Assembly: GCA_014871385.1 (NCBI GenBank)
Contig: CM026426.1
Span: 44,502,484-44,566,483, forward strand
Length of the DNA: 64,000 nt
Source of the DNA: Ceratodon purpureus
Taxonomy: Eukaryota > Streptophyta > Bryopsida > Pseudoditrichales > Ditrichaceae
Direction: 5' to 3'
The notes beneath the pieces were generated by a model, which ran no database searches, was not told where the DNA came from, and worked only from the letters and a program-made list of their open reading frames with translations. Below are positions 1 through 64,000 of this stretch, piece by piece. The stretch's first letter is position 1. Every line of letters begins with the position of its first letter. The position numbers and the translations under genes were made by a program.

Positions 1-2
1 AG

Positions 3-143
3 AACTTTTTAATAGAAAGGTTGATTAGTGAACATAATTATCCTAGGAATTTTCAAGAGGAAGAGGTTGATGAGATATTTGAAGTAGAACCTTTCACCTT
101 GAATACTTGGATAATATCTTGGTTTGATACCAATAAGAGTTAG
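3..143 (+). CDS. C-terminal tail of an unknown ORF upstream of gag
   Basis: The frame starting at base 3 is open from the window edge to a TAG at 141-143, giving 46 residues rich in Glu, Phe and Trp. It lies on the same strand as gag, about 300 bp upstream of it. I recognise no domain. It could be the end of an extra ORF in the element's leader, as known for some Ogre/Tat elements, or a chance open frame. The rest is outside the window. Confidence 0.3.
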   Translation, partial: NFLIERLISEHNYPRNFQEEEVDEIFEVEPFTLNTWIISWFDTNKS

Positions 144-173
144 TCTTTATTCTAATTAAATGGAATAAAGAAA

Positions 174-335
174 ATGGTAAAATTAGAGGAGGAACAATTA
201 AGGGAATTAGCCAAACTTGGGCGAAAAAACTACTATAGACAATTCAGAGCACCTGTAAAACAAAACAAGGTTGGGAGAATCATAAAAAACTTTCTTAAGA
301 GAAGTAGGGAAATAATAGTTAAAAGAAATAGGTAG
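174..335 (+). CDS. small basic ORF in the gypsy leader (53 aa)
   Basis: An ATG at 174 opens a 53-codon frame ending at TAG 333-335. The product is strongly basic in its second half (many Lys and Arg, few acidic residues) after an acidic, Leu-rich start. It sits between the upstream ORF tail and gag. Function is unknown. A nucleic-acid-binding leader peptide is possible, and chance is the alternative because AT-rich DNA readily gives Lys-rich frames. Confidence 0.3.
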   Translation: MVKLEEEQLRELAKLGRKNYYRQFRAPVKQNKVGRIIKNFLKRSREIIVKRNR

Positions 336-439
336 AGTGAACAACAAAATTAAGTGATCTTTTTTCTTTAAGTAAAATTGGGGATAGAAGATCATTTAGG
401 TCTAAGCTTCAATGCTTAAAGCCTAAATGGCATTTATCA

Positions 440-1687
440 ATGTCTGAGAAGGATAAAGAATTGAGAGAAAAACAAAATATTGCAAGAAATGAACGTTTGA
501 AAAAACGGATTGAAAGGAAAGAAAAACAGATCTTAACATTAGTATCTGCCAATCCTGTTTACAATTCAACACCATCCCCAGTACTTAAAGAAGAAACTAT
601 TCCCTCAAATCTTAATACCTCAACTAGCCAAGTTAGTGAAACAATTCAAAATCCACTTTCTATAGAAGAACAACACCAAAGTTCTCTAAAGAATGAGGAT
701 TCAGAATTACCAGAAGAAGGTTTGAGAAGATCGCATTATTTATGTTGTCACTCACCACCATTTAGGAGGTTAACCTGGGGATCTTCAAGTGAGGTAAACC
801 CACTTCAAATTAATTCTGAAAAGGGAAAGAAGGTAGAAGAATTAGTCACACCTTCTTCCTCAGAATTTGAGAGTTCTTTGAAGAATCCATTTACCACAGA
901 GGTTGGAGAACCTTCTAACCTCCCTGAATTCTCAACACCAAACCAAACTAATTTTGAAACTCCAAAACCTTACCTCGACGAAGCTATACAAACCTTTGTT
1001 ACAGGTATAGAGAGTTGGGTTAATGATATTGAAGATAGTACTGAGGTAGAAACCACAACCCCTATTGAAACATACATAAGAGAAATTTCATCAGAAGACA
1101 ATAGAAAAGAGTGGAATGATGAGGAAGTAGCTTATGAGGCATCTCTTCCAGAAACATTTCCAACTATACAACCTTTTACCAACCCTTATGAACCATCTAA
1201 TGATGAAAGAAATGAGGATTGGGAAGGGATAAATTGTTGGAGATTTTCATCAGGAGATTCCTCTGAGAGTAGTAGTAGTGAGAGTAGTGATACAAGGAGA
1301 GAAACAAGTGAAGAAGAATTGTTAAGACCTTCTTCTTCACCTCCTTCACGACCTCCTCCCAGACCTCCAACTCCTCATCCTAGACCTCCACCACCCCCAC
1401 CACCACTACCACCTCCACCACAGACTTTACCACCTAATATCATGGCACAACAAAGGATTTTAAACATAGCACCATATCCTATGTACCATGGATATCCAGG
1501 GTCTGATCCCGATAAACATTTGGAAAGATTTAGAGTGGTTGCACAAGCAAATCAGTTACCTGAACATTTATATCTAAGCACTTTCCCAAGCACATTGCTT
1601 GATGATGCTCATGAATGGTATGTCCAATTGCTAACCGTACCCACAAGATGGGAAGATTTAAGGAGAGCTTTTCTTGATAGGTTTTGA
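440..1687 (+). CDS. gag: gag N-terminal part (Ty3/gypsy)
   Basis: The frame begins with a highly charged Lys/Glu/Arg-rich segment, continues through a long Ser/Glu/Pro-rich linker with a proline run near residues 290-330, and reaches the gag core near residue 345 (YPMYHGYPGSDPDKHLERF), the usual plant gypsy gag start. The frame stops at TGA 1685-1687, but the same frame continues coherently with the rest of the gag fold (next ATG at 1736). The stop is therefore a single nonsense change inside gag, not the true end. A CGA-to-TGA transition would explain it. Confidence 0.85.
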   Translation: MSEKDKELREKQNIARNERLKKRIERKEKQILTLVSANPVYNSTPSPVLKEETIPSNLNTSTSQVSETIQNPLSIEEQHQSSLKNEDSELPEEGLRRSHYLCCHSPPFRRLTWGSSSEVNPLQINSEKGKKVEELVTPSSSEFESSLKNPFTTEVGEPSNLPEFSTPNQTNFETPKPYLDEAIQTFVTGIESWVNDIEDSTEVETTTPIETYIREISSEDNRKEWNDEEVAYEASLPETFPTIQPFTNPYEPSNDERNEDWEGINCWRFSSGDSSESSSSESSDTRRETSEEELLRPSSSPPSRPPPRPPTPHPRPPPPPPPLPPPPQTLPPNIMAQQRILNIAPYPMYHGYPGSDPDKHLERFRVVAQANQLPEHLYLSTFPSTLLDDAHEWYVQLLTVPTRWEDLRRAFLDRF

Positions 1688-3763
1688 CCTAGATCATTTA
1701 TACCAGGGTTAATCGACAGATTTCGAACGATAAGAATGGGTATAAATGAGGGTATAGATTCCTATTATACAAGATTTAATGCTCTTCTAAAGAGATGGAC
1801 AAATCATGGGTTAACTGATCAAGTATTAGCATGTACCTTTGTAGGAGGGGTTTGGCCTGATGAATTAAGAATTTACTTAAAGGAACGAAACCCCCAAGAC
1901 ATTGCTAGTGCTTATACACAAGCTAAAACTTGGGAAGAGGCTAGAGTAAATACTGATTTTGCACAATATGCAGAAGTATATCCACCTAGGAGAGAAGGTT
2001 ATGATCATGCTCAAGGCATGGATGCTTATGGCCGTGATCATTATCCTTATTTACCTCCAGCTAGATCACAACTACCAGTTTCGACTTATCCTTCAAATCC
2101 CACAGTCATAAATCCTCAACCCTTAGCCATTAAAGCCCCTACAGATGATATATTAATGAACAACATTACTAAATTAGAGAAAAAATTAAATGAACTATCG
2201 GTACAAATAACTCATGGGAAAGATAAACGTTCAAAACCTACAAATATGCGTACCAATATGTGGTGCACTAATTGTAATGGACATGGACATCTTTCCAATG
2301 AGTGTTCTACTCCGATAGGTGGGGAATTTAGTAATAAACCTAAATGTAGTTTTTGTGGAGGACCTCACGACGTATCTAAATGTTGGAATTTGGGGAAAGT
2401 AGGAGCTGCAGTGAGTTCGAATTTACAGGCAAACGGGACAAATAATAACAAAGCACCTTATAGTGTAACTTCAAAACGTCCGTTTACTAGACCAAATGTA
2501 GGACCACCTTATAGACCTGGAGATGGGAGTCCAAGGTGGAATGATACTTATAATGCCGCACCAATGTGGAATGGACCGCCTACTAATCCTAATACCCATA
2601 GATATGGAACTCCTGAGAAAGGAAAACACTTAGTGTGTTATAACTGTCAGGAATTAGGACATATGGCGAGAGATTGTCCAAATCCAAAGAAACAAATTGG
2701 GTATAATCCTTTATGTGGGAGGTGTAAACAAAGTGGTCATATAGCAAATAATTGTACAGCTCCAGCACTTGTAAAGAGTGTTCAATTTAGTGAAATTGAA
2801 AACTCAAGGAATGTCAATCAAATCACACAATATGAAAGAGATAAACCTCAGGAGGTTTATATAACACGTGCACAAGCCAAAAAGGCTATGGTTGAAAGTG
2901 ATCAACATAGTAGCTCTGATAGTGACTATAGAAGTAGTAGAGTGAGAAAAAACAACACACCTTCAAAAGTAGTTAAGGAGAAGGATGTTGTAAAACCTAA
3001 ACCAATATTTCCCTTAATACCTCCAAACATTCCTATAAATAGTGAGAAAACAATACCATTAGAAGAACCTAAGGAGAAGGATAAGGGTAAGCAACCAGTT
3101 GAAGAAACTACAGTATTACCTCAAGATTTACCAAATAATTTTGCTAACTTGCCTAGCACTTCAAATACATTACCTACGTTTTATAGACCACCTAAAAAGA
3201 AACTAAAAGAAACACCAACCATTCCCAAGAAAAGAAAATATAATCGTACAATGAAATTGTCAGAGGGAATGAATCCATATGATATTTTAACAAATATGGA
3301 TAAAATCCAACCTGACATTTCTTTAAGGCAATTGTTAGCAATAGCACCTAAATGTAGAGGTGAATTAAGTTCTTCGTTGGTTAGAAAAAGGAGTAAAATC
3401 GTAGATGTGCATGATATATCCTTGGACCCTGGAGCACCTACTGTGGATGTAATCATAGATGGTTCTCTAATTGAAGGAGTCCAAGTAGATAGTGGTTCTA
3501 GTGTCAACTTAATGAATGTTGACACTATGGAAGAACTAGGATTAACTCATATGACTTCCACTCCTATTATCTTAAGAATGGCAGATCAAAGTCGAGTAGT
3601 ACCATTGGGTATTTTGAGAGGAATAGTTACAACTATAGGAGGACTTAACTTTAAGATTAATTATATAATCTTTAAAGTGAGTGAATCCATATCAACATAC
3701 CCAATATTATTAGGTCGTCCATGGCTTAAATCTGCTAGAGCTAAAGATGATTGGGGAAAGTGA
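1688..3763 (+). CDS. gag C-terminal part, four zinc knuckles, and aspartic protease
   Basis: This is the same frame as the preceding gag part. It contains the end of the gag core and four CCHC knuckles: CX2CX4HX4C at about codons 2260-2300, a shortened CX2CX3HX4C one, and two more near 2635-2680 and 2715-2755. A Lys/Pro-rich linker follows, then a retropepsin-like protease with the active-site motif VDSGSSVNL near 3485-3510. The frame ends at TGA 3761-3763 in the conserved segment just after the protease (DDWGK), but reads on in frame into pol. The second stop therefore also interrupts a single gag-pol frame. Confidence 0.88.
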   Translation, partial: PRSFIPGLIDRFRTIRMGINEGIDSYYTRFNALLKRWTNHGLTDQVLACTFVGGVWPDELRIYLKERNPQDIASAYTQAKTWEEARVNTDFAQYAEVYPPRREGYDHAQGMDAYGRDHYPYLPPARSQLPVSTYPSNPTVINPQPLAIKAPTDDILMNNITKLEKKLNELSVQITHGKDKRSKPTNMRTNMWCTNCNGHGHLSNECSTPIGGEFSNKPKCSFCGGPHDVSKCWNLGKVGAAVSSNLQANGTNNNKAPYSVTSKRPFTRPNVGPPYRPGDGSPRWNDTYNAAPMWNGPPTNPNTHRYGTPEKGKHLVCYNCQELGHMARDCPNPKKQIGYNPLCGRCKQSGHIANNCTAPALVKSVQFSEIENSRNVNQITQYERDKPQEVYITRAQAKKAMVESDQHSSSDSDYRSSRVRKNNTPSKVVKEKDVVKPKPIFPLIPPNIPINSEKTIPLEEPKEKDKGKQPVEETTVLPQDLPNNFANLPSTSNTLPTFYRPPKKKLKETPTIPKKRKYNRTMKLSEGMNPYDILTNMDKIQPDISLRQLLAIAPKCRGELSSSLVRKRSKIVDVHDISLDPGAPTVDVIIDGSLIEGVQVDSGSSVNLMNVDTMEELGLTHMTSTPIILRMADQSRVVPLGILRGIVTTIGGLNFKINYIIFKVSESISTYPILLGRPWLKSARAKDDWGK

Positions 3764-6700
3764 ACATTAACTATAAAAGCAAAAGGGAAACGGGTTGTAT
3801 TACCAATGTTTCTAGTTAAATATCATGGTGAGACTCAAGAAGAAGACACAGATGTCACTTCTGAAGCCTCATATGATTCAAATAGCGAAAGTACTAAAGT
3901 AGTAGAACAGGAGAAAATGCCTGAGTTTAGATGTTTAGGGACTGGAGAATATTCCTTTCTTAATAACGAAGTAGATTCAGATGATGCTATTCTAGCATGG
4001 GAAAATTCGCCAGTACTTAATGTAACCGCCGAAATTGAGTCGGAATTAGAACCTCAATATTTTAGTGATTCTGAAGAATTAATGGAAAACATGTCTCATA
4101 TAAAAAGTAGTAATATAAGTCCTGTTAAAAGCACTTGCATTGATATGAATTTGGGAACTCCAGAGGAGCCCAAAAACATAAGACTTTATGAAGGATTAAA
4201 TCCAAATGAATATGAACAATGGTTTAAATTCTTTAAAGAATGTAAAGATGCATTTGCATGGACTTATAAAGACCTTAAAGGAATACCTCCAGAAGTCTGT
4301 CAACATAGAATTATTTTAGAATCTAATACAAAACCGGTAAGACAAAGACAATATCGTATGAACCCAAAATATTCTCTCATGGTTAAAGAGGAAATAGATA
4401 AACTACTAGAATGTAATTTTATATATCCAGTACCTTATAGTGAGTGGGTATCTCCAATTGTTGTGGTTCCTAAGAAAAACGGGAAGTTAAGGATTTGTCA
4501 GGATTTCAGAAAATTAAATAGTGTTACTAAAAAAGATTATTTCCCTTTACCCTTCACGGATGCAATCCTGGATGGTGTAGCAGGACATGAATGTTATTCT
4601 TTTTTAGATGGATTTTCTGGTTATAATCAAGTACAAATCGCCCCGGAGGATAAACCTCTAACAACTTTTACAACTGATTGGGGAACCTTTGCTTATAATG
4701 TCATGCCCTTTGGATTGTGCAATGCACCAGCTACTTTCCAGAGAGCAATGACAACAGCTTTTCAGGAATATTTAAGAAAATTTATTGAAATTTTCTTAGA
4801 TGATTTTTGTGTCTTTAGTCCTAAAGCTGAACACCAGAAATGTTTAAAGAAATGTTTTGAACAATGTGAAAAATATGGTATTTCAATAAACGCAGCCAAG
4901 TCTGAATTCGCTGTACCTTGTGGACGATTAGTGGGTCATATAGTTTCAAAAGAAGGTATAGGTGTTGATCCAGATAAAGTAGCTGCTATCAAAAAATTAG
5001 AAATACCTAAACATATGACAGAACTTAAAGGGTTTTTAGGAGCTTCTGGATATTATAGAAGATTTATCTACTTTTATGCAGAAGTAGCAGCTCCTTTAAC
5101 ACATCTAACAAAACAAACCGATACTCCTGGTGTTTGGACGGAAGAGTGCACAAAAGCATTTAATAAGCTTAAGAAACGGCTTAGTAATGCTCCCATTCTA
5201 ATACCACCAGATTGGGAGAAACCGTTTGAAGTTTATGTAGATGCATCAAATTATGCTATTGGAAGTGTTCTCAGTCAAAAGGACGCAAAAGGTCATGATC
5301 GACCTATATATTTTTCTAGTAGACAATTAAGTGCTGCTGAGAAGAATTACTCTGTAACGGAGAGAGAAGGGTTAGGAATGATATATTCAGTCCAAAAATA
5401 TAGACATTATTTATTAGGTTATAAGTTCACTTTTCATGTAGATCATGATGCACTTAAATATATGGTTAATAAACCACAATTGAGTGGGAGAATAGCTAGA
5501 TGGGTATTGTTACTTCAAGAATTTGATTTTACGATTAATGTAAGACCCGGCAAAAAACATGCCAATGCTGATTTCTTATCACGGATTAGTAAGGAAGTAA
5601 ATCCAGAATCCATAGATGATAGTTTTCCAAATGCGCATATTTTTCAAGTGGATATCATTCCAGCAGAATATGCTGATGTTATTCATTACTTGAGTACCAA
5701 TACCTTCCCTCAAGATTATACAGATAAACAAAAACAAAAATTAATATTTAAATCTCAACCATATACATTAATTGCAAAAGTTCTATATAAAAGGGGTAAA
5801 GACGGACTTTTACGGAGATGTATAAATCCAAGTGAGGTACCATTAATTCTTAAAGGTTGTCATGACGCTGCATGTGGCGGTCATTTTGCCGGGATGGTAA
5901 CTGCACATAAAGCGTTACAATCCGGATATTGGTGGCCAACACTCTTTGGGGATGCACATAGATATACTAAAAAATGTGATCCATGCCAAAGAGTTGGAAA
6001 ACCTACACCTTCAAAGGCAATGCCTTTAAATCCAATTTTAGCTCAAACGCCGTTTGAGAAATGGGGAATTGATTTTGTAGGACCTATTAAACCACCTAGT
6101 CGACATGGTCGAAATAGATACATATTAATTGCAACTGAATATGTAACTAAATGGGCAGAAGCTCAACCTACGAAAACCGATGATGCTAAAACTGTTGCCA
6201 AATTTTTATATGAAAATATTATTACAAGATTTGGATGTCCAAAAGAATTAGTAAGTGATCGGGGAACTCATTTTCTTAATAAAATAATTGAACAATTGAC
6301 TGAAAAATATTCAATTAAACATAGAAAATCTACACCATATCATCCTCGTGCTAATGGTCAGACAGAGAAAACAAACGGCATATTATGCCGGATAATTACT
6401 AAAACTGTACAGGGTTCAAATACGGATTGGGATGCAAGAGTACCAGATGCATTATGGGCTTATCGATGTGCATTTAAAGTATCTACAAAATTTACTCCAT
6501 TTCAATTAGTTTATGGTCAAGAGGCTATCTTACCAATTGAAATGGAACTCCCGTCTTTAAGGATTGCATTAGATGAACGATTAGGAGATGAAGAATCTTT
6601 AAGACATAGGCTTTATATGCTCGAAAAATTAGATGAAACAAGAGCCCAAGCATATCTTAATAATGAAGCTATTCAAAAACATCGCAAAACATATTATGAT

Positions 6701-6916
6701 AGCAAATTGGAACCCAAAGTTTTGAATCCTAATGATTTAGTATTATTATATGATAGCCGATTTCAAAAATTTCCAGGAAAATTTAGAATGCGTTGGTTTG
6801 GACCATATCGGGTATTAAAATCGTATCCCAATGGTTCAGTTGAACTTCAAGATTTTGCAGGAAAAATTCATGCCACAAGATATAATGGTTTTCGTTTGAA
6901 ACCATACATAACTTGA
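3764..6916 (+). CDS. pol: pol: reverse transcriptase, RNase H, integrase
   Basis: The frame stays open to TGA 6914-6916; its first ATG is at 3806. Domains in order: an acidic linker; RT with VVVPKKNGKLRICQDFRKLN and the catalytic FLDD box (near 4795-4805); RNase H beginning at PFEVYVDAS with its Asp/Glu/Asp residues; integrase with an HHCC zinc site (near 5855-5990); and a DDE core marked by GIDFVGPI, SDRGTHF and YHPRANGQTEKTNG. The C-terminal integrase tail carries no chromodomain. All catalytic residues I can check are present. With gag and protease this makes one frame of about 2,158 codons with two nonsense codons and no frameshift. Confidence 0.95.
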   Translation, partial: TLTIKAKGKRVVLPMFLVKYHGETQEEDTDVTSEASYDSNSESTKVVEQEKMPEFRCLGTGEYSFLNNEVDSDDAILAWENSPVLNVTAEIESELEPQYFSDSEELMENMSHIKSSNISPVKSTCIDMNLGTPEEPKNIRLYEGLNPNEYEQWFKFFKECKDAFAWTYKDLKGIPPEVCQHRIILESNTKPVRQRQYRMNPKYSLMVKEEIDKLLECNFIYPVPYSEWVSPIVVVPKKNGKLRICQDFRKLNSVTKKDYFPLPFTDAILDGVAGHECYSFLDGFSGYNQVQIAPEDKPLTTFTTDWGTFAYNVMPFGLCNAPATFQRAMTTAFQEYLRKFIEIFLDDFCVFSPKAEHQKCLKKCFEQCEKYGISINAAKSEFAVPCGRLVGHIVSKEGIGVDPDKVAAIKKLEIPKHMTELKGFLGASGYYRRFIYFYAEVAAPLTHLTKQTDTPGVWTEECTKAFNKLKKRLSNAPILIPPDWEKPFEVYVDASNYAIGSVLSQKDAKGHDRPIYFSSRQLSAAEKNYSVTEREGLGMIYSVQKYRHYLLGYKFTFHVDHDALKYMVNKPQLSGRIARWVLLLQEFDFTINVRPGKKHANADFLSRISKEVNPESIDDSFPNAHIFQVDIIPAEYADVIHYLSTNTFPQDYTDKQKQKLIFKSQPYTLIAKVLYKRGKDGLLRRCINPSEVPLILKGCHDAACGGHFAGMVTAHKALQSGYWWPTLFGDAHRYTKKCDPCQRVGKPTPSKAMPLNPILAQTPFEKWGIDFVGPIKPPSRHGRNRYILIATEYVTKWAEAQPTKTDDAKTVAKFLYENIITRFGCPKELVSDRGTHFLNKIIEQLTEKYSIKHRKSTPYHPRANGQTEKTNGILCRIITKTVQGSNTDWDARVPDALWAYRCAFKVSTKFTPFQLVYGQEAILPIEMELPSLRIALDERLGDEESLRHRLYMLEKLDETRAQAYLNNEAIQKHRKTYYDSKLEPKVLNPNDLVLLYDSRFQKFPGKFRMRWFGPYRVLKSYPNGSVELQDFAGKIHATRYNGFRLKPYIT

Positions 6917-6933
6917 GGACAAGTTCTAGATTT

Positions 6934-6943
6934 AAGAGGGGGG
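6934..6943 (+). other. polypurine tract of the gypsy element
   Basis: AAGAGGGGGG lies 18 bp after the pol stop, the usual place for the plus-strand primer next to the 3' LTR. No LTR starting with TG follows at once, so the LTR boundary stays unresolved. Confidence 0.6.
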
Positions 6944-8435
6944 CAGTAAGTATAAAAATTTAAAATTTTAAACTGTCCTACTTAAGTATTAGAAATTGTG
7001 AAATTTTGAAAAATTTAAAAAACCAGGGATCTAAAAAATTAAGTTACAAAAAGCAAAAGTTCAACAAATTTAAATTCTGAACTTGAGAAATTTTCGAAGC
7101 AAATGGGAATTACTAATTGACAAGTAGACACTAACTAAAATGATGACTAAGTAGTAATTATCAGAAAAACATAATTAGTAAGTAAAAGACGGCTGATATG
7201 ATTACTGGAAATGGGGGCTGGGAACATCATTACCACGTAGCATGGGAATGAGTGCAGAATCCCACTAACTGTCAAATAGACAAAAGAGACTGGTTGAGTC
7301 GAGTAGACAGCATCATCGTCCCCAAAGTGGAAACCAGAAACCTCAAACAAACACAGTTTCTTAGAGAATACCATCTGCGAGAGAAGTTGGTGAGGATTTT
7401 TGTCAAGTAGACAGAGTGCTACGCTGTGAGTGATCAAGGTTAGGAGTGGAGAGAGATAGTTGTCAAGTGGACACAGAGTGAGTATCGTGAGGAGATCAGA
7501 ACTGAGATGGAGTGAGATACTGAGAGAACTGAGAGAAAAAGTAGTTTAGTCGAGGGTCGCATTGTTGCATTTTGTGTAACCAAGCTGTGAGAGATACTGA
7601 GAGATCCGAGAGAGAAAGGAGTGAAATAGAGGGTTGCATTGCTACATTTTACAGCATGTGTATGTGAGAAACTGAGCGACTGAAGAAGGAGTAAGGCGTA
7701 TTTCAGTTTGCAAATCGGGAGGTGAGTTGTGTTGTTGTCGATTTCACATGTTGTTTTGTCAATTGGACAACCTGATTAGCTTTGGACAGTTGCAGATATC
7801 TTAGGTTAAATGGACACGATGTTGTTAAAAGAAGTGTTGCGATGATCTCGATGTTCGAAGTAAGTTGATATGATACCTTAGGTCAACTGGACCCAGAGTT
7901 TCTGACTGTTGCGAGTGTGTCAATTGGAAACAGTGTGACAGAAGGGGAAGACGAAGCATTGCATCTTGAGAGGCATATCTCTCGTAGTCAAGTTGACACA
8001 TTGCGGGTGAGTTTCATTGCATCCATTCTGTTGTGTCAAGTTGATTGCATGTTGTCTTCGCATCTTCTTCTTGCATGTCCAATTGAACTGTTACTTGTGA
8101 AGAATGGTGACTGTCTAGTAGACAAGGATGTTAAGAAACACAAAACACAACTTGCCGAGAGAAAGTAAGGATAAAGAACAAAAGGAACGAAACTGAAACT
8201 TGGCGCTGTGATGTATGTATGATGATTGTGAAGTAGAAAATTAGGGATAAAACTGATTGCCGAGTGGAAGAAGTGTTTTATAGTTTTAAAGTAAGGAAAG
8301 AACAAAGAAAAAATTCTCGAGAGTTCCAGTAGACAATGCCGAGAGTTTTAGGGAGAGAAATTTCAATTAGACGAAGTAAAGACTGAAGCAAACTAACTGC
8401 CGAGTGTGTAGTCTAATAGACAGAAACAAGGAACC

Positions 8436-11183
8436 ATGGTAAACGAAGGTCAAGTTGACAGAGAAGGCAGAGGAACTGATCAAGGGAGGCCCCAACCCGA
8501 AGTTGCAGGATCGGTCAAATTGACAAGGCCAATTGCTCGGCCCAAGATGAAAGTGATGAAGAACAAGAAGTCGAAGAAGCCTGTGCTTGCGGATGCAATG
8601 CAACAGGACCTGTCAAGTGGACCAAGACGTCAAATTGAACACTTGGAGCTGAAGAAGATTGACCGGGAGGCATGGCCGCAATTTGAAGCCAACCGGGAAA
8701 ACTTCGTGAAGGCAGGACTTTGGGACTCCGTGATGGTTGTCTTCGAGGATCAGGATGATGGGAGGATCAATCAATTTCTGACTTCTTCGGAGTATGGATC
8801 CAGAGGAATGGCCGTGGTGGATGGAAGAAGCGTACCTTTCAACTCGACAGCCATCTCCAAGATGTTGAAGCTGCATCAAGGAGACAACTTGTTGATGGAA
8901 GAGGTGGGCGGTATTTCAGAGGACGATTTGACCAACGTCTTTGACAGAGCTGCCAAGACGCAGAGTGGCTACAAATTGGTGAATGCGAAAGAGACGTGGA
9001 AGGAGTGGTTGTTATTCTTCAATCAGAGAATCATGCTGGCGGAGAAGGGGCCTCTGATCATGTCGAAGGAAGGAGTAGCAGCCGCGATTTACGGGTGGAA
9101 TGGTGTCAAATTGAGTTGGGGAAACATTCTATTTGACAACATCAAGGTGGAGATTAGCAAGAAGCATACCAGATATCCCATCACACTCTACAGTGCGATT
9201 TATCTCTCGGAGTTGACTAAGCCGCCAAACCCGGGAGATGCAGGAGTGTCAACTGGACCAGCAAGAGCTCTACCGAACCTGCTCAACTTGACAAGGGAAC
9301 CAGAGCCCAGAGCTTTGACTCCATCATCCTCGAGAGTGAACAAGGTCAAGAAGAGGAGAGTAGAGGATAACTCCTTACCTCAATGTCTATTTGAACTGAA
9401 CCCGAGGTTGGGAAGAGGAGCAAGATCAGCCAGTCAAGTAGACAATCGTGAACCTGCAAGGCAACCAGCGTTGCAGCTCACGCAGGCTGAGGTGGTTGCA
9501 CAGCTCAAAGATGCATTGGTGAGAGAAATGCAGCTACGGTTGAAGATCAAGGAATTGGAGCGTACGGTGTTCAACTTGACCACTGAGAACAACCTAGCTG
9601 TGGAAGATATACGGAGGCTGAATACACAGTTGGCTAACTTGGCGGAATTAAATGAAGAATTGACCAAGCCCACCGTTGCGGATATTGAGATTGACACTGG
9701 GAAGTCGTTCCAAGAGCTGTATAACGATGAGAAGCAGCACCGCATCGAACTTCAACGTCAATTTGACCAACTTAATGATGCCAAGACTGCCATTTCCAAA
9801 CTCTGTACCGAGGAGAGGAATGAGAAGAATAAGCTCAAGGCAGAATTGGAAAGCTTGAAGAAAAATCCGATGGTGAAGGTTGTCAACCCCTCGGATTATG
9901 CGACTCTGAAGACCAATAACGAATTGTACCACCGTACTATCGAGATTGGTAAGAAGCAGTTGCAGGAGGCCCGGATGGAGAACAGGGCGTTGAGAGGAGA
10001 ACTTTGGAAGGTCGACTTGACATCACCACCAAGTTATTCCCTTTTCCATGCATACGAGTTGCAAAGGGATAACTGGTTGGCTATGGTGGGGAAAGACAGG
10101 GGATGTCTATTGGACAGCGGTGATTTCGATGCGGTATGGGCAGCGTCTAGTAGACATGCTAATCAGCAGAATCTCATCTGTGAGATGATCGCAAGAGGCG
10201 ATGTCCAGTTGACCGACCAGAAGAAGCTGTTGCTCCCCATAGGTCACTTGGGAGCTCGAGTGGTGTTATACTACACCACTCTGGAGGAGCAACTCCAGAA
10301 GAGACGTCAACTTGACATGTCGGTGGAGAGTCACAAACTGGTGAAGATGGGCGATTCGAGTAGACAGGTGGTGGATGTTGCGGAGAAGGTGCCAAGTGAG
10401 GAGCTCAAGGAGTGGACAGCAACTTTGGAGGGGCTGCTCAAGGAGTTCGATGACCGTGATAACATCCTTGTCAAGTTGTCATGTGTGCTGGAGAGGGAGA
10501 CTTATGCTCAAAGGGGCGAGTTGACCACGGCACACTATGTTTACGGGATGCACAAGGTGAGGCAGCAGATCATAGACACCTTGAGAGAGTTGAAAAAGGA
10601 CCACCTATTCATCACTAGCCATGATCTTCAAGTCGAGTTGACCTTGCCTCCACCCACATACAAGGCACCGGGGTGGCTGTCCATTCGAACACCGGTTACA
10701 GGATCCCCCTTAACAGTCAAGTACTTGGGGAATTATGCGAGTCTATTTGACAATGAAGCGGTTTTTCCGCTACCCACATGGACTGCGATTGAGTGGCTGC
10801 TGGAAGATTACGGGCTGTCTCGAAGGGAGGAGCGGTCGTGGGATTTAATTTACAAGGAGATTGTCGATGTCAACTGGACTGATGCTGCCCCCGAAGCCGT
10901 GAGAACCAATGGACATTTCTGCGACTGTAGAAGAAGGTTCAAGTGGGCTCTAGATAGTCTAATTGACTCGGTGGAGTATAATTGGCCTCTAATCCCTGGT
11001 CAATTTGACACGGCATGGAATTGTGCCACGGCCTATGAGGGCTTCTGGCAGATTCACCACACACACACCGACCCTGTGTGTTTCCGAGCAGCAATCTTCT
11101 CAAAGTTTTTGGCTCGGATTTGCAGGGATTTCAAGGTGGTGGTGAATGTGAACCGCTACGATGAGAGGAGGCCGGAGTTTTGA
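8436..11183 (+). CDS. element A protein: putative plant transposon-type domain plus coiled coil
   Basis: The ORF encodes 915 aa, with the ATG in a good plant context (ACCATGG). Residues 1-57 are basic. Residues of about 70-265 resemble the 'putative plant transposon protein' domain (Pfam Transposase_32-like, by pattern only): a VDGRSVPF-type strand, a Trp-rich helix (ETWKEWLLFF) and a hydrophobic stretch ending ITLYSAIYLSEL. Residues of about 350-520 form a long coiled coil. The C-terminal 380 residues are globular-looking and unknown. The middle of the N-terminal domain matches the proteins of elements B, C and D. It carries more than 20 motif copies in three phases. It may bind element DNA; no catalytic function is visible. 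Confidence 0.75.
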   Translation: MVNEGQVDREGRGTDQGRPQPEVAGSVKLTRPIARPKMKVMKNKKSKKPVLADAMQQDLSSGPRRQIEHLELKKIDREAWPQFEANRENFVKAGLWDSVMVVFEDQDDGRINQFLTSSEYGSRGMAVVDGRSVPFNSTAISKMLKLHQGDNLLMEEVGGISEDDLTNVFDRAAKTQSGYKLVNAKETWKEWLLFFNQRIMLAEKGPLIMSKEGVAAAIYGWNGVKLSWGNILFDNIKVEISKKHTRYPITLYSAIYLSELTKPPNPGDAGVSTGPARALPNLLNLTREPEPRALTPSSSRVNKVKKRRVEDNSLPQCLFELNPRLGRGARSASQVDNREPARQPALQLTQAEVVAQLKDALVREMQLRLKIKELERTVFNLTTENNLAVEDIRRLNTQLANLAELNEELTKPTVADIEIDTGKSFQELYNDEKQHRIELQRQFDQLNDAKTAISKLCTEERNEKNKLKAELESLKKNPMVKVVNPSDYATLKTNNELYHRTIEIGKKQLQEARMENRALRGELWKVDLTSPPSYSLFHAYELQRDNWLAMVGKDRGCLLDSGDFDAVWAASSRHANQQNLICEMIARGDVQLTDQKKLLLPIGHLGARVVLYYTTLEEQLQKRRQLDMSVESHKLVKMGDSSRQVVDVAEKVPSEELKEWTATLEGLLKEFDDRDNILVKLSCVLERETYAQRGELTTAHYVYGMHKVRQQIIDTLRELKKDHLFITSHDLQVELTLPPPTYKAPGWLSIRTPVTGSPLTVKYLGNYASLFDNEAVFPLPTWTAIEWLLEDYGLSRREERSWDLIYKEIVDVNWTDAAPEAVRTNGHFCDCRRRFKWALDSLIDSVEYNWPLIPGQFDTAWNCATAYEGFWQIHHTHTDPVCFRAAIFSKFLARICRDFKVVVNVNRYDERRPEF

Positions 11184-11473
11184 TCAATCTCAAGCTCCGT
11201 TACCACTCAAGTCGTTGGGGGAGGATGCTGGAAGTCATGGCCATGACTCATTTTCTTTACGGGTCTAATGGATGCTTCATCAACGAATTCAGGGGAACTC
11301 GGAAGATAGCTATTGACAATTGGCTAACCTTCCAGCATTCCAACAACACTGAATTACTTCGGAAGGATGATGAAGTAAGGAGGGAAGTGTCCAAGCTCAT
11401 GGCGCAGCGGATCCAGAAGGAGAGCCATTACGGTGACCAGCACCGTAATCACCACCGACGTCATCATGTCTAG
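11180..11473 (+). CDS. out-of-frame C-terminal extension of the element A protein
   Basis: This frame, shifted -1 relative to the 915-aa ORF, overlaps its TGA stop and adds up to 97 residues ending in a His/Arg-rich tail. The content is protein-like (FLYGSNGCFINEFRGTRK) and the spacing suggests it was once continuous with the main ORF. Either a one-base indel split the gene or a frameshift is used in translation. No canonical slippery heptamer is present at the junction, so an indel is more likely. Confidence 0.45.
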   Translation: MINLKLRYHSSRWGRMLEVMAMTHFLYGSNGCFINEFRGTRKIAIDNWLTFQHSNNTELLRKDDEVRREVSKLMAQRIQKESHYGDQHRNHHRRHHV

Positions 11474-11591
11474 TTGACAGTAGCTACAGTGGGTGTGCAA
11501 GCTAATCTTTGTATATAATTTCCGAGTCTAGTTGACATAGTGTCTAGTAGACAATGCTGTAAATGTGGAACTTGCCGGGAGTCAAGTAGAC

Positions 11592-11603
11592 AAAGAGGGG
11601 GGC
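11592..11603 (+). other. polypurine tract in element A
   Basis: AAAGAGGGGGGC lies about 120 bp after the element A coding region. It closely resembles the gypsy tract at 6934 and is followed by TATGTGAGTTGAC, a plausible LTR start (TG at 11605). It suggests that element A moves by reverse transcription, but no matching 5' LTR was found. Confidence 0.4.
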
Positions 11604-13336
11604 TATGTGAGTTGACTTTTTTTGAGAAAAGTCCTTTTCAGTAAAAACAGTGTAAATATGACCAAGTTACCATGTCAATTTGAAATCCATGTAGATAGTG
11701 GCTGTAGAAATCTGGTTGAGAGTCAAATGGACATAGTGTAGAATTCAGGGGACATGACCCTACCTAGAGACACGACTTGTCAAATTGACTCTACGTACAG
11801 GCATACCCTTTAGAAATTAAGGCATAACTAGGAATTAAGGAAGAAGAAAGAATTACTTCACCACACCACACAACACTGTGTGAGTGATAGTCACATTATG
11901 TAAAAAATATAAAAATAGAATTCCATTGTCTAATTGATTGTCAACTTGACTCTGAGTAGCTCACTGTTTAATGGATTCACAATGCTCTTTGTCAATTTGA
12001 ACTATAGCCTCGATGCACAGTGTATTAATCTGCAGAACTGTAGAATCAGAATGGAGAACTGGAGCAAACTGATTACTGTCTAATTGATTTGCAAAGCTTA
12101 CTGTCAAATTGAAACTGCAGATCTGCTGAACAGTGAATTTATATGTAGTCCATGGGAGATAGAATGAATAGTTTGATCAAAGGGCTACTGTCTAATTGAC
12201 AATTGAATTCAGATTGCTTGCTGCATAATGTCTAGTTAACACTGGTCAAATGGACAAGATAGTGGTTCGGTATGCATCCATGGGCATGCATACATTGTCA
12301 ACTTGACTTGCATGGACCATGTCTAATTGACTCAGTGGAGTGTTGGTGAGAGTTACAGTGAATGTGGTGACTCACACTGGATACTGTCTAATTGAAATGG
12401 ATACTGTCTATTTGAAATCGAAGATATTGATGGAGCAGAGTGAACAGTGGGTGAGATTGTCTATTTGAACTCAGAACGAAGGAAAGAGTTACTGAGTGTA
12501 TAGCAAATAGAAATTATGAGAAATAAACACAACAGTTTGTCCAATTGACATTGCATTGTTGTGAATGGGAATTATGGAGAATGAGAGTTCCATGTGAGTA
12601 CTGGAACAGTGAAGTGAGTATTACTTGATAGTCTTTTAAATTAGATTGGCCATCTGAAATAGAAGACTGAGAATGACTTAGAGTTTATGGAAGCCAGATT
12701 GAGTACATTGATGGATAAAAGTGGCAATTAATTATTAAGGAGTGATCAGCCTTAGTGATTATTAGTTCTCATTATAATAAAACTTGAATGTATTCAACTG
12801 AGCAATAGTACAGTCATTGTAATTGAGTAATACAATTGAGAAGCATAGTTGTGATGAATGGTAGAGTTGGAGTATGATTGAATGTGAATGAGTAGACAGT
12901 GATTACATGTCTATTTGAAATGCGATGGATGGGAGGAAAAAGATGAAGACAAGCAAGGAGTTGCTTGAGATAAGTTAATCTATCATAACATATCCCAAAG
13001 CATCATTCATAGGCATAAATAGGTTGAACACTAGATTCTAACCTAGTAATGAATGAACTTGCACATGCATAATAAATGCATTGTCTAATTGAACTTGGAA
13101 GGGAGTGATGGCAATAAACCGAGAGATGGTACTTGTCAATTTGAACTCCCATTACCCTTGAACCAATTGAGAGTTTGGATTACTTGGGTTTTATGTGACT
13201 TGGGGTAATTAAGACATTAGAGTTATAAAGAGATTCTTTTAAGGAAATACTTTGCATTCTATTATTCTTTACTTACTACAGTGACCTTTAGTTACGTTAA
13301 AAGCTAAACGAAAAGACCTATTCCCATGACTTACCA
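11604..13336. other. element A 3' tail and junction, no gene
   Basis: There is no convincing coding frame. The tail to about 13150 is full of GTCTAATTGA/GTCAATTTGA variants, often paired at short spacing (12385 and 12404). From 13150 to 13336 the motif stops and the sequence is AT-rich without visible structure. Confidence 0.6.
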
Positions 13337-15331
13337 CTATTTGTAAATTTCACCAATTACAGCTGTCCCAACCGGGGAGCTCGCATAAGTTTCTGAGTCG
13401 GACGCAGAAATCGTAATGGGTCCCTTCTCCGCTGGATCCTTTCTCTTCCTCAAAACTCTTCGAGCACCGGAACTGTCAGCAGGGGAGTCCACCACTGGCG
13501 TTCCGATGGGTGTAGAAGTCACCGTTCCGGTCTGGACTGTGGGTGAAGGGGTAAGTGCCCCCTCCTGAGTCACTCGGATCCGTCCAGTTGGTGAAATGGC
13601 CCTTCCCCATTCCGATCCTGCGACCTCCCCTTGGTAAGTTGGAATGATTACCGACGATCCGAGTGTTGGGAGAACAACCGGCTGCGCGGGCGGGGTTACC
13701 TCTTCCGTAACCGTCCGGTCCTCGAATCGCCTAACAGTGACTGTAGTCCCTGTTACTTCCGCCTGACCGGTGGGGATCGCGCAGCCTTGCTGAGCCGTGC
13801 TGGCTCCGGGTGACGCCACCTGTCCTTGGTGTTCCCGGATCATCTCCGCGATCGTCAGGACCGGTTTGAAGATATCCGAGTCGACCGTCATCTGCTCCTC
13901 AAGCTGGAGGTTGCGCTCCCTTGGGGTCCTGAATGCTACACCGCGGGATTCCCCTACAATGGTCCGAGAGGAAGATCCGGGAAACGGATGGTTCCGACAA
14001 ATGGCTCCTACGCTGGGACTTCCGACTCACGGATTGAGCAGTTGCCAAACCTTCTTCAGAATCTGGTTCATTAAGTGCTCGCATTTGGAGAGGATCGTGA
14101 TGATCTTCTACTTGTTCTCCAAATCTGCAGGTTGCAATACATTCTCGTCGAACAACCGGGCCTTGTTGACTATAGCACCCAGATTCCCTACCAACTTCCG
14201 AAGCTCACCCAAGGTCTCCTCCTGCTCGGCATGGAACTTCCGGATCTCCCCGCTCTTCGTCGCCAGTTCCCTCGTAAGCTCCTGCAACTGAAGCTCCAAC
14301 TGCTTCTTCTCACTCCGAAGCTTCGGGGCGTCCTTCAAAAGCTCCACTTCTCGGATCACCTATTCCGGTAAGCAGCCCCCGAGCGACGTGCAGACTCTCC
14401 GGAACAGCGTCTTGATCCGATCATAAGAGGCCTGCGCCCGATGAGTCTCCTCCCGAATTCCCCGGAATAGTTCCACCGGAAATATTCGCTCGGAGCTGAC
14501 CTCCTTCCGTTCCGCATCTCCCTGGGCCGTGGAGGGCTCCGCGTGCTGCGACGCAGCGCGTTCCGATCGTGACCTAGACAGAGCCTTAGTAGCGCCGGGA
14601 TTCGGAATGATCGTTGTATCATCATCCCCTTCCGTGGACGCTGTATCCGAGGTTTCGCCGTGCGATACGACATCCATCCCTGGCGGAATCTCCTGAAAAT
14701 TGAGGAAGTTCTTTACCGTCGTATAATTCTCCTCCTCCTTATCCATCAGCAAACTATACGAGTGGTAGAGGTGGTAGAGAAAAGGGGTGATCGGGGTCGG
14801 CTTCTTTCTGATCGATGGCACCATCTTCCGCACGGTTTCCGCTATGAGCGCGGCCCAATTCACCGGACGCTCCCCCGTGTACGCTCCGAAGATGGTGTTC
14901 CCGACCGTAATGGTGACCTGTTCCGGTTTCAACAGATACAGGATCGGAACGAGGAAGGCTAAGACCTGTCTCTGTCTCCTTTCCTTGCAGGCGTCTATCA
15001 CGTATCCGTTATTCTTATGGATCTCCCCGTGGAACCTATCCTGTACGTACTTATCCGTCCGGGTTTCCCAAAGGAGCCCGTTCTGCTTAAAACAGTAAGT
15101 TTCCGCCCACTGTTCCGCGCACCATAGCGTGGGCTTGCCTCGGATCGTGTTGTCCCACCTATTGTCCAGCCCGTCCAGGATCTCCGCCACCATCGCCTCA
15201 TCTTTCAGCAACCATGGCCGTGGCAGCAAACCCTCGCACCTCATCCGGGTGAGATCGTCAATCAACTTGTTCATCTCCGACTCTCTCACCGGAGTGGCGG
15301 GACTAAGAACTCTACACTGAACGTGCGCCAT
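13337..15331 (-). pseudogene. element B protein, broken by three in-frame stops
   Basis: The frame starting at 15331 encodes a conserved N-terminal domain of about 220 aa (RGKPTLWCAEQWAETYCF, then a hydrophobic FLVPILYLLKP segment and TPFLYHLYH), an acidic linker, a coiled coil (about 14350-14110) and a Pro/Thr-rich tail ending in RRVLRKRK. Stops TAG (14362-14360), TAG (14110-14108) and TGA (14029-14027) all lie in the same frame, with matching sequence on both sides and no frameshift. Restored length would be about 665 codons, close to the 643 and 621 aa of the C and D proteins, which align with it throughout. CAG-to-TAG and CGA-to-TGA changes would explain all three stops. Confidence 0.75.
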
Positions 15332-15481
15332 TTCTACGTCTCACTTCTCCCCCTTTGCGATCCGTCAGCAAGAAACCCGGCAATCCAACTGCCAGTGAAT
15401 CGGAAAAGACAAAACACCTCACCGCTCTTTCACTCTCTACTTCCAGTCCGCAAAAAGGAACTCCAAACCCTAACACTCTCG

Positions 15482-15489
15482 CTTATATA
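15482..15489 (-). promoter_or_regulatory. TATA box for the element B gene
   Basis: On the minus strand the sequence reads TATATAAG about 150 bp upstream of the start at 15331. Element D has a TATA box at a similar distance (about 200 bp), which supports both. Confidence 0.5.
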
Positions 15490-15499
15490 CCCAGGGCAT

Positions 15500-16679
15500 C
15501 ATAAACGCTGCGGCGGCCCGTAATTGCAGCCGCCATTGTACCGAGCTAGGCACCTATCTGAGTCATGATGACTTCCGCGTCGTTTCGGATCCTAGACGCG
15601 GTTACAGTAACGGTTAGTTCTCGAATCTGTGACCCATTCCGAGTTTTCTCTTCCGAGTTCCGGGATCACGGTTCTAGGAATACTTCCTGCGTTAACTGTT
15701 TTAAGATTCCTGGGGTATCCGGTTTGTGCTAACTCTTAATGCGGCTAATGCCTAGCTAGTTTTTACCTAATTAACCAAAAAAAATGAAAATTAAATGAAA
15801 TTCTAACTCCGGATGAGGCTCTTCCGGTTTATTCTGAGTTTCTCGGTTCCCACAGAGGGAAGCCTTCCTGCGCGACTATTGGGTGGACCCCCTGATTCGC
15901 GATTTGGCTCGCTTTTGGCGACTTGCTGGCACCATTGGTGCCAGCTGGTAAAGTGCACGGGCATGGCAAAAATTTCAGGCACAGATTCTGACCAAAGGCC
16001 TTCTGGAGACCCCAATCTTCCCCTAATGACTATGAGGGTTGTCATAACGGACGAACATGGGCAAAATTTCCGGACTCGGACGGATCGGTCGGTCCGGGGT
16101 GAAAATCGGACATATTCTATGAATATTCTATGAATATTCCTAAATTTTTCTCAAATATTCTCGAATATGCTCTAATATGCTCGAACATTCCCTTATGGAC
16201 CGGACATGACCCTTAATGGATGGATGCGCGGATCGGACGATCTTGCGGACGAGAAGGTCCTATGAACAACCATGAATACTATAGAACTTTTCTTACCAGT
16301 TGTACGCTTTGTATCTTAGTTCATTGGTATTTTGAGTACATTGGTATTCTTTCTACAGTGGTATTCTAAGTACGTTTTCGTTTTTTTAATACAGTGGTAT
16401 TTTGAGAGTACCTGAAATAGTTTATGGGGAGTACATCTGTATTTTCAGTACATCCTTTTGGCTTAGTACATTTCTATTCTTTATACATTTCTATTCCTTG
16501 TACATTTCTATTCCTTGAATGTAAATTCCTATACTTTGTACATTTCTAGTCTTTGCACATTTCTATACCTTTGGACAACCATTTCTTGTTTCATGTCTAT
16601 TTTTGTACTTTTCTTTAGTGAAGATTCTTGTATTGGAGTTACAGTAAGCTCTTATGTTTTTTTGTTGTTGTATCCTTCA
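15500..16679. repeat. non-coding stretch with clustered short repeats
   Basis: No gene is seen. Around 16110-16190, GAATATTCTAT/AATATTC units recur. From about 16300 to 16380 a GTACATTGGTATTYT-like unit recurs, and from about 16470 to 16570 a GTACATTTCTATTCYTT unit recurs five or six times at irregular spacing. The AT-rich units look like another element-specific motif set or a decayed minisatellite. A polypyrimidine stretch ending in CAG at 16680 looks like a splice acceptor for the next exon. Confidence 0.5.
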
Positions 16680-16680
16680 G

Positions 16681-17658
16681 ATATCATTGAAGAGAACAAC
16701 ATTGATTCCAAGGATGCTATACAAGTGGAAAAGGACGTCATGGAGTCAAATTTGAGTTTGCAGAACCCTACGCTACAAGGCGAGGAGGACTCTCAACTAG
16801 AGATTTCAGAATGTGAGGGGGCAGAGTTCAAAGACTGTGACATGACTTCAATGGAGAGCATCCATGGCAGCGCTGGATTTCAATTTGAGGAGCGTCCCAC
16901 GCTCCAGTTAGGACTTCCAAGAGCACTATGTGAGGGAAAAAGAGGGATTGGCAATTGAGAGGGTGATCAAGCTAGAGAAGGATGGAGGTAGAAGCCCGGT
17001 GGTGTCCAAATTGGGGTCACAATGCTTAGTAGGGCAGCGACAGAAAGGGATTGCGGTCAAAAGAAATGAGGACGACATGGACTGTATTGGAGAAGGATTG
17101 GGGGATAGATTGCAGAAGGTGCAAGCCGTGGCTAAAGAAGTGGAGGTTTTTGAGAGGATTCTTGACCCTCTTGTACAACAGTTGGAGACTACTACGGTAG
17201 AGGCTACGACGTTAGAGGCTTCTACGCTGAAGCGTATGGTTGAATTATTGCCAGTATCAAAGGAGGTCCGCACCACAGCGTTGGCAGTGGAGGCCTTAGC
17301 TACTGCTGTGGAGGCGGAATGAGAGCTGCTCCTTAAACCAGCGTTGACGTCATCTTTGGAGGTCAAGGCAAGGAGGGAAAAGGAGCAAAAAGAGTTAGAT
17401 GGTTTTGAACCAGAAAATATGTTCGCCCCTGAGAATCTGTACTCTCCAAAGAAGAGAACTTTGAAGGACTTACCAGAGATTCCTGGGGGTACCAATAGCC
17501 CTGTTTCAGTTTCAGAGACCAGTTGGAGGACCGGATCACGTACTGCCAAGGATGTTGAGGCAGAAATGGTTACCAAGGTTACAGTGAAGAAGGGAAAGGG
17601 TCACAAAGTAGGTGGCACTTCCTCACAGAATCAGGCGAGGGTTGCCACTACAAAATAG
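16681..17658 (+). pseudogene. decayed acidic/Lys-rich coding exon, unknown family
   Basis: After a pyrimidine-rich CAG acceptor, a frame encodes an acidic Glu/Asp/Ser-rich stretch to about 16925. It then shifts frame and continues from 16930 as a charged, partly coiled-coil segment with Thr-Leu-Glu repeats near 17190-17230. It meets an in-frame TGA at 17320-17322 and resumes to 17658 with a Lys-rich end. One frameshift and one nonsense codon make it a relic. It may be the 5' part of the SET gene that follows or an unrelated element ORF; I recognise no domain. Confidence 0.4.
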
Positions 17659-18010
17659 GTCTACAGCAAGGTGGTTTTTGTATTGCATTTATTTTTGGAT
17701 TTTAGTCCACTAAGCTACAATGGTGAGCTATTACTGTGTATATGTACTATTTTTTAATACAACGGATTATGAGGATCCCTCCCTCATACCAAGGCTTCAC
17801 TTGAGGGTTGATCTAACACATTTCGTGGCTGAAGTGTTGGTTTATTAATTTAATTTCAATTTTTTGCTTGGAATATGACATGGAAAGCTTGGTTGTTGGG
17901 ATGTAGTAATAATTAGGCCCAAACTTGATATGATACTGGAGATTTGTCTATGGGGCGGGAGGAGATTCCAAGTTGCTTCCTCTGATGTAGATTTGGCTTA
18001 TTTTTAGTAC
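17659..18010. other. spacer, no gene
   Basis: AT-rich sequence with no coding frame. It could be an intron before the SET relic, because a TTTTTAG acceptor-like site precedes 18011. Confidence 0.4.
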
Positions 18011-18930
18011 ATGCAAAATAGTGTAATTTTTGATAAAGCAAGGGTACCTATGACACTTGAGAGCTTGCGCCCTAGGGACTACTGTCAATGTTCCAACAAT
18101 TGCATGGGTGCGGATGTTGCCTGTCCATGCCAAGCAAGTGTTGGGGATCAAGGTGCATACCTCGGAGGCATTCTCGCAAATGAGTTCATCGAGGGGGGTA
18201 ATGACAGCGATGCACGTTTCTGTAAAAAGTGTGCCCCATGTATTAGGGGTGTGGAAATATCCGAGGGTCATGTTACTCGTATTTTCCTTAAAGAGTGTAA
18301 TGTTAAGTGCACGTGCAGTAGTGATTGTGGCAATCGTGTTGTTCAGCAAGGCATGAAGTTCAGATTAGAGGTCTTTCATACAGCCCTTACGGGATGGGGG
18401 ATTCGAGCAGCTGAGCGTATACCCAAAGGTGCATTCGTTTTAAAGTTGACAAGAGAAATATTAATCAATGCAGAGCTCATTGTTAGAAATAAGTAGGCAG
18501 ATGGCGCTCTTACCTACAGTATGGCACTTGATGTGGACCGGGCTACTAAGCAAAAGGTGGATAACAGTAGTGCTTTGTGCTTGGATTCCACTCGCTTCGG
18601 AAACGTTGCCAGATTTTGAACCACAGGTACAAAACAAAATCCATTTTCTGTAATTTTTTTGGTCTTTTACTTCTTTGCTAGGACTGATCCTTCTCCTTTG
18701 ACATTGCAGATGTGGGGATCCAAATCTGGTAGACGTACCTGTCTTAATTGAGAGTGTGGACCACCGCTCCTATCATGTGGCCTTCTTTTCGAATTGCATC
18801 ATTGAAGTTGGAGAAGAGTTGACATGGGATTACGACACATGTTCCAAACACAACGGACCATCACAATCTGATTTTATTGTAGGTGTAACAGTATCATGTC
18901 CAAAGAGAAGGTGTTGCCAATCCTCTTTCA
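18011..18930 (+). pseudogene. SUVR-type SET-domain histone methyltransferase relic
   Basis: The first exon encodes the Pre-SET cysteine cluster (CQCSNNC, CPC, CKKCAPC, CTCSSDCGNRVVQ) and the start of the SET fold (GWGIRAAERIPKGAFV), as in plant SUVR1/2/4 H3K9-type methyltransferases. A TAG at 18494-18496 interrupts the frame, which goes on to SALCLDSTRFGNVARF. A one-base shift precedes the conserved Asn-His pair. A GT donor near 18630 and a TTGACATTGCAG acceptor near 18709 bound an intron, after which YHVAFF and GEELTWDYD are recognisable. A further shift precedes the Post-SET CRCNS. One stop and two frameshifts make it almost certainly non-functional. Confidence 0.8.
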
Positions 18931-19891
18931 GCAAAAATCAGCTCGAAATCCACCTAGGCCACGTAGAACCAGATGACCACGTACCGATGGTAGCTTGTAC
19001 GTGAGTAGAGAGTGGTGAGCGGGAATTTGGAGAGCAAAGAACAGAGAATGGGAGCCAGAACCTAAAAATAGACCTTTTTATACTAAATTTAAAATTTAAA
19101 ATTAGAATATTCGAATATTCTTAGTATATTTTTAGAAATAATCTTATTTTAGTAATTTCTATTGACCCTATAACCGTGGACTAATTACAATATTTTCATT
19201 GAATTTGTAATTTGTTTTCTCTTTTCTTGGGGATGAATTTTTGATGCGCATCAATTACTATGCTTGAGCTCCCTCTCACCGATTCACGCATAGATTAATT
19301 CCCTCCATTCCGTCTCATTTATATACAAATTAGTGATTAAAATGTACTGATATTAATGCTCTTAAGAGGGATCAAGTTACCTTTAATATCGTAACATTTT
19401 CTTAACATTACTAGAATAGTAGAATTCATCCATTCTCGTCTACGTGCCTTTCATCTTTTATTTTATTTTATTCATAATTATCTTGTATTTTTTATTAACT
19501 TCCTTTATTCTTCTAACTTGTTAATGGAGTCGAAAGAGTTTTTTCATTTAATTTTATCTTTCTTATTACTTTCACTTTATTTTCTTCATTCCTTTCATAT
19601 CATTTTCAACCTTCATTACTTTTTTGCATTTTCTTTATTTACTTTTTTTAAATTTCAATTTTTAATTTTTTTTTTTAAATTGTATTTTTCAAATGCTAAA
19701 CAACTTCTGCACCACCCTCTTCCTTTTTCATTACGTCTAGGAGGATGACAACTGTTAAATGAAGGAAAAGCCGATTTTCAGGGGCTCCAAGCGTCTTCCC
19801 CCGGGATATTGAAGTTCAGATTATAGAATGTCTCTTCCTCTTTTGTATTGGTGTTTAGTGAAGCTCTTTTCCGTAGTACCGGAAAGCGGTT
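18931..19891. other. AT-rich non-coding stretch
   Basis: I see no gene. Around 19080-19150 are AATATTC-type repeats similar to those near 16130. From 19430 to 19730 it is a T-rich low-complexity tract whose open frames are composition artefacts. Confidence 0.6.
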
Positions 19892-20341
19892 ATGGAAAAC
19901 GTTAGAGATATTGTTGTTTCACTCGCTGACGATGTTGGCCCATTTCAACCATATGTTGAGGTGGAGGAGGAGGAGGTGATGGCCAACAGCCAAGGGCGTC
20001 CTTTGACAATGGATGTGGATGTACAATCGGATGCGAGAGCTAACCCTTCACCTATAGAAAGTTCGGATGAGATCATAGTGCTTGAGGAGGACGCGGATGT
20101 GCCTTTGCAACCGCATGCATACTCAAAGGTTGAAAAGATCATACGAGGAACCTATTCTAGGGAATCAGTGAGAGGGAGGCGGGGACGTGGGCCACTGTTG
20201 AAACGTTCCTACCTAAGACACTTGCGAAGTGTAGGACCAAAAGTGAATGTGAATGTAGTTTGTCTTGTAGTACAGTCAGAGGTTGATGATTCTGCTGAAA
20301 ATGTAATGGGCAAACCTAAACGTGTTAGGTTCAAAGATTAA
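19892..20341 (+). CDS. hypothetical protein, acidic then basic (149 aa)
   Basis: The frame encodes 149 aa: an acidic N-terminal half with a Glu run near residue 25 and a Ser-Asp-Glu-Ile-Ile-Val-Leu-Glu patch near residue 55, then a basic patch SVRGRRGRGPLLKR with AT-hook-like Arg-Gly spacing, and a basic end. No family is recognised. The I/V-rich acidic patch followed by a proline could be a SUMO-interacting motif, which is inference. It may be an exon of a larger relic. Confidence 0.35.
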   Translation: MENVRDIVVSLADDVGPFQPYVEVEEEEVMANSQGRPLTMDVDVQSDARANPSPIESSDEIIVLEEDADVPLQPHAYSKVEKIIRGTYSRESVRGRRGRGPLLKRSYLRHLRSVGPKVNVNVVCLVVQSEVDDSAENVMGKPKRVRFKD

Positions 20342-20628
20342 GACGTCTATTAACAACTATATGTTGGCTATAATAAAGTGCACATGTCAGAGGATACGAG
20401 GTATATACTGCACTTGTTCAAGATAGAAGGTATTCTAGTAGAATGCAATCAATGTGAACGACAAAGCCTTTATAATGAAAAAGTCAATACAACTTCAATG
20501 TTGGTGACTTAGTACATGGGATATTACTAAAATTATTCACTACGTGATCAATGGCCATTGTGGAAATGGCAGTTCTAAAGAAGGAGTGCTACCTACTTCG
20601 TCGCCAAGGGGTATTGCAATATTCCACT
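20342..20628. other. spacer, no gene
   Basis: Nothing recognisable between the hypothetical ORF and the convergent SWIM gene. Confidence 0.5.
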
Positions 20629-21953
20629 CTATAGGAGTAGCTTGACCTCGTTGAAGCTAAATGTAGGCGCATGGATGAAAAGCTCGGCCTCCGGATCACA
20701 ATTGCAGACCTTCAAGAGTATGTAATACATGTGCTTGCAATACGTGACCTGAATCTTGCCTCGAAACGTAGTCATCGTCTTCTTGAATGCTGGGCAAGTG
20801 CAACTAGGGTAAGAACTGATGGTAATCTGGTACCGTGTGATGTGAGGAGCAATGCTTAAATCCAGCCCAATGATGCAACGATGGCCCGGCTGAGGTATCA
20901 TGGTGACGGAACGGAGGCGCGCTTTGAGGGACTTGGAGGAGCCCATGGAGATTCGCTGCGCCGGGTCGGGGCGAGTCGCAGTGCGTTTGACCATCTTACC
21001 TTCTCTCCTACTAGAGTAGTGGTCAGCTTTCGCAACAACACGCACAGAAGTGAGATTTGCAGGAGGCAGGGCAGAGGAGCAGAGGCGTCTTGGGGCAACC
21101 GGCTTCTTCTACGGAAGTTGAAACCCTGCTACTTCGAGGGCAAGAAAATCAACGAGTTTTAGGTTAGTACCTAGTTGCACGGGCCAGATTTGTGGAATCG
21201 AAGGCACTTCTTGGTCCACTGAGTATCGTGCTATCCACTTGCGCCTTGTACCTTTCACGCAACGCTCAATATCATCAGAGCAGAAGAAGAACTCTATCCT
21301 CTCAGATGTGTTCTTGCGAATGTTAGTCCAAACCCTGTGTAGGTGGTGTAGCAGTGCAATTTGGCCCCTTGACAATTCTCTGTGTGCACTTCTTTTTCGT
21401 AACTGCTCTTTGAGCACAGCAGCACTTTGCAGAACTTTGTGAAGTCTTGAAATGTGCCACTCCTTCACATCGACCTTGGTTTCTTCAACCGCGTTGACAT
21501 GGCAAATGCTTGCTTTGTTCATATGAGATGGTAGGGGGAAATCGACTTCCTTTGGAGGGGATTGGTCACCTTCAACCTCGGTGTCATGTTCGGAGTCGTC
21601 TTCCACAATTATGGGCATCTCCGCGGGGCGAGCCTTGACGGCACGACCTGAACCTCTCGGGCAAGAAAAGTTTAATTTGTCTGGGCGATAGGACTTATCC
21701 TCAGCTCCAATGGGTACGTCTGCTTTTTGCTTCCGAGAACCAAACACTTCCGCTGATGGATGCAGAACTCTTTGGCTCCTGGCATGTCCAGCATGGGATC
21801 TTCGAGGAGTGTAGGATTGCGTGTACGCTTAGCCCTGCTTTTAGCCATCCTTAGCTTCAGTTCCTTCTTGGACGGTCGTATTCCTCCAACGTCATCTTTG
21901 AGGAATTGGTAGTACTTAACAAATTGTAGAAATGCCCAAACGAAATCATCCAC
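20629..21953 (-). pseudogene. SWIM-type zinc-finger protein, broken
   Basis: Read from 21953, the product starts with a basic Lys/Arg-rich segment, shifts frame near 21735, then carries an acidic linker and a helical region (LHHLHRVWTNIR) to a TAG at 21111-21109. The same frame continues and ends at 20629. The C-terminal part has a SWIM finger: CTC near 20745, then CKH (CxC...CxH) with a helix YYILLKV. The following HAPTFSFNEVKLLL is typical of plant SWIM proteins of the ZSWIM/MULE type. One frameshift and one nonsense codon suggest a pseudogene, although an intron could hide one of them. Such proteins bind DNA or ubiquitin-pathway partners; which applies here is unknown. Confidence 0.6.
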
Positions 21954-22640
21954 CGAGGCAACGTAATTTATTTTACTGGAAGTGCAGCAAACTTCCCATC
22001 CTTCTAGTTTTGCTATTCTTTGTATTGATGCAATGATAACAATGCTAATTCCTATAATCTAAATTTGGGCACAGAAAATATCAAATTGTGATCTACTTGG
22101 TGGAGGTTTGGCAATAATAATATTACTTATAGAGAATTTACCTCTTACCTAATATTACATTTAATATAGAGAAATAAAGGACTAGACACATTAACTGGAG
22201 AAAAATAAAGGACAGAAGCATTTGTATTGGATTTTTTTATTGCAATGGATTTTCACCATTTGATACAGTTTTCTATACTGCAATGGATTTTCACCATTTA
22301 ACCCATGGAGATCGCATTGCTCCTTGTTAATTCATACCATTGTGATTTTTAATTTAAATTTTACAAATGCTAAGTGATCAAGGAGATGGAAACAAAACAA
22401 TTAAAGAAATCAGCATATTGCTCCTTCAAATTCCATATCTTTGATATTGGTGTTTATTTTTATTTTTTTTATCTCTTTTTAATTTATATCTTACCAATGT
22501 CACCTCATTGAGATAAAGGAGAAAAAACAATAAAACCAAATATAAGATCTTGTGAAATTGAAATTTGCTTTATTTTTTTATTTCCAATTTTTTGAAATCC
22601 CACGTCATCTAGATGAAGGGGAATTTTAAAAAATAAGAAA
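21954..22640. other. AT-rich non-coding, short internal duplications
   Basis: There is no gene. CTGCAATGGATTTTCACCATTT-like units occur twice near 22240-22300, and a stretch of about 120 bp beginning ATTGCTCCTT is present twice in diverged form (about 22316 and 22421). Confidence 0.5.
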
Positions 22641-22930
22641 TTAAGACTATGGAAAAGATGGTGCAGGGTCACGAAGAAGGAAGGAAAAGGAAGTATGATA
22701 AAAAGAATAAAAAAAATATGGGGCTTTAGAGAGGGAAAGGAACATTGTAGAAAAGGTAGATGGAAAGGGAGAGCATAGAGGGAGAAGGATAGAGGAGAGG
22801 GTGATGGACAATGGAGAGGGAGGGGGAGTAGGAGAGGAAGAGGAAGAGGGAGAGGAAGAGGAAGACAACAGAAGAAGAGGAACAAGGAGAGTAGAAGAGG
22901 CGCTAAGAGGGGAACAAGGAGAGATTTGAT
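22640..22930 (+). repeat. long polypurine (GA-rich) tract
   Basis: About 290 bases are almost all A and G, with GGAGAGG and GAAGAGG units dominating 22795-22880. Open frames on the complementary strand here are composition artefacts. Such tracts can form triplex DNA or act as GAGA-type sites, but nothing here shows that. Confidence 0.7.
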
Positions 22931-23396
22931 TTTGCACTAGAAGAAAACAAAAAAAATTTGTTACGTGTTTTGAGGCAATTTTTAAGAGCGTTTAACACGT
23001 TTTTAATGCATTTTTATTTTTTTTGACGCAAAAAACTACCAATGCGTCTAGAGAGTCAAATTGATCTAGACGTGCCACGTCTACGAGCGTCATCAGCCTC
23101 TTTCCTTTGACGCTCAACGTCATGCGTCTGTTTTGTGAATTTACGTGTGGTCAGTATCTCGGAGAGTAACTTTTTTTCCACGTGAGCGTTTTCCGATTTC
23201 GCAAAAGACACGGTGGATACCACGTCATGGATGAAAAATTTGCTGAATTGGCAAAAGGTTCTGACATGGCGATTGGATTTTCAACGGTTCAAATGCTGAC
23301 ACGTGGCATGATCGTAGACTAGGCATATATGTGCGATGCGTTTGTTAAAAGTGACGTTATTTTCTGTTAGTTCTGACGTTAATGGGCCTTTTGGAA
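22930..23396. mobile_element. E-type motif-bearing segment, left part
   Basis: The segment is dense in ACGT/GACGC words (GCGTTTAACACG, TGACGCTCAACGTCATGCGT) like 27.53-29.93 and 33.35-41 kb. No gene is seen. It looks like the flank into which element C inserted. Confidence 0.4.
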
Positions 23397-23398
23397 GT

Positions 23399-23447
23399 AC
23401 GTACCCACGAAGTTCGTTCCCACGAAGTTCGTTCCCACGAAGAACCT
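23399..23447. repeat. tandem 15-bp repeat at the end of element C
   Basis: Three consecutive units of CCCACGAAGTTCGTT, each containing the dyad CGAAGTTCG. A related unit GTTCGTTCCCACAAAG lies at the left end of element D (about 29954). Confidence 0.65.
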
Positions 23448-24838
23448 GCGGTTGTAAACACAACTGAGAGAAGAGATAATCTAAAAGAAACACATAAAAA
23501 TCCCAAACACAAACCCAAGAAACACCCAAGGCTACAAAATCCAAGGGATTAAGGAATCCCGGATACTCCTTATCACGGAAAATTCCACTATCCAAAGGTG
23601 GAAAGTAGAACACTATCTATCCCCAAAGACTACAAGAAACCTACCTTATCTTCACACAATCTTCAGGTCCAGAATTCCGACCCTAGAGCCCATCACTATG
23701 TACACAGAAACATCCCAGAAGACCCATCGTAGTTAGCTACTCTATGACAGCATCTCCGGGATTACTAGTGGAATCTTCACTGCTGCTCCACCTTTCCGTC
23801 ACCGACCGACTTCCGTAACCGGAATAATTCTAGCGATTTAAGCTAGAATGCTCAAAGAGGCTTTATAGTTATTTCCGAGGATTTCGCCCACTGATTTGTC
23901 AGGGTTTTCTCCCTACTTCACGTACTCCTACACTAATACTCCCTCCGCTTGGTGTTTCGATGGGGGCAGCCTTCTCGCGGAAAACTGTCCCACTCAAGTC
24001 TCGTACCACTCCCCCAGAAGGGGTGGAAATGCGGAAATGGGCCACTACTCTCACAACGGGTACAATGCTGTGTTCCGCAGGTCACACAGAGTAGGGCCAC
24101 GTTTCCACGTTTCCGATGTTGGGGTGGATTGTGGAAATGGTGAAGCTCAAATCCTTGTACCGAAGTACCCCCTTCGAATCCCCAAGTATCCTCGAGCCGG
24201 AGTACACCCTCCGCACCCAAGTCTGGTATCTTCCACTTCCACTTTCCGCCCTCTCCTCCTTTCCACCCTTAGTGTTCCTCCGTCTAGCACCTTCCGCACA
24301 GGGGGTGATACCAAACCGATTAAGCAAGTACACCAATCCTAAACAGGGGCGGCTGCTAGCTCACCAAGTATCCCCTTGCATGAGAGCAACGGCTTGAATT
24401 AGGGATGTTTTAAAACTTGCTTAATAGAGGCTCACAGCCCATACTGACCTAACACGGAATACTAGCCTAACTAACCTACACAGCGTTTATGAGGACCGGT
24501 GCAAACTCGGAAACAGCAAGAATGGGAAGGAGGGACCACTCACTTTGCTCATGCACTCAAGAAAACAACTCAAGACAAATGTGGAGTAAAACATAAAGCC
24601 TGAATTGAACAAAAGAACACAAACATCGCAAAATGGTGAGAGAAAACCCCAAGGGTTCTCCCTTTTAAACTACTGAGCCACGGGCCGCGTGATCAGAATC
24701 ACGGGCCACGTGGCAGCAAACTGACTCTCCGCTACCCGAAGAGCCAAGGCCCGAAACTAGGAAAAAGACAAAAACAATAAAGTCTAACTAATCTTAACTA
24801 CCTGCCTCAACAACTTGCACCTAAACCTAACTAGAATC
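23448..24838. other. element C 3' non-coding region
   Basis: No gene is supported; the open frames here overlap on both strands and resemble nothing. TTTCCAC/GTGGAAA words are frequent between 23600 and 24270 (GGTGGAAATGCGGAAATGG near 24022), a weaker counterpart of the motif enrichment in D. CCACGTGG-like words occur near 24700. Confidence 0.45.
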
Positions 24839-26770
24839 CTAAGTACTACCCCTCTTCTTTCGCTCCTTGGCCTCCATCTTCTTCAGCCGCCGCTTCTCCT
24901 TGCGGCCCAGCACCGTCAGTGGAGCAAGTGGAGTCGCCACCGGCCCGGTCTCGACACCTGTCCCGATTTCCTCGCCGGACCGACCCACGACCTCCGCATT
25001 CTCCGTCACCGAGGGAGGGGTCAACTGGCGGTCGTGCCCGAGATCCGCGGCAATTGCGGCTTGTGGCTGTCCACCTGGCCCACCATCCGGAGAAGGTGGC
25101 GGCGGCACTTTAGCCACCACCTGAAAGGACGAGAAAAGGTTTTGGGGCGTGGCATCTGCCACGTGGCTACCGCCCTGAATAGCCTCCCCTACTGGCTTGA
25201 GCGCGGAAGCGCCGACCGAGGGTGTGGAATCGCGGACCGCGGCTGTGAGGACCGTGATGTCTTCGAATTCCGCCTCCTGGTGCTCGGGCACCTGTCCTTC
25301 CTCCCCTATTCCCCTACCGGCCATCTGATCCTGTGAAGGGAGGTCAGAATGGGTTGAAGAAGTGTCTTCATCCTCCGTTGACTCCCACAATGTCTTGAAG
25401 GATTCGCTGAAGCCATCCACGAGACCCCTCATCGCCATCAGAGCCGCATCCACCTTCTTGCCGTGGTCCAAGACGTAAAGCGCCACCTTGGTCCCGGATA
25501 GGTGGCCCGCGTTCTTGAGATCCGCCTCAAAGGTCTTCGCCTTCAGCCACACATCCCCTGGAACCAACAACAACCTGCTTACCTCCTGGATCTTGGCAGC
25601 CGTCTCTCGAACCTGCTTGAGGTGTTCCCGCCGTTTCGCTTCCAGCTTCTTCACTCTCTCCATTGCCTTCAAGTTTTCCTCGGTGAGGCGGTCCACGGTC
25701 TCCTCCAACTCCTTGAGCCGTCGCGGAGCCCGCACCGCTTCATGCACCGCTTGCACCAAGTCCTCCCTTGGAGGGTTGCCCACCATCGCTCCCACCTGCT
25801 GCACCTGCAGCTCATACCCCGCGATCTTGGCCCTTATCCCCTCTAAGTCCCGAATAACGGCGTCCACTGGATTCTCTCCAACAGCTGACCCTCCTTCCAC
25901 AGCCCTTGTGGCTGACCTGGTCCGCGCGGAAGGGCTCCCCTCCAATAGCTTCCGCTTCCGGGTTGCGGGCCGCTCCTCCGTGCTAACCTCCATCATCTCC
26001 TCATCCTGTCCCACCTCGGCCTCGGAGTCCGTGGTGTTGAGCTCATACATGAGCTGCTGCTCCTCCCAATGAGCCTTCTCCTCGGTCGCAAGCAAACCCC
26101 CATGCTCATACAAATGAAATAAAAACGGCCCCACATAGGAGGGCTGGCCGCGCTTGGTGTTGGCCGCAAGCCGGTGCACCAATTCCCCAATCAACATCCC
26201 CCTGTCCACCTTCTTCTCACCTTGGTACGCGAGGATCAGAGTGGTGGCCAGAGTCAGAGTGACGTTGTAAGGCTTTTCCAAGCTGAGGATGGGAACCAAG
26301 AAGGACATCACCCTCCGAGCCCTCTGATCCTTACAATCCTTCACGAAGTAACCGTACTTGGAATCAAGCTTTTGAGAGAACTTGTCCCTCATACAATCAT
26401 CCTTCTTCGTGGACATTCCCTCCCCTCCACTCTGAAACCCGTAAACCCCGCTCCACAACTCTGCATTCCAGCGGTCCGGGCGGCCGCGGACAGTGGAAGC
26501 ATAGATGCTGTCCACTTCCCCCGTGACCAACTCTCGCACCATACCTTCACTGCGGACCCTCCAAGACTTTCCCAATAGGCCGAAGCAGCCCATCCGTTTC
26601 AGGTCCGCCTCGAGCTCCTTGCTCGCCTCCTTGTCGGTGGGGATCGCCACGGGAATCTTGCGGAGGGCCACCGGCTTCTCGGCTGTCCGCCTCCTGGTCG
26701 CCATCGCCCTTGGTCGATTCTCCGCCTCCGGCCCGGAATCGTCTGATCGCGGTCTGCTATCTGCGCTCAC
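24839..26770 (-). CDS. element C protein: conserved N-terminal domain, coiled coil, basic tail
   Basis: An intact ORF of 643 aa. Residues of about 45-245 are the domain shared with B and D: MGCFGLLGKSW, RGRPDRWNAELWSGVYGF, RRVMSFLVPILSLEKP, then GPFLFHLYEHGGLL. The second half of this domain lines up with the Transposase_32-like region of the element A protein. An acidic linker with Arg-Lys-Arg-Lys follows. Residues of about 330-410 are a coiled coil (LKELEETVDRLTEENLKAME). A Pro/Ala-rich segment leads to the very basic C-terminus KEKRRLKKMEAKERKKRGST, a probable nuclear localisation or nucleic-acid-binding tail. No catalytic motif is visible. Being uninterrupted, it may still be expressed. 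Confidence 0.75.
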   Translation of the reverse strand: MSADSRPRSDDSGPEAENRPRAMATRRRTAEKPVALRKIPVAIPTDKEASKELEADLKRMGCFGLLGKSWRVRSEGMVRELVTGEVDSIYASTVRGRPDRWNAELWSGVYGFQSGGEGMSTKKDDCMRDKFSQKLDSKYGYFVKDCKDQRARRVMSFLVPILSLEKPYNVTLTLATTLILAYQGEKKVDRGMLIGELVHRLAANTKRGQPSYVGPFLFHLYEHGGLLATEEKAHWEEQQLMYELNTTDSEAEVGQDEEMMEVSTEERPATRKRKLLEGSPSARTRSATRAVEGGSAVGENPVDAVIRDLEGIRAKIAGYELQVQQVGAMVGNPPREDLVQAVHEAVRAPRRLKELEETVDRLTEENLKAMERVKKLEAKRREHLKQVRETAAKIQEVSRLLLVPGDVWLKAKTFEADLKNAGHLSGTKVALYVLDHGKKVDAALMAMRGLVDGFSESFKTLWESTEDEDTSSTHSDLPSQDQMAGRGIGEEGQVPEHQEAEFEDITVLTAAVRDSTPSVGASALKPVGEAIQGGSHVADATPQNLFSSFQVVAKVPPPPSPDGGPGGQPQAAIAADLGHDRQLTPPSVTENAEVVGRSGEEIGTGVETGPVATPLAPLTVLGRKEKRRLKKMEAKERKKRGST

Positions 26771-27530
26771 CGCGTCGCCAGCTTCCCCTCCTCGTTGCTC
26801 CGCTCGGGAAGCCGTCGCAGTTGGTATCGCGCCCCGCAGTTGCTCTTCGCCCCGGTTTTACGCTGCTCCTCCTGCTCATGCGCCGCGGCCCTACTGCTGA
26901 TGGCGTCCACTGTTTCCAGCAGCGGTCGGCTACTCCCTTCGCTCAGAGCTTCAAGTTGCCCTTCAAGCCGCGCTCCACAACGTATCCCTTCCGCCGACAA
27001 CTAATACCCTAAGCTATAATCCAAATTCTCTACCGACTGTGCGCCACTACCACCTGTACACCGCGGAGGTTGCTGCCCAGTCTCCGCCTCCAGGATTACG
27101 CTCCCTGCGGCGTCGCGGATCAATTGCCCTTCCCTACGGCGGCGGCCTGCGACGTCTCTCTCTCTCTTCCGACCACTACTATCCTTACTGCCAAAACAAA
27201 AGGAGGAACCCTAACCCTCGCTTGACCCCTATGTGGTTTAGCAAAAACCCTAATCGTGGATTTAAGGCGCGGCCCCCTCTTCGGGTTGAGGTCCAGGGTG
27301 AAGACCCGGATTCCCATAACCCGGATATCTACCCGGGTTTCCACCTTTCCGCAGCGGATTTTAACCTAACTCTAATTTCCACTTTTTAACTACTTTAACA
27401 CTTTTTATTTTTTTACTATTTTTATTTCTAACAATCAAACCTAATGTCTACAATAACTTCTAACTAACCTATAACTTTTATTATTTTTACTACTTTTAAT
27501 CCACAAACAAAGTAAAACTAGAATTCACGG
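26771..27530. other. element C 5' non-coding region
   Basis: GC-rich pyrimidine-biased leader on the minus strand, turning AT-rich after 27370. No clear TATA box was found. Plus-strand open frames here mirror the GC bias and are not supported. Confidence 0.4.
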
Positions 27531-28903
27531 AAAGTCGTGACACGACAACGCATTTTGAGGTTGTTTGACAGATCGGTAAGGCAAATTTCAGACGTTTTGA
27601 CGTGGGTGCATGTTTGCAACGCGTACGGACTGACGCGTTTAATACAAATTTCATGTTAAAAGTAACACGCTGCAATGTTTAAGTTGACGTGCATAAACAT
27701 GTTCGACACATATTTCAATTGTTTCGTTAAACGTCTCGAGACATACGGTGGCCTCCAAAATAACACGTCATTGACGCATTGAATACTGTCGTAATACGTA
27801 AAAAGAAACACATCATTCCGTTTAGGACTACGTGGGGGTAGCATCACTCCTAACAGAGGTGGACACTCCTAAACATTGACCGTCATGTCAACATTGACGC
27901 AGCATAACAGAGGACATAACGATGGCAAGGAACGTGGCAGACACCAGCGGTAAAACGCGCAATTCTAATAACATTGTTGTAAAGAAGAGTTTGTGCACTG
28001 TTACATAGAAAAGAAGCCTTCTGCATTGAAATAGAACCTCGTACATACATGAGTAGTCATTGAACAGTTTCTACTACCTGTAGCTATTGAAAAGCGTACA
28101 TCCAACTGATGACTACTGCTGCATACGTAGGTTGGAGATGCACGGAGATGTTGTGACACGGTAGGGCATCCACTTATGTCGGATTCTTCTTAACCTTCAC
28201 AACACACATGTGACGAATTGTGCATTTATACCAACACATAGCCGGTGACAGACTAGGTAGGATTTTAGTAGATTTTAATTACCTTTTTGGTGCTCTTAAC
28301 GGGCTGATCTTTCGATTTGGTCAATTTTGCCGTACCTCAGCTTTGTCCTAGACACACAACTGACTCATCATCATGAGGATAGAGGTAATCAATAGCTTGC
28401 ATCAACGCCTTCAATTGTCCACTATTGTTGGCCTTCCTCAACCGTGCAGGAACGTTTTTTCTAACCTACGTAATGGAATGAAAAGTGGAATAGGAGACGC
28501 TAGTGACAGTCGTCCTACGGAGTATAACTTACCTAGCAGGCTTGATGGACAAGGGGGATGGAGAACATACCTCTAAGGCCTACCCGGGGAAGACGACCTG
28601 TTTCGGCACCTTAAAGGCATCGTCCTTCGTTTTCTTAAGTCACAGTTTTTGTTCTGTAACATTACTCGGGACATGTACAGTGTCAACCAAGACGCTAGGT
28701 TGTGTCATCAATGACGCAATTAGATGTCACTGGAAACATTAAATCAAAACAACAGTGACATGGATCTACTTGAAAATTGTAGCACGCTCCAGTGAGAGCA
28801 TTGTGGGAGCGTTATCTATTATAATGGGGCCTGAGTAGGGACGTACTTGCTCTACCGGTACCTTCTCGGAAGACATGGTGGCGTCTTTGGTTTCGGCACA
28901 TTG

Positions 28904-29599
28904 CTATTCTACCGCATGGGTCAAGGAGACCATCCTCTCGCTTTCTTCGTTTGGTCCGTCAATACCTTCACTCTCTTGCTCGGCTGCGGAGCCCACTGCA
29001 ATGATAGTGGCGGTGACCTCGTTGTCGACATCTTTATTGAGGGCCTCGTCTAGCGCAAAAAAATGCTCCTTGACCGATTCCCTTGCTTTCGGGATGCCTG
29101 CATACTTGTCCTCTTCACACTCTGAGTCGTTATCTCTTCCCAATAGGCGACTGTGCCCGGCGTCCACCTTCATCATCCGTTCTTCTAGCGCCTTCTCTCC
29201 CGTGTACGTAGAGTCCACTCTGCCTGCCATCTCCATCGCTTCATCTCCGTCAGGCTCCTCCTGCTTGTCTATGTTAGCCTTGTCAGGCTCTGTCGTTGCT
29301 GCTTGGTGACTTGACGCAATTCTTTCACTGGTCTGCGTGGGCTGCACTATCTCCACAGGCTTCATGCTCCGCTTTTGCTTGGGCAGTAATGGGGCCGTGG
29401 GCTGTGGCTGAAGTACAACCCTCGCCATTGTGTCCTTCAATTTATTGAGCATGTCCTCCACCTTCTTCAACCTCTTATCTTGGAACACATACATGGATTC
29501 AAGTTGCTCCATCCTACTCACTTCACGAGTTTCTACCCTCACCTGCCTTGCGCGCATGCGTTCATCTGCCTCCTTTCGCTTCATTGCCTTCACCTCCAT
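28904..29599 (-). CDS. E-type element ORF: acidic coiled-coil protein (231 aa)
   Basis: The frame from 29599 begins with a highly charged helix (EADERMRARQVRVETREV) leading into a short coiled coil (KRLKKVEDMLNKLKDTM), then a Pro/Lys segment and a long acidic region. It stops at TAG 28906-28904. The same frame reads on coherently for about 40 more residues to near 28770, so this is probably one more nonsense-interrupted element gene. No domain is recognised. The layout (coiled coil plus charged tails) recalls the B-D proteins without their N-terminal domain, so it may be a 5'-truncated relative. Confidence 0.45.
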   Translation of the reverse strand: MEVKAMKRKEADERMRARQVRVETREVSRMEQLESMYVFQDKRLKKVEDMLNKLKDTMARVVLQPQPTAPLLPKQKRSMKPVEIVQPTQTSERIASSHQAATTEPDKANIDKQEEPDGDEAMEMAGRVDSTYTGEKALEERMMKVDAGHSRLLGRDNDSECEEDKYAGIPKARESVKEHFFALDEALNKDVDNEVTATIIAVGSAAEQESEGIDGPNEESERMVSLTHAVE

Positions 29600-29781
29600 A
29601 TTGACTTCTACGTCTGTTGCCTTCTACCCTAAACCTAATTTAATAGCCTGCATGATGAGTCCTACGATGAAACTGGTAATAGCAAGAATGTCACAAAGGC
29701 GCTGGACTATCCATGTGCGTAGGCAAGCAATTGCAGAATTGTTACATATCTAGATTGTCATGGAACCGGGTAAATGTGCGA

Positions 29782-29930
29782 AGTGTCGGTTTAGGCGTAC
29801 ATTCGTCAAAGGAAACGCATAGACAGATAAGAGGAAAAAGAAGGCAACGTCATCAAAAATGTGACAGCACAACTGTAGCACGACGTGGTATCTGTATTCC
29901 TCCGGAAGGCACTTAATTCACACTAAATTC
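29782..29930. repeat. GTGTCGGTTTAGGCG-headed repeat, copy 1
   Basis: It begins AGTGTCGGTTTAGGCG and contains ACGTCATC/AACGC words. Two further copies lie at 33780-33920 and 35019-35150. Confidence 0.5.
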
Positions 29931-29944
29931 CCTCCAAAGTAAAC

Positions 29945-30930
29945 CACTCCGTGTTCGTTCCCACAAAGACCTATAGTTTTCTTCCTTTTAGATCCTAACG
30001 GAAATCACAACCTGAGTCCAACCGTGTTCCGTATTACAACCGGTTGGTCGAATCCGGTAGTTTTTGCCTTGTTCCTATTTTCCGGCTTTTTAGACTAGTG
30101 GCCGGTTCCCACTGATCCGTCTATCCTTTCAAGTGGCTGGATTTTCCACCGTCCCGTGACTTAAAGTGGCTGGACACCCCACTGTTCCTATCTACCACCC
30201 GAGAAGTGGAGTAATAATCCTTCCGTATGGCTAGGGACCGGTCCGGATAACTACTCAGTGCCGGTTATGGATACGGAAATCATACTACAATGACATCACC
30301 TTACGGTTACACGGAATTCTACTATACTATCTCCCTTCCGGATTGGTTCGCAGCAGGACATCCGGCTTTTATCCCATCTACAGGAAGCGACCGGTCCGTT
30401 TCCGGATCCCGGTGTACACACGGCTCTCCGTGTCCTTGAGACTACCAGCCCTGCTGCAATACGTCTCTCCTTCCCTACCGACTCCTTCCGGGACTGGAAA
30501 CCGTCAACACTCGACGCTTGACACCTTCCCAGTCTCTCCGGGCGCTCTCCAGACCATCCTACTGTTCAACACTCCTCCGGAACACTACTGAAGACAATAG
30601 TACCACAAACCATACGGCAACGGACCCGTCAGCAGCCGGTTGACACAACAAATCCAAAAGTATATTCTCAATTGCAACAACAAAACGGCGTACAAAAACA
30701 AGGCCCCGGCCTTGGAAAAACGTCTAACTTAAATACTAAAACCTATCGGTTCCTAAAGCGACCAAGTGGCCCACCGAGATCCAGAAATTCCGGATCTTGG
30801 ATCCGGGAATCCCGGACCGGTGGCCGCCTTCTATTCCTAGTTACTGCCGTTATCTATCCGGATTGGCAGCCGGGTGCACTGGAGCCCCATCGCTAGTCGC
30901 TGCCATTTTATTCGGTCCCTATCCTAAACT
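29945..30930. other. element D 3' non-coding region
   Basis: No gene is supported. It carries about 25 CCGG copies and TTCCG words; open plus-strand frames are unsupported. Confidence 0.55.
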
Positions 30931-32796
30931 CTACTCCTTGTGTTTATCGAGCCGGGGACTGTGCCGGGTTCCGTCCAACCGTTCCTTCTTCTGTACCCGC
31001 TTCAGTTTCTTCAACGAGGGGCCTTCTTCCGGAGTCTCAGATGCCGACGGTTCACTGGACTTCCAGGATCGTTCTGCTTGAACCGCCGGGGATGGAGATC
31101 GTGCCGCCACCGGAACTGCGCTGAGATCCACCTGGAGCGTTTCCGGAGATCCCTGTACCGGCATAAAACCTTCCGGTGGTGGTCTCTGGTCCGGTCCCAA
31201 AGGGATATTTCCGGGGTTAACAGTCTCGACTCCAGCCAAATTGGGTAGGGTGTGCAGACTGCTCAAGGTATCCGGGATAGGATCCTCCAGCGGGTGTCCT
31301 ACCTCCTGTTGGGCTGACCGGATGGCCGACCGTATCGGAGAGGCTGGAGGCGGCACCGGCACCGGTTCCCTGGGTGGGGACGGTGGTCTGGGCTCCTCTC
31401 GATCTGCCGGTGGCCCTGATGACGGACCGGCCTCTACGGAACCGAGGATCTCCACCAGGTTATTCATCTGCGTCCAAGTGTCCTTCATCACCTGCGTCCG
31501 GTCGTGCATGAACTTTATAATCTTCTTCATAGTCGGATCCGGCTGACGGGTCAAGAAGGCTTGGTAAACGGCGCACTGATTTCCCACATCTACCGGAAGA
31601 GCTAAAGTGGCCTTGATCTCAGCGACCGACCGGATGGCCTCGACTGCCCGGTCACGGGCGTCACTGAAATCCTTCCGGGCATCAAGCACCTCCTGCTCGA
31701 GCTTCTGATTCCTCTCCCGGTACTTCGCTAGCCGGTCCATGTGCTTGTCCTGGAGACCGGCCAAGTCCCGGTGCTTGCGAAGAATACTCAGGCAATCCTC
31801 CAACCGGTCCGTCTCCGTAATGGACATCACCTCCCTAGCCAACCGGCCCTCCGCCTGCCTAGTCGACTGTAGGAACCGGGCATACGTCGACGCCTGCTCC
31901 GATAGGTTAACTAAGTCCTGGTACGGATCCCCGGTGTGCGCCGGTGGTCCGGTGGGCTGTTGGACCTCCGTGTTCAAGGTTCGCTTGGCCGGTGTGGGAG
32001 TCCGTGGTGATCCGGATGGCTGTCCCTTCTCCGGGCTGGGGCGGGGTCTCTTAGCCGGCGTGGGGGAGACCTCGATAACATCATCATCATCGTCCTGATC
32101 GGACACTTCTTCCGGTTCAGCGAACTGCTGATAGCTTATGATCTCATCGTACTCCCGGATCTCCTCAGGACTCAACAGCCCCTTGTGACGGTAGAGGTGA
32201 ATGAGGAAAGACGGAAGGCAGGTGGCCTGCTTCTTGGTCTTCCGGAGATTGGCTACCTGCCGGTCGATTATCGTCTTCATCATGACACCCCAGTCTACCG
32301 TGAATTCACCGATCATGGCCCCAATGAAAACGGACGCCCACTTGATGGTTATCCGTTTGGGCTTTTCCAGATGGAAAATAGGGTTCATAAACCCTACTAC
32401 TCTCCGGGCCTCCGGACTCGCGATGTCCTCCAGCTCCCATCCTTCTCTCGGATCTCCGGACCCCTTGAGATACCGGTGTACGAACTCCCGGGTCTCCGGT
32501 GTCGAGACCTCTCCAGAGTTCTTGAAACCATACGTATCCCTCCAGACTTGTGCAGTCCACTTATCCGGCTCTCCCCGGATGGTTCCTCGATTCTCGGGAT
32601 TCTTGACGAGGATCTCATGGGCCGGAAGGGCATGCTTCCAACCCCATGCCTTGTCCAGTAGGACCTCACAACCCATAGATTCTAAGGCGGTCCGGAGGAG
32701 CTCCCTCTCCCTCTCGTCTGCCGGCATCAACGGCATTACCCGTTGTACCCTGAACAACTGTCCTTCCGCCGCCGGTTCCTTCCCCTTTCTACCCAT
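30931..32796 (-). CDS. element D protein: conserved N-terminal domain, coiled coil, basic tail
   Basis: An intact ORF of 621 aa. Residues of about 30-215 carry the shared domain: MGCEVLLDKAWGW, RGEPDKWTAQVWRDTYGF, ARRVVGFMNPIFHLEKP and PSFLIHLYRHKGLLSPEE, each aligning with the element C protein. An acidic run (DQDDDDDVIEVSP) and a basic Pro-rich stretch follow. Residues of about 300-400 form a coiled coil (KYRERNQKLEQEVLDARKDF). A proline-rich region precedes the basic end SLKKLKRVQKKERLDG. There is no RT, integrase or nuclease signature. Its coding DNA holds about half of the element's CCGG sites. A dimeric DNA-binding role is inference. Confidence 0.75.
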   Translation of the reverse strand: MGRKGKEPAAEGQLFRVQRVMPLMPADERERELLRTALESMGCEVLLDKAWGWKHALPAHEILVKNPENRGTIRGEPDKWTAQVWRDTYGFKNSGEVSTPETREFVHRYLKGSGDPREGWELEDIASPEARRVVGFMNPIFHLEKPKRITIKWASVFIGAMIGEFTVDWGVMMKTIIDRQVANLRKTKKQATCLPSFLIHLYRHKGLLSPEEIREYDEIISYQQFAEPEEVSDQDDDDDVIEVSPTPAKRPRPSPEKGQPSGSPRTPTPAKRTLNTEVQQPTGPPAHTGDPYQDLVNLSEQASTYARFLQSTRQAEGRLAREVMSITETDRLEDCLSILRKHRDLAGLQDKHMDRLAKYRERNQKLEQEVLDARKDFSDARDRAVEAIRSVAEIKATLALPVDVGNQCAVYQAFLTRQPDPTMKKIIKFMHDRTQVMKDTWTQMNNLVEILGSVEAGPSSGPPADREEPRPPSPPREPVPVPPPASPIRSAIRSAQQEVGHPLEDPIPDTLSSLHTLPNLAGVETVNPGNIPLGPDQRPPPEGFMPVQGSPETLQVDLSAVPVAARSPSPAVQAERSWKSSEPSASETPEEGPSLKKLKRVQKKERLDGTRHSPRLDKHKE

Positions 32797-32997
32797 TCTG
32801 CTAAGTCCTCCTCTCCGTCACTCCGGTAACACCTGCACGCACGATCCTCACCACAATCTCTCGCCTAACGGAAACACTTCCGTCTCACCTTCTCTCTCCT
32901 ACCGTCCAACCCTAACTGCGCCCTCCGCCTTAGAACGCAAGGACCCGGCGTGCCACAAAATGACAAAGAGAAAGAAGGAGCACGGCTGTTCTTCCTC

Positions 32998-33005
32998 CTT
33001 TTATA
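32998..33005 (-). promoter_or_regulatory. TATA box for the element D gene
   Basis: On the minus strand the sequence reads TATAAAAG, about 200 bp upstream of the start at 32796. The spacing is similar to the TATA box of element B. Confidence 0.5.
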
Positions 33006-33779
33006 CCTGCCCTCACGCCCACCCGTTCGTAGCTCATCATGACGGACGGTCGTAGCCCTTCATCATTGGACGGTCGCGACCGGCGGCGTTTTAATGGTTG
33101 CAGCCATTCTCCCCGTGTGCGTTGTACCTTTTGGTGGTTATCCTTAAGTCTACCGCGTCAGGGTTCTGTCATACGGACTGTACCCCTCTCCTCCACCGCA
33201 GATGTCCGGATCTCACCCGGCTGACCTTCTGGTCTCTTATTTATTCGGCCAACCGTCTTAACCGGTTGTTTCACTTATTGGCTTAGTACTTCCGTATTTC
33301 TAACATAAAATTTTTAAATTTTTATCATTTTCCTACCGGAATTAGTATTCCGGTGTGTCAACCGTGGAAATCACTTTCCACAACAACATGAAATACGCAA
33401 TGCCACGTCAGGTCATGCACTCGATGTCATTAGAAACGTTGAATGACGATAGTAATAACGCAAAAAGGTGTCACTGGAGACGCGGGATACAGACTGAACT
33501 GTTCCTACTCTCGTGTACAGAAGATATTACTTCCCAGACCTTGTACATTGAAACTGAGCCAAACAGTAGGCAAGACAAACACTACATCGGACTTGTAAAG
33601 ACAACAAACATTGCAGTGCTACACTAATTAATCAGTGGATGACCAGATGAGACAAGGAAACTAATGAGAAAAATAAATTCCACAAAATATTCTAAGAAAT
33701 GCCAGTAGATAAACACAATCCAATTGTCTAAAAGACTCCTAAAATGACATACCTAGGTTGTGAGAGAACTCATTGTGGA

Positions 33780-33920
33780 AGTGTCGGTTTTGACCCACAA
33801 AGACGTCATAAGAAACGCAGAAGTGAGATGTTAAGAAACACATAGTGCCGTCATTAGACACGCAAAATCATGTCAAAAAAAACGTAAAGTTACGTCAATA
33901 GTGAGTCAGTGACTCCTGTG
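33780..33920. repeat. GTGTCGGTTT-headed repeat, copy 2
   Basis: A stretch of about 140 bp, roughly three-quarters identical by eye to 35019-35150 in the same orientation. Both contain CACATAGTGCCGTCATTAGA and an AGTGACTC end. The two copies bracket the coding relic at 33998-35003. Confidence 0.7.
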
Positions 33921-33997
33921 AAGTTCCAAAACCAAATAAGGCTTCAATTGTGACATGGCGTAAGTCTAGTTGTTTCAGGTGGACAGATTGGAGGAAC

Positions 33998-35003
33998 TTA
34001 CCAGTGATCCAATCGCTGTCGCATGCTGAGCCCATGAAGTGCTGGTCCTCTTAGGCCTCCCAGGCTATTGCTCAACATAAATTTTGACTTCTCTTGAAAC
34101 GCAAGTTCGTCCCTTAATTCCACCAACTTGTCCCAGTAGACTTCGCCTACGTCGGCTGCCCTCAAAAGTCGTCCCCACTCGCGAAATGAGGGACATCTTG
34201 GCCTGCCTGTGCTGTCCATGCCAACCGGGCTTTGCTGTCAGATCCAAGGCTCTCTCGAACTTGAGCAGTTCCTGTGCAACCATTGGAGAGTGATGCCCCA
34301 TTGGCAAGCCTTGTCTGTTCAACTTCATCTAAATGGGCACCCTGCCATCCTCCTCATCTTCGTCCTCGAACATGTCAACGTCATGATTTGTGTCCATGTC
34401 GTCATCATCGAAATCCTCCTCCATATCTTCATCCTCCTAGGAAGATCGTTGTCTTCAGGCTGTTGGCGATGGGAGGCAGACCCCGAGGTGATATGGCCCG
34501 TCCTCACCGTTGCTAGTTTAGGGCGAGAGGCAGATGATCGCCACCCTGCAGATGACAGGTCCGTGTCATTTTGATGGTGCCAACTCGGTGGATTTGAATC
34601 GTTGCTCACCTCAAAATGCGAATGTCTCTTTGGTGCAGCCGTGTTGTTGCAAACGCCCTCCGGTTGATCTCTTGCGGCTTGGCTTTGGAGACACGGCCTC
34701 GGTAGATTTCGTACGGGTCTGCATTCTGGGGGGCTTCCGACCGTCCTCTTCGACATCCACCCTGTGGCAATGCGCCTCGGCTGTGCAATCTTGCTTTTGC
34801 GGGTGGCACGGAACTTCCTCCCCTTCAGCTCTTCGCCCTCCATTGACTCCAAAGTGTAGGAAAGTGCTGCACGTATCGCCCTCAATGACAAGCAGTTTCC
34901 TCTTACTGTTGCCTTGCAGATCGCTGTCTCGAATGCGCAAAGAGCTCCTTAGTCTCCTTCCGTTTTTGCCAAAATAAAGATCAACGCAACAAGACATAGA
35001 CAC
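33998..35003 (-). pseudogene. E-type element ORF relic between direct repeats
   Basis: Read from 35003, a frame encodes a basic segment (NGRRLRSSLRIRDSDLQ, then PKPSRKRSTGGRLQQ), several stops, an acidic run near 34440-34330 (EDEDMEEDFDDDD), and then, after a frame change, a helical piece with WGRLLRAADVGEVYWDKL ending at 33998. At least one frameshift and several nonsense codons break it. The family is unknown. The flanking direct repeats suggest a short duplicated unit or a small LTR-like arrangement. Confidence 0.4.
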
Positions 35004-35018
35004 TTCCGTTAATGTTAA

Positions 35019-35150
35019 AGTGTCGGTTTAGGCGCAGAAAGATGTCATAGAAAACACAGAAGCAAGATGTTAAAGCAACACATAGTGCCGTCATTAGAGA
35101 CGCAAAATCGTGTTAAAAGAGACGCATAGTTATGTCACTAGTGACTCATG
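35019..35150. repeat. GTGTCGGTTT-headed repeat, copy 3
   Basis: Direct repeat of 33780-33920; begins AGTGTCGGTTTAGGCG like copy 1 at 29782. Confidence 0.7.
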
Positions 35151-36285
35151 TCAATTTACTCCACCAAATAAGGCATCCAAATGAGCCACTACTTTAACCA
35201 GCCTCAAAGTTGCAATGTACAACAATATTCAAAAGCACAGATAGCAAATGCCAATCATCTATTGACTTTTTTAATAACAACTGGGTCACACATGTCCAAG
35301 TAATCAACCTAAGAGGATTAAAACTGAACAATTAACACCACCTATAACGCACCACATGTCCTCATACTCTGAAACAAAACATTTCTCCGTTTGGATTATC
35401 TACAAGCTTGAATAAACGCACCTAGGGATTACTGCGTCCCATCGAAGACCAGAAGTTCACCCAACCCACCCTAATAGAAACAAAATACATGAAAAACCGA
35501 ACCAAAGACCCCAGAATAGACACCCACCTACACCACCAAATGATTAAAATCGACTTCAGAGGTGTCAAACTCGTTGCTGAGGCTCACACAACACACATCA
35601 AAGCAATTAGCAACCACAACATCAGAAGCACTAATCTACACAACATAATGAACCCTAACTTAGATAGAATGAATTAAACTGCTTACATGGGGTATGTGCA
35701 AAACCGATGAAACTCAAGCAAGATATCAATTTGGCTGATGGTTCATTACAAACCGATTTTGTGGCATTATGCAAATTAGAACGCTGTTCGAGTGAAGAGG
35801 AATCGAATTCTAGAAAATGCAGAATATCACAGGTGCGCTCATTTTATTAGAACAGTGACTGGATTACATAGAATTAGAAATAATGAATTTGTCTAATAAC
35901 GTAATCTAGTCTAGACACCCTAAACCTGAAAACATGTATGACATGTATTCTGCAATTAAACTTTACTGACACCAAAGCCGTCCACCTAACTCTTGGCGGT
36001 GGCAATGCCAGCTATGGCTAATTTCTGTGAACCCTAAATTCCTTCTGTAATTGGTCGACGGGTGTTAGGTCTGTTCTACTATCAGCATGTAGTACTGCTG
36101 CTCCACTCTAGTCCCATTTCTATTCCATTTGATCTAGCCACGAACACATTCTCTTGAACACAGAGGTCTAGGGCAAGAGAACTTACAGCATAAGAGCGGC
36201 TTAATGCTGTACTGTGCGTCTCGTCCGCATGGTAGGAGTCCGTGAGAGACTGTCTAGCGCTCGAGGTGCGCCTCGGCTGGAAGTC
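35151..36285. other. non-coding, no feature recognised
   Basis: AT-rich with short unsupported frames only (one of about 60 codons at 35489). Motif E is nearly absent, so this may be unrelated host DNA between element fragments. Confidence 0.5.
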
Positions 36286-36504
36286 CTATTCCTCAGAACC
36301 AGGGCGCCCTCCTCGGAGATCTAATGCGACGGTGGGAGGAGCAGAAGAATTCACTGAAGAACTCGCACACAGGAGAAACAAGGCGGCTGCGAGTTCTGGA
36401 TCAAAACTTGCTTCCCTTGCTTGATTCCTCACCTCCCTCTTGTTCGCTTCTACAATTGCATCACGCATCAGCTCGTACGCTAGAGTGATGGTAGCCGCGT
36501 CCAT
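36286..36504 (-). CDS. hypothetical small ORF (72 aa)
   Basis: From the ATG at 36504, the frame gives MDAATITLAYELMRDAIVEA followed by a charged helix and an Ala/Leu/Ser-rich part, ending at 36286. The composition is protein-like and amphipathic, but no family is recognised. It may be a first exon, because downstream minus-strand sequence stays partly open after the stop. Confidence 0.25.
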   Translation of the reverse strand: MDAATITLAYELMRDAIVEANKREVRNQAREASFDPELAAALFLLCASSSVNSSAPPTVALDLRGGRPGSEE

Positions 36505-37075
36505 ATCTAACCATAATGAAAGGATAATGATCATGCCTTAATTTGCTCCGAGTAGGTGACCCAAGAAAGACTGCGCCAATTAATTCACCCAGCGGTTATC
36601 AGGTACATGTACTCTAAAACTGCGGAATGCTTGAGAAGTAAGAAATTAATGCAGAACAGTATCAGTGAATGTCATGCGTATCATCGCAAAGCGTCACTAG
36701 AAACGCGATGATCCGTCAAGTAAAAGTTTTGAGTCCGTTCTTCAAAACGTGTTTAAACGTTACGTAACGTCATCTGTAACGCAACTTGTGTCAAGCAGAA
36801 CGTTCACTGACATGGTCTAGCTATCAGCCTATATTCAAACGGTAATGCAGGAGCATAAGTTCTTTGAAGATGCTTTTGAAGTTTACGTGAAAAGTGTACA
36901 AGAATTTAAGTATCCTACTCTTTGCCTTATCAGATCTATGTAACTGTATAAGAGTTGCTAAGGAGGGAAGAAATTAGAACGTGCATGATATGTATTTGAG
37001 CAGACACTGAAAGAGGTGAAAATCTTAATTTCTCAAGGAATGCTCCACGATATGCTGCTGATCTTGTGTCATTTT

Positions 37076-37210
37076 TTACGTGATACAATGTGATCTACTG
37101 TAATATGTAACGTGATGTACTGTCACTTGCGACGTGATGTAATGTCCACTCTGACGTGACTTAATGTCAACTGTGAGGACATGTAACGTGATCTACTGTC
37201 GCTTTTGATT
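37076..37210 (+). repeat. imperfect tandem repeat ACGTGATNTACTGTC
   Basis: Five or six units of about 22-24 bp: ACGTGAT followed by a TAATGTC/TACTGTC word, then variable bases. The unit ends in the GTC that starts motif E, so this looks like a local tandem expansion of E-type motifs. Confidence 0.6.
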
Positions 37211-39691
37211 GAGAGGTGTTTGACGTTGGCCGGTATTTGCTGTGTGGATGAAACTTCTGCTTTTCAGATCTCGCCGACATGATTTGAATCAGTAAATTAA
37301 TAAAGCGATTTAAACTCTTAGAGTAGATAACTCAAAGATGGAAGTACATATTGAAGTATCCCAATGTTTGCCTTCTGTGGTCTATGTATAAGATCAGGTC
37401 CTGGGTCGCTATGGAGGGGAAGAAATTAAAACATGCACGGCATTAACTTGAGCAAGCTTCGAAAGAGGTGAGAATTATCATTTTTCAAGGATTGCTTGCA
37501 ATTGTTCCAAACATGTACTTCATACGTCTCTCAATCTCTGTTCTTCTAAGAGATTTGTGTTATAAATTATGGTTCTAGACACTCTTCATGGGATGCCCTT
37601 TCTAACGTAATACAGCTGTTAATCGCATGTCATCTTAAACGTGACATACAGTCAACGTGGTCCATTGTCATGCAAGTCGTTCCATGAGCATGATTCATAC
37701 GCAAAATGACGTCGTTGCATCGCAAAGTGCATCACGAGCAAAGAAGGTGAATTAATAATACAAGATGAAGATGCAAAAACTTAGCCTCTGCGGAACTCAT
37801 ATTAAATCGGAAGTCTGTGACATAGAAGAGTGACACCGTGATATATCTGTCTATGCCTAAGTTACTTAGTTGTACATAGCAAATCCCAGAACGTCAATAT
37901 CTTGGATTCAGATGAAGTGGAAAACCGTTTTTGTGCCCAAAAAAACTAACACCAAGGTATGATCCTCTGTACTGTATCAGATCGTGTTCACCTCGCAACC
38001 AACATCTAGTTTAGTGGGGTACATGATCCTTGGCTGGCACTCACAAAAACATCAGACGGTGCGTCCAAGTGAGTCTGTATTATGGAAGACTTGTCCGAGG
38101 TTCTGTATGAGTAAGATTAGGAACAAGAGTCTCCGGTGTCTTCCGTGACATCCTCCACAGTGTCATTGTCGACGAGAATCAGATGCGCGGGAGATGATCA
38201 GCGGATGGTCTTGGCGTCATGATGAAGACGTAAGAAGTCGGCGAAATGGATGCCGGATGCGTTTCCCAGTGAAAGCACCTCCTGGTAACAAGAATCACTC
38301 CAACAGAACTTGTTAGAAATTGAACAAACATTGCAAGGGATGGGACATTCGGAAGCTTAACACCATGTGTCTGTTTTCTCAGGTGCACCTCGGCCAACCA
38401 ACTAAAAATAACGTGTTTGTCCATGTCCACTTGAAGACCACGACCCGTACCTCGGAGCAGCGAGAAGATAACGGCAACAGTGTCTTAGAAACACAAACAG
38501 ACTCTCTTGTGACTGAAGAAGGGAGGAAGCACGTGCTCTCCAAATCACCGATCATAAGTAAGACCCTTTCACAATAAGAAGTGGAAGGAAAGGGATGTCG
38601 CGGTCAGTCACAATACTGAAAAAGGAACCTTCATAGAGAACCTACGGGTTTTATCATCAGAATTTGTTCAAGTGGGGCAGATCTCTCACCTGCGTAAAAA
38701 TATTGCTGCATGCGTCGAAGGTGATTGAATTGGAAGTTTAGGAGACACAACAAAAAGCACTACTCTCTAGTGATGCATACTGAACTAGCTTCTAAAGCTG
38801 TACAAGGCACTGATAATTGATCAAAATCTAAACATACATGCACTCTAGTAACATGGTAGCAAGTACCATGTATACATGCAATCTATTCACTTGATTCCAG
38901 ATATTGTTCGTACATAGACTTTGTATGATCACACAGCTGTAAGCACGTGTGAAATGTGCAGTCCTCATATCTCAATCACCCTAGAGTAGTATTATAGATC
39001 TGTGTGACTGTTTTGACTACGGTTAAATATCTGGGATGGAGACCAGAAGAGGAAGAGGAGGACGACTCAAGGACGGAAGACCCCCCGTGGTGTGACTCGA
39101 AGCCACTTGAGACAATCTCACTTTGCTATTGTTGGCCTTTCCTGCATTGTCGTCACTGTTAGTGCAACATAACATCATCTATTGTCCTAGGTGACGCAAT
39201 TCTACGCACTGTACCGTCATTATTGACGTGATAGAACATGATCGACTGTCATGCATAATGCGACGTAACGTTATAGTTAACGCGATAAAACAGAAAAATG
39301 CCACTTTGCTTATCTCCAGATTTTCTACTGAGTGGACTAGCGTGGTAGCAATGGTTGAACAAGTCTGAATGCATGCAATAAACCTAGAAGCTATCTTTGT
39401 CATCTTAATTGTTTTTCAAAATGTTATTGCTTTGAATTACGGTTTCCTACATTGGAACATAGTTTGTTTTGAAAACAGGGATTTGGATCACTGAAATTGC
39501 ATTTTTGGAGACGCACCTTAACCCGGACTCGCTATCTCCAGGTAGCAACCCCACTTTCCACTTGCTTTATCAAATATTCGATGAACATGTAACCAATATT
39601 ACTTTATGTCATTGCTTTGGTTTTATGATCTGACTACGCCATACAACCATCATTATTTTGCATCATTGGAAACGCATTCTAACAGAATGTA
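37211..39691. other. non-coding, scattered E-type motifs
   Basis: No gene is supported. Motif words recur at 37628 (GTCATCTTAAACGTGAC), 37711 and 39211-39290. A short frame at 38320-38577 shows no recognisable family. Confidence 0.45.
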
Positions 39692-40230
39692 ATGGTACTA
39701 AGACGTCACATGCCGTCGCTTGAAACGCGACATAAGCTTCAGGTTATGGCCGGCCACAAAACAGTGAGGTGCCTCAAATGTCTGCAAGATACAAGCAGTA
39801 TGGAGATGGTAGTAAAGGAGAGTGAAGTTTGGATTCCGAGTGCGGAAGAGTGCAACATAATCCATATCCTCCTAAACCTAGATGACTACTTGATTCCCAC
39901 TGAAAGAGAAGAGGCCAGAATCAGTGAAGCGGTAAACATGGTCACCTTGAATCCTACGCGACCACGCTCATACTCTGAGCTTCGCAGTTCGAGAAACATT
40001 CCGAGGATCGCAAGTCCCTCTTGGAAGCCATAAATGATGAGGCAGATTCCTCCAAGAACAAACCGATGCGCGGCCAATCCATATGCTAGTGCTGTTGGGG
40101 ACGAAAAGATGTATGTTTCGCGTTTGCCCAAGCGTTTACCGCGACCTAATCTTCAACTGTACCCGCAGCTGAAATTGCAATCACTCTTGAAGATCACCAC
40201 GACTGGGAGAGACTAGACTTTGCTATTGAT
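39692..40230 (+). pseudogene. E-type coding relic
   Basis: A plus-strand frame of 113 codons (39692-40033) starts inside motif E copies and encodes a segment with CLKCLQ and a helical charged part (LIPTEREEARISEA). It ends at an in-frame TAA, and the same frame is open again to 40216. An alternative frame over 40150-40250 also looks protein-like (ITLEDHHDWERLDFAIDG), suggesting a frameshift. The family is unknown. Confidence 0.3.
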
Positions 40231-40650
40231 GGCGCAAATAGTACTGCTCATTGGCGGTAGTAAGGCTACCAAAATGTTTAAACAATGAGTGGCATTAGGG
40301 GCAGAATCCGTATTATCGTCTACAAAGCCCCAAAAATCTAAATATGTCTTTGGATATAAGATTTGACTAGGTGATATGTGCCACATAGTTTTACGTCATC
40401 GAAAACGTGTTGTGAGATATTGTAACATCTACTAAGACGTCATGTGGCGTCACTTGAAATGCGATATAAGCTTCTATGTTGTATCCGTGAGTTATAGTTT
40501 ATGTCACTTGAAACGGCATGTAACGCCTTCTAAAACGCTTTCTTCTGTCACTTTGGACGGGGTTTAACGTAATCTGCACATGCGTTTGAACACCATTAGC
40601 TGTATGAAGGCGGCATCCTAGCCTTTCAAAAGGGCTTGTGTGCAGAAATG

Positions 40651-40872
40651 GCGTTTCCAATTAGAAAACGCAAGTGGAGATCAACTGAGGAGATCATTCA
40701 CTATCATGAGCTTGAATTGGCTACAAGCAGGGAGTTCCCTATAACAAGGAGGTCATGCCCATGCAAGCTCTGTCGTGGAGGCCTTTGTTACATCACTGCC
40801 GCAATAACGACGCATCTAAATTCTTCGTATGGCAACCCTCGCTATGTGCTAAATTCACTCATAGCACCGTAG
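40651..40872 (+). pseudogene. Cys-rich fragment resembling a transposase-associated domain
   Basis: From the ATG at 40651 the frame encodes basic residues (MAFPIRKRKWRS), an acidic helix, and then CPCKLCRGG followed by an HL...YGNPRY segment. The CPCxxC-G...I..HL...G order recalls the transposase-associated zinc domain of CACTA-type elements. The frame breaks near 40780-40870, where another frame is also open. It is probably a fragment with no complete transposase nearby. Confidence 0.3.
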
Positions 40873-40999
40873 AGGCCCTGGAATTACTGTACTCCAAGGC
40901 CTCACATCCACTGTATCCAGGTAGTATAGTGAGCCTAATCTGAGCAGTGGTGGTCATCATGACATTGTGCTCAACACATGGGGTGAGCAACGCATTCGT

Positions 41000-43900
41000 A
41001 ACTGAGCTACTTCATTATTTGTCCGAGGAGCTGTTACCCAAAGGCAATGTCTTGCTTGCAAAGCACTACATAGCTAAGAGGATGTTGCAGGCACTTGGAC
41101 TATCGTACAATATTTGAACGCTTGTAGGGGGGATTTGGAGAGACCCTCCTCTAAGCAGCAAGTAGAAGCCGGATGCATTCTGATTCTCGGGAGGGCATTC
41201 CTCTCCGTCAAGATCATTAACAATTAACAAGGTTGCAGCTCGCTTTGCATCTTGAAAGGCTACGTCTCTTCCAAATTATGCATTGCAATGAAAAGATCCA
41301 AACCGTACAATCTTGATGTTGTTGTCTTTGGCACCAAAACCATTCAAAGTGCCCCCTCATCATGGTCAACTGTACATCTTCTACTTCTTCTTGTACGTAA
41401 TTAGTCCTTCTAAACATTAGATTACAAAAGACCACATGAAAAGCATTATCTTCATCTCCGTCATTGCCCCCCCCCCCCCCCCCTACCAAGGAAATAAGAG
41501 AAATCTGAGGTCATGAAGGTGCCTTCGGTTTTTTCACATGCTAAATATTACTAAGATACCCGTGCACTTTCTGTGGTTGCACCAATGGTGTGATCTAGAT
41601 GACAGTATTGCAATTCCAGAGGTCCACTCAATCGACGGTGCCAGCGCGGCACCTACTACCATCACTGACGACACTACAAGCACTGCAGCTTTTGACGCTG
41701 TTAGCGGGTAGCGACATGCACCAATGGATTTACATAGAGAGGGGTAATTGGGTAGCCAGTTCACCTAACACGGGTTGTCTTAAAGAGCCCCTTTGAGACT
41801 CATATTTCTTCTAATGTCATTGTGTTGTCTACATATATGACTCGAATTGAACTGAATTGTACTTTGAATTCCTTTCAAGCACAACTTGCACCTTCCTTAT
41901 GTATTGTTTTAGCATCGGAATACAATCATTGTTTCTTACTTGCCCTCTTTGACCTTACCATCATCAGCAACTTCTAGCTATGGCTCCTCAATTCAACTTC
42001 GTCATCATCCCCTTCTTCTTCGTGTATATTGGAATCCATCTCTGCTACTGAGTGCCTTGCTTTCCTTCAACAACCCTCGCTATGAGTGAATTTCGAGCAA
42101 GAAGGCAAGGGTGGTTTGAGAACACCAACCGGGGAGTCAAGGGTTGGCCGGGTATCAATACAATGATTGGATTCCTTGGCCTTCATATAGAGCTTGGATT
42201 CATTTCCGTAGCTACGTTTACTACTTGCTTAGTAGATTTGACCCAATGCGCTCTAGTCTTACCTCCTTCATGTCTTGCTAATCCTTGCAAATTCGTCAGC
42301 TTTGGAGTGCTTTTAGAGTCTTTTCTATCAGTTTGCAGAAGTTGTACTTCTATTAAATTCTACTCCGCCTCTAGCTAAAGAGCCTAGGGCCATTGTCCTT
42401 CCTCAAATGGAAATGTGAGCCTGCACTTGGCCAGTACAACTACAACACCACACATCAAATTTGAGTTCTTTTATAAATCAATGGTCTTCGATCACATTGA
42501 CAATCAGTGCCTATCTAATTATTTCCCACTGATCTTGAGGCTGAAGTCTACAACACGTGAACCGGATGGCAATGTTGATGTTGTGCTCTCCAGACATGTC
42601 TTGCTGCAGCCATTTTCTGTCAAATCCGGTCCTCGCTTCTTACTCCTCGGCATCTTCGCTCCACCTTTGCTTGAGTACAACGCTCCAAACTTCTAATGTG
42701 TCTTTGGGAGGTCTATCTTATCACTTGGAAGTAACGACGTACTCTTCGAACGTGGTACACCTGAATCAGAATCTTAGTACACCCTTATTATTTGAAACAA
42801 CCAAGTTGGTCCCTCTGCATTACGATAATACGTACTCTAAATGTGGCTTACTATGAGCCAACTTCATACAACACCTTACGCACCCTATATTCTATGTTCG
42901 GGAGAACTAGTGCAACCTCTAATGTAGGACGAAGTCAAAGTTGTGATATTCAAATGAACCACCCTTAACTTCACCCTTCTCTAACTGGTACTACTCGGAA
43001 AATGTCCATGTCCGACCTTACACTTCTATTTTAGTCATACATTCCACAGCCTTCTCTCCTAACTCAAAACCCTAAAGCTTGACCATTTTACATGCTCCAG
43101 TATTTGACCGACACATCCTGCCAAAACACTTGTCCACAATAGTGAACCGCAGCTCATCTCCCCATTCAATGGTATACTACACACATGCGAAGTCTAAACA
43201 CAAAGTAATAGGGCAACTCAACGTAGTATTCAAAGGAATCATAATGGTTCAACATACAGTCCGGATCTGAGCACAGCTCCAATTGCAGGAGAAGAAAAGA
43301 CGGAGGGCAATGAAGATTGTCTGTTGCTAGGAGTTAACATCACACATGACTGCATTGGGCTCGGTGGACAGGACCGGGTCCGAAGGCCTTAGTACGGGCA
43401 AAATTGTGGAAGTGAGATGAGTGGGCCCTTGTGCTGGAGGGGTGGGGGGGGATTTGAAACTCGTTTTGTCCTAGCCACTCATATATACGAGCGCACAGGG
43501 GGATTGCCCAGCGGTGCTCTATTTTCATGTTGATGGAGGGGTCTGTAATGTAATGCACATCTTTTTAACAAATGTATTAAAGGTTGAAATATTGGATGTG
43601 AATCATCATGTCAAAAGCTGCGGCGAGTGCGTGTTATTGGTTCAAAAGTGCCAGGAAGATGTTGGAAAGATAAGTTAACCAGATTTATACTCGGATTCAA
43701 AACATGTACAACTTCACATCACTTTAGTCTAGTCTACAACACTTGAACTGAAGTGTCCTAGAGTGGAGAAGGTTCCTTGTTTGTAAAGGTACAGAGATCA
43801 AAGAGCTCATTCAGCCTCTGAAAATAGACCGTGCATCCCATTGAGACGCTCTTTGAACGTGATTTGAGTTGGCTTGAAGGTGGTCCTGATTTGGGATCCT

Positions 43901-45030
43901 TCCAATCCCCAATCAGACTTGACTTTTGGAATTCAGCCCCTTCACATGTAAACCTTTGAGGCCCGTCCCCTTGGGCCTAATCATAATTTCTTCTCCGCTG
44001 GGATCAGTCTTATTGCATGGTAAGCCTTTAGGCCCATTGTTGGGGCCTTATTGATAAATTATTTATGATTTTTACTAATTTCTAATTGTGAATTACGTGA
44101 TCATTCTTGTTGGGTTGTTTGAATGTAGAATGCAAAAGTAATTCTAAACAAATTTAGAATTTCTATATCAAATTGTTAATGTTGGGTTTCTAATTGAAGT
44201 GGTCAATGTGAATTAAAAAAATTGCCACTTTTTAATAGTACGACAATGAATTTCTTTGTACCTAACACTTGAAGATAGAAGGTATTATTCATTTGGAATT
44301 ATAAATATAATCTTGGATTAAATTATCAAACCATACTTGATGTGCTTTGTTATCAATTAACGTTTTGCTATATTAAGACTTCACTTTGAAGTTTTTACAT
44401 CTAACATTCTAAATATATAACATAGACATTAACATAACATAAAACTAACATACATATAACATTAGACAATCTAATATAACTTCATATAACAATACATTAG
44501 TTATATTACATTTCACATACTGAAGTCATTAATGTATAAAATCAAATAATGTCATAAAAATAGTATACTTTTCAACTTATCTACATTGAATTCACTTCTA
44601 ACGTTATTTCACCTTTTTTCAACTAACTACTTTTAGAAATTACCAAATTAAAAGGTAATTCTATGTATATATGTATTGACTTTTGAAACTTTCAAAATTT
44701 TTTTTGATATTATATATTTTTTTATCACTTCTTTCTACTATATAAATTATAACTATTTGTTTATTGTTTAACCTATAAATCATAGTGAGACCACATAAAT
44801 TTAGTCCTCAACCATATATTTAGACAACAATGTTACTAGCATGTGAGAAATTTTAGTCCCTCATTCCAATTAGGTGGAAGCTCTTGCAAATTGGATTCCT
44901 GACAAAACATGGCCAAACCACAATGTTGAAGAGAACATGAGCATTTGACAACAAATTAAATGTATTGTTCTATTTAATTCAAATATCCTACAAAATTTGA
45001 GTAGTATACTAGTGACTGAAAGTTTTACTT
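41000..45030. other. gene-poor stretch, no supported gene
   Basis: Short frames at 41217-41489 (minus), 42052-42378 and 42415-42696 (plus) show no family or consistent structure. The stretch contains a 17-base C run at 41467-41483, a G-rich run near 43440-43452, and a strongly AT-rich block from about 44050 to 44900 with TAACAT/ATAACAT words. Confidence 0.5.
41467..41483 (+). repeat. mononucleotide C17 run
   Basis: Seventeen C in a row; its length is likely to vary and to be mis-called. Confidence 0.9.
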
Positions 45031-45287
45031 GTGTTTAGAAAAATCTCAATCAATAGAATCAATACAAAGGAACTCCAAGCAATGAAGGGTTTGATTCCGG
45101 AGGGTTTTGAAATGAAAGAGACCGCCTATGTCGTCCAGAATCAAGTTTGGACATGGCTCCTTTGCATGATCTGGCTTCGAATACATCTCTCTCAAAACCT
45201 TTCAACCTTGAGAAAAAACCTCAAACCCTTGCAAGCAACTCCAAATTGCGCTCTAGAAACACCAGATGGCTTAAACTGGGAGTCTAG

Positions 45288-45297
45288 GTATATAAAG
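45288..45297 (+). promoter_or_regulatory. TATA box, possible solo-LTR promoter
   Basis: GTATATAAAG is followed by an LTR-like leader (AGACACACTCTACACC...) and, 130 bp on, by the purine-rich CTCAGGGGGAGTGTAGGGA. No coding region follows, so a solo LTR or a lone promoter remnant is likely. Confidence 0.3.
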
Positions 45298-45836
45298 CAG
45301 AGACACACTCTACACCATTTGCAACGCTAATCTTGTGAATCTCTCCACCTCTCTTTGAGCTCTCAACGAATCAGAGAAGTAGTCAAATTTACTTGACTCT
45401 GATTATAGAATTGGTGAGGCAACCTCAGGGGGAGTGTAGGGACTACCGGTTTAATGTGGCTAGCATAACCTTCCATGCTCCAATCTACTTGCAACCACCA
45501 ACATCAACACATGCAAAACCTCACACGCAAATCCCCACGAGAGTTGAAGTCACGCCCTCCTAAAGCTCCGCAACCTATAAATAAGAAATGCGTACTTTTT
45601 GGAATTCTAGTAAATCCAAACTTTACTCCTGAGATTGAGTCCCTGCTACTAAATGGCAAAGCAAGTGGCAGCTCCCAATTCATGAACATATTGTATTTTG
45701 CAAACATTTGATGTTATCAAACAATTTCATACTCTTCTATGAAGCTATATTTTATGAGGCGCTAGCAATAGGCTTTGTCTGTCTCTCTTCTTCAGATTCT
45801 CCTCTTTGGTCCTATCCATTGTCAGTAGATTACTGC

Positions 45837-45875
45837 GAGAGAGAGAGAGATTGTGTGTGTTTGTGTGAGAGAGAT
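45837..45875 (+). repeat. GA/GT microsatellite
   Basis: A short GA run, then GTGTGTGTTTGTGTGAGAGAGA. An 80-codon frame (45853-46101) begins inside it and is not well supported. Confidence 0.7.
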
Positions 45876-46554
45876 GGCGTATCCTAGAGAGTATAGAGGA
45901 GAGGAGTACTATGGCAAAGATGGATATAGAGAAGGAGGCAATTATGGTACTCATGGACGTGACCAGACTGAAGGTGGCTTTAGTGGAGTGCAAATTCTCT
46001 ATGGTTCAGACATAAGAGACAAAGAGAAACGAAGCAAGAGGAAGTTGGGAGAGAGAAGCATTGAGAAAGAATCTCTTAGAAGTGGATTCACAATCCATTG
46101 ATGAACGGTGGAGATACAAAGGATCCAATGAAGATGCCCATCCGGACCTAGGTTTTAACTTTGAGTTAAGGGAAATTTTCTCCCGATTGCACCACATAGG
46201 CCCAAAGATTTGGCGCCAAATTACTGCCACATGAGTTACTATATAGGATATGGTGATGCTTGGGACCGGCCCTAATATAAAATCCTTGGGCCCAATTTGA
46301 AAAAATCGAGCAATCCTTAATTGGGCTTTAAGGTGGGAGTAGCATTTGCACCTCTGGAAAGGGTTCTCTCCAGTGTTGCACTGGTATGCTATAAAGTGCA
46401 TAAGGGGGGAGGCCGGTTTTTAATAAAATCTTGGAAATATAGAACATCGAGATATTGTTATGCAGAGGTCTTGTATTTCTAGAGTATGGTACGTGTATGT
46501 GGTCCAATTGGATTCTTAAATTGTAGAATACGTGTATGTAATATCAATTTTAAA

Positions 46555-47115
46555 TCATATACCAGGCCAACCTAATGCGTGGGTCTGATATGTCACCAAA
46601 TCATTTTTGAAACAATGATTTGCATCATCACAATAACCCACCCTCACAAACTCCCCGCACTCAAAACTCCAACTCTACCACACTCCTAGGTACCAACAGA
46701 CAACTTCCATAGTGAACAACGGATTTTAAAAATGATTGGCATAGACTACTGCCTTCAACATCAGGTTAATTCAACAAAGTTTAATTTGTCAAAGCTAAAC
46801 CTCACATTCTTGAAGCATTGATGATCCTTAAAGCCCAAACTCCACTATCCCATCCCGGTGTACATAACTCAAACCAGTACATCGACAGGGACATGCTTAA
46901 TGACCCACATACGTGCATGTTTAAGGGTTTGAAATGCGATGATTTACTAGGGTACAGGTTTACTACCAAGTATCACATGAGTGTTCCAATCCAGTGCCCG
47001 GGTATGAATCTGGTATGTATGTTTTGCAAACCAGGCCAACCTGGTATCAAAAACCAGTGCACGTACCCTTTTGGAGACCAGGGTGCGGGACACATACCAG
47101 TGCAGCACTGGTTCT
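46555..47115. repeat. ACCAG/CTGGT-rich patch with a perfect 17-bp palindrome
   Basis: Between about 46865 and 47112, CCAGT, CCAGG and CTGGT words recur at 46873, 46990, 47009, 47030, 47039, 47052, 47077, 47096 and 47107, culminating in ACCAGTGCAGCACTGGT (47096-47112). A 123-codon plus-strand frame (46818-47189) overlaps it without a recognisable family. It looks like a small fragment of another motif-bearing element. Confidence 0.5.
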
Positions 47116-47199
47116 CTCCTGCCTTTAGAGATGAGGGAATGGTGACTTTGTTTCACGATCTTAGGCTCGTTTACAGAGATGTTCAGTAGGGTTTGGTGA

Positions 47200-48106
47200 A
47201 TGCCAGGGATGTTCTGTGCGTGCTATTTCCTTCTTGATCGAGTGTGAGAGCCTTGGAAAATGTTTGTGAGTGCGAGTCGTTACCCGATTTGTGTACAGTG
47301 GAGCGCAGTTCGACTCCTTGTGGGTGTTCGGGTTTGTGGGGTTCCGTGTGCGATGTTTCTTTCCTGTGAAGCGTGAGCGCGGGGAGGGATTCTTTCTAAT
47401 CACATTTCACCCGCAAGAAATGGCTTACTGTTGCCTTTGAACGATGGCGGCTTCCGAACTAGCGTTGAAAGCCCTCTTAACTGCTGTACTTGAAGCCTCT
47501 ACATTGCAGCATCCCATATTCATTTCCCACAGTTGTCACTTCTCGGAGTTGTCACTTGCCGAGATTTGGTAAGACTTGAGTAGTCTAGTCCACCCATATG
47601 ATGTGCTGGATCGCCATAGCCGTCTTAGTTCGTGTAGACATCTCCTTTCTTCTTGTCGTTATCTATAGCGTACTTTGTTAACTGTTGCCGCTTAATCTGT
47701 TTGGGAGGCTTTGCGAGTTTGCCTTCTGATTTTTTTTCGTCCTTCTCATCTGCTCTTCTTATTACCAAGATTTGTTAGTCTTGGCTGTAGCTAGCATTTT
47801 TTCCGCCGCTGCATACATTAGCATCACTCCGCAGCCATGCCAGGTGCAATCTTTGCAGCTTTTATGAGGCATCGCCTGCGCCTCCCCTCATGCTCCTCTA
47901 ATCTCTGCTCTGTTCCGTTTTGTGTATCATCATAGTGGTTGTATGAGTTCCTTTGATCCTGCTCTCCTCCGCTGCCCTCCGACGTCAGGTCCTGCCGTAG
48001 CTTTGTCATGGCGACTCTTCACCTACACGTTATTGCTGCCGTCGCATTCGTCGTCTTCGCCTCATTGTGAAGCGGCTCCGTTTCTGTCGTTGTGTGCGGT
48101 GGTCCC
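47200..48106 (+). other. CBL upstream region and probable 5' leader
   Basis: No other gene is present. GC rises and pyrimidine-rich runs appear from about 47890 to 48100, as in a plant 5' leader. No clear TATA box was found. Confidence 0.4.
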
Positions 48107-48748
48107 ATGGGTTGTCATGGCTCCAAAAGCATGGTGGACAATTCCCACACCCTGTCCGACCCGGAAGCTATTTCCCGGAATACTGCTTTCAGTGTGAGCG
48201 AGGTGGAGGCGCTGTACGAGCTGTTTAAGAAGATATCTAGCATTGGAGTTTACGATGGGTTTGTCAACAAGGAGGAATTTCAGCTCGCATTGTTCAAGCA
48301 GTGTAATAAGGGAGAAAGCCTGTTCTCAGACAGAGTCTTCAATCTTTTTGACGTTAAGCAAATGGGCTACCTGGAGTTTCCGGAGTTTGCCCAAGCTCTC
48401 TCCGTGTTCCACCCCAATGCCAACCGGGAGGATAAGATTGACTTTGCCTTTCGGCTCTACGATCTGAAGCACCAAGGCTTCATCGACCGCGCTGAGGTGA
48501 AACGCATGGTGGTCGCGACGCTCGCAGAGTCAGGTCTGAATCTGACTGACGACGTGATTGAGGATATCATCAACAAGACCTTCGCTGAAGCTGATACGAA
48601 AATGGATGGGAGGATCGACAAAGAGGAGTGGCATATGCTCGTTCAGCAGCACCCTTCGCTCCTCAAGAACATGACGTTGCCCTATCTTCGGGACATCACC
48701 ACCACTTTCCCGAGTTTCATCTTCCACTCGCGAGTCGAAGACAAATGA
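48107..48748 (+). CDS. CBL: calcineurin B-like calcium sensor, intronless
   Basis: The frame is 213 aa, the usual length of CBL1/CBL9-type proteins. I chose the ATG at 48107 rather than the one five codons upstream because it gives MGCHGSKS, the N-myristoylation signal with Cys3 for S-acylation that targets these proteins to membranes. Four EF-hands follow: an atypical 14-residue loop (about 44-57), then loops at 82-93, 119-130 and 163-174. EF4 ([12 protein letters not shown]) is near canonical; EF2 has Lys at a ligand position. The C-terminal FPSF (201-204) is the CIPK-phosphorylated motif. CBLs bind calcium and activate CIPK kinases. The single exon is unusual, since most flowering-plant CBL genes have many introns. 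Confidence 0.95.
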
Positions 48749-50113
48749 GGTAGTACGCCTTCTTGAGGTAGCAGCAAGCCAGATTAGGTTTAGGTGGTGG
48801 ATCGTATTTTACCTCCTATTCGAGCATGTCCTCACGAGTAACTGGCCAGACTTCTGCTCATTAATTTCGTTGTGATCTGAGGATCTAATGCTTACGTACA
48901 GGGTACAAGGATTACAGTTAGTTTTGAAAAAGAGTACGTTGAGTTATCGGGCCATTACTGGAGGGAAAATTCTATCTTGCCAAGTAAAATTAGCAATGCG
49001 AATTAAAAACTGATTACATTACTGTATGTCGTGATAATGTTCCTTTCTACACTACTGGATCTCCACTGCAAGATGTCTCCTTTTGTCCAGGTTGCTTCTT
49101 GGATGATCCAGTCAGATTAGAGTTGGCCGAGAGGGGATCGCTCCGCGGCAGATTTTTGCATATGAAAGTCGCGATGTCCCTACCTCACGGTCCTTGAGGT
49201 TCTGTTCCTCCGGCTGCTGAGAATTCTTCTACCATATGCAATGGACAACATCGACCAATGAAAAAGGAGTACCGGCGTTTAGTTACAACCTAGCCGGTTG
49301 AAATTGAGAATTGCCAAATTGATTTCAAAATCTTTGGAAAATATCCTATCATTTTAAGGGAAAATAAGAGAATTTACTCCATTTTCTTAAGGCCTAGCCA
49401 AATTTATTTTTCCAAAAACTGGTTGGTTCGTAAAAGTGTAAGATAATATCCGGTTAAGCCAAAAAAACTCTCCGGATTGTGACATCGACAGGGACTGGCA
49501 ATCGTGCTTGCTGCGGTAAATAGTGTATTGCAAATTCGTGACGTCTTTGGGTGACACGTCAAGAAGCCCATCCAATTCATATTTGAAGTGTGTAACGAGC
49601 TGGCCATGGTACCCATGAAAACTACGGCTGTTGGGTCTTGGACCGGCCCCGGTCAAACCGGTATTCAACACCGGACCTTGAGAAAACCTGGCCGAGGGTC
49701 TAGCCAGCTTTATGGGCCGACATTGGTCTCGGCTTCTTCGACAACTGTCTTTAATATGGAGTTTAGATCTTCGTCGTCTTTGTGCTGCGTTTCTTGCACT
49801 TTGTGTTGTGTTGCGCTTTAGGACGTCCCTTCTTTGTTGTGTTTTTGAAGTGAATTTAAGATCTTAGTCAAAGTTTTGGGTTGTTTCAGAGGGGTCTTGA
49901 AGTGGATGCTACTTACAGGTTACCTAGGATGCTGACAAAATAAGTTAGCATCAACGAGTAGTCTGGTTTAGGTATAGACTTGGATTTTAGTAATCGTAAA
50001 AATACTTGTATTTGGTCGTGTAACTTACGATTCCCCTACAGCACAGGTCCACCAAACCTTCAATACTGCATTTCAGTTTTAAAAAACCTCGTATGAAATA
50101 GGGTTTATTGTAG
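48749..50113. other. CBL 3' region and spacer
   Basis: No gene is recognised. Short frames near 49390-49820 on both strands overlap one another and look like chance. Confidence 0.5.
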
Positions 50114-50614
50114 ATGGATAATCACACCACGTTGTCAAAGGAGATTGTTGATCAAATAGGGCAAGATAAAAGGAGATATCTTGTAGTGCCATTAAGTGGA
50201 GATCTAACATCAAGGTCTGCCTTGGGTGCAAACAAAGAACGGGAGGAGGGTTCTTGTGGTCCATATTTACAAAATGATGTTCTAGAGAATCAAGAGGATC
50301 GTGAGAGAATGGATACTATGCCAAGTAGTGCGGTGCAGCAGAAACTCGATGAGACGTCAAATACTCTTTTACTTGGAACGGCGATTGATGGTAACGAGGA
50401 CAGAGTTACAAGTCGGGCATATCGTCCAAGTAGAGGTTCAAGTAATGTTAATATGAATGAAGACCATCGTTTGATCAATACATCAGGTGTTCGACATTGG
50501 TGGAAGATTGTAAACAACGGTCTTGTAGGAATCATTAAGGGTGTGATAGTACATAGTCAAATGGCGTTTGGTCATCCATTGAAGCATGGTAGGATTAGCC
50601 GCGTGTGTCTATAA
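50114..50614 (+). CDS. hypothetical protein (166 aa)
   Basis: The frame encodes a polar, acidic N-terminal half and a C-terminal part with SGVRHWWKIVNNGLVGIIKG, which could be one amphipathic or membrane helix. No family is recognised. Another frame remains open to 50795, so a frameshift or spliced continuation is possible. Open length and residue use give only weak support. Confidence 0.3.
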   Translation: MDNHTTLSKEIVDQIGQDKRRYLVVPLSGDLTSRSALGANKEREEGSCGPYLQNDVLENQEDRERMDTMPSSAVQQKLDETSNTLLLGTAIDGNEDRVTSRAYRPSRGSSNVNMNEDHRLINTSGVRHWWKIVNNGLVGIIKGVIVHSQMAFGHPLKHGRISRVCL

Positions 50615-50795
50615 ACCGAGGAGGAACACAGATCCCTCGTGCTGGAAGCCCAATACAAGTGTGGATACCACTTCTACATCAGAGACGACAGAGGTAGGTG
50701 GCACTGGTAGTGGTACTTGCATTGCTAGAAGGAATTCTCGGATAAGAATGCCTTGGCATACTACCGACACAAAGATCAATGCAAAGGATGGATAA

Positions 50796-52079
50796 GAGAA
50801 CGAAAAAATTCAAGAACGATGTTGATAATGTATCCTACCTTCTAGCAAAGTGATGTATACATCATAAGTAACTCCTGAGGAGAAGCAGATCTAAGGTTTT
50901 CTGAGACAGTTGCAAAGAGTCCAAGGCCCCTCCGCTAAGAAATCGTACCTCAATCGAGGCATGAGGTCTCCTCTACATGACAAAGCGATGATATGTTTTC
51001 AACATCCGGATTTGTAATAAAAGCCTTACCTAAACATATATAAACGTTGCACCTTTGCGATAGCTTTTTCACATTTAGACATAGCCGTTATATTTGAAGT
51101 GATCTTGATCAAGAAGGTGCCCATACTCCGTCGAGTCCTAGTTGCAAATCCAACACTTGTCTACAGGTTAACAAACAAGAAGTTCAGGGCTAGGGATGTA
51201 GAGATTTTGTAGCGCTAATTAATAGTACGCAAGATGACTTGAAGATATCCGCGACCATGCATTGAAGCGCCTGAAGAGGATTTGAGACATTCAAATAAAA
51301 AAATAAGGCTAGATACTACAACCATTGAGGACTCCCCAAATGGAGTCTAGAATGCCATGCGATGCCACTACAAGAGTTTACATGACCTATTTGACAAAAA
51401 TGTGACGAATTTCTGTTAATTTGAATGTCATATAGGGTACCTTGATTTGGTCATACAATTAAGAGATTTTTGTCAATTTCTTTGTCATCTGAGACAATTA
51501 TACACGTAGTATTCCATTCACTCCGGCCCCCTTGCCATGCTAGATTCTCTTTATCTCGCCATTTATGATTTATCCATGGTGATGTAGTTTATAACTTCAC
51601 TCCATGTTACCATTTACTGGATCTGACAATTTAGTTAGCACTTTCTATTATTGATTCTTTCATCTTGTGCGGTTTGTGAGATTGGACAATTTCATATTTC
51701 CTGAAATTTTTGATTTTTTTTTTCCTACCTATTAATCCCTGGAATTTTGAAGAAGGTTCTTGCTTGTTTTGAGTCCCTCTTAATATAGCTTACGTAATTG
51801 ATGAATTCAAGTGACTTACTAACTTAACTTTACAATTTTACTAGTGCACCTTAACATTCCTGGCACTTTGCTATTTGTAGAATCTGAACCAATTCAGAGC
51901 TTCCATGTGGATGCATTTGCATGATATGAGGAACAATTTTCTGTCATGGTTTTCTATGTGAAGCCCAGGGTTTTCTATTTGATCGCGACGTAGGCCTCTT
52001 GCGTCATAATGTCGGGACGTCACGACTGTTTAGAGTCACGACCCGACGTCCCATTCGGTCTTTATCGTGACGGCCCAAA
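50796..52079. other. non-coding, no feature recognised
   Basis: AT-rich. Words such as GACAATT and GTCAATTTC recur loosely between 51390 and 51700, but too weakly to call a motif family. Confidence 0.45.
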
Positions 52080-52438
52080 AATTTACGGCAACCTTTTCAT
52101 TTTTACATTTCCGCCTAGTTGACACCTCGGAAAACCAATGTCCACGTCTGCGAGAACGGTCGTTTGATACAGATGGGCCCCACTACTAGTCCGCTCACCC
52201 GAGGGTCGTCCGCGCCACCCTTGACAATCCGCAACCCAGTCCGTTGTCCGAGCTGTCATCCGCATTCCGCCGGATCAATGCCTTGTCGTCCGCCGGGCCT
52301 TCCTGATCTCGTCCGCATTCCGACATCCCAATGCGCTTATCCGCCATCCGACTGCTGTCGGCTCCGATGAAGACCGCGTCATTCTCTTGTTCTCCTTATC
52401 GTCCGACCCTAGTTCGGCCACTATCCTGATATCGTACG
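52080..52438. mobile_element. TCCG-rich element fragment (G), left flank of F
   Basis: GTCCG/ATCCG/TTCCG occurs about 18 times in 330 bp. The sequence just beyond the other end of element F (63079-63160) is also rich in TCCG/TTCCGA, so element F seems to have inserted into this fragment. It may belong to the same class as elements B and D. Confidence 0.45.
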
Positions 52439-52869
52439 TAATAGAGGGAGGATTTACCATCTAACCCAAACTCTACAAACCCATCAAAACCCTACAAAAC
52501 CTAGCACATTCAAGTACTACAACCACTCATAACAAGCTAGAAACATACAAAACAAGTGGAGAAAATAGTCAAAACTGCAATTAATGAGTCAAAACAGCCC
52601 ATAACCATGGTACAGCAGCCTCTAACGGCTCTCAGACTCCTCCAACTCTAACTACTCTAGTCTGGAATGATTACAGGAAACCCTAAACTTTCCTCTTAAA
52701 CCCTCTGGAAACTTGGCGACTATCATCAAGTCGGCTGGACAGAGTTCATCTGGTCGGTTAAACAGAGTTCATCCAAATGACTGGATCACTGTCTAGGAAC
52801 TGCCAAGGTAAAACCTGAGGAGGACTTAGAAAGAAACAAAGAGGGGGAGAGAGGAATCTCCAATTAACA
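52439..52869 (-). repeat. 3' LTR of element F
   Basis: Starts TGTTAATTGGAG on the minus strand and aligns along its whole length with 62641-63073. It contains two GTCGGY words (52730 and about 52753). The outermost base pair has decayed from CA. Confidence 0.9.
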
Positions 52870-52883
52870 TTATCCCCTTCTTC
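52870..52883 (-). other. polypurine tract of element F
   Basis: On the minus strand GAAGAAGGGGATAA directly precedes the TG of the 3' LTR, the position expected for the plus-strand primer. Confidence 0.7.
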
Positions 52884-53063
52884 CGGTAGTTCTGTCCTCA
52901 GAACGCGAGGCAGTGGAGAAAAGGGAAGATGCAACTCAGGACCTAAATGGTGCAAAATCTCAAAAAAGTTCTAAAAAGAACAGTCGGAAAGAAAAGAACT
53001 AGTCTACAGCCTAAACTTGGTGAAAAATATCCTATAGGCGAACGGCGACTGTGTAAAAGTCGG

Positions 53064-55558
53064 CTATGTTGCTGACGATGCGTTGTCGTCCATCAGCCAA
53101 GGCTGGAAGTCGGGGTTGCGCTCCTCGAACCGCATGAGCCATTGTTGTTGTCGCTGGAAGTCAGCATGGTGACTGGCGAGGGCAACTTCAAGGTCGCGGT
53201 GCTTGGTGGTTACATAGTCTCTCACAGCGGGACTAAGGTCTCGAGGTGGGGAGGTTCGGGTAGCGACCTCCAAAGACAGTCGCTGGTTCTCTAAGAGCAA
53301 CCTGTTGGCTTGCTGCAAGCGTGTGCTGAGGGTGTGCTCTAACTCCAGACGGCGAAGTGATGGATCGGTGCGGCTGGATGGGGCTGTGGCGGCTGCCAAC
53401 TGGTCCGTCAGGGTGGTGACAGCCGACTGAAGGGCGGCCCTGTCCTTGAGAAGCTGATCTCGTGCGATGGCGGTCGTCTTCAAAGTGGTTGCTAACAGGG
53501 CAACGTGGGCGCTGAGGTCTTGGACTGTGGTGGTAAGGGCTTCGGCTAAGGAGGCTGTCTACTGGCGATTGGCCTCCAGCTGTCTGGCTGCAGCCTTTGT
53601 CCTCAACACGCCAAAGTCAGATGACGGGTCAAGGGAACCCTCGGAAGGTGTTCCTTTGGAATTGTCTGGCGGTCCTCCTGAAGAACCGTTGGGGTGAAGT
53701 CTCATAGGTTGGTGGTTGGGTGGTGTGGCAGCGTTGGTGGCGCCATGGAGGTTGCTGACAGGTGCTGTGGTTGCCCGACCTGTGTGGTGCTGCCGTCCTG
53801 AAGCTGTATGGGTAGCTGTTGTGGTTGGGGGATCAGCTGCGACAGCTGATGGTGCTGGCAAGTTGGCTGCAGTAGCCGTGTCTTCAGGGCGAACGGTTGT
53901 GGACGCGATTACCGCGCGAAAAATGGGAAGTGGCTCTTGACAGGGGAGAATGGCCCAACTTGAGGAGAGTGGTCCAACTGCGGTTGCTAAGGGGGAATCA
54001 GCCCGGGCGAAGGTGCTCTGGCAAGTCTGTGACGAAGCAGCCTAAGTTGGCACCAAGGTTGGAGTAAATGGTGGGTCTTAGGCAAGTTCGAGCAAGGTGA
54101 TGTAGGGTTGACTAGGGGGGGATGAACTCGCAGTCGGCTCGTCATGAGGGGGCGAAATCTCGTCCGGTCCAGACTCTGTGGCAGAAGATTCACCAGACAT
54201 ACTACAAAGACAAAGAATGGGTACAGTAGGTCTTGTACCTGGGAGTTCCGGGTCTGAGGGTGGAGTCGGTTGACCCTGAAGTTGTCGGCGGGACCGTAAG
54301 GGATATCGGCAACTGGGAGAGACCGTCACTGGGGGAATAGTTGTTGTAGGGGGTAGACAACTCGCTGTTGTTGCTTCCTCGGTAAAGTCCGGTTGGCGCA
54401 CCCTCTTGCCGTTCTTCACGAGCCGGCGGCGACGTTGGCCGACATCACCAGATCCTTCATAAGAGTTCGCAGTCAGCTACGTCTTGGTGGTTGGGACAAA
54501 TGCACTAGCCGGACCAGGAAACCTATCTCCGCTAGCTCGGTCACGGAGCTTTGAGCTAGCCAAAGACTGAGGGGGTGGGTCAGTGGCAAGTGAGCCCTCG
54601 TGGCTGCCATGCATTGTATGTACACTAGAAGATACCTGGGTCGGGCTGACAACTTCTTCACGGTCAGGAAACAAGTACGACAACATCGCATCTAGACGGG
54701 GGCACCTCGAAGTCGGCGCTTGCCGAGAGCCTCCGAATGGATGTAAATAAGGTGACGGCGGAGGTTGGCTAGTACATAGTGTAACCAATTAAACCTCTCG
54801 TTCCGCTCACCAGCCTCCTCAGCAGCGAAAATATGCTCCTGAAGGTTGTTGCTAACAAACAGCAACCGCTGTTTGAAGCCAATAGCATTCCCTAAGGCCT
54901 GTGCCCGAGTCTGATACGCAAGAGTAAGGGCAGAGGTACGATTACCATCGTGAATGTGCTTGTCTTCAGTCAGCCCGTACTTCGCAAACTTGGGATGGAA
55001 GCCGTCAGTGCTGCGCTGGTCCACCAAGTCGGCACCTGAGCCGAAGTCACGAGCCTCCCGGATGATGAAAGCCGTGATCTCCACTAGTTTCCTCCAAACC
55101 ATGGAGCGGATTGTATCCCTACTCTCGGCGGAGGAGCGGCGGATACCGTTAGCTGGTGGAGATTACTCGAACTCCTCTATGAAATCGAGAATAAGCTCGT
55201 GGCGGGGCTCAGGCCAGCGAAAGTGATAGAATACGTCTAGGCTGGTTAGCCTGGCCCAATCGACATCCTGCATCCCTGTCCAGAAGTCCCAGTGGGTGTA
55301 GGTTTCGAAAAAAACCTCCCAGCAACGGTGGGTATTGCGGGGTACACAAACCTGTTTGAGGAGCCGACCATCCACGGGGGTATGTTTGCGCTTGATACCG
55401 CGCCTCCGAGTAGGAGGGTTTGGCAGTGGCTCGCATGGTGGAGGAAGTACGTTTGCAGGAGGAACTGGAGGAGTATCCGCTTGATCCAGCTGCGGTTCTC
55501 GGTCGACAGTCTTGAGAGGTGGTGTGGGCAGCTGATTGCTAGGGCCCGCCTCATCCAT
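53064..55558 (-). pseudogene. accessory ORF of element F, broken
   Basis: From 55558 the frame encodes a Pro-rich start, a basic patch (RRRGIKRKHTP), and a Trp/Phe-rich domain (WEVFFETYTHWDFWTGM). It passes a TAA (55165-55163) and continues as a helical domain (VWRKLVEITAFIIREARDF, then ANLRRHLIYIHSEAL) to 54692. After a frame change come a Ser/Pro/Thr-rich region (54788-53559) and a coiled coil (TRLQQANRLLLENQRLSLEV) ending at 53064, with a further TAG at 53561-53559. The layout (N-terminal domain, low-complexity linker, coiled coil) matches the A-D proteins, but direct similarity is not clear. A frame at 56194-55811 may be its upstream part. Confidence 0.5.
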
Positions 55559-56237
55559 GGATTCCTGTCCGGTGAGGGTCTACAGTACTCCCCTCAAAAA
55601 GTAGGGCTCCAAGGTGCTGATCTGCCCTTTGCGACGTCGATGACTGCGCTTAGCAGGTCGGTTGTGATGCTCAAGGCCTTCTCTGCGCTCTTAAAAAGGA
55701 GGAGGACTGAAGACCTGGGCACGGTAGGCAGGAAATTTGCCACGGTCGGAATCGCTGCTAGTACTATAAAGGTGCGGTAGATCGTCTCCGTGGGCTTGAA
55801 AGTTTGTGGGCTAGAACTGGCGTGAGAAAACCGGACCTAACTGTGGTTGCACCAATGCTGCGGTAAGACTTGCTTGTATAGAACTAGGGTTGTAAAGATA
55901 GTGACAGAAAGAGGGGGAAGAAGGGAATGGGGGGGAATTGAACAATGACGAAAGAAGGCTCGCAAGAAGAGGATCACTTGGCTCAACCTTAACCCGACAA
56001 GCCGGCTGAGGCGACTGACTCAAAACGGGAAAAACAGCAATGGAAATTGAAAGCAAGGGTGACTGCCGAGACTGAACTTCATGACAGCAATGAGGGCAAA
56101 TAGGGTGAGGGCGATTGAAGGATTGCAGACCTGAACCGCTGCTTGGAGGGAGGTAACTGGGAGATGCATCAATGTAGGAACAATCTGGATACATGCAGCT
56201 GTTTTGTCGCGGCGGATTGCACGTATTCGGATTTCAC

Positions 56238-57566
56238 CTAGGGCTTCTTAACTAAATATACAAGGGCCATGTGGTCCACATAAAAAACTAGCTTGTTTCC
56301 CAAAAGGTAATGGCGATATTTATTCAAAGCATACACCATTGCTAGAGCCTCTTTTTCTGTTGTTGTATAATTCCTTTCAGCTGAATTCAATAAACGAGAA
56401 GCATAAGAGATGGGCTGATCACACTTCCCATTCTGATTCTGAGCTAGCATGGCTCCAACTGCGATGTCAGATGCATCGGTATGAACATGAAACTCTAGGT
56501 CCCACCTGGGGGCAACTAGAATTGGAGCATTTGTATACCTGTCCTTAATATCCGCCCACGCAGCTTCGTACTTCTCAGCCCACTTGAACTCCTCAGTCTT
56601 CCTCATCAACCTAGTGATGGGCTCCATGATGTGAGGATAGAATTTGATGTAGATCCGGTTGAACTGCGCAAAGCCATTAAAGATCTGGACGTCGGCTGCA
56701 TGTTGGGGTTGAGGCATCTCCTGGATGACCTGGATTTTCTTAGGGTCAGGCATCTTCCCTGCCTTAGAAACTACATGCCCCAGAATGATGCCAGAAGCTA
56801 CCAGAAAAGCACACTTTTCGGGGTTCAAGCTGATGCCATACTCTCGGCTCCTTTCAAAATACAGTCGCAGCTTTAGCAGATGGTCGGATGTGTCACTGTA
56901 GACTGTAAAGTCCTCCAGTAACAGCTTCATGAAGTGCCCCAAGTACTCCTTGAACGCCTTGTTCACAGCCCTCTGGTAAGCAGGCGGTGCATTGGTCAAG
57001 CTAAAAGGCATGACTACCCATACGAAAGCACCCCACTCCGTGATGAAGGCTGTCTTGCGTCTGTCCTCTCGGGCGATGGAAATCTGGTAGTAGCCCGACC
57101 TACCATTTAGGAAGGTATACGTTTCGTAACCTGCCACAGCATCTAGTACCTCTTCAGTAAACGGTAAGGGGATAAGGATCCTTCCTGGTAGCAGCATTTA
57201 ATTTTCGATAATCAATACAAATGCGTAATTGACCATTTCTTTAGGGACAACAACAATGGGTGAGAGCCAAGTTGCCTCCTTGACTGATACAATGAACCCT
57301 GTTGTCAGGAGCTTGTCAATGTCCTGTTTGACAATGCTCGCATAGTTGAGGTTCATCCTGTATCGAGCCTAATGGCCTGGTGGAACATCCTTCTCTAAAA
57401 CAATCCAATGCTGAGCTACTGAGGGAGGAATGCCCTTTAGATCCTTGTATGTCCAGGCAAACACGTCCGTATACTCTCGCGAGAGATCCTCCGGTGCCTT
57501 GGCTAAAGTTGGCTCCAAGTGACTACCAATCTTCAAAATTCTTGGGATCCTCCACATTACCTGCAT
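56238..57566 (-). pseudogene. element F reverse transcriptase and truncated RNase H
   Basis: The start of RT lies in one frame (57566-57369: DVFAWTYKDLKGIPPSVAQH), and the core in another from about 57197 (PLPFTEEVLDAVAGYETYTF, then GAFVWVVMPFSLTNAPPAYQ). The catalytic box reads LLED instead of F/Y-x-D-D, so one metal-binding Asp is replaced. RNase H retains its first Asp, its Glu and the next Asp (FYVDHMALVYL), then stops. The remainder and all of integrase are absent. With frameshifts and an altered active site it cannot be functional. Confidence 0.85.
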
Positions 57567-57885
57567 TGATTTTCCACAGCTGCTCTTCCTCAGTCAGGTT
57601 CCAAGCTGCCTCCTTCATCTCGGTTAACTTCTCCCGTACTGGGGTCTCATCAACCTGTACTTCTCCTTCTGTAAAGGTATAGAAATTCTCTAGGTACGTC
57701 GCAAAATCGATGGTAGGAGAAGGTGCCTTCGCTGGGTCGGCGATCTCCAAGTCCGCTCGTAAGTCGGGTGCGTCAAAGTCGGCCTTGGGAAGGTCCGGTC
57801 GATACAGGTCAGCTTTGTCGAGGAGTGGGACACGCAAGGGCTCTGGCAAGGTAATGGTTCCTACTGCAAATATATCTTCTTTTTA
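57523..57885 (-). pseudogene. linker between protease and RT of element F
   Basis: It continues in the gag-protease frame after the TAA at 57885-57883. It is acidic and Pro/Asp-rich with Leu-Asp-Lys-Ala-Asp-Leu-type repeats, then Trp-containing helices. It runs into the RT start with a frame change near 57530. Confidence 0.6.
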
Positions 57886-60426
57886 CTGTAAGAATCGATC
57901 TTCCTCTTCATCGGTCAACCCTTCAGCCAGGTTGTAACATACCAACACTTCTGGTAACTTGGGCAAGGATCCTTGCCTCTGATTGATGGATATGGTCTTC
58001 ACTGTACCATTCCCTCGAATTGTCATCACTTTGTTCCCCCAGTCATGAGTTGCTTTAGCATCTATGAGGCAAGGTCGGCCCACTAGCATGCTGTAGGCTT
58101 CGTCGACCTCCTTATTGCGAATGATTATGAGGCTGATATTATATAGGAGGCCGTGAATGTGAATCCGAACATTCCTAATCAGACCCACTGGCTCCACCAC
58201 TGCTTGGTCTGCTATGCGTAAATGATAGGGGGCGGGTGATGGCTCCTTGAGTCCCAATCTGATTTGTTCTTCCTCCGTGATGATATTAACTCCTGAGCCT
58301 CCATCCAGCAAGACATTCTCGAGCGTTAATTTGCCCACCTGCACCGAAATCACCGGTAGACCCATGTCAATATCCACTGCCCCAACAACGAGGCTAGGGT
58401 TTACCTGTGAGCCTCCCGAACTCCGTTTCTGGTTTGGTAGTGTAGTCAACAGTAAGTCCTTGTAACTCTCGGTGGATGAAGTAGAGTCCGTTACAGGCTT
58501 TGAAGATGCTCGGGTATCAGGAAACACCTTAGCCCTCACATACTCTGTCAGGTTAGAGGCTACTTCCAGGACCTCTCCCAATGATACCTTGATGGGTGTC
58601 TGTAAAATCTTCCTACTGACTGTTTTGGCCAGGGCCTGTGGCTGTTGGGTATCTGGATTTCGCACCTCTGCTTCCACAATTTTCTTGTGTGCCGCCTGGG
58701 AGCAATCCGAGTTAGGGAACCCTGCCCTATCTCCACCCAAAACTGGCCCCTCCTGAGTCTTGGCTTCAGAGTCGGCTATGTCAGTCTTCAGCTTGTCTTC
58801 CTCAGCACGCCTAGCCTCCTCATTTTTCTTGTTGATTTCTTCTGTGAAGGCAATAAACTCCTTTCTGAGACGTTCTTCCTTGTCCCAGTCTGCTTGAGTT
58901 TTGGGTTGCCTAGGTTCCGGTTCCTTGAGCTCCTTATCCTCGAGAGGAAGTCCAGCCCTCTCCCCAGCAGCCCTAGTCAAAATTGTGGCCACCTCTCGGT
59001 CGTCCAACTCCTGTAACTCTACACTGTTGACACCCATAGTATTAGTTCCCTGTTTCTTAGCAGCCATAAATTGCTGAAAGTCCAATTTATGTGGGCAGTT
59101 GCGCATCTGGTGGTCAATGCTTAAACAAACGAAACAAGCATCACTTTGGCCTGAACCGCTTGCTTGATAACCTCCTTGCCTGTTGTAAAGTGGCCTCCCT
59201 GTATTGTTAGTCGGCTGCGTAGCCGACACCTCATGAACTTGCACGGTCGGTCGTCCTTCCGATTTCGTGAGTCTATTGTTCGGGTTGGCTAGATTCACAA
59301 AGCTGTACGCATCATCATGCCCGAATTTTTTACACAGAGTACAGTATCTTTTGGGAATGGTGTCAACCCCTTCTGTCTGAGCAGTGGCAGTGTCAGCACG
59401 ACTATTGGTCGGCACCGTCTTCTTAGTTTGAAAGTACAGCTTCTTGCCAGACACATCAGTGCAGTTGGTCTCACAGCGTCTTGCCAACTCCTTAAGCTCA
59501 GTCAGGGTGGTAGCAGTAGAGCCGCTGGTAGTTACCTTCAGGTAATCAAGTAGTCCAGCTCTGAAGTATGTCAGTTTAAATCCTTCTCCCACATTAGTTT
59601 GCACGCAATTTAGCAGCTTCATGAAGCGTTCATAGTAATCCTGAACCTTCTCTCCTTCTCCCTGTTTAAACGTCCGCAATGTCATATAGACCTGCTCATC
59701 TGAATCCTGCTCCCTATATCGCAGTTTGAATGCCTCCTTGGCCTCCTTCCAAGTACCGTAGAGATGGTCGTCTAGCCAATCATTGAACCATCTTTGGGCT
59801 TTTTCCACCAAAGTTGTATCAAACAATGTGATGATAACCTTCTCATTTGTTTCTCCATTAAACCAGACACACTTGTCAAAGTACCTAAGGTGAGCATCAG
59901 GGTCACTACCCTCCTTGTAGGCCCTGCAGGGTAAATGCTTCCGCTGGGTACTAACAGGCGGCCGTGGCGGAGCAGAGTTGAGGTCAGTTGTCCGTAGTCC
60001 CGGTGTTACTGAAGGAAATCTCGACGTCCCTGGATAAGATGCCCGAACGTGGGGGGCAGCTGGTGCGATGGACGGACTTCTAGTAATTGTGGGAGTACTG
60101 TAGCTAACTCGTGCGGGAACCAATGGTATGACTGGAGGAGCCTCCTCTGGAATAGCTCCAGGAATTACCCCCCCGAAAGTTGGTTCTACAGTTTTCTCAG
60201 GGTACACTGCTGGCAGAGTCGGCTGAGTAGAATGGTACACATCTCCAGTGAGATGATCCACGTATCCTGGCAGCTTGTTGATAGTCGTAGAATTTGCTGC
60301 AGGCAATGAACTAGGTTCCGTCCTTCCTACTGTTGCCACATGCACCACTGTATATATGTAAGGGAGGTTTGGAGTAGTCCCCTCAATGCGCCCCTGGTCT
60401 GATTTCCTTCGTTGTTCCTCCAACAA
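57883..60426 (-). CDS. gag: element F gag and protease
   Basis: An open frame of 847 aa. After a Pro/Thr-rich start come the gag core (about residues 155-310: PCRAYKEGSDPDAHLRYFDK, AQRWFNDWLDDHLYGTW), a degenerate knuckle CTLCKKFGHDD, an intact CCHC knuckle CFVCLSIDHQMRNC, a charged helical linker (EEINKKNEEARRAEEDKLKT), and an aspartic protease with LLDGGSGVNI near residue 715. The protease pattern DGGSG is the form seen in many plant gypsy elements. The frame ends at a TAA, but coherent sequence follows in frame. It is the best-preserved part of element F. Confidence 0.85.
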   Translation of the reverse strand: MLEEQRRKSDQGRIEGTTPNLPYIYTVVHVATVGRTEPSSLPAANSTTINKLPGYVDHLTGDVYHSTQPTLPAVYPEKTVEPTFGGVIPGAIPEEAPPVIPLVPARVSYSTPTITRSPSIAPAAPHVRASYPGTSRFPSVTPGLRTTDLNSAPPRPPVSTQRKHLPCRAYKEGSDPDAHLRYFDKCVWFNGETNEKVIITLFDTTLVEKAQRWFNDWLDDHLYGTWKEAKEAFKLRYREQDSDEQVYMTLRTFKQGEGEKVQDYYERFMKLLNCVQTNVGEGFKLTYFRAGLLDYLKVTTSGSTATTLTELKELARRCETNCTDVSGKKLYFQTKKTVPTNSRADTATAQTEGVDTIPKRYCTLCKKFGHDDAYSFVNLANPNNRLTKSEGRPTVQVHEVSATQPTNNTGRPLYNRQGGYQASGSGQSDACFVCLSIDHQMRNCPHKLDFQQFMAAKKQGTNTMGVNSVELQELDDREVATILTRAAGERAGLPLEDKELKEPEPRQPKTQADWDKEERLRKEFIAFTEEINKKNEEARRAEEDKLKTDIADSEAKTQEGPVLGGDRAGFPNSDCSQAAHKKIVEAEVRNPDTQQPQALAKTVSRKILQTPIKVSLGEVLEVASNLTEYVRAKVFPDTRASSKPVTDSTSSTESYKDLLLTTLPNQKRSSGGSQVNPSLVVGAVDIDMGLPVISVQVGKLTLENVLLDGGSGVNIITEEEQIRLGLKEPSPAPYHLRIADQAVVEPVGLIRNVRIHIHGLLYNISLIIIRNKEVDEAYSMLVGRPCLIDAKATHDWGNKVMTIRGNGTVKTISINQRQGSLPKLPEVLVCYNLAEGLTDEEEDRFLQ

Positions 60427-61475
60427 GTCCTACAGTTGAGCCAACTCTTGTCTCTCTCGTTCTAGACGTTCTTGCTCCTTTTGTTGGGCAACCAGCTGCT
60501 AGGCTGCTAGCTGTTGGGTGCTAGCTGTTGGGCTGCCAATTGCTGTGCTGCCAATCATAGTACAGCTTCTTCCACACGGCGGTCCAAGTCATCCCCCTGC
60601 GGTGTTGGGTTCTTCTCTGGCCACTGTGGTTCTGTGTGCCAGTGGTGCAGTGATGCCACTCCTGACGGTGCACCTTGTTGCAGAGCCTCTAACTGCATGA
60701 GATATTTCCCTGGGTCTGATCTACCTTGGGTTTGGCTAGCCTGGTGTTACCTAACTCTCTCCCTTTTTGCCATTAGTTCCGCTGCGAAGGCCTCTAGTGC
60801 CCTTCGGTCTTCTTCTTCCGGCTCCCATCCTCACCGCAGTCAAACTTCATCCAGGAAATGGACATTTCTGTTATGAAGATTGTCTGGGAGGTGAACTGGC
60901 CCTTGCTCCTGAACTGATCGACTCCGAGTTTCATCCAGCTTCTTTCGTAGGTTCTGGAATGCAGCGGGTAGTGTCTCGGGGGTCTTTGGCAAGTGTCCCG
61001 GTGATACAGGTCGGCTACGTAGCCGGGTCGGCTCCATCTCTAAGTTGGCTCTGCCTGTGACTGTACTCGGCCACTGAGTCCGCTCCGCGAAGACCTCCTG
61101 CGTTTGACGTCTTTCTTCCCGGAAGGTGTTGTAGTCGTCTACTACAGCAGAGAAATCTCTCTTCAATGATGCCGTCCTCTTCATGTCTTGATACTTCCAA
61201 GGAGTGTTGGTTGGATCAGGTTTGCGACTCAGACTATCCCCTTTTTGAGACTGCCTCTCCTCTCCAAACCTGCTCTCTCTTGTCCTCCCATCCGATGATG
61301 AGAGGTCATTCTCCACTTCCATGTCAATGAGCTCACCAACTTGCTTGGCTGCACTGCCCTGCAAACTAAGTCGGCTCTGCCCTTCAGCTTGCTTCTGCTC
61401 CAGAGTTCGTTCCTCACGTTGCATGTATCGTCGGTATCGTTCCATTGCCTGTCTCTTTGCTTTGAAGTCGTTCAT
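60427..61475 (-). pseudogene. gag leader ORF of element F
   Basis: From 61475 a frame encodes 211 residues of charged helix (RYRRYMQREERTLEQKQAEG), then an Arg/Ser-rich part ending in NRNVHFLDEV at a TGA (60842-60840). The same frame keeps a coherent charged sequence down to about 60440 across further stops (TGA, TAA, TAG), so it was probably one polypeptide with gag. It has no recognised domain. Confidence 0.5.
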
Positions 61476-62624
61476 GTCACCCTCCTCTATGGATTTTCAC
61501 TGCCAGCAGTACCTAGTTGACTGATTCTGCACCGGTCATTCGTGCTTCCAGTCTTGTTTGGCAGTTAGTGCCTGTCAGAGTGAATGCTCCTGGTCGGCTG
61601 TTCTCAATCAGTTAGCAATCATTCTTGGTCTGCCTCTTCAGCAATTTGTATATCTGTCACCAAGCACTTACTGACCCAACACTTGGTGTGTGGTTGGTTA
61701 GTACTAACAAGTAGTTTTACACGTTTTAGGACCAGAATGAAGTAATTCAGAAACTGCTCTGTCTGCCTGTTCCTATCCCCTTTTTCGCACTGCACTATTC
61801 TCTAGTGTTTTTCAGCCTAGTGTTTATAGTGCTAAATTACAATTCTGATTTTTCTCGGTCAAAAATCAACCTTCTACCCAGGTGTTCAAATCAACCAATT
61901 TTCCAAATCTTTTTAGACTCACCTCTCAAAAATGCCTCAACCAACCAAGATCCTCAATTGAGCCGACCCAGGTCGCATTTCCAGGTACCCAAATTCAAAT
62001 TTCAAATTTCAACAATTTTTTAACATCTTGAATTTTCGAATTTAGTGATTTTGAACTTGTGAGTACACAAATTTTTTGTGGGTGACTTACCTTTTACCCC
62101 CTTTTGTTCCAGTGGATGTTCGAATGTGGCCTGGATGACCCTCTATCCCCTTTTTTGCTGCTGAAGTGCCCTTAGTTCATAGGGTGGGTGTCAGTCAGTT
62201 CGTTTCTCCTTCAACTGGTCACTATACCTGCGCCCAAACAGCCTGAAGCAAGGTTAATATGCTGTTACTGTCTTTCTGAACACGTACTGGACTGCAACTG
62301 TGTCTGTGCCAACGTCTTCTCCCTAGAAAACACCTGAACCGAAACTGTGTTTGGCTCTCTCTACTACAGCACACTGAGGTAATCAGATAAGTGTAGCTTG
62401 GCCGTGTGCTGGATAGCACTTAAACTTGCCCTCTGCAATACTGCAACAGCTCTCAGCATTTGCCACGGACTGCATAGGACCTCAGACTCACAAGGCAGTG
62501 ATTCAGCACTCCTACAAAACGTCTAGCAGTCACTACTGCCTCTCTGCAGGTCGGATGACTGACTATCAGACTTCTCTAAGGTGTGGACAGCCTACAACAA
62601 GCAGGAGATCACATGGAACAAACT
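61476..62624 (-). other. element F untranslated leader
   Basis: About 1.15 kb between the primer-binding site and the first coding frame, without a supported gene. It contains two GTCGG words (61588 and 62550). Confidence 0.5.
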
Positions 62625-62639
62625 AAAGCATGGTCGCCA
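62625..62639 (-). other. primer-binding site of element F
   Basis: On the minus strand TGGCGACCATGC begins one base after the 5' LTR end (CA), the standard place and TGG start of a tRNA primer site. The matching tRNA would end ...GGTCGCCA; I cannot name it with certainty. Confidence 0.65.
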
Positions 62640-62640
62640 A

Positions 62641-63073
62641 TGATATAGAGAGGATTTACCATCTATACCCTAACCTCTACAAACCCACCAAAACCCTACA
62701 GAATCCAACTTAGACAAGTACTCAAACCACTCATAACAAGCTAGAAACATACAATACAAGTGGAGAAAACAGTCAAAACTGCAATTAATGAGTCAAAAAA
62801 GCCCATAACCATGGTACACCAGCCTCTAACGGCTCTCAGACTCCTCCAACTCTAACTGCTTTAGTCTGGAATGATTACAAGAAACCCTAAACTTTCCTTT
62901 TAAACCCCTTGGAAACCTGGCGGCTATCATTCAGTCGGCTGGACAGAGTTCATCCGGTCGGTTAAACAAAGTTCCTCCAGCTAACTGGATGACTGTTTGA
63001 GAACTGCCAAGGTAAAAACTGAGGAGGACTTAGAAAGAAACAAAGAGGGGGAGAGAGGAATCTCCGATTAACA
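62641..63073 (-). repeat. 5' LTR of element F
   Basis: 433 bp, TG...CA on the minus strand, co-linear with 52439-52869 at roughly 90% identity by eye. Confidence 0.92.
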
Positions 63074-63078
63074 GTACC

Positions 63079-63400
63079 TTCGACTGCCAAGTTCCGACCT
63101 GAGTTCGGGTCCGACGCATACCAAATTCCGATGTCCTGCAACATACCTCGGTCCGCCTCCCATCAAATGGACTGGCGTACTATGCTACGCCTGCTTTATC
63201 TTCATGGTTGTTCTAGGAATCAGTGCATTATCTTCCACTTCGCAATGCAGCTGGCTCGTTGAAACGGGACACTTTGACAGCATTTCAGCAATGGCTCACA
63301 GTGCTGGGAGTCCACGGAGTCCTAACGCCTTGTTTGGCCCAGCCCAATTTTGGAACGATTGTGTCTGGAGCGACGATGAAGAGTATTTGGCAATCATGGA
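63079..63400. other. right flank of element F
   Basis: The first 80 bases carry AGTTCCGACC and ATTCCGATG words like 52080-52430. The rest has overlapping short frames with no recognised product. Confidence 0.4.
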
Positions 63401-63637
63401 GATGGGGACGAGAGGCAACCGAGTTTCTTACCTGCCATCTCGAGAGACGTCTTAGAGGGCATCATCTCGAAGATGTTGATGGTCGAGGATGACGACATCG
63501 AGAACTACAGAACATGCACTGTCCTCCGTTGTGTTTGCAGGGGGTGGAGAAACTTTGTGGACATTCAGCCACGTTGGTACCAGGGCCGACTTGCATTCAA
63601 CCTGCGGCCTTATATGGATTCTGAAGACAAGTCCTAG
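63395..63637 (+). pseudogene. F-box-like protein fragment
   Basis: In the frame ending at TAG 63635-63637, the sequence reads LPAISRDVLEGIISKM, then LRCVCRGWRNFVDIQPRWY. The spacing of LP...D-V-L-E-I-I and VC-x-x-WR-x-x-V resembles an F-box, which recruits targets to SCF ubiquitin ligases. An acidic insert (VEDDDIENYRT) lengthens the middle. No ATG or long downstream domain is seen, so it is a fragment or a single exon. Confidence 0.35.
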
Positions 63638-64000
63638 GAAATTGTTTGTTGAAGCACTAAGGTGTAGGGTACCGAACATTGCAGGTTAGTACAACTAGAT
63701 TCGTACGGTCGATTCTATCATTTGGTTCATATTGTGGACCAAGTGCTATAATACGCAGGCGGATTATGATTGCAGTCGCCATTTCTGCTTGTGATCCTTG
63801 ACTCTGAATCCACATTTATTGTCTATCTTTACACGTCTCCTCCAAACGCGTCGTTATGAGAATATGTTGAATGGTTTTGTACGTGGTCTAATCTCCCAAT
63901 TTCTACATGTCCTTCCTCCTAGATACACTTTGAACCGGTGTTTAGGCTTAGGGTTTAGCCAAGTTGCAAATATGCGATGGTCAAATTGGTGTCAACCATT
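63638..64000. other. window end, no gene recognised
   Basis: No supported coding frame or repeat. Confidence 0.4.

Follow-up and report, generated by a model that had tools for sequence, protein, structure and literature searches.

Different short DNA words crowd neighbouring blocks of a 64-kb window of Ceratodon purpureus and may mark binding sites for proteins of plant mobile elements

Results

Element content of the window

The window analyzed here is a stretch of 64,000 nucleotides of Ceratodon purpureus (contig CM026426.1, positions 44,502,484 to 44,566,483, forward strand), in which a gypsy element at 1-7 kb is followed by five blocks, A to E, and by element F (52462..62965, minus strand); a CBL ORF is also present, which supports a plant source. 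On its sequence features F is a Gypsy LTR retrotransposon, with two LTR stretches (52462-52761 and 62666-62965, 90% identical), a gag gene (57883-60429, minus strand; Retrotrans_gag, 1.5e-11) and a reverse transcriptase (56238-57197, minus strand) that shares 46% identity with the pol of the gypsy element at 1-7 kb. The description of the remaining blocks as retrotransposon-like in an earlier note found no support: no gag, reverse transcriptase or LTR pair was found in A to E, and of the six only F was shown to be a retrotransposon. None of the 139 ORFs of at least 75 aa at 7.0-52.4 kb matched a family of reverse transcriptases, gag proteins, integrases or transposases, Mutator-like ones included, at E<=0.05, and queries with gypsy gag and pol matched solely F and the gypsy element at 1-7 kb. 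The absence of a transposase in these copies leaves room for autonomous relatives, and we infer that A to E are mobile.

The word reported for F, AGCCGAC/GTCGGCT, was confirmed, with 16 copies versus 1.0 expected (0 of 200 shuffles), and its palindromic form AGYCGRCT has 10 of its 11 window copies inside the element. An extra ORF of 218 aa (60840..61496, minus strand) lies between the 5' LTR and gag, contains three AGCCGAC/GTCGGCT sites compared to 0.3 in synonymous shuffles, and has no Pfam match at E<=1; its product is a candidate for the cognate motif-binding protein of F. None of the block motifs is in excess in the gypsy element at 1-7 kb.

Block A and its protein

Block A (7119..13145) carries 37 exact copies of the palindrome GTCNANTNGAC between 7271 and 12539, where dinucleotide shuffles predict 0.2 (0 of 200 reach 37), and none exists elsewhere in the window, so that the word reported for this block was confirmed; sites with one mismatch span 7119 to 13145. 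All 37 GTCN5GAC sites of the block fit GTCNANTNGAC, compared to 0 of 16 in the rest of the window. ORF A (8412..11183, plus strand, 923 aa) shows a coiled coil by eye and a weak PF20167-like region at aa 133-256 (E=0.058, 13.7 bits, for a curated cut-off of 45), and the whole ORF gave no PF20167 match at E<=1 in Pfam. Sixteen GTCNANTNGAC sites fall inside the ORF, in all three reading frames (8/5/3), versus 0.9 under synonymous-codon shuffling (0 of 1000), and an unbiased codon-shuffle scan was decisive (z=12.0, null maximum 6.6). A relative of the protein, P0003, matches it at 97% identity across 64% of the query; 49 of 49 codons under the motif are identical between the two, an excess of conservation that is not significant (P=0.22).

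Homologous proteins of blocks B, C and D

Block B (13468..16072) contains 33 CGGAW/TTCCG words, the first at 13468 and the last at 16068. The enrichment of TTCCG claimed for this block was reproduced (33 versus 9.6 expected; 0 of 200 shuffles), but the word is neither palindromic nor private to B, its density being 11.4 per kb in B, 8.6 in D and 5.3 in C. CCGG is also frequent in B (10.0 per kb; 29 versus 17.5, reached in 2 of 200 shuffles). The reading frame across 13340..15340 (minus strand) is broken or spliced: ORF B2 (14363-15340) strongly matches the profile of the protein family shared by B, C and D, the ORF at 14111-14359 matches it weakly (E 0.008), and ORF B1 (13340-14026) is not among the matches listed for it, all three being on the minus strand. 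ORF B2 has 16 copies of the word versus 5.7 under synonymous shuffles (0 of 1000).

Block C (about 23582..27524), which was absent from the earlier list, is characterized by GYGGA words from 23584 to 27500 (65 versus 20.4 expected, 0 of 300 shuffles, for a word chosen on the same data), with further excesses of GYGGA at 16.6-22.5 kb (28 versus 15.7) and 41-52.4 kb (46 versus 31.1). ORF C (24839..26857, minus strand, 672 aa) belongs to the B/C/D family, and a model of 405 of its residues consists of a predicted helical N-terminal domain and a long coiled coil.

Block D (30009..33365) is nested in block E and holds 83 CCGG sites versus 25.6 expected (0 of 200 shuffles), or 24.7 per kb, which confirms the word reported for this block. 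Outside D the density is 0.9-2.7 per kb except in the GC-rich B and C (4.7 per kb in C), and CCGG is also raised at 41-52.4 kb (31 versus 18.3). ORF D (30931..32817, minus strand, 628 aa), another member of the B/C/D family, includes 52 CCGG sites compared to 27.6 under synonymous shuffles (0 of 1000), with a borderline value in the unbiased codon scan (6.6; 95th percentile 5.6, null maximum 6.8). In its relatives P0001 (84% identity) and P0002 (92% over 52% of the query) the CCGG-covered codons are not conserved beyond expectation (P=0.57 and P=0.45, respectively).

The B, C and D proteins share 27-37% identity with one another, and 55 relatives were found in public genome and metagenome protein sets, which on sequence grounds fits a multi-copy family. 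Nuclear signals were seen in C and D, by eye only. An hhalign comparison of protein A with this family gave E=0.0023, but a probability of 12.6%. The three blocks are GC-rich, with CpG observed/expected ratios of 0.87-0.99. Their words, CGGAW, GYGGA and CCGG, are related but different, and each is strongest in its own block: GYGGA is not in excess in D (9 versus 16.5 expected), nor is CCGG in C (21 versus 23.0). The shared core TCCG/CGGA reaches 26, 14 and 27 per kb in B, C and D, respectively, versus 2-5 per kb in A, E, F and the gypsy element. The proposal of motifs with matching proteins is supported for B, C and D at least, whose related words and homologous proteins suggest self-recognizing, element-encoded proteins.

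Borders of the blocks

Block C is flanked by a candidate 9-bp target duplication, TCACGGAAA (23573-23581 and 27525-27533), and block D by another, GGAAATCAC (30000-30008 and 33366-33374). A 9-mer common to both flanks arises by chance in 12% of shuffles for C and 8% for D, with tight flanks that were set after the candidates had been seen, and in 16% for D with wider flanks. No shared 9-mer was found at the borders of A or of B, and no clear terminal inverted repeat at C or D. Mutator-like DNA transposons generate 9-bp target duplications, and the candidate duplications of C and D would fit a DNA transposon better than a retrotransposon. The words could then be sites at which a transposition protein brings the element ends into synapsis, with no function in anti-silencing, and it agrees with this that the words of C and D stop near the candidate duplication points. 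Nevertheless, the sites cover the whole of each block without concentrating at its ends and no transposase family was found among the 139 ORFs searched in A to E, so we consider this explanation quite unlikely, and favor recognition of each element by a protein of its own.

Block E contains phased palindromic sites

Block D, and probably C too, interrupts block E. The latter comprises a probable left part (23342..23380) with two E-type sites 22 bp apart on the left of C, a middle part (27600..29990) and a right part (33380..40600); a single weaker site of E type (27444, 9.7 bits) falls within the borders proposed for C. Expectation maximization yielded the motif RYGTYW-N4-WRACRY, some of whose sites in the middle part are 22 bp apart, with a log-likelihood gain of 236, where the best of 20 shuffles gained 86. 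Its core YGTYWN4WRACR occurs 27 times in the window versus 4.4 expected: 23 copies at 27.6-29.9 and 33.4-40.6 kb, two at 23.34/23.37 kb and two elsewhere. In this broader form the motif proposed for E is sustained, whereas of GCGT-N8-ACGC, as originally written, the window has four copies where 0.26 are expected (a count that none of 100 shuffles reached), and only two of the four lie in E.

Thirteen pairs of E sites are exactly 22 bp apart and nine are 44 bp apart, compared to a maximum of four at any distance in 500 random placements, a maximum that the pairs at 32 bp (4) and 54 bp (4) equal but do not exceed. The 22-bp distance, about two helical turns, and the occasional one of 32 bp suggest side-by-side cooperative binding. 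No full-length cognate protein of E was identified; the only long ORF of the block judged protein-like (28907..29623, minus strand, 239 aa) shows a coiled coil by eye and has no E site of at least 10 bits inside.

A weak 22-bp tandem array makes up part of E (3 of the 13 pairs, with another 4 in two duplicates that are 86% identical), which would agree with the words being a compositional or mutational artefact, left by tandem duplication or by a GC-rich or methylation-driven bias in old elements. The composition of B, C and D points the same way, and so do the shortness of the B and C words and the unbiased codon scan, in which B2 only equals its 95th percentile, as does the control gypsy gag, and C, like F, falls below it. 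Against an artefact, dinucleotide shuffles do not reproduce the words of A, B, D and E, nor synonymous shuffles those of A, D and B2; A and E lie above every shuffle made, composition cannot yield the 11-bp word of A, and 11 of the 13 six-base spacers between the 22-bp E pairs are distinct. We regard this origin as improbable. The excess over synonymous-codon shuffles in the A, D and B ORFs points instead to selection on the DNA itself.

Motif-independent scans

When 41 windows of 3 kb were scanned for palindromes with no motif given beforehand, and each was compared to 12 shuffles, A, D and the right part of E stood well above shuffles. F was modest in the windows at 57-63 kb and unmarked at 51-58.5 kb, the middle part of E (27-30 kb) was missed, and 25.5-28.5 kb was marginal with another pattern; 13.5-18 kb was marked, probably through a tandem array. 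The two windows within 22.5-27 kb (block C) and the region at 47 kb were unmarked. A patch of ACCAG/CTGGT claimed at 47 kb was not confirmed, with 7 copies in a 1-kb bin and 13 versus 7.9 expected at 43.5-48 kb, a number reached in 12 of 200 shuffles. In a wider word scan, other words were marginally in excess at 40.5-45 and 45-48 kb. The generalization that the motifs are mostly palindromic, dense in their own element and rare in the others applies, within the window, to A, D, E and F, but not to the TTCCG of B.

Discussion

Some of these words resemble plant transcription factor sites, and could have been collected by the elements for their own transcription. On this reading the TTGAC half sites of A would be W-boxes (WRKY), AGCCGAC in F a DRE and CACGTGGC in C a G-box/ABRE, and the TGACG-like half sites of E would be bZIP sites; in C, ACGTGGC occurs 7 times versus 0.3 expected (0 of 200 shuffles). 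On the other hand, the sites are spread throughout the elements, ORFs included (16 in A, 52 in D), and not just near a promoter, the words of A and E are long palindromes, related words go with homologous proteins, and we know of no plant factor for CCGG. Use of host factors therefore appears unlikely.

The explanation that we propose, with chances that we put at about even, is that A to F are parts of separate plant mobile elements, each with many binding sites for a nuclear protein that it encodes itself, probably used in anti-silencing. Each element family would encode a protein that binds its own word along the length of the element, the protein of A pairing with GTCAANTTGAC and that of D with the CCGG arrays; a dimeric protein, a coiled coil for instance, would be expected to bind palindromes like those of A, D, E and F. 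By recognizing itself in this way, an element would shield its own copies from host silencing by DNA methylation, as VANDAL does through VANC proteins, and motif and protein would diverge together between families.

Element-encoded, sequence-specific anti-silencing has been shown for VANDAL, Mutator-like elements of Arabidopsis whose VANC proteins recognize an element-specific short motif that is dense there and rare elsewhere (PMC5735166). The motifs of A, D, E and F are similarly dense in their own block and rare in the others of the window, related proteins (B, C and D) go with different motifs as in VANC, and a motif array with tandem-repeat character, as in VANDAL, is seen in E only. In contrast to the VANC21 motif YAGTATTAY, which is arrayed in a single orientation and for the most part in tandem repeats and non-coding sequence (PMC5735166), the motifs of A, D, E and F are palindromic and those of A, D and B occur inside ORFs. 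VANC proteins are also described there as DUF1985/DUF287 proteins of elements that encode a transposase (PMC5735166). Neither domain appeared among Pfam matches at E<=1 for ORFs A, B1, B2, C and D, nor for the first of the 58 B/C/D family members, nor, for all 58, among the matches listed (25 of 68 families). We therefore did not assign these systems to VANC, given no DUF1985 among those matches, palindromic sites, and sites in coding DNA.

TnpA of En/Spm, which is also linked to demethylation, and the Ac transposase bind many copies of a short word in their own element. Those sites are subterminal, whereas the sites of blocks A to F span the element. A literature search that covered few subscription papers turned up no account of plant elements that have palindromic motifs along their whole length together with cognate proteins.

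More tentatively, and with odds that we put somewhat below even, unrelated classes, Gypsy and several elements lacking any known enzyme, may each have arrived at a self-encoded dimeric binder with a private palindrome over the whole element, coding DNA included; the sites of E would be phased on the helix in a way that could let the protein coat the element, and the B/C/D family would have a fast-changing code (CGGAW, GYGGA, CCGG). If true, several private-motif families in one 64-kb window would suggest a common strategy and a new example of jumping DNA that tags itself for its own protein. The motif-protein pairs would help to decode how recognition evolves, the B/C/D family would lend itself to use as sequence-specific epigenome tools, and many uncharacterized extra proteins of plant mobile elements would gain a function.

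Among such extra proteins are those of the additional ORFs (aORFs) of plant LTR retrotransposons, such as the Athila aORF, which carries PF20167 (Transposase_32); nuclear signals are predicted for aORFs, and the available text describes no DNA motif or binding role for them (PMC11728184). Unlike aORFs, the proteins of A to D come from blocks that show no gag-pol. Like them, they are extra proteins of unknown function on mobile elements, and F has its extra ORF between LTR and gag. Weak, sub-threshold PF20167 similarity, a possible further likeness to the Athila aORF, was detected in A and in 6 of the 58 B/C/D family members (best E=0.005).

Setting and gene content

The window is plant DNA, because the forward-strand ORF at 48071-48748 encodes a calcineurin B-like (CBL) protein; this single uninterrupted ORF, with CBL2 as its best solved match (E 8e-93), is a plant gene or a retrocopy. 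One Gypsy element, whose gag and pol ORFs are both long, occupies 1-7 kb (1-7000) and a second, designated F, lies at 52.5-63.0 kb with LTR stretches 90% identical; between the two sit the mobile-element-like blocks A to E. The motifs of the blocks all lack excess in the Gypsy element at 1-7 kb, which provides a built-in control. The long proteins of A to D had no Pfam match above the cut-off, and among 139 ORFs of at least 75 aa at 7.0-52.4 kb no transposase or retrotransposon enzyme was matched at E<=0.05. The Pfam scan also returned weak SET-domain matches in two ORFs within 7000-52400 (best E 0.0036). A long run of C, or several, lies at 39001-43500; of two overlapping 3-kb windows there, one gave 11 counts of CCCCCCC and the other 13.

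Motifs private to block A and to element F

As the earlier note had claimed, block A is dense in a motif that is rare elsewhere: GTCNANTNGAC occurs 37 times at 7271-12539, against 0.2 expected from shuffles, and nowhere else in the 64 kb. In copies of GTCN5GAC the inner A and T are present in 37/37 of block A and 0/16 elsewhere in the window, the block consensus being TGTCWANTWGACA. When one mismatch was allowed, 92 matches were obtained in the window (24 expected), and block A was extended to 7119-13145. ORF A (8412-11183, forward strand) holds 16 sites versus 0.9 under synonymous shuffling (0/1000). A repeated peptide was considered as their source and ruled out, since the sites occupy all three frames (8, 5 and 3). 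A codon-shuffle scan with no prior motif marked the same block (z=12.0, null maximum 6.6).

Residues 133-256 of protein A weakly match PF20167 (E=0.058), the whole ORF giving nothing in Pfam at E<=1. Weak PF20167 matches are also found in 6 of 58 members of the family formed by the homologous proteins of blocks B, C and D (best 0.005), and hhalign aligned about the same region of protein A to that family with E=0.0023 and a probability of 12.6%. These sequence likenesses are suggestive only.

The motif proposed for F likewise held up, with 16 copies of AGCCGAC/GTCGGCT at 52.4-63.0 kb versus 1.0 expected; its core is the palindrome AGYCGRCT, and 10 of the 11 copies in the window lie within F. 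The palindrome scan modestly marked the windows at 57-63 kb and left those at 51-58.5 kb unmarked. Codon shuffles gave 4 versus 0.5 in the F gag (2/1000) and 3 versus 0.3 in its extra ORF (0/1000), and F was unmarked in the unbiased codon scan.

Related words in the B/C/D family

The proteins of B (13468-16072), C (23582-27524) and D (30009-33365) have an N-terminal domain in common, with 27-37% identity. A profile search of public genome and metagenome sets (7,994 candidates scored) recovered 55 family proteins, including P0001 and P0002, relatives of D; none of the 55 carries a precomputed Pfam domain. The predicted structure (58 sequences) is mostly helical, and a long coiled-coil-like helix comes after its N-terminal domain (about 90 pLDDT). 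Inspected by eye, the C and D proteins have lysine/arginine-rich C-termini that resemble nuclear localisation signals.

Each block is dense in its own word: CGGAW in B (CGGAA/TTCCG, 33 vs 9.4), GYGGA in C (65 vs 20.4) and CCGG in D (30.0-33.4 kb; 83 vs about 25.6-25.9). The CCGG density of D agrees with the earlier note. CCGG shows no excess in C (21 vs 23.0), and GYGGA none in D (9 vs 16.5). The density of TTCCG in B was also borne out, but not its rarity in the other blocks: it is raised in C (24 vs 11.9) and D (29 vs 9.9), so the word is not private to B. The density of TCCG/CGGA per kb is 26 in B, 14 in C and 27 in D, compared with 2-5 for blocks A and E, F and the control Gypsy element. 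GYGGA is raised at 16.6-22.5 kb and mildly so at 41-52.4 kb (46 vs 31.1). CCGG is also mildly raised at 41-52.4 kb (31 vs 18.3), where no element was identified. A degenerate 17-bp tandem array (GTACATTTCTATTCCTT-like) adjoins block B at 16302-16588 and is probably the cause of the palindrome-scan mark at 13.5-18 kb.

Under codon shuffles the words exceeded expectation in ORF D (30931-32817, reverse strand; 52 vs about 27.2-27.6, 0/1000), ORF C (24839-26857, reverse strand; 32 vs 21.2, 1/1000), B2 (14363-15340; 16 vs 5.6, 0/1000) and B1 (13340-14026, reverse strand; 8 vs 4.3, 37/1000). In the unbiased codon scan the top word of D (z=6.6) lay over the 95th percentile (5.6) and under the null maximum (6.8), B2 equalled the 95th percentile, C fell below it, and the control Gypsy gag equalled its own. 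Related but different words in B, C and D, here in three blocks with words chosen from the same data, are what a recognition code would be expected to show if it drifted inside a single protein family.

A spaced palindrome in block E

Block E comprises a middle part (27600-29990), a right part (33380-40600) and a probable left part (23342-23380). The palindromic motif claimed for it holds in a broader form, recovered by EM as the 16-bp RYGTYW-N4-WRACRY (gain 236, maximum 86 in 20 shuffles). The palindrome scan marked every window of the right part and left the middle part unmarked. YGTYWN4WRACR has 27 copies in the window, where 4.4 are expected; the middle and right parts contain 23 of these, two more stand at 23343 and 23365, and two lie elsewhere. 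Sites of at least 8 bits fall within the middle and right parts in 51 of 68 cases, and since the model was trained there, shuffles rather than this contrast are the control for enrichment. No site of at least 10 bits lies in 28907-29623, by eye the sole long E ORF of protein-like appearance.

Thirteen site pairs are spaced at 22 bp and nine at 44 bp, random placements (n=500) reaching at most 4 per distance; pairs at 32 and 54 bp (4 each) do no more than equal that maximum. Spacers are distinct in 11 of the 13 pairs at 22 bp. The 13 pairs are not all independent, since 4 fall within two 76-bp direct repeats, 86% identical and each with E sites (33833-33908 and 35073-35148), and a weak tandem array (37.1 kb) holds another 3.

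Putative recognition systems

Judged from sequence, words that are dense, palindromic, private to one block and constrained at the DNA level are best accounted for as sites of a sequence-specific protein, the predicted candidate binder of each word being the protein of that block itself; an effect on methylation and co-variation of word and protein are likewise predicted. Scans of sequence collections yielded no DNA from relatives, and a protein conservation test across relatives gave no support. A precedent is VANC of Arabidopsis VANDAL elements, for which related proteins with different motifs, density-dependent targeting and loss of methylation are described (PMC5735166). The present system may work by analogy like VANC, but is not classed as VANC because its words are palindromic, its sites lie in coding DNA, and neither DUF1985 nor transposase matches were found. 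In sunflower, a 2026 study leaves open whether extra proteins of Tork/Athila retrotransposons shape their own methylation (PMC12844716).

Probable nested insertions and candidate 9-bp duplications

D interrupts E, because between 29847 and 33424, a gap spanning D, there are no E sites of at least 10 bits. C is a probable nested element: GYGGA is dense from 23584 and last seen at 27500. The proposed C also contains one weaker E-like site (27444, 9.7 bits). Duplications of 9 bases are typical of Mutator-like elements. Candidates are GGAAATCAC at the D borders (30000-30008 and 33366-33374) and TCACGGAAA at the C borders (23573-23581 and 27525-27533); no common border 9-mer was found at A or B. 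A common 9-mer arose by chance at D in 8% of shuffles with tight flanks, chosen after seeing the candidate, or 16% with wider flanks, and at C in 12% with tight flanks. The joint chance is about 1% if C and D are taken as independent and the tight flanks as valid; the true figure is higher, because those flanks were chosen with the candidates already in view. TCACGGAAA and GGAAATCAC are rotations of one another, which may have another meaning. TTCGTTCCCAC occurs only at 23413, 23428 and 29954, on the left side of C and of D, and may be a repeat specific to E that the insertions have split.
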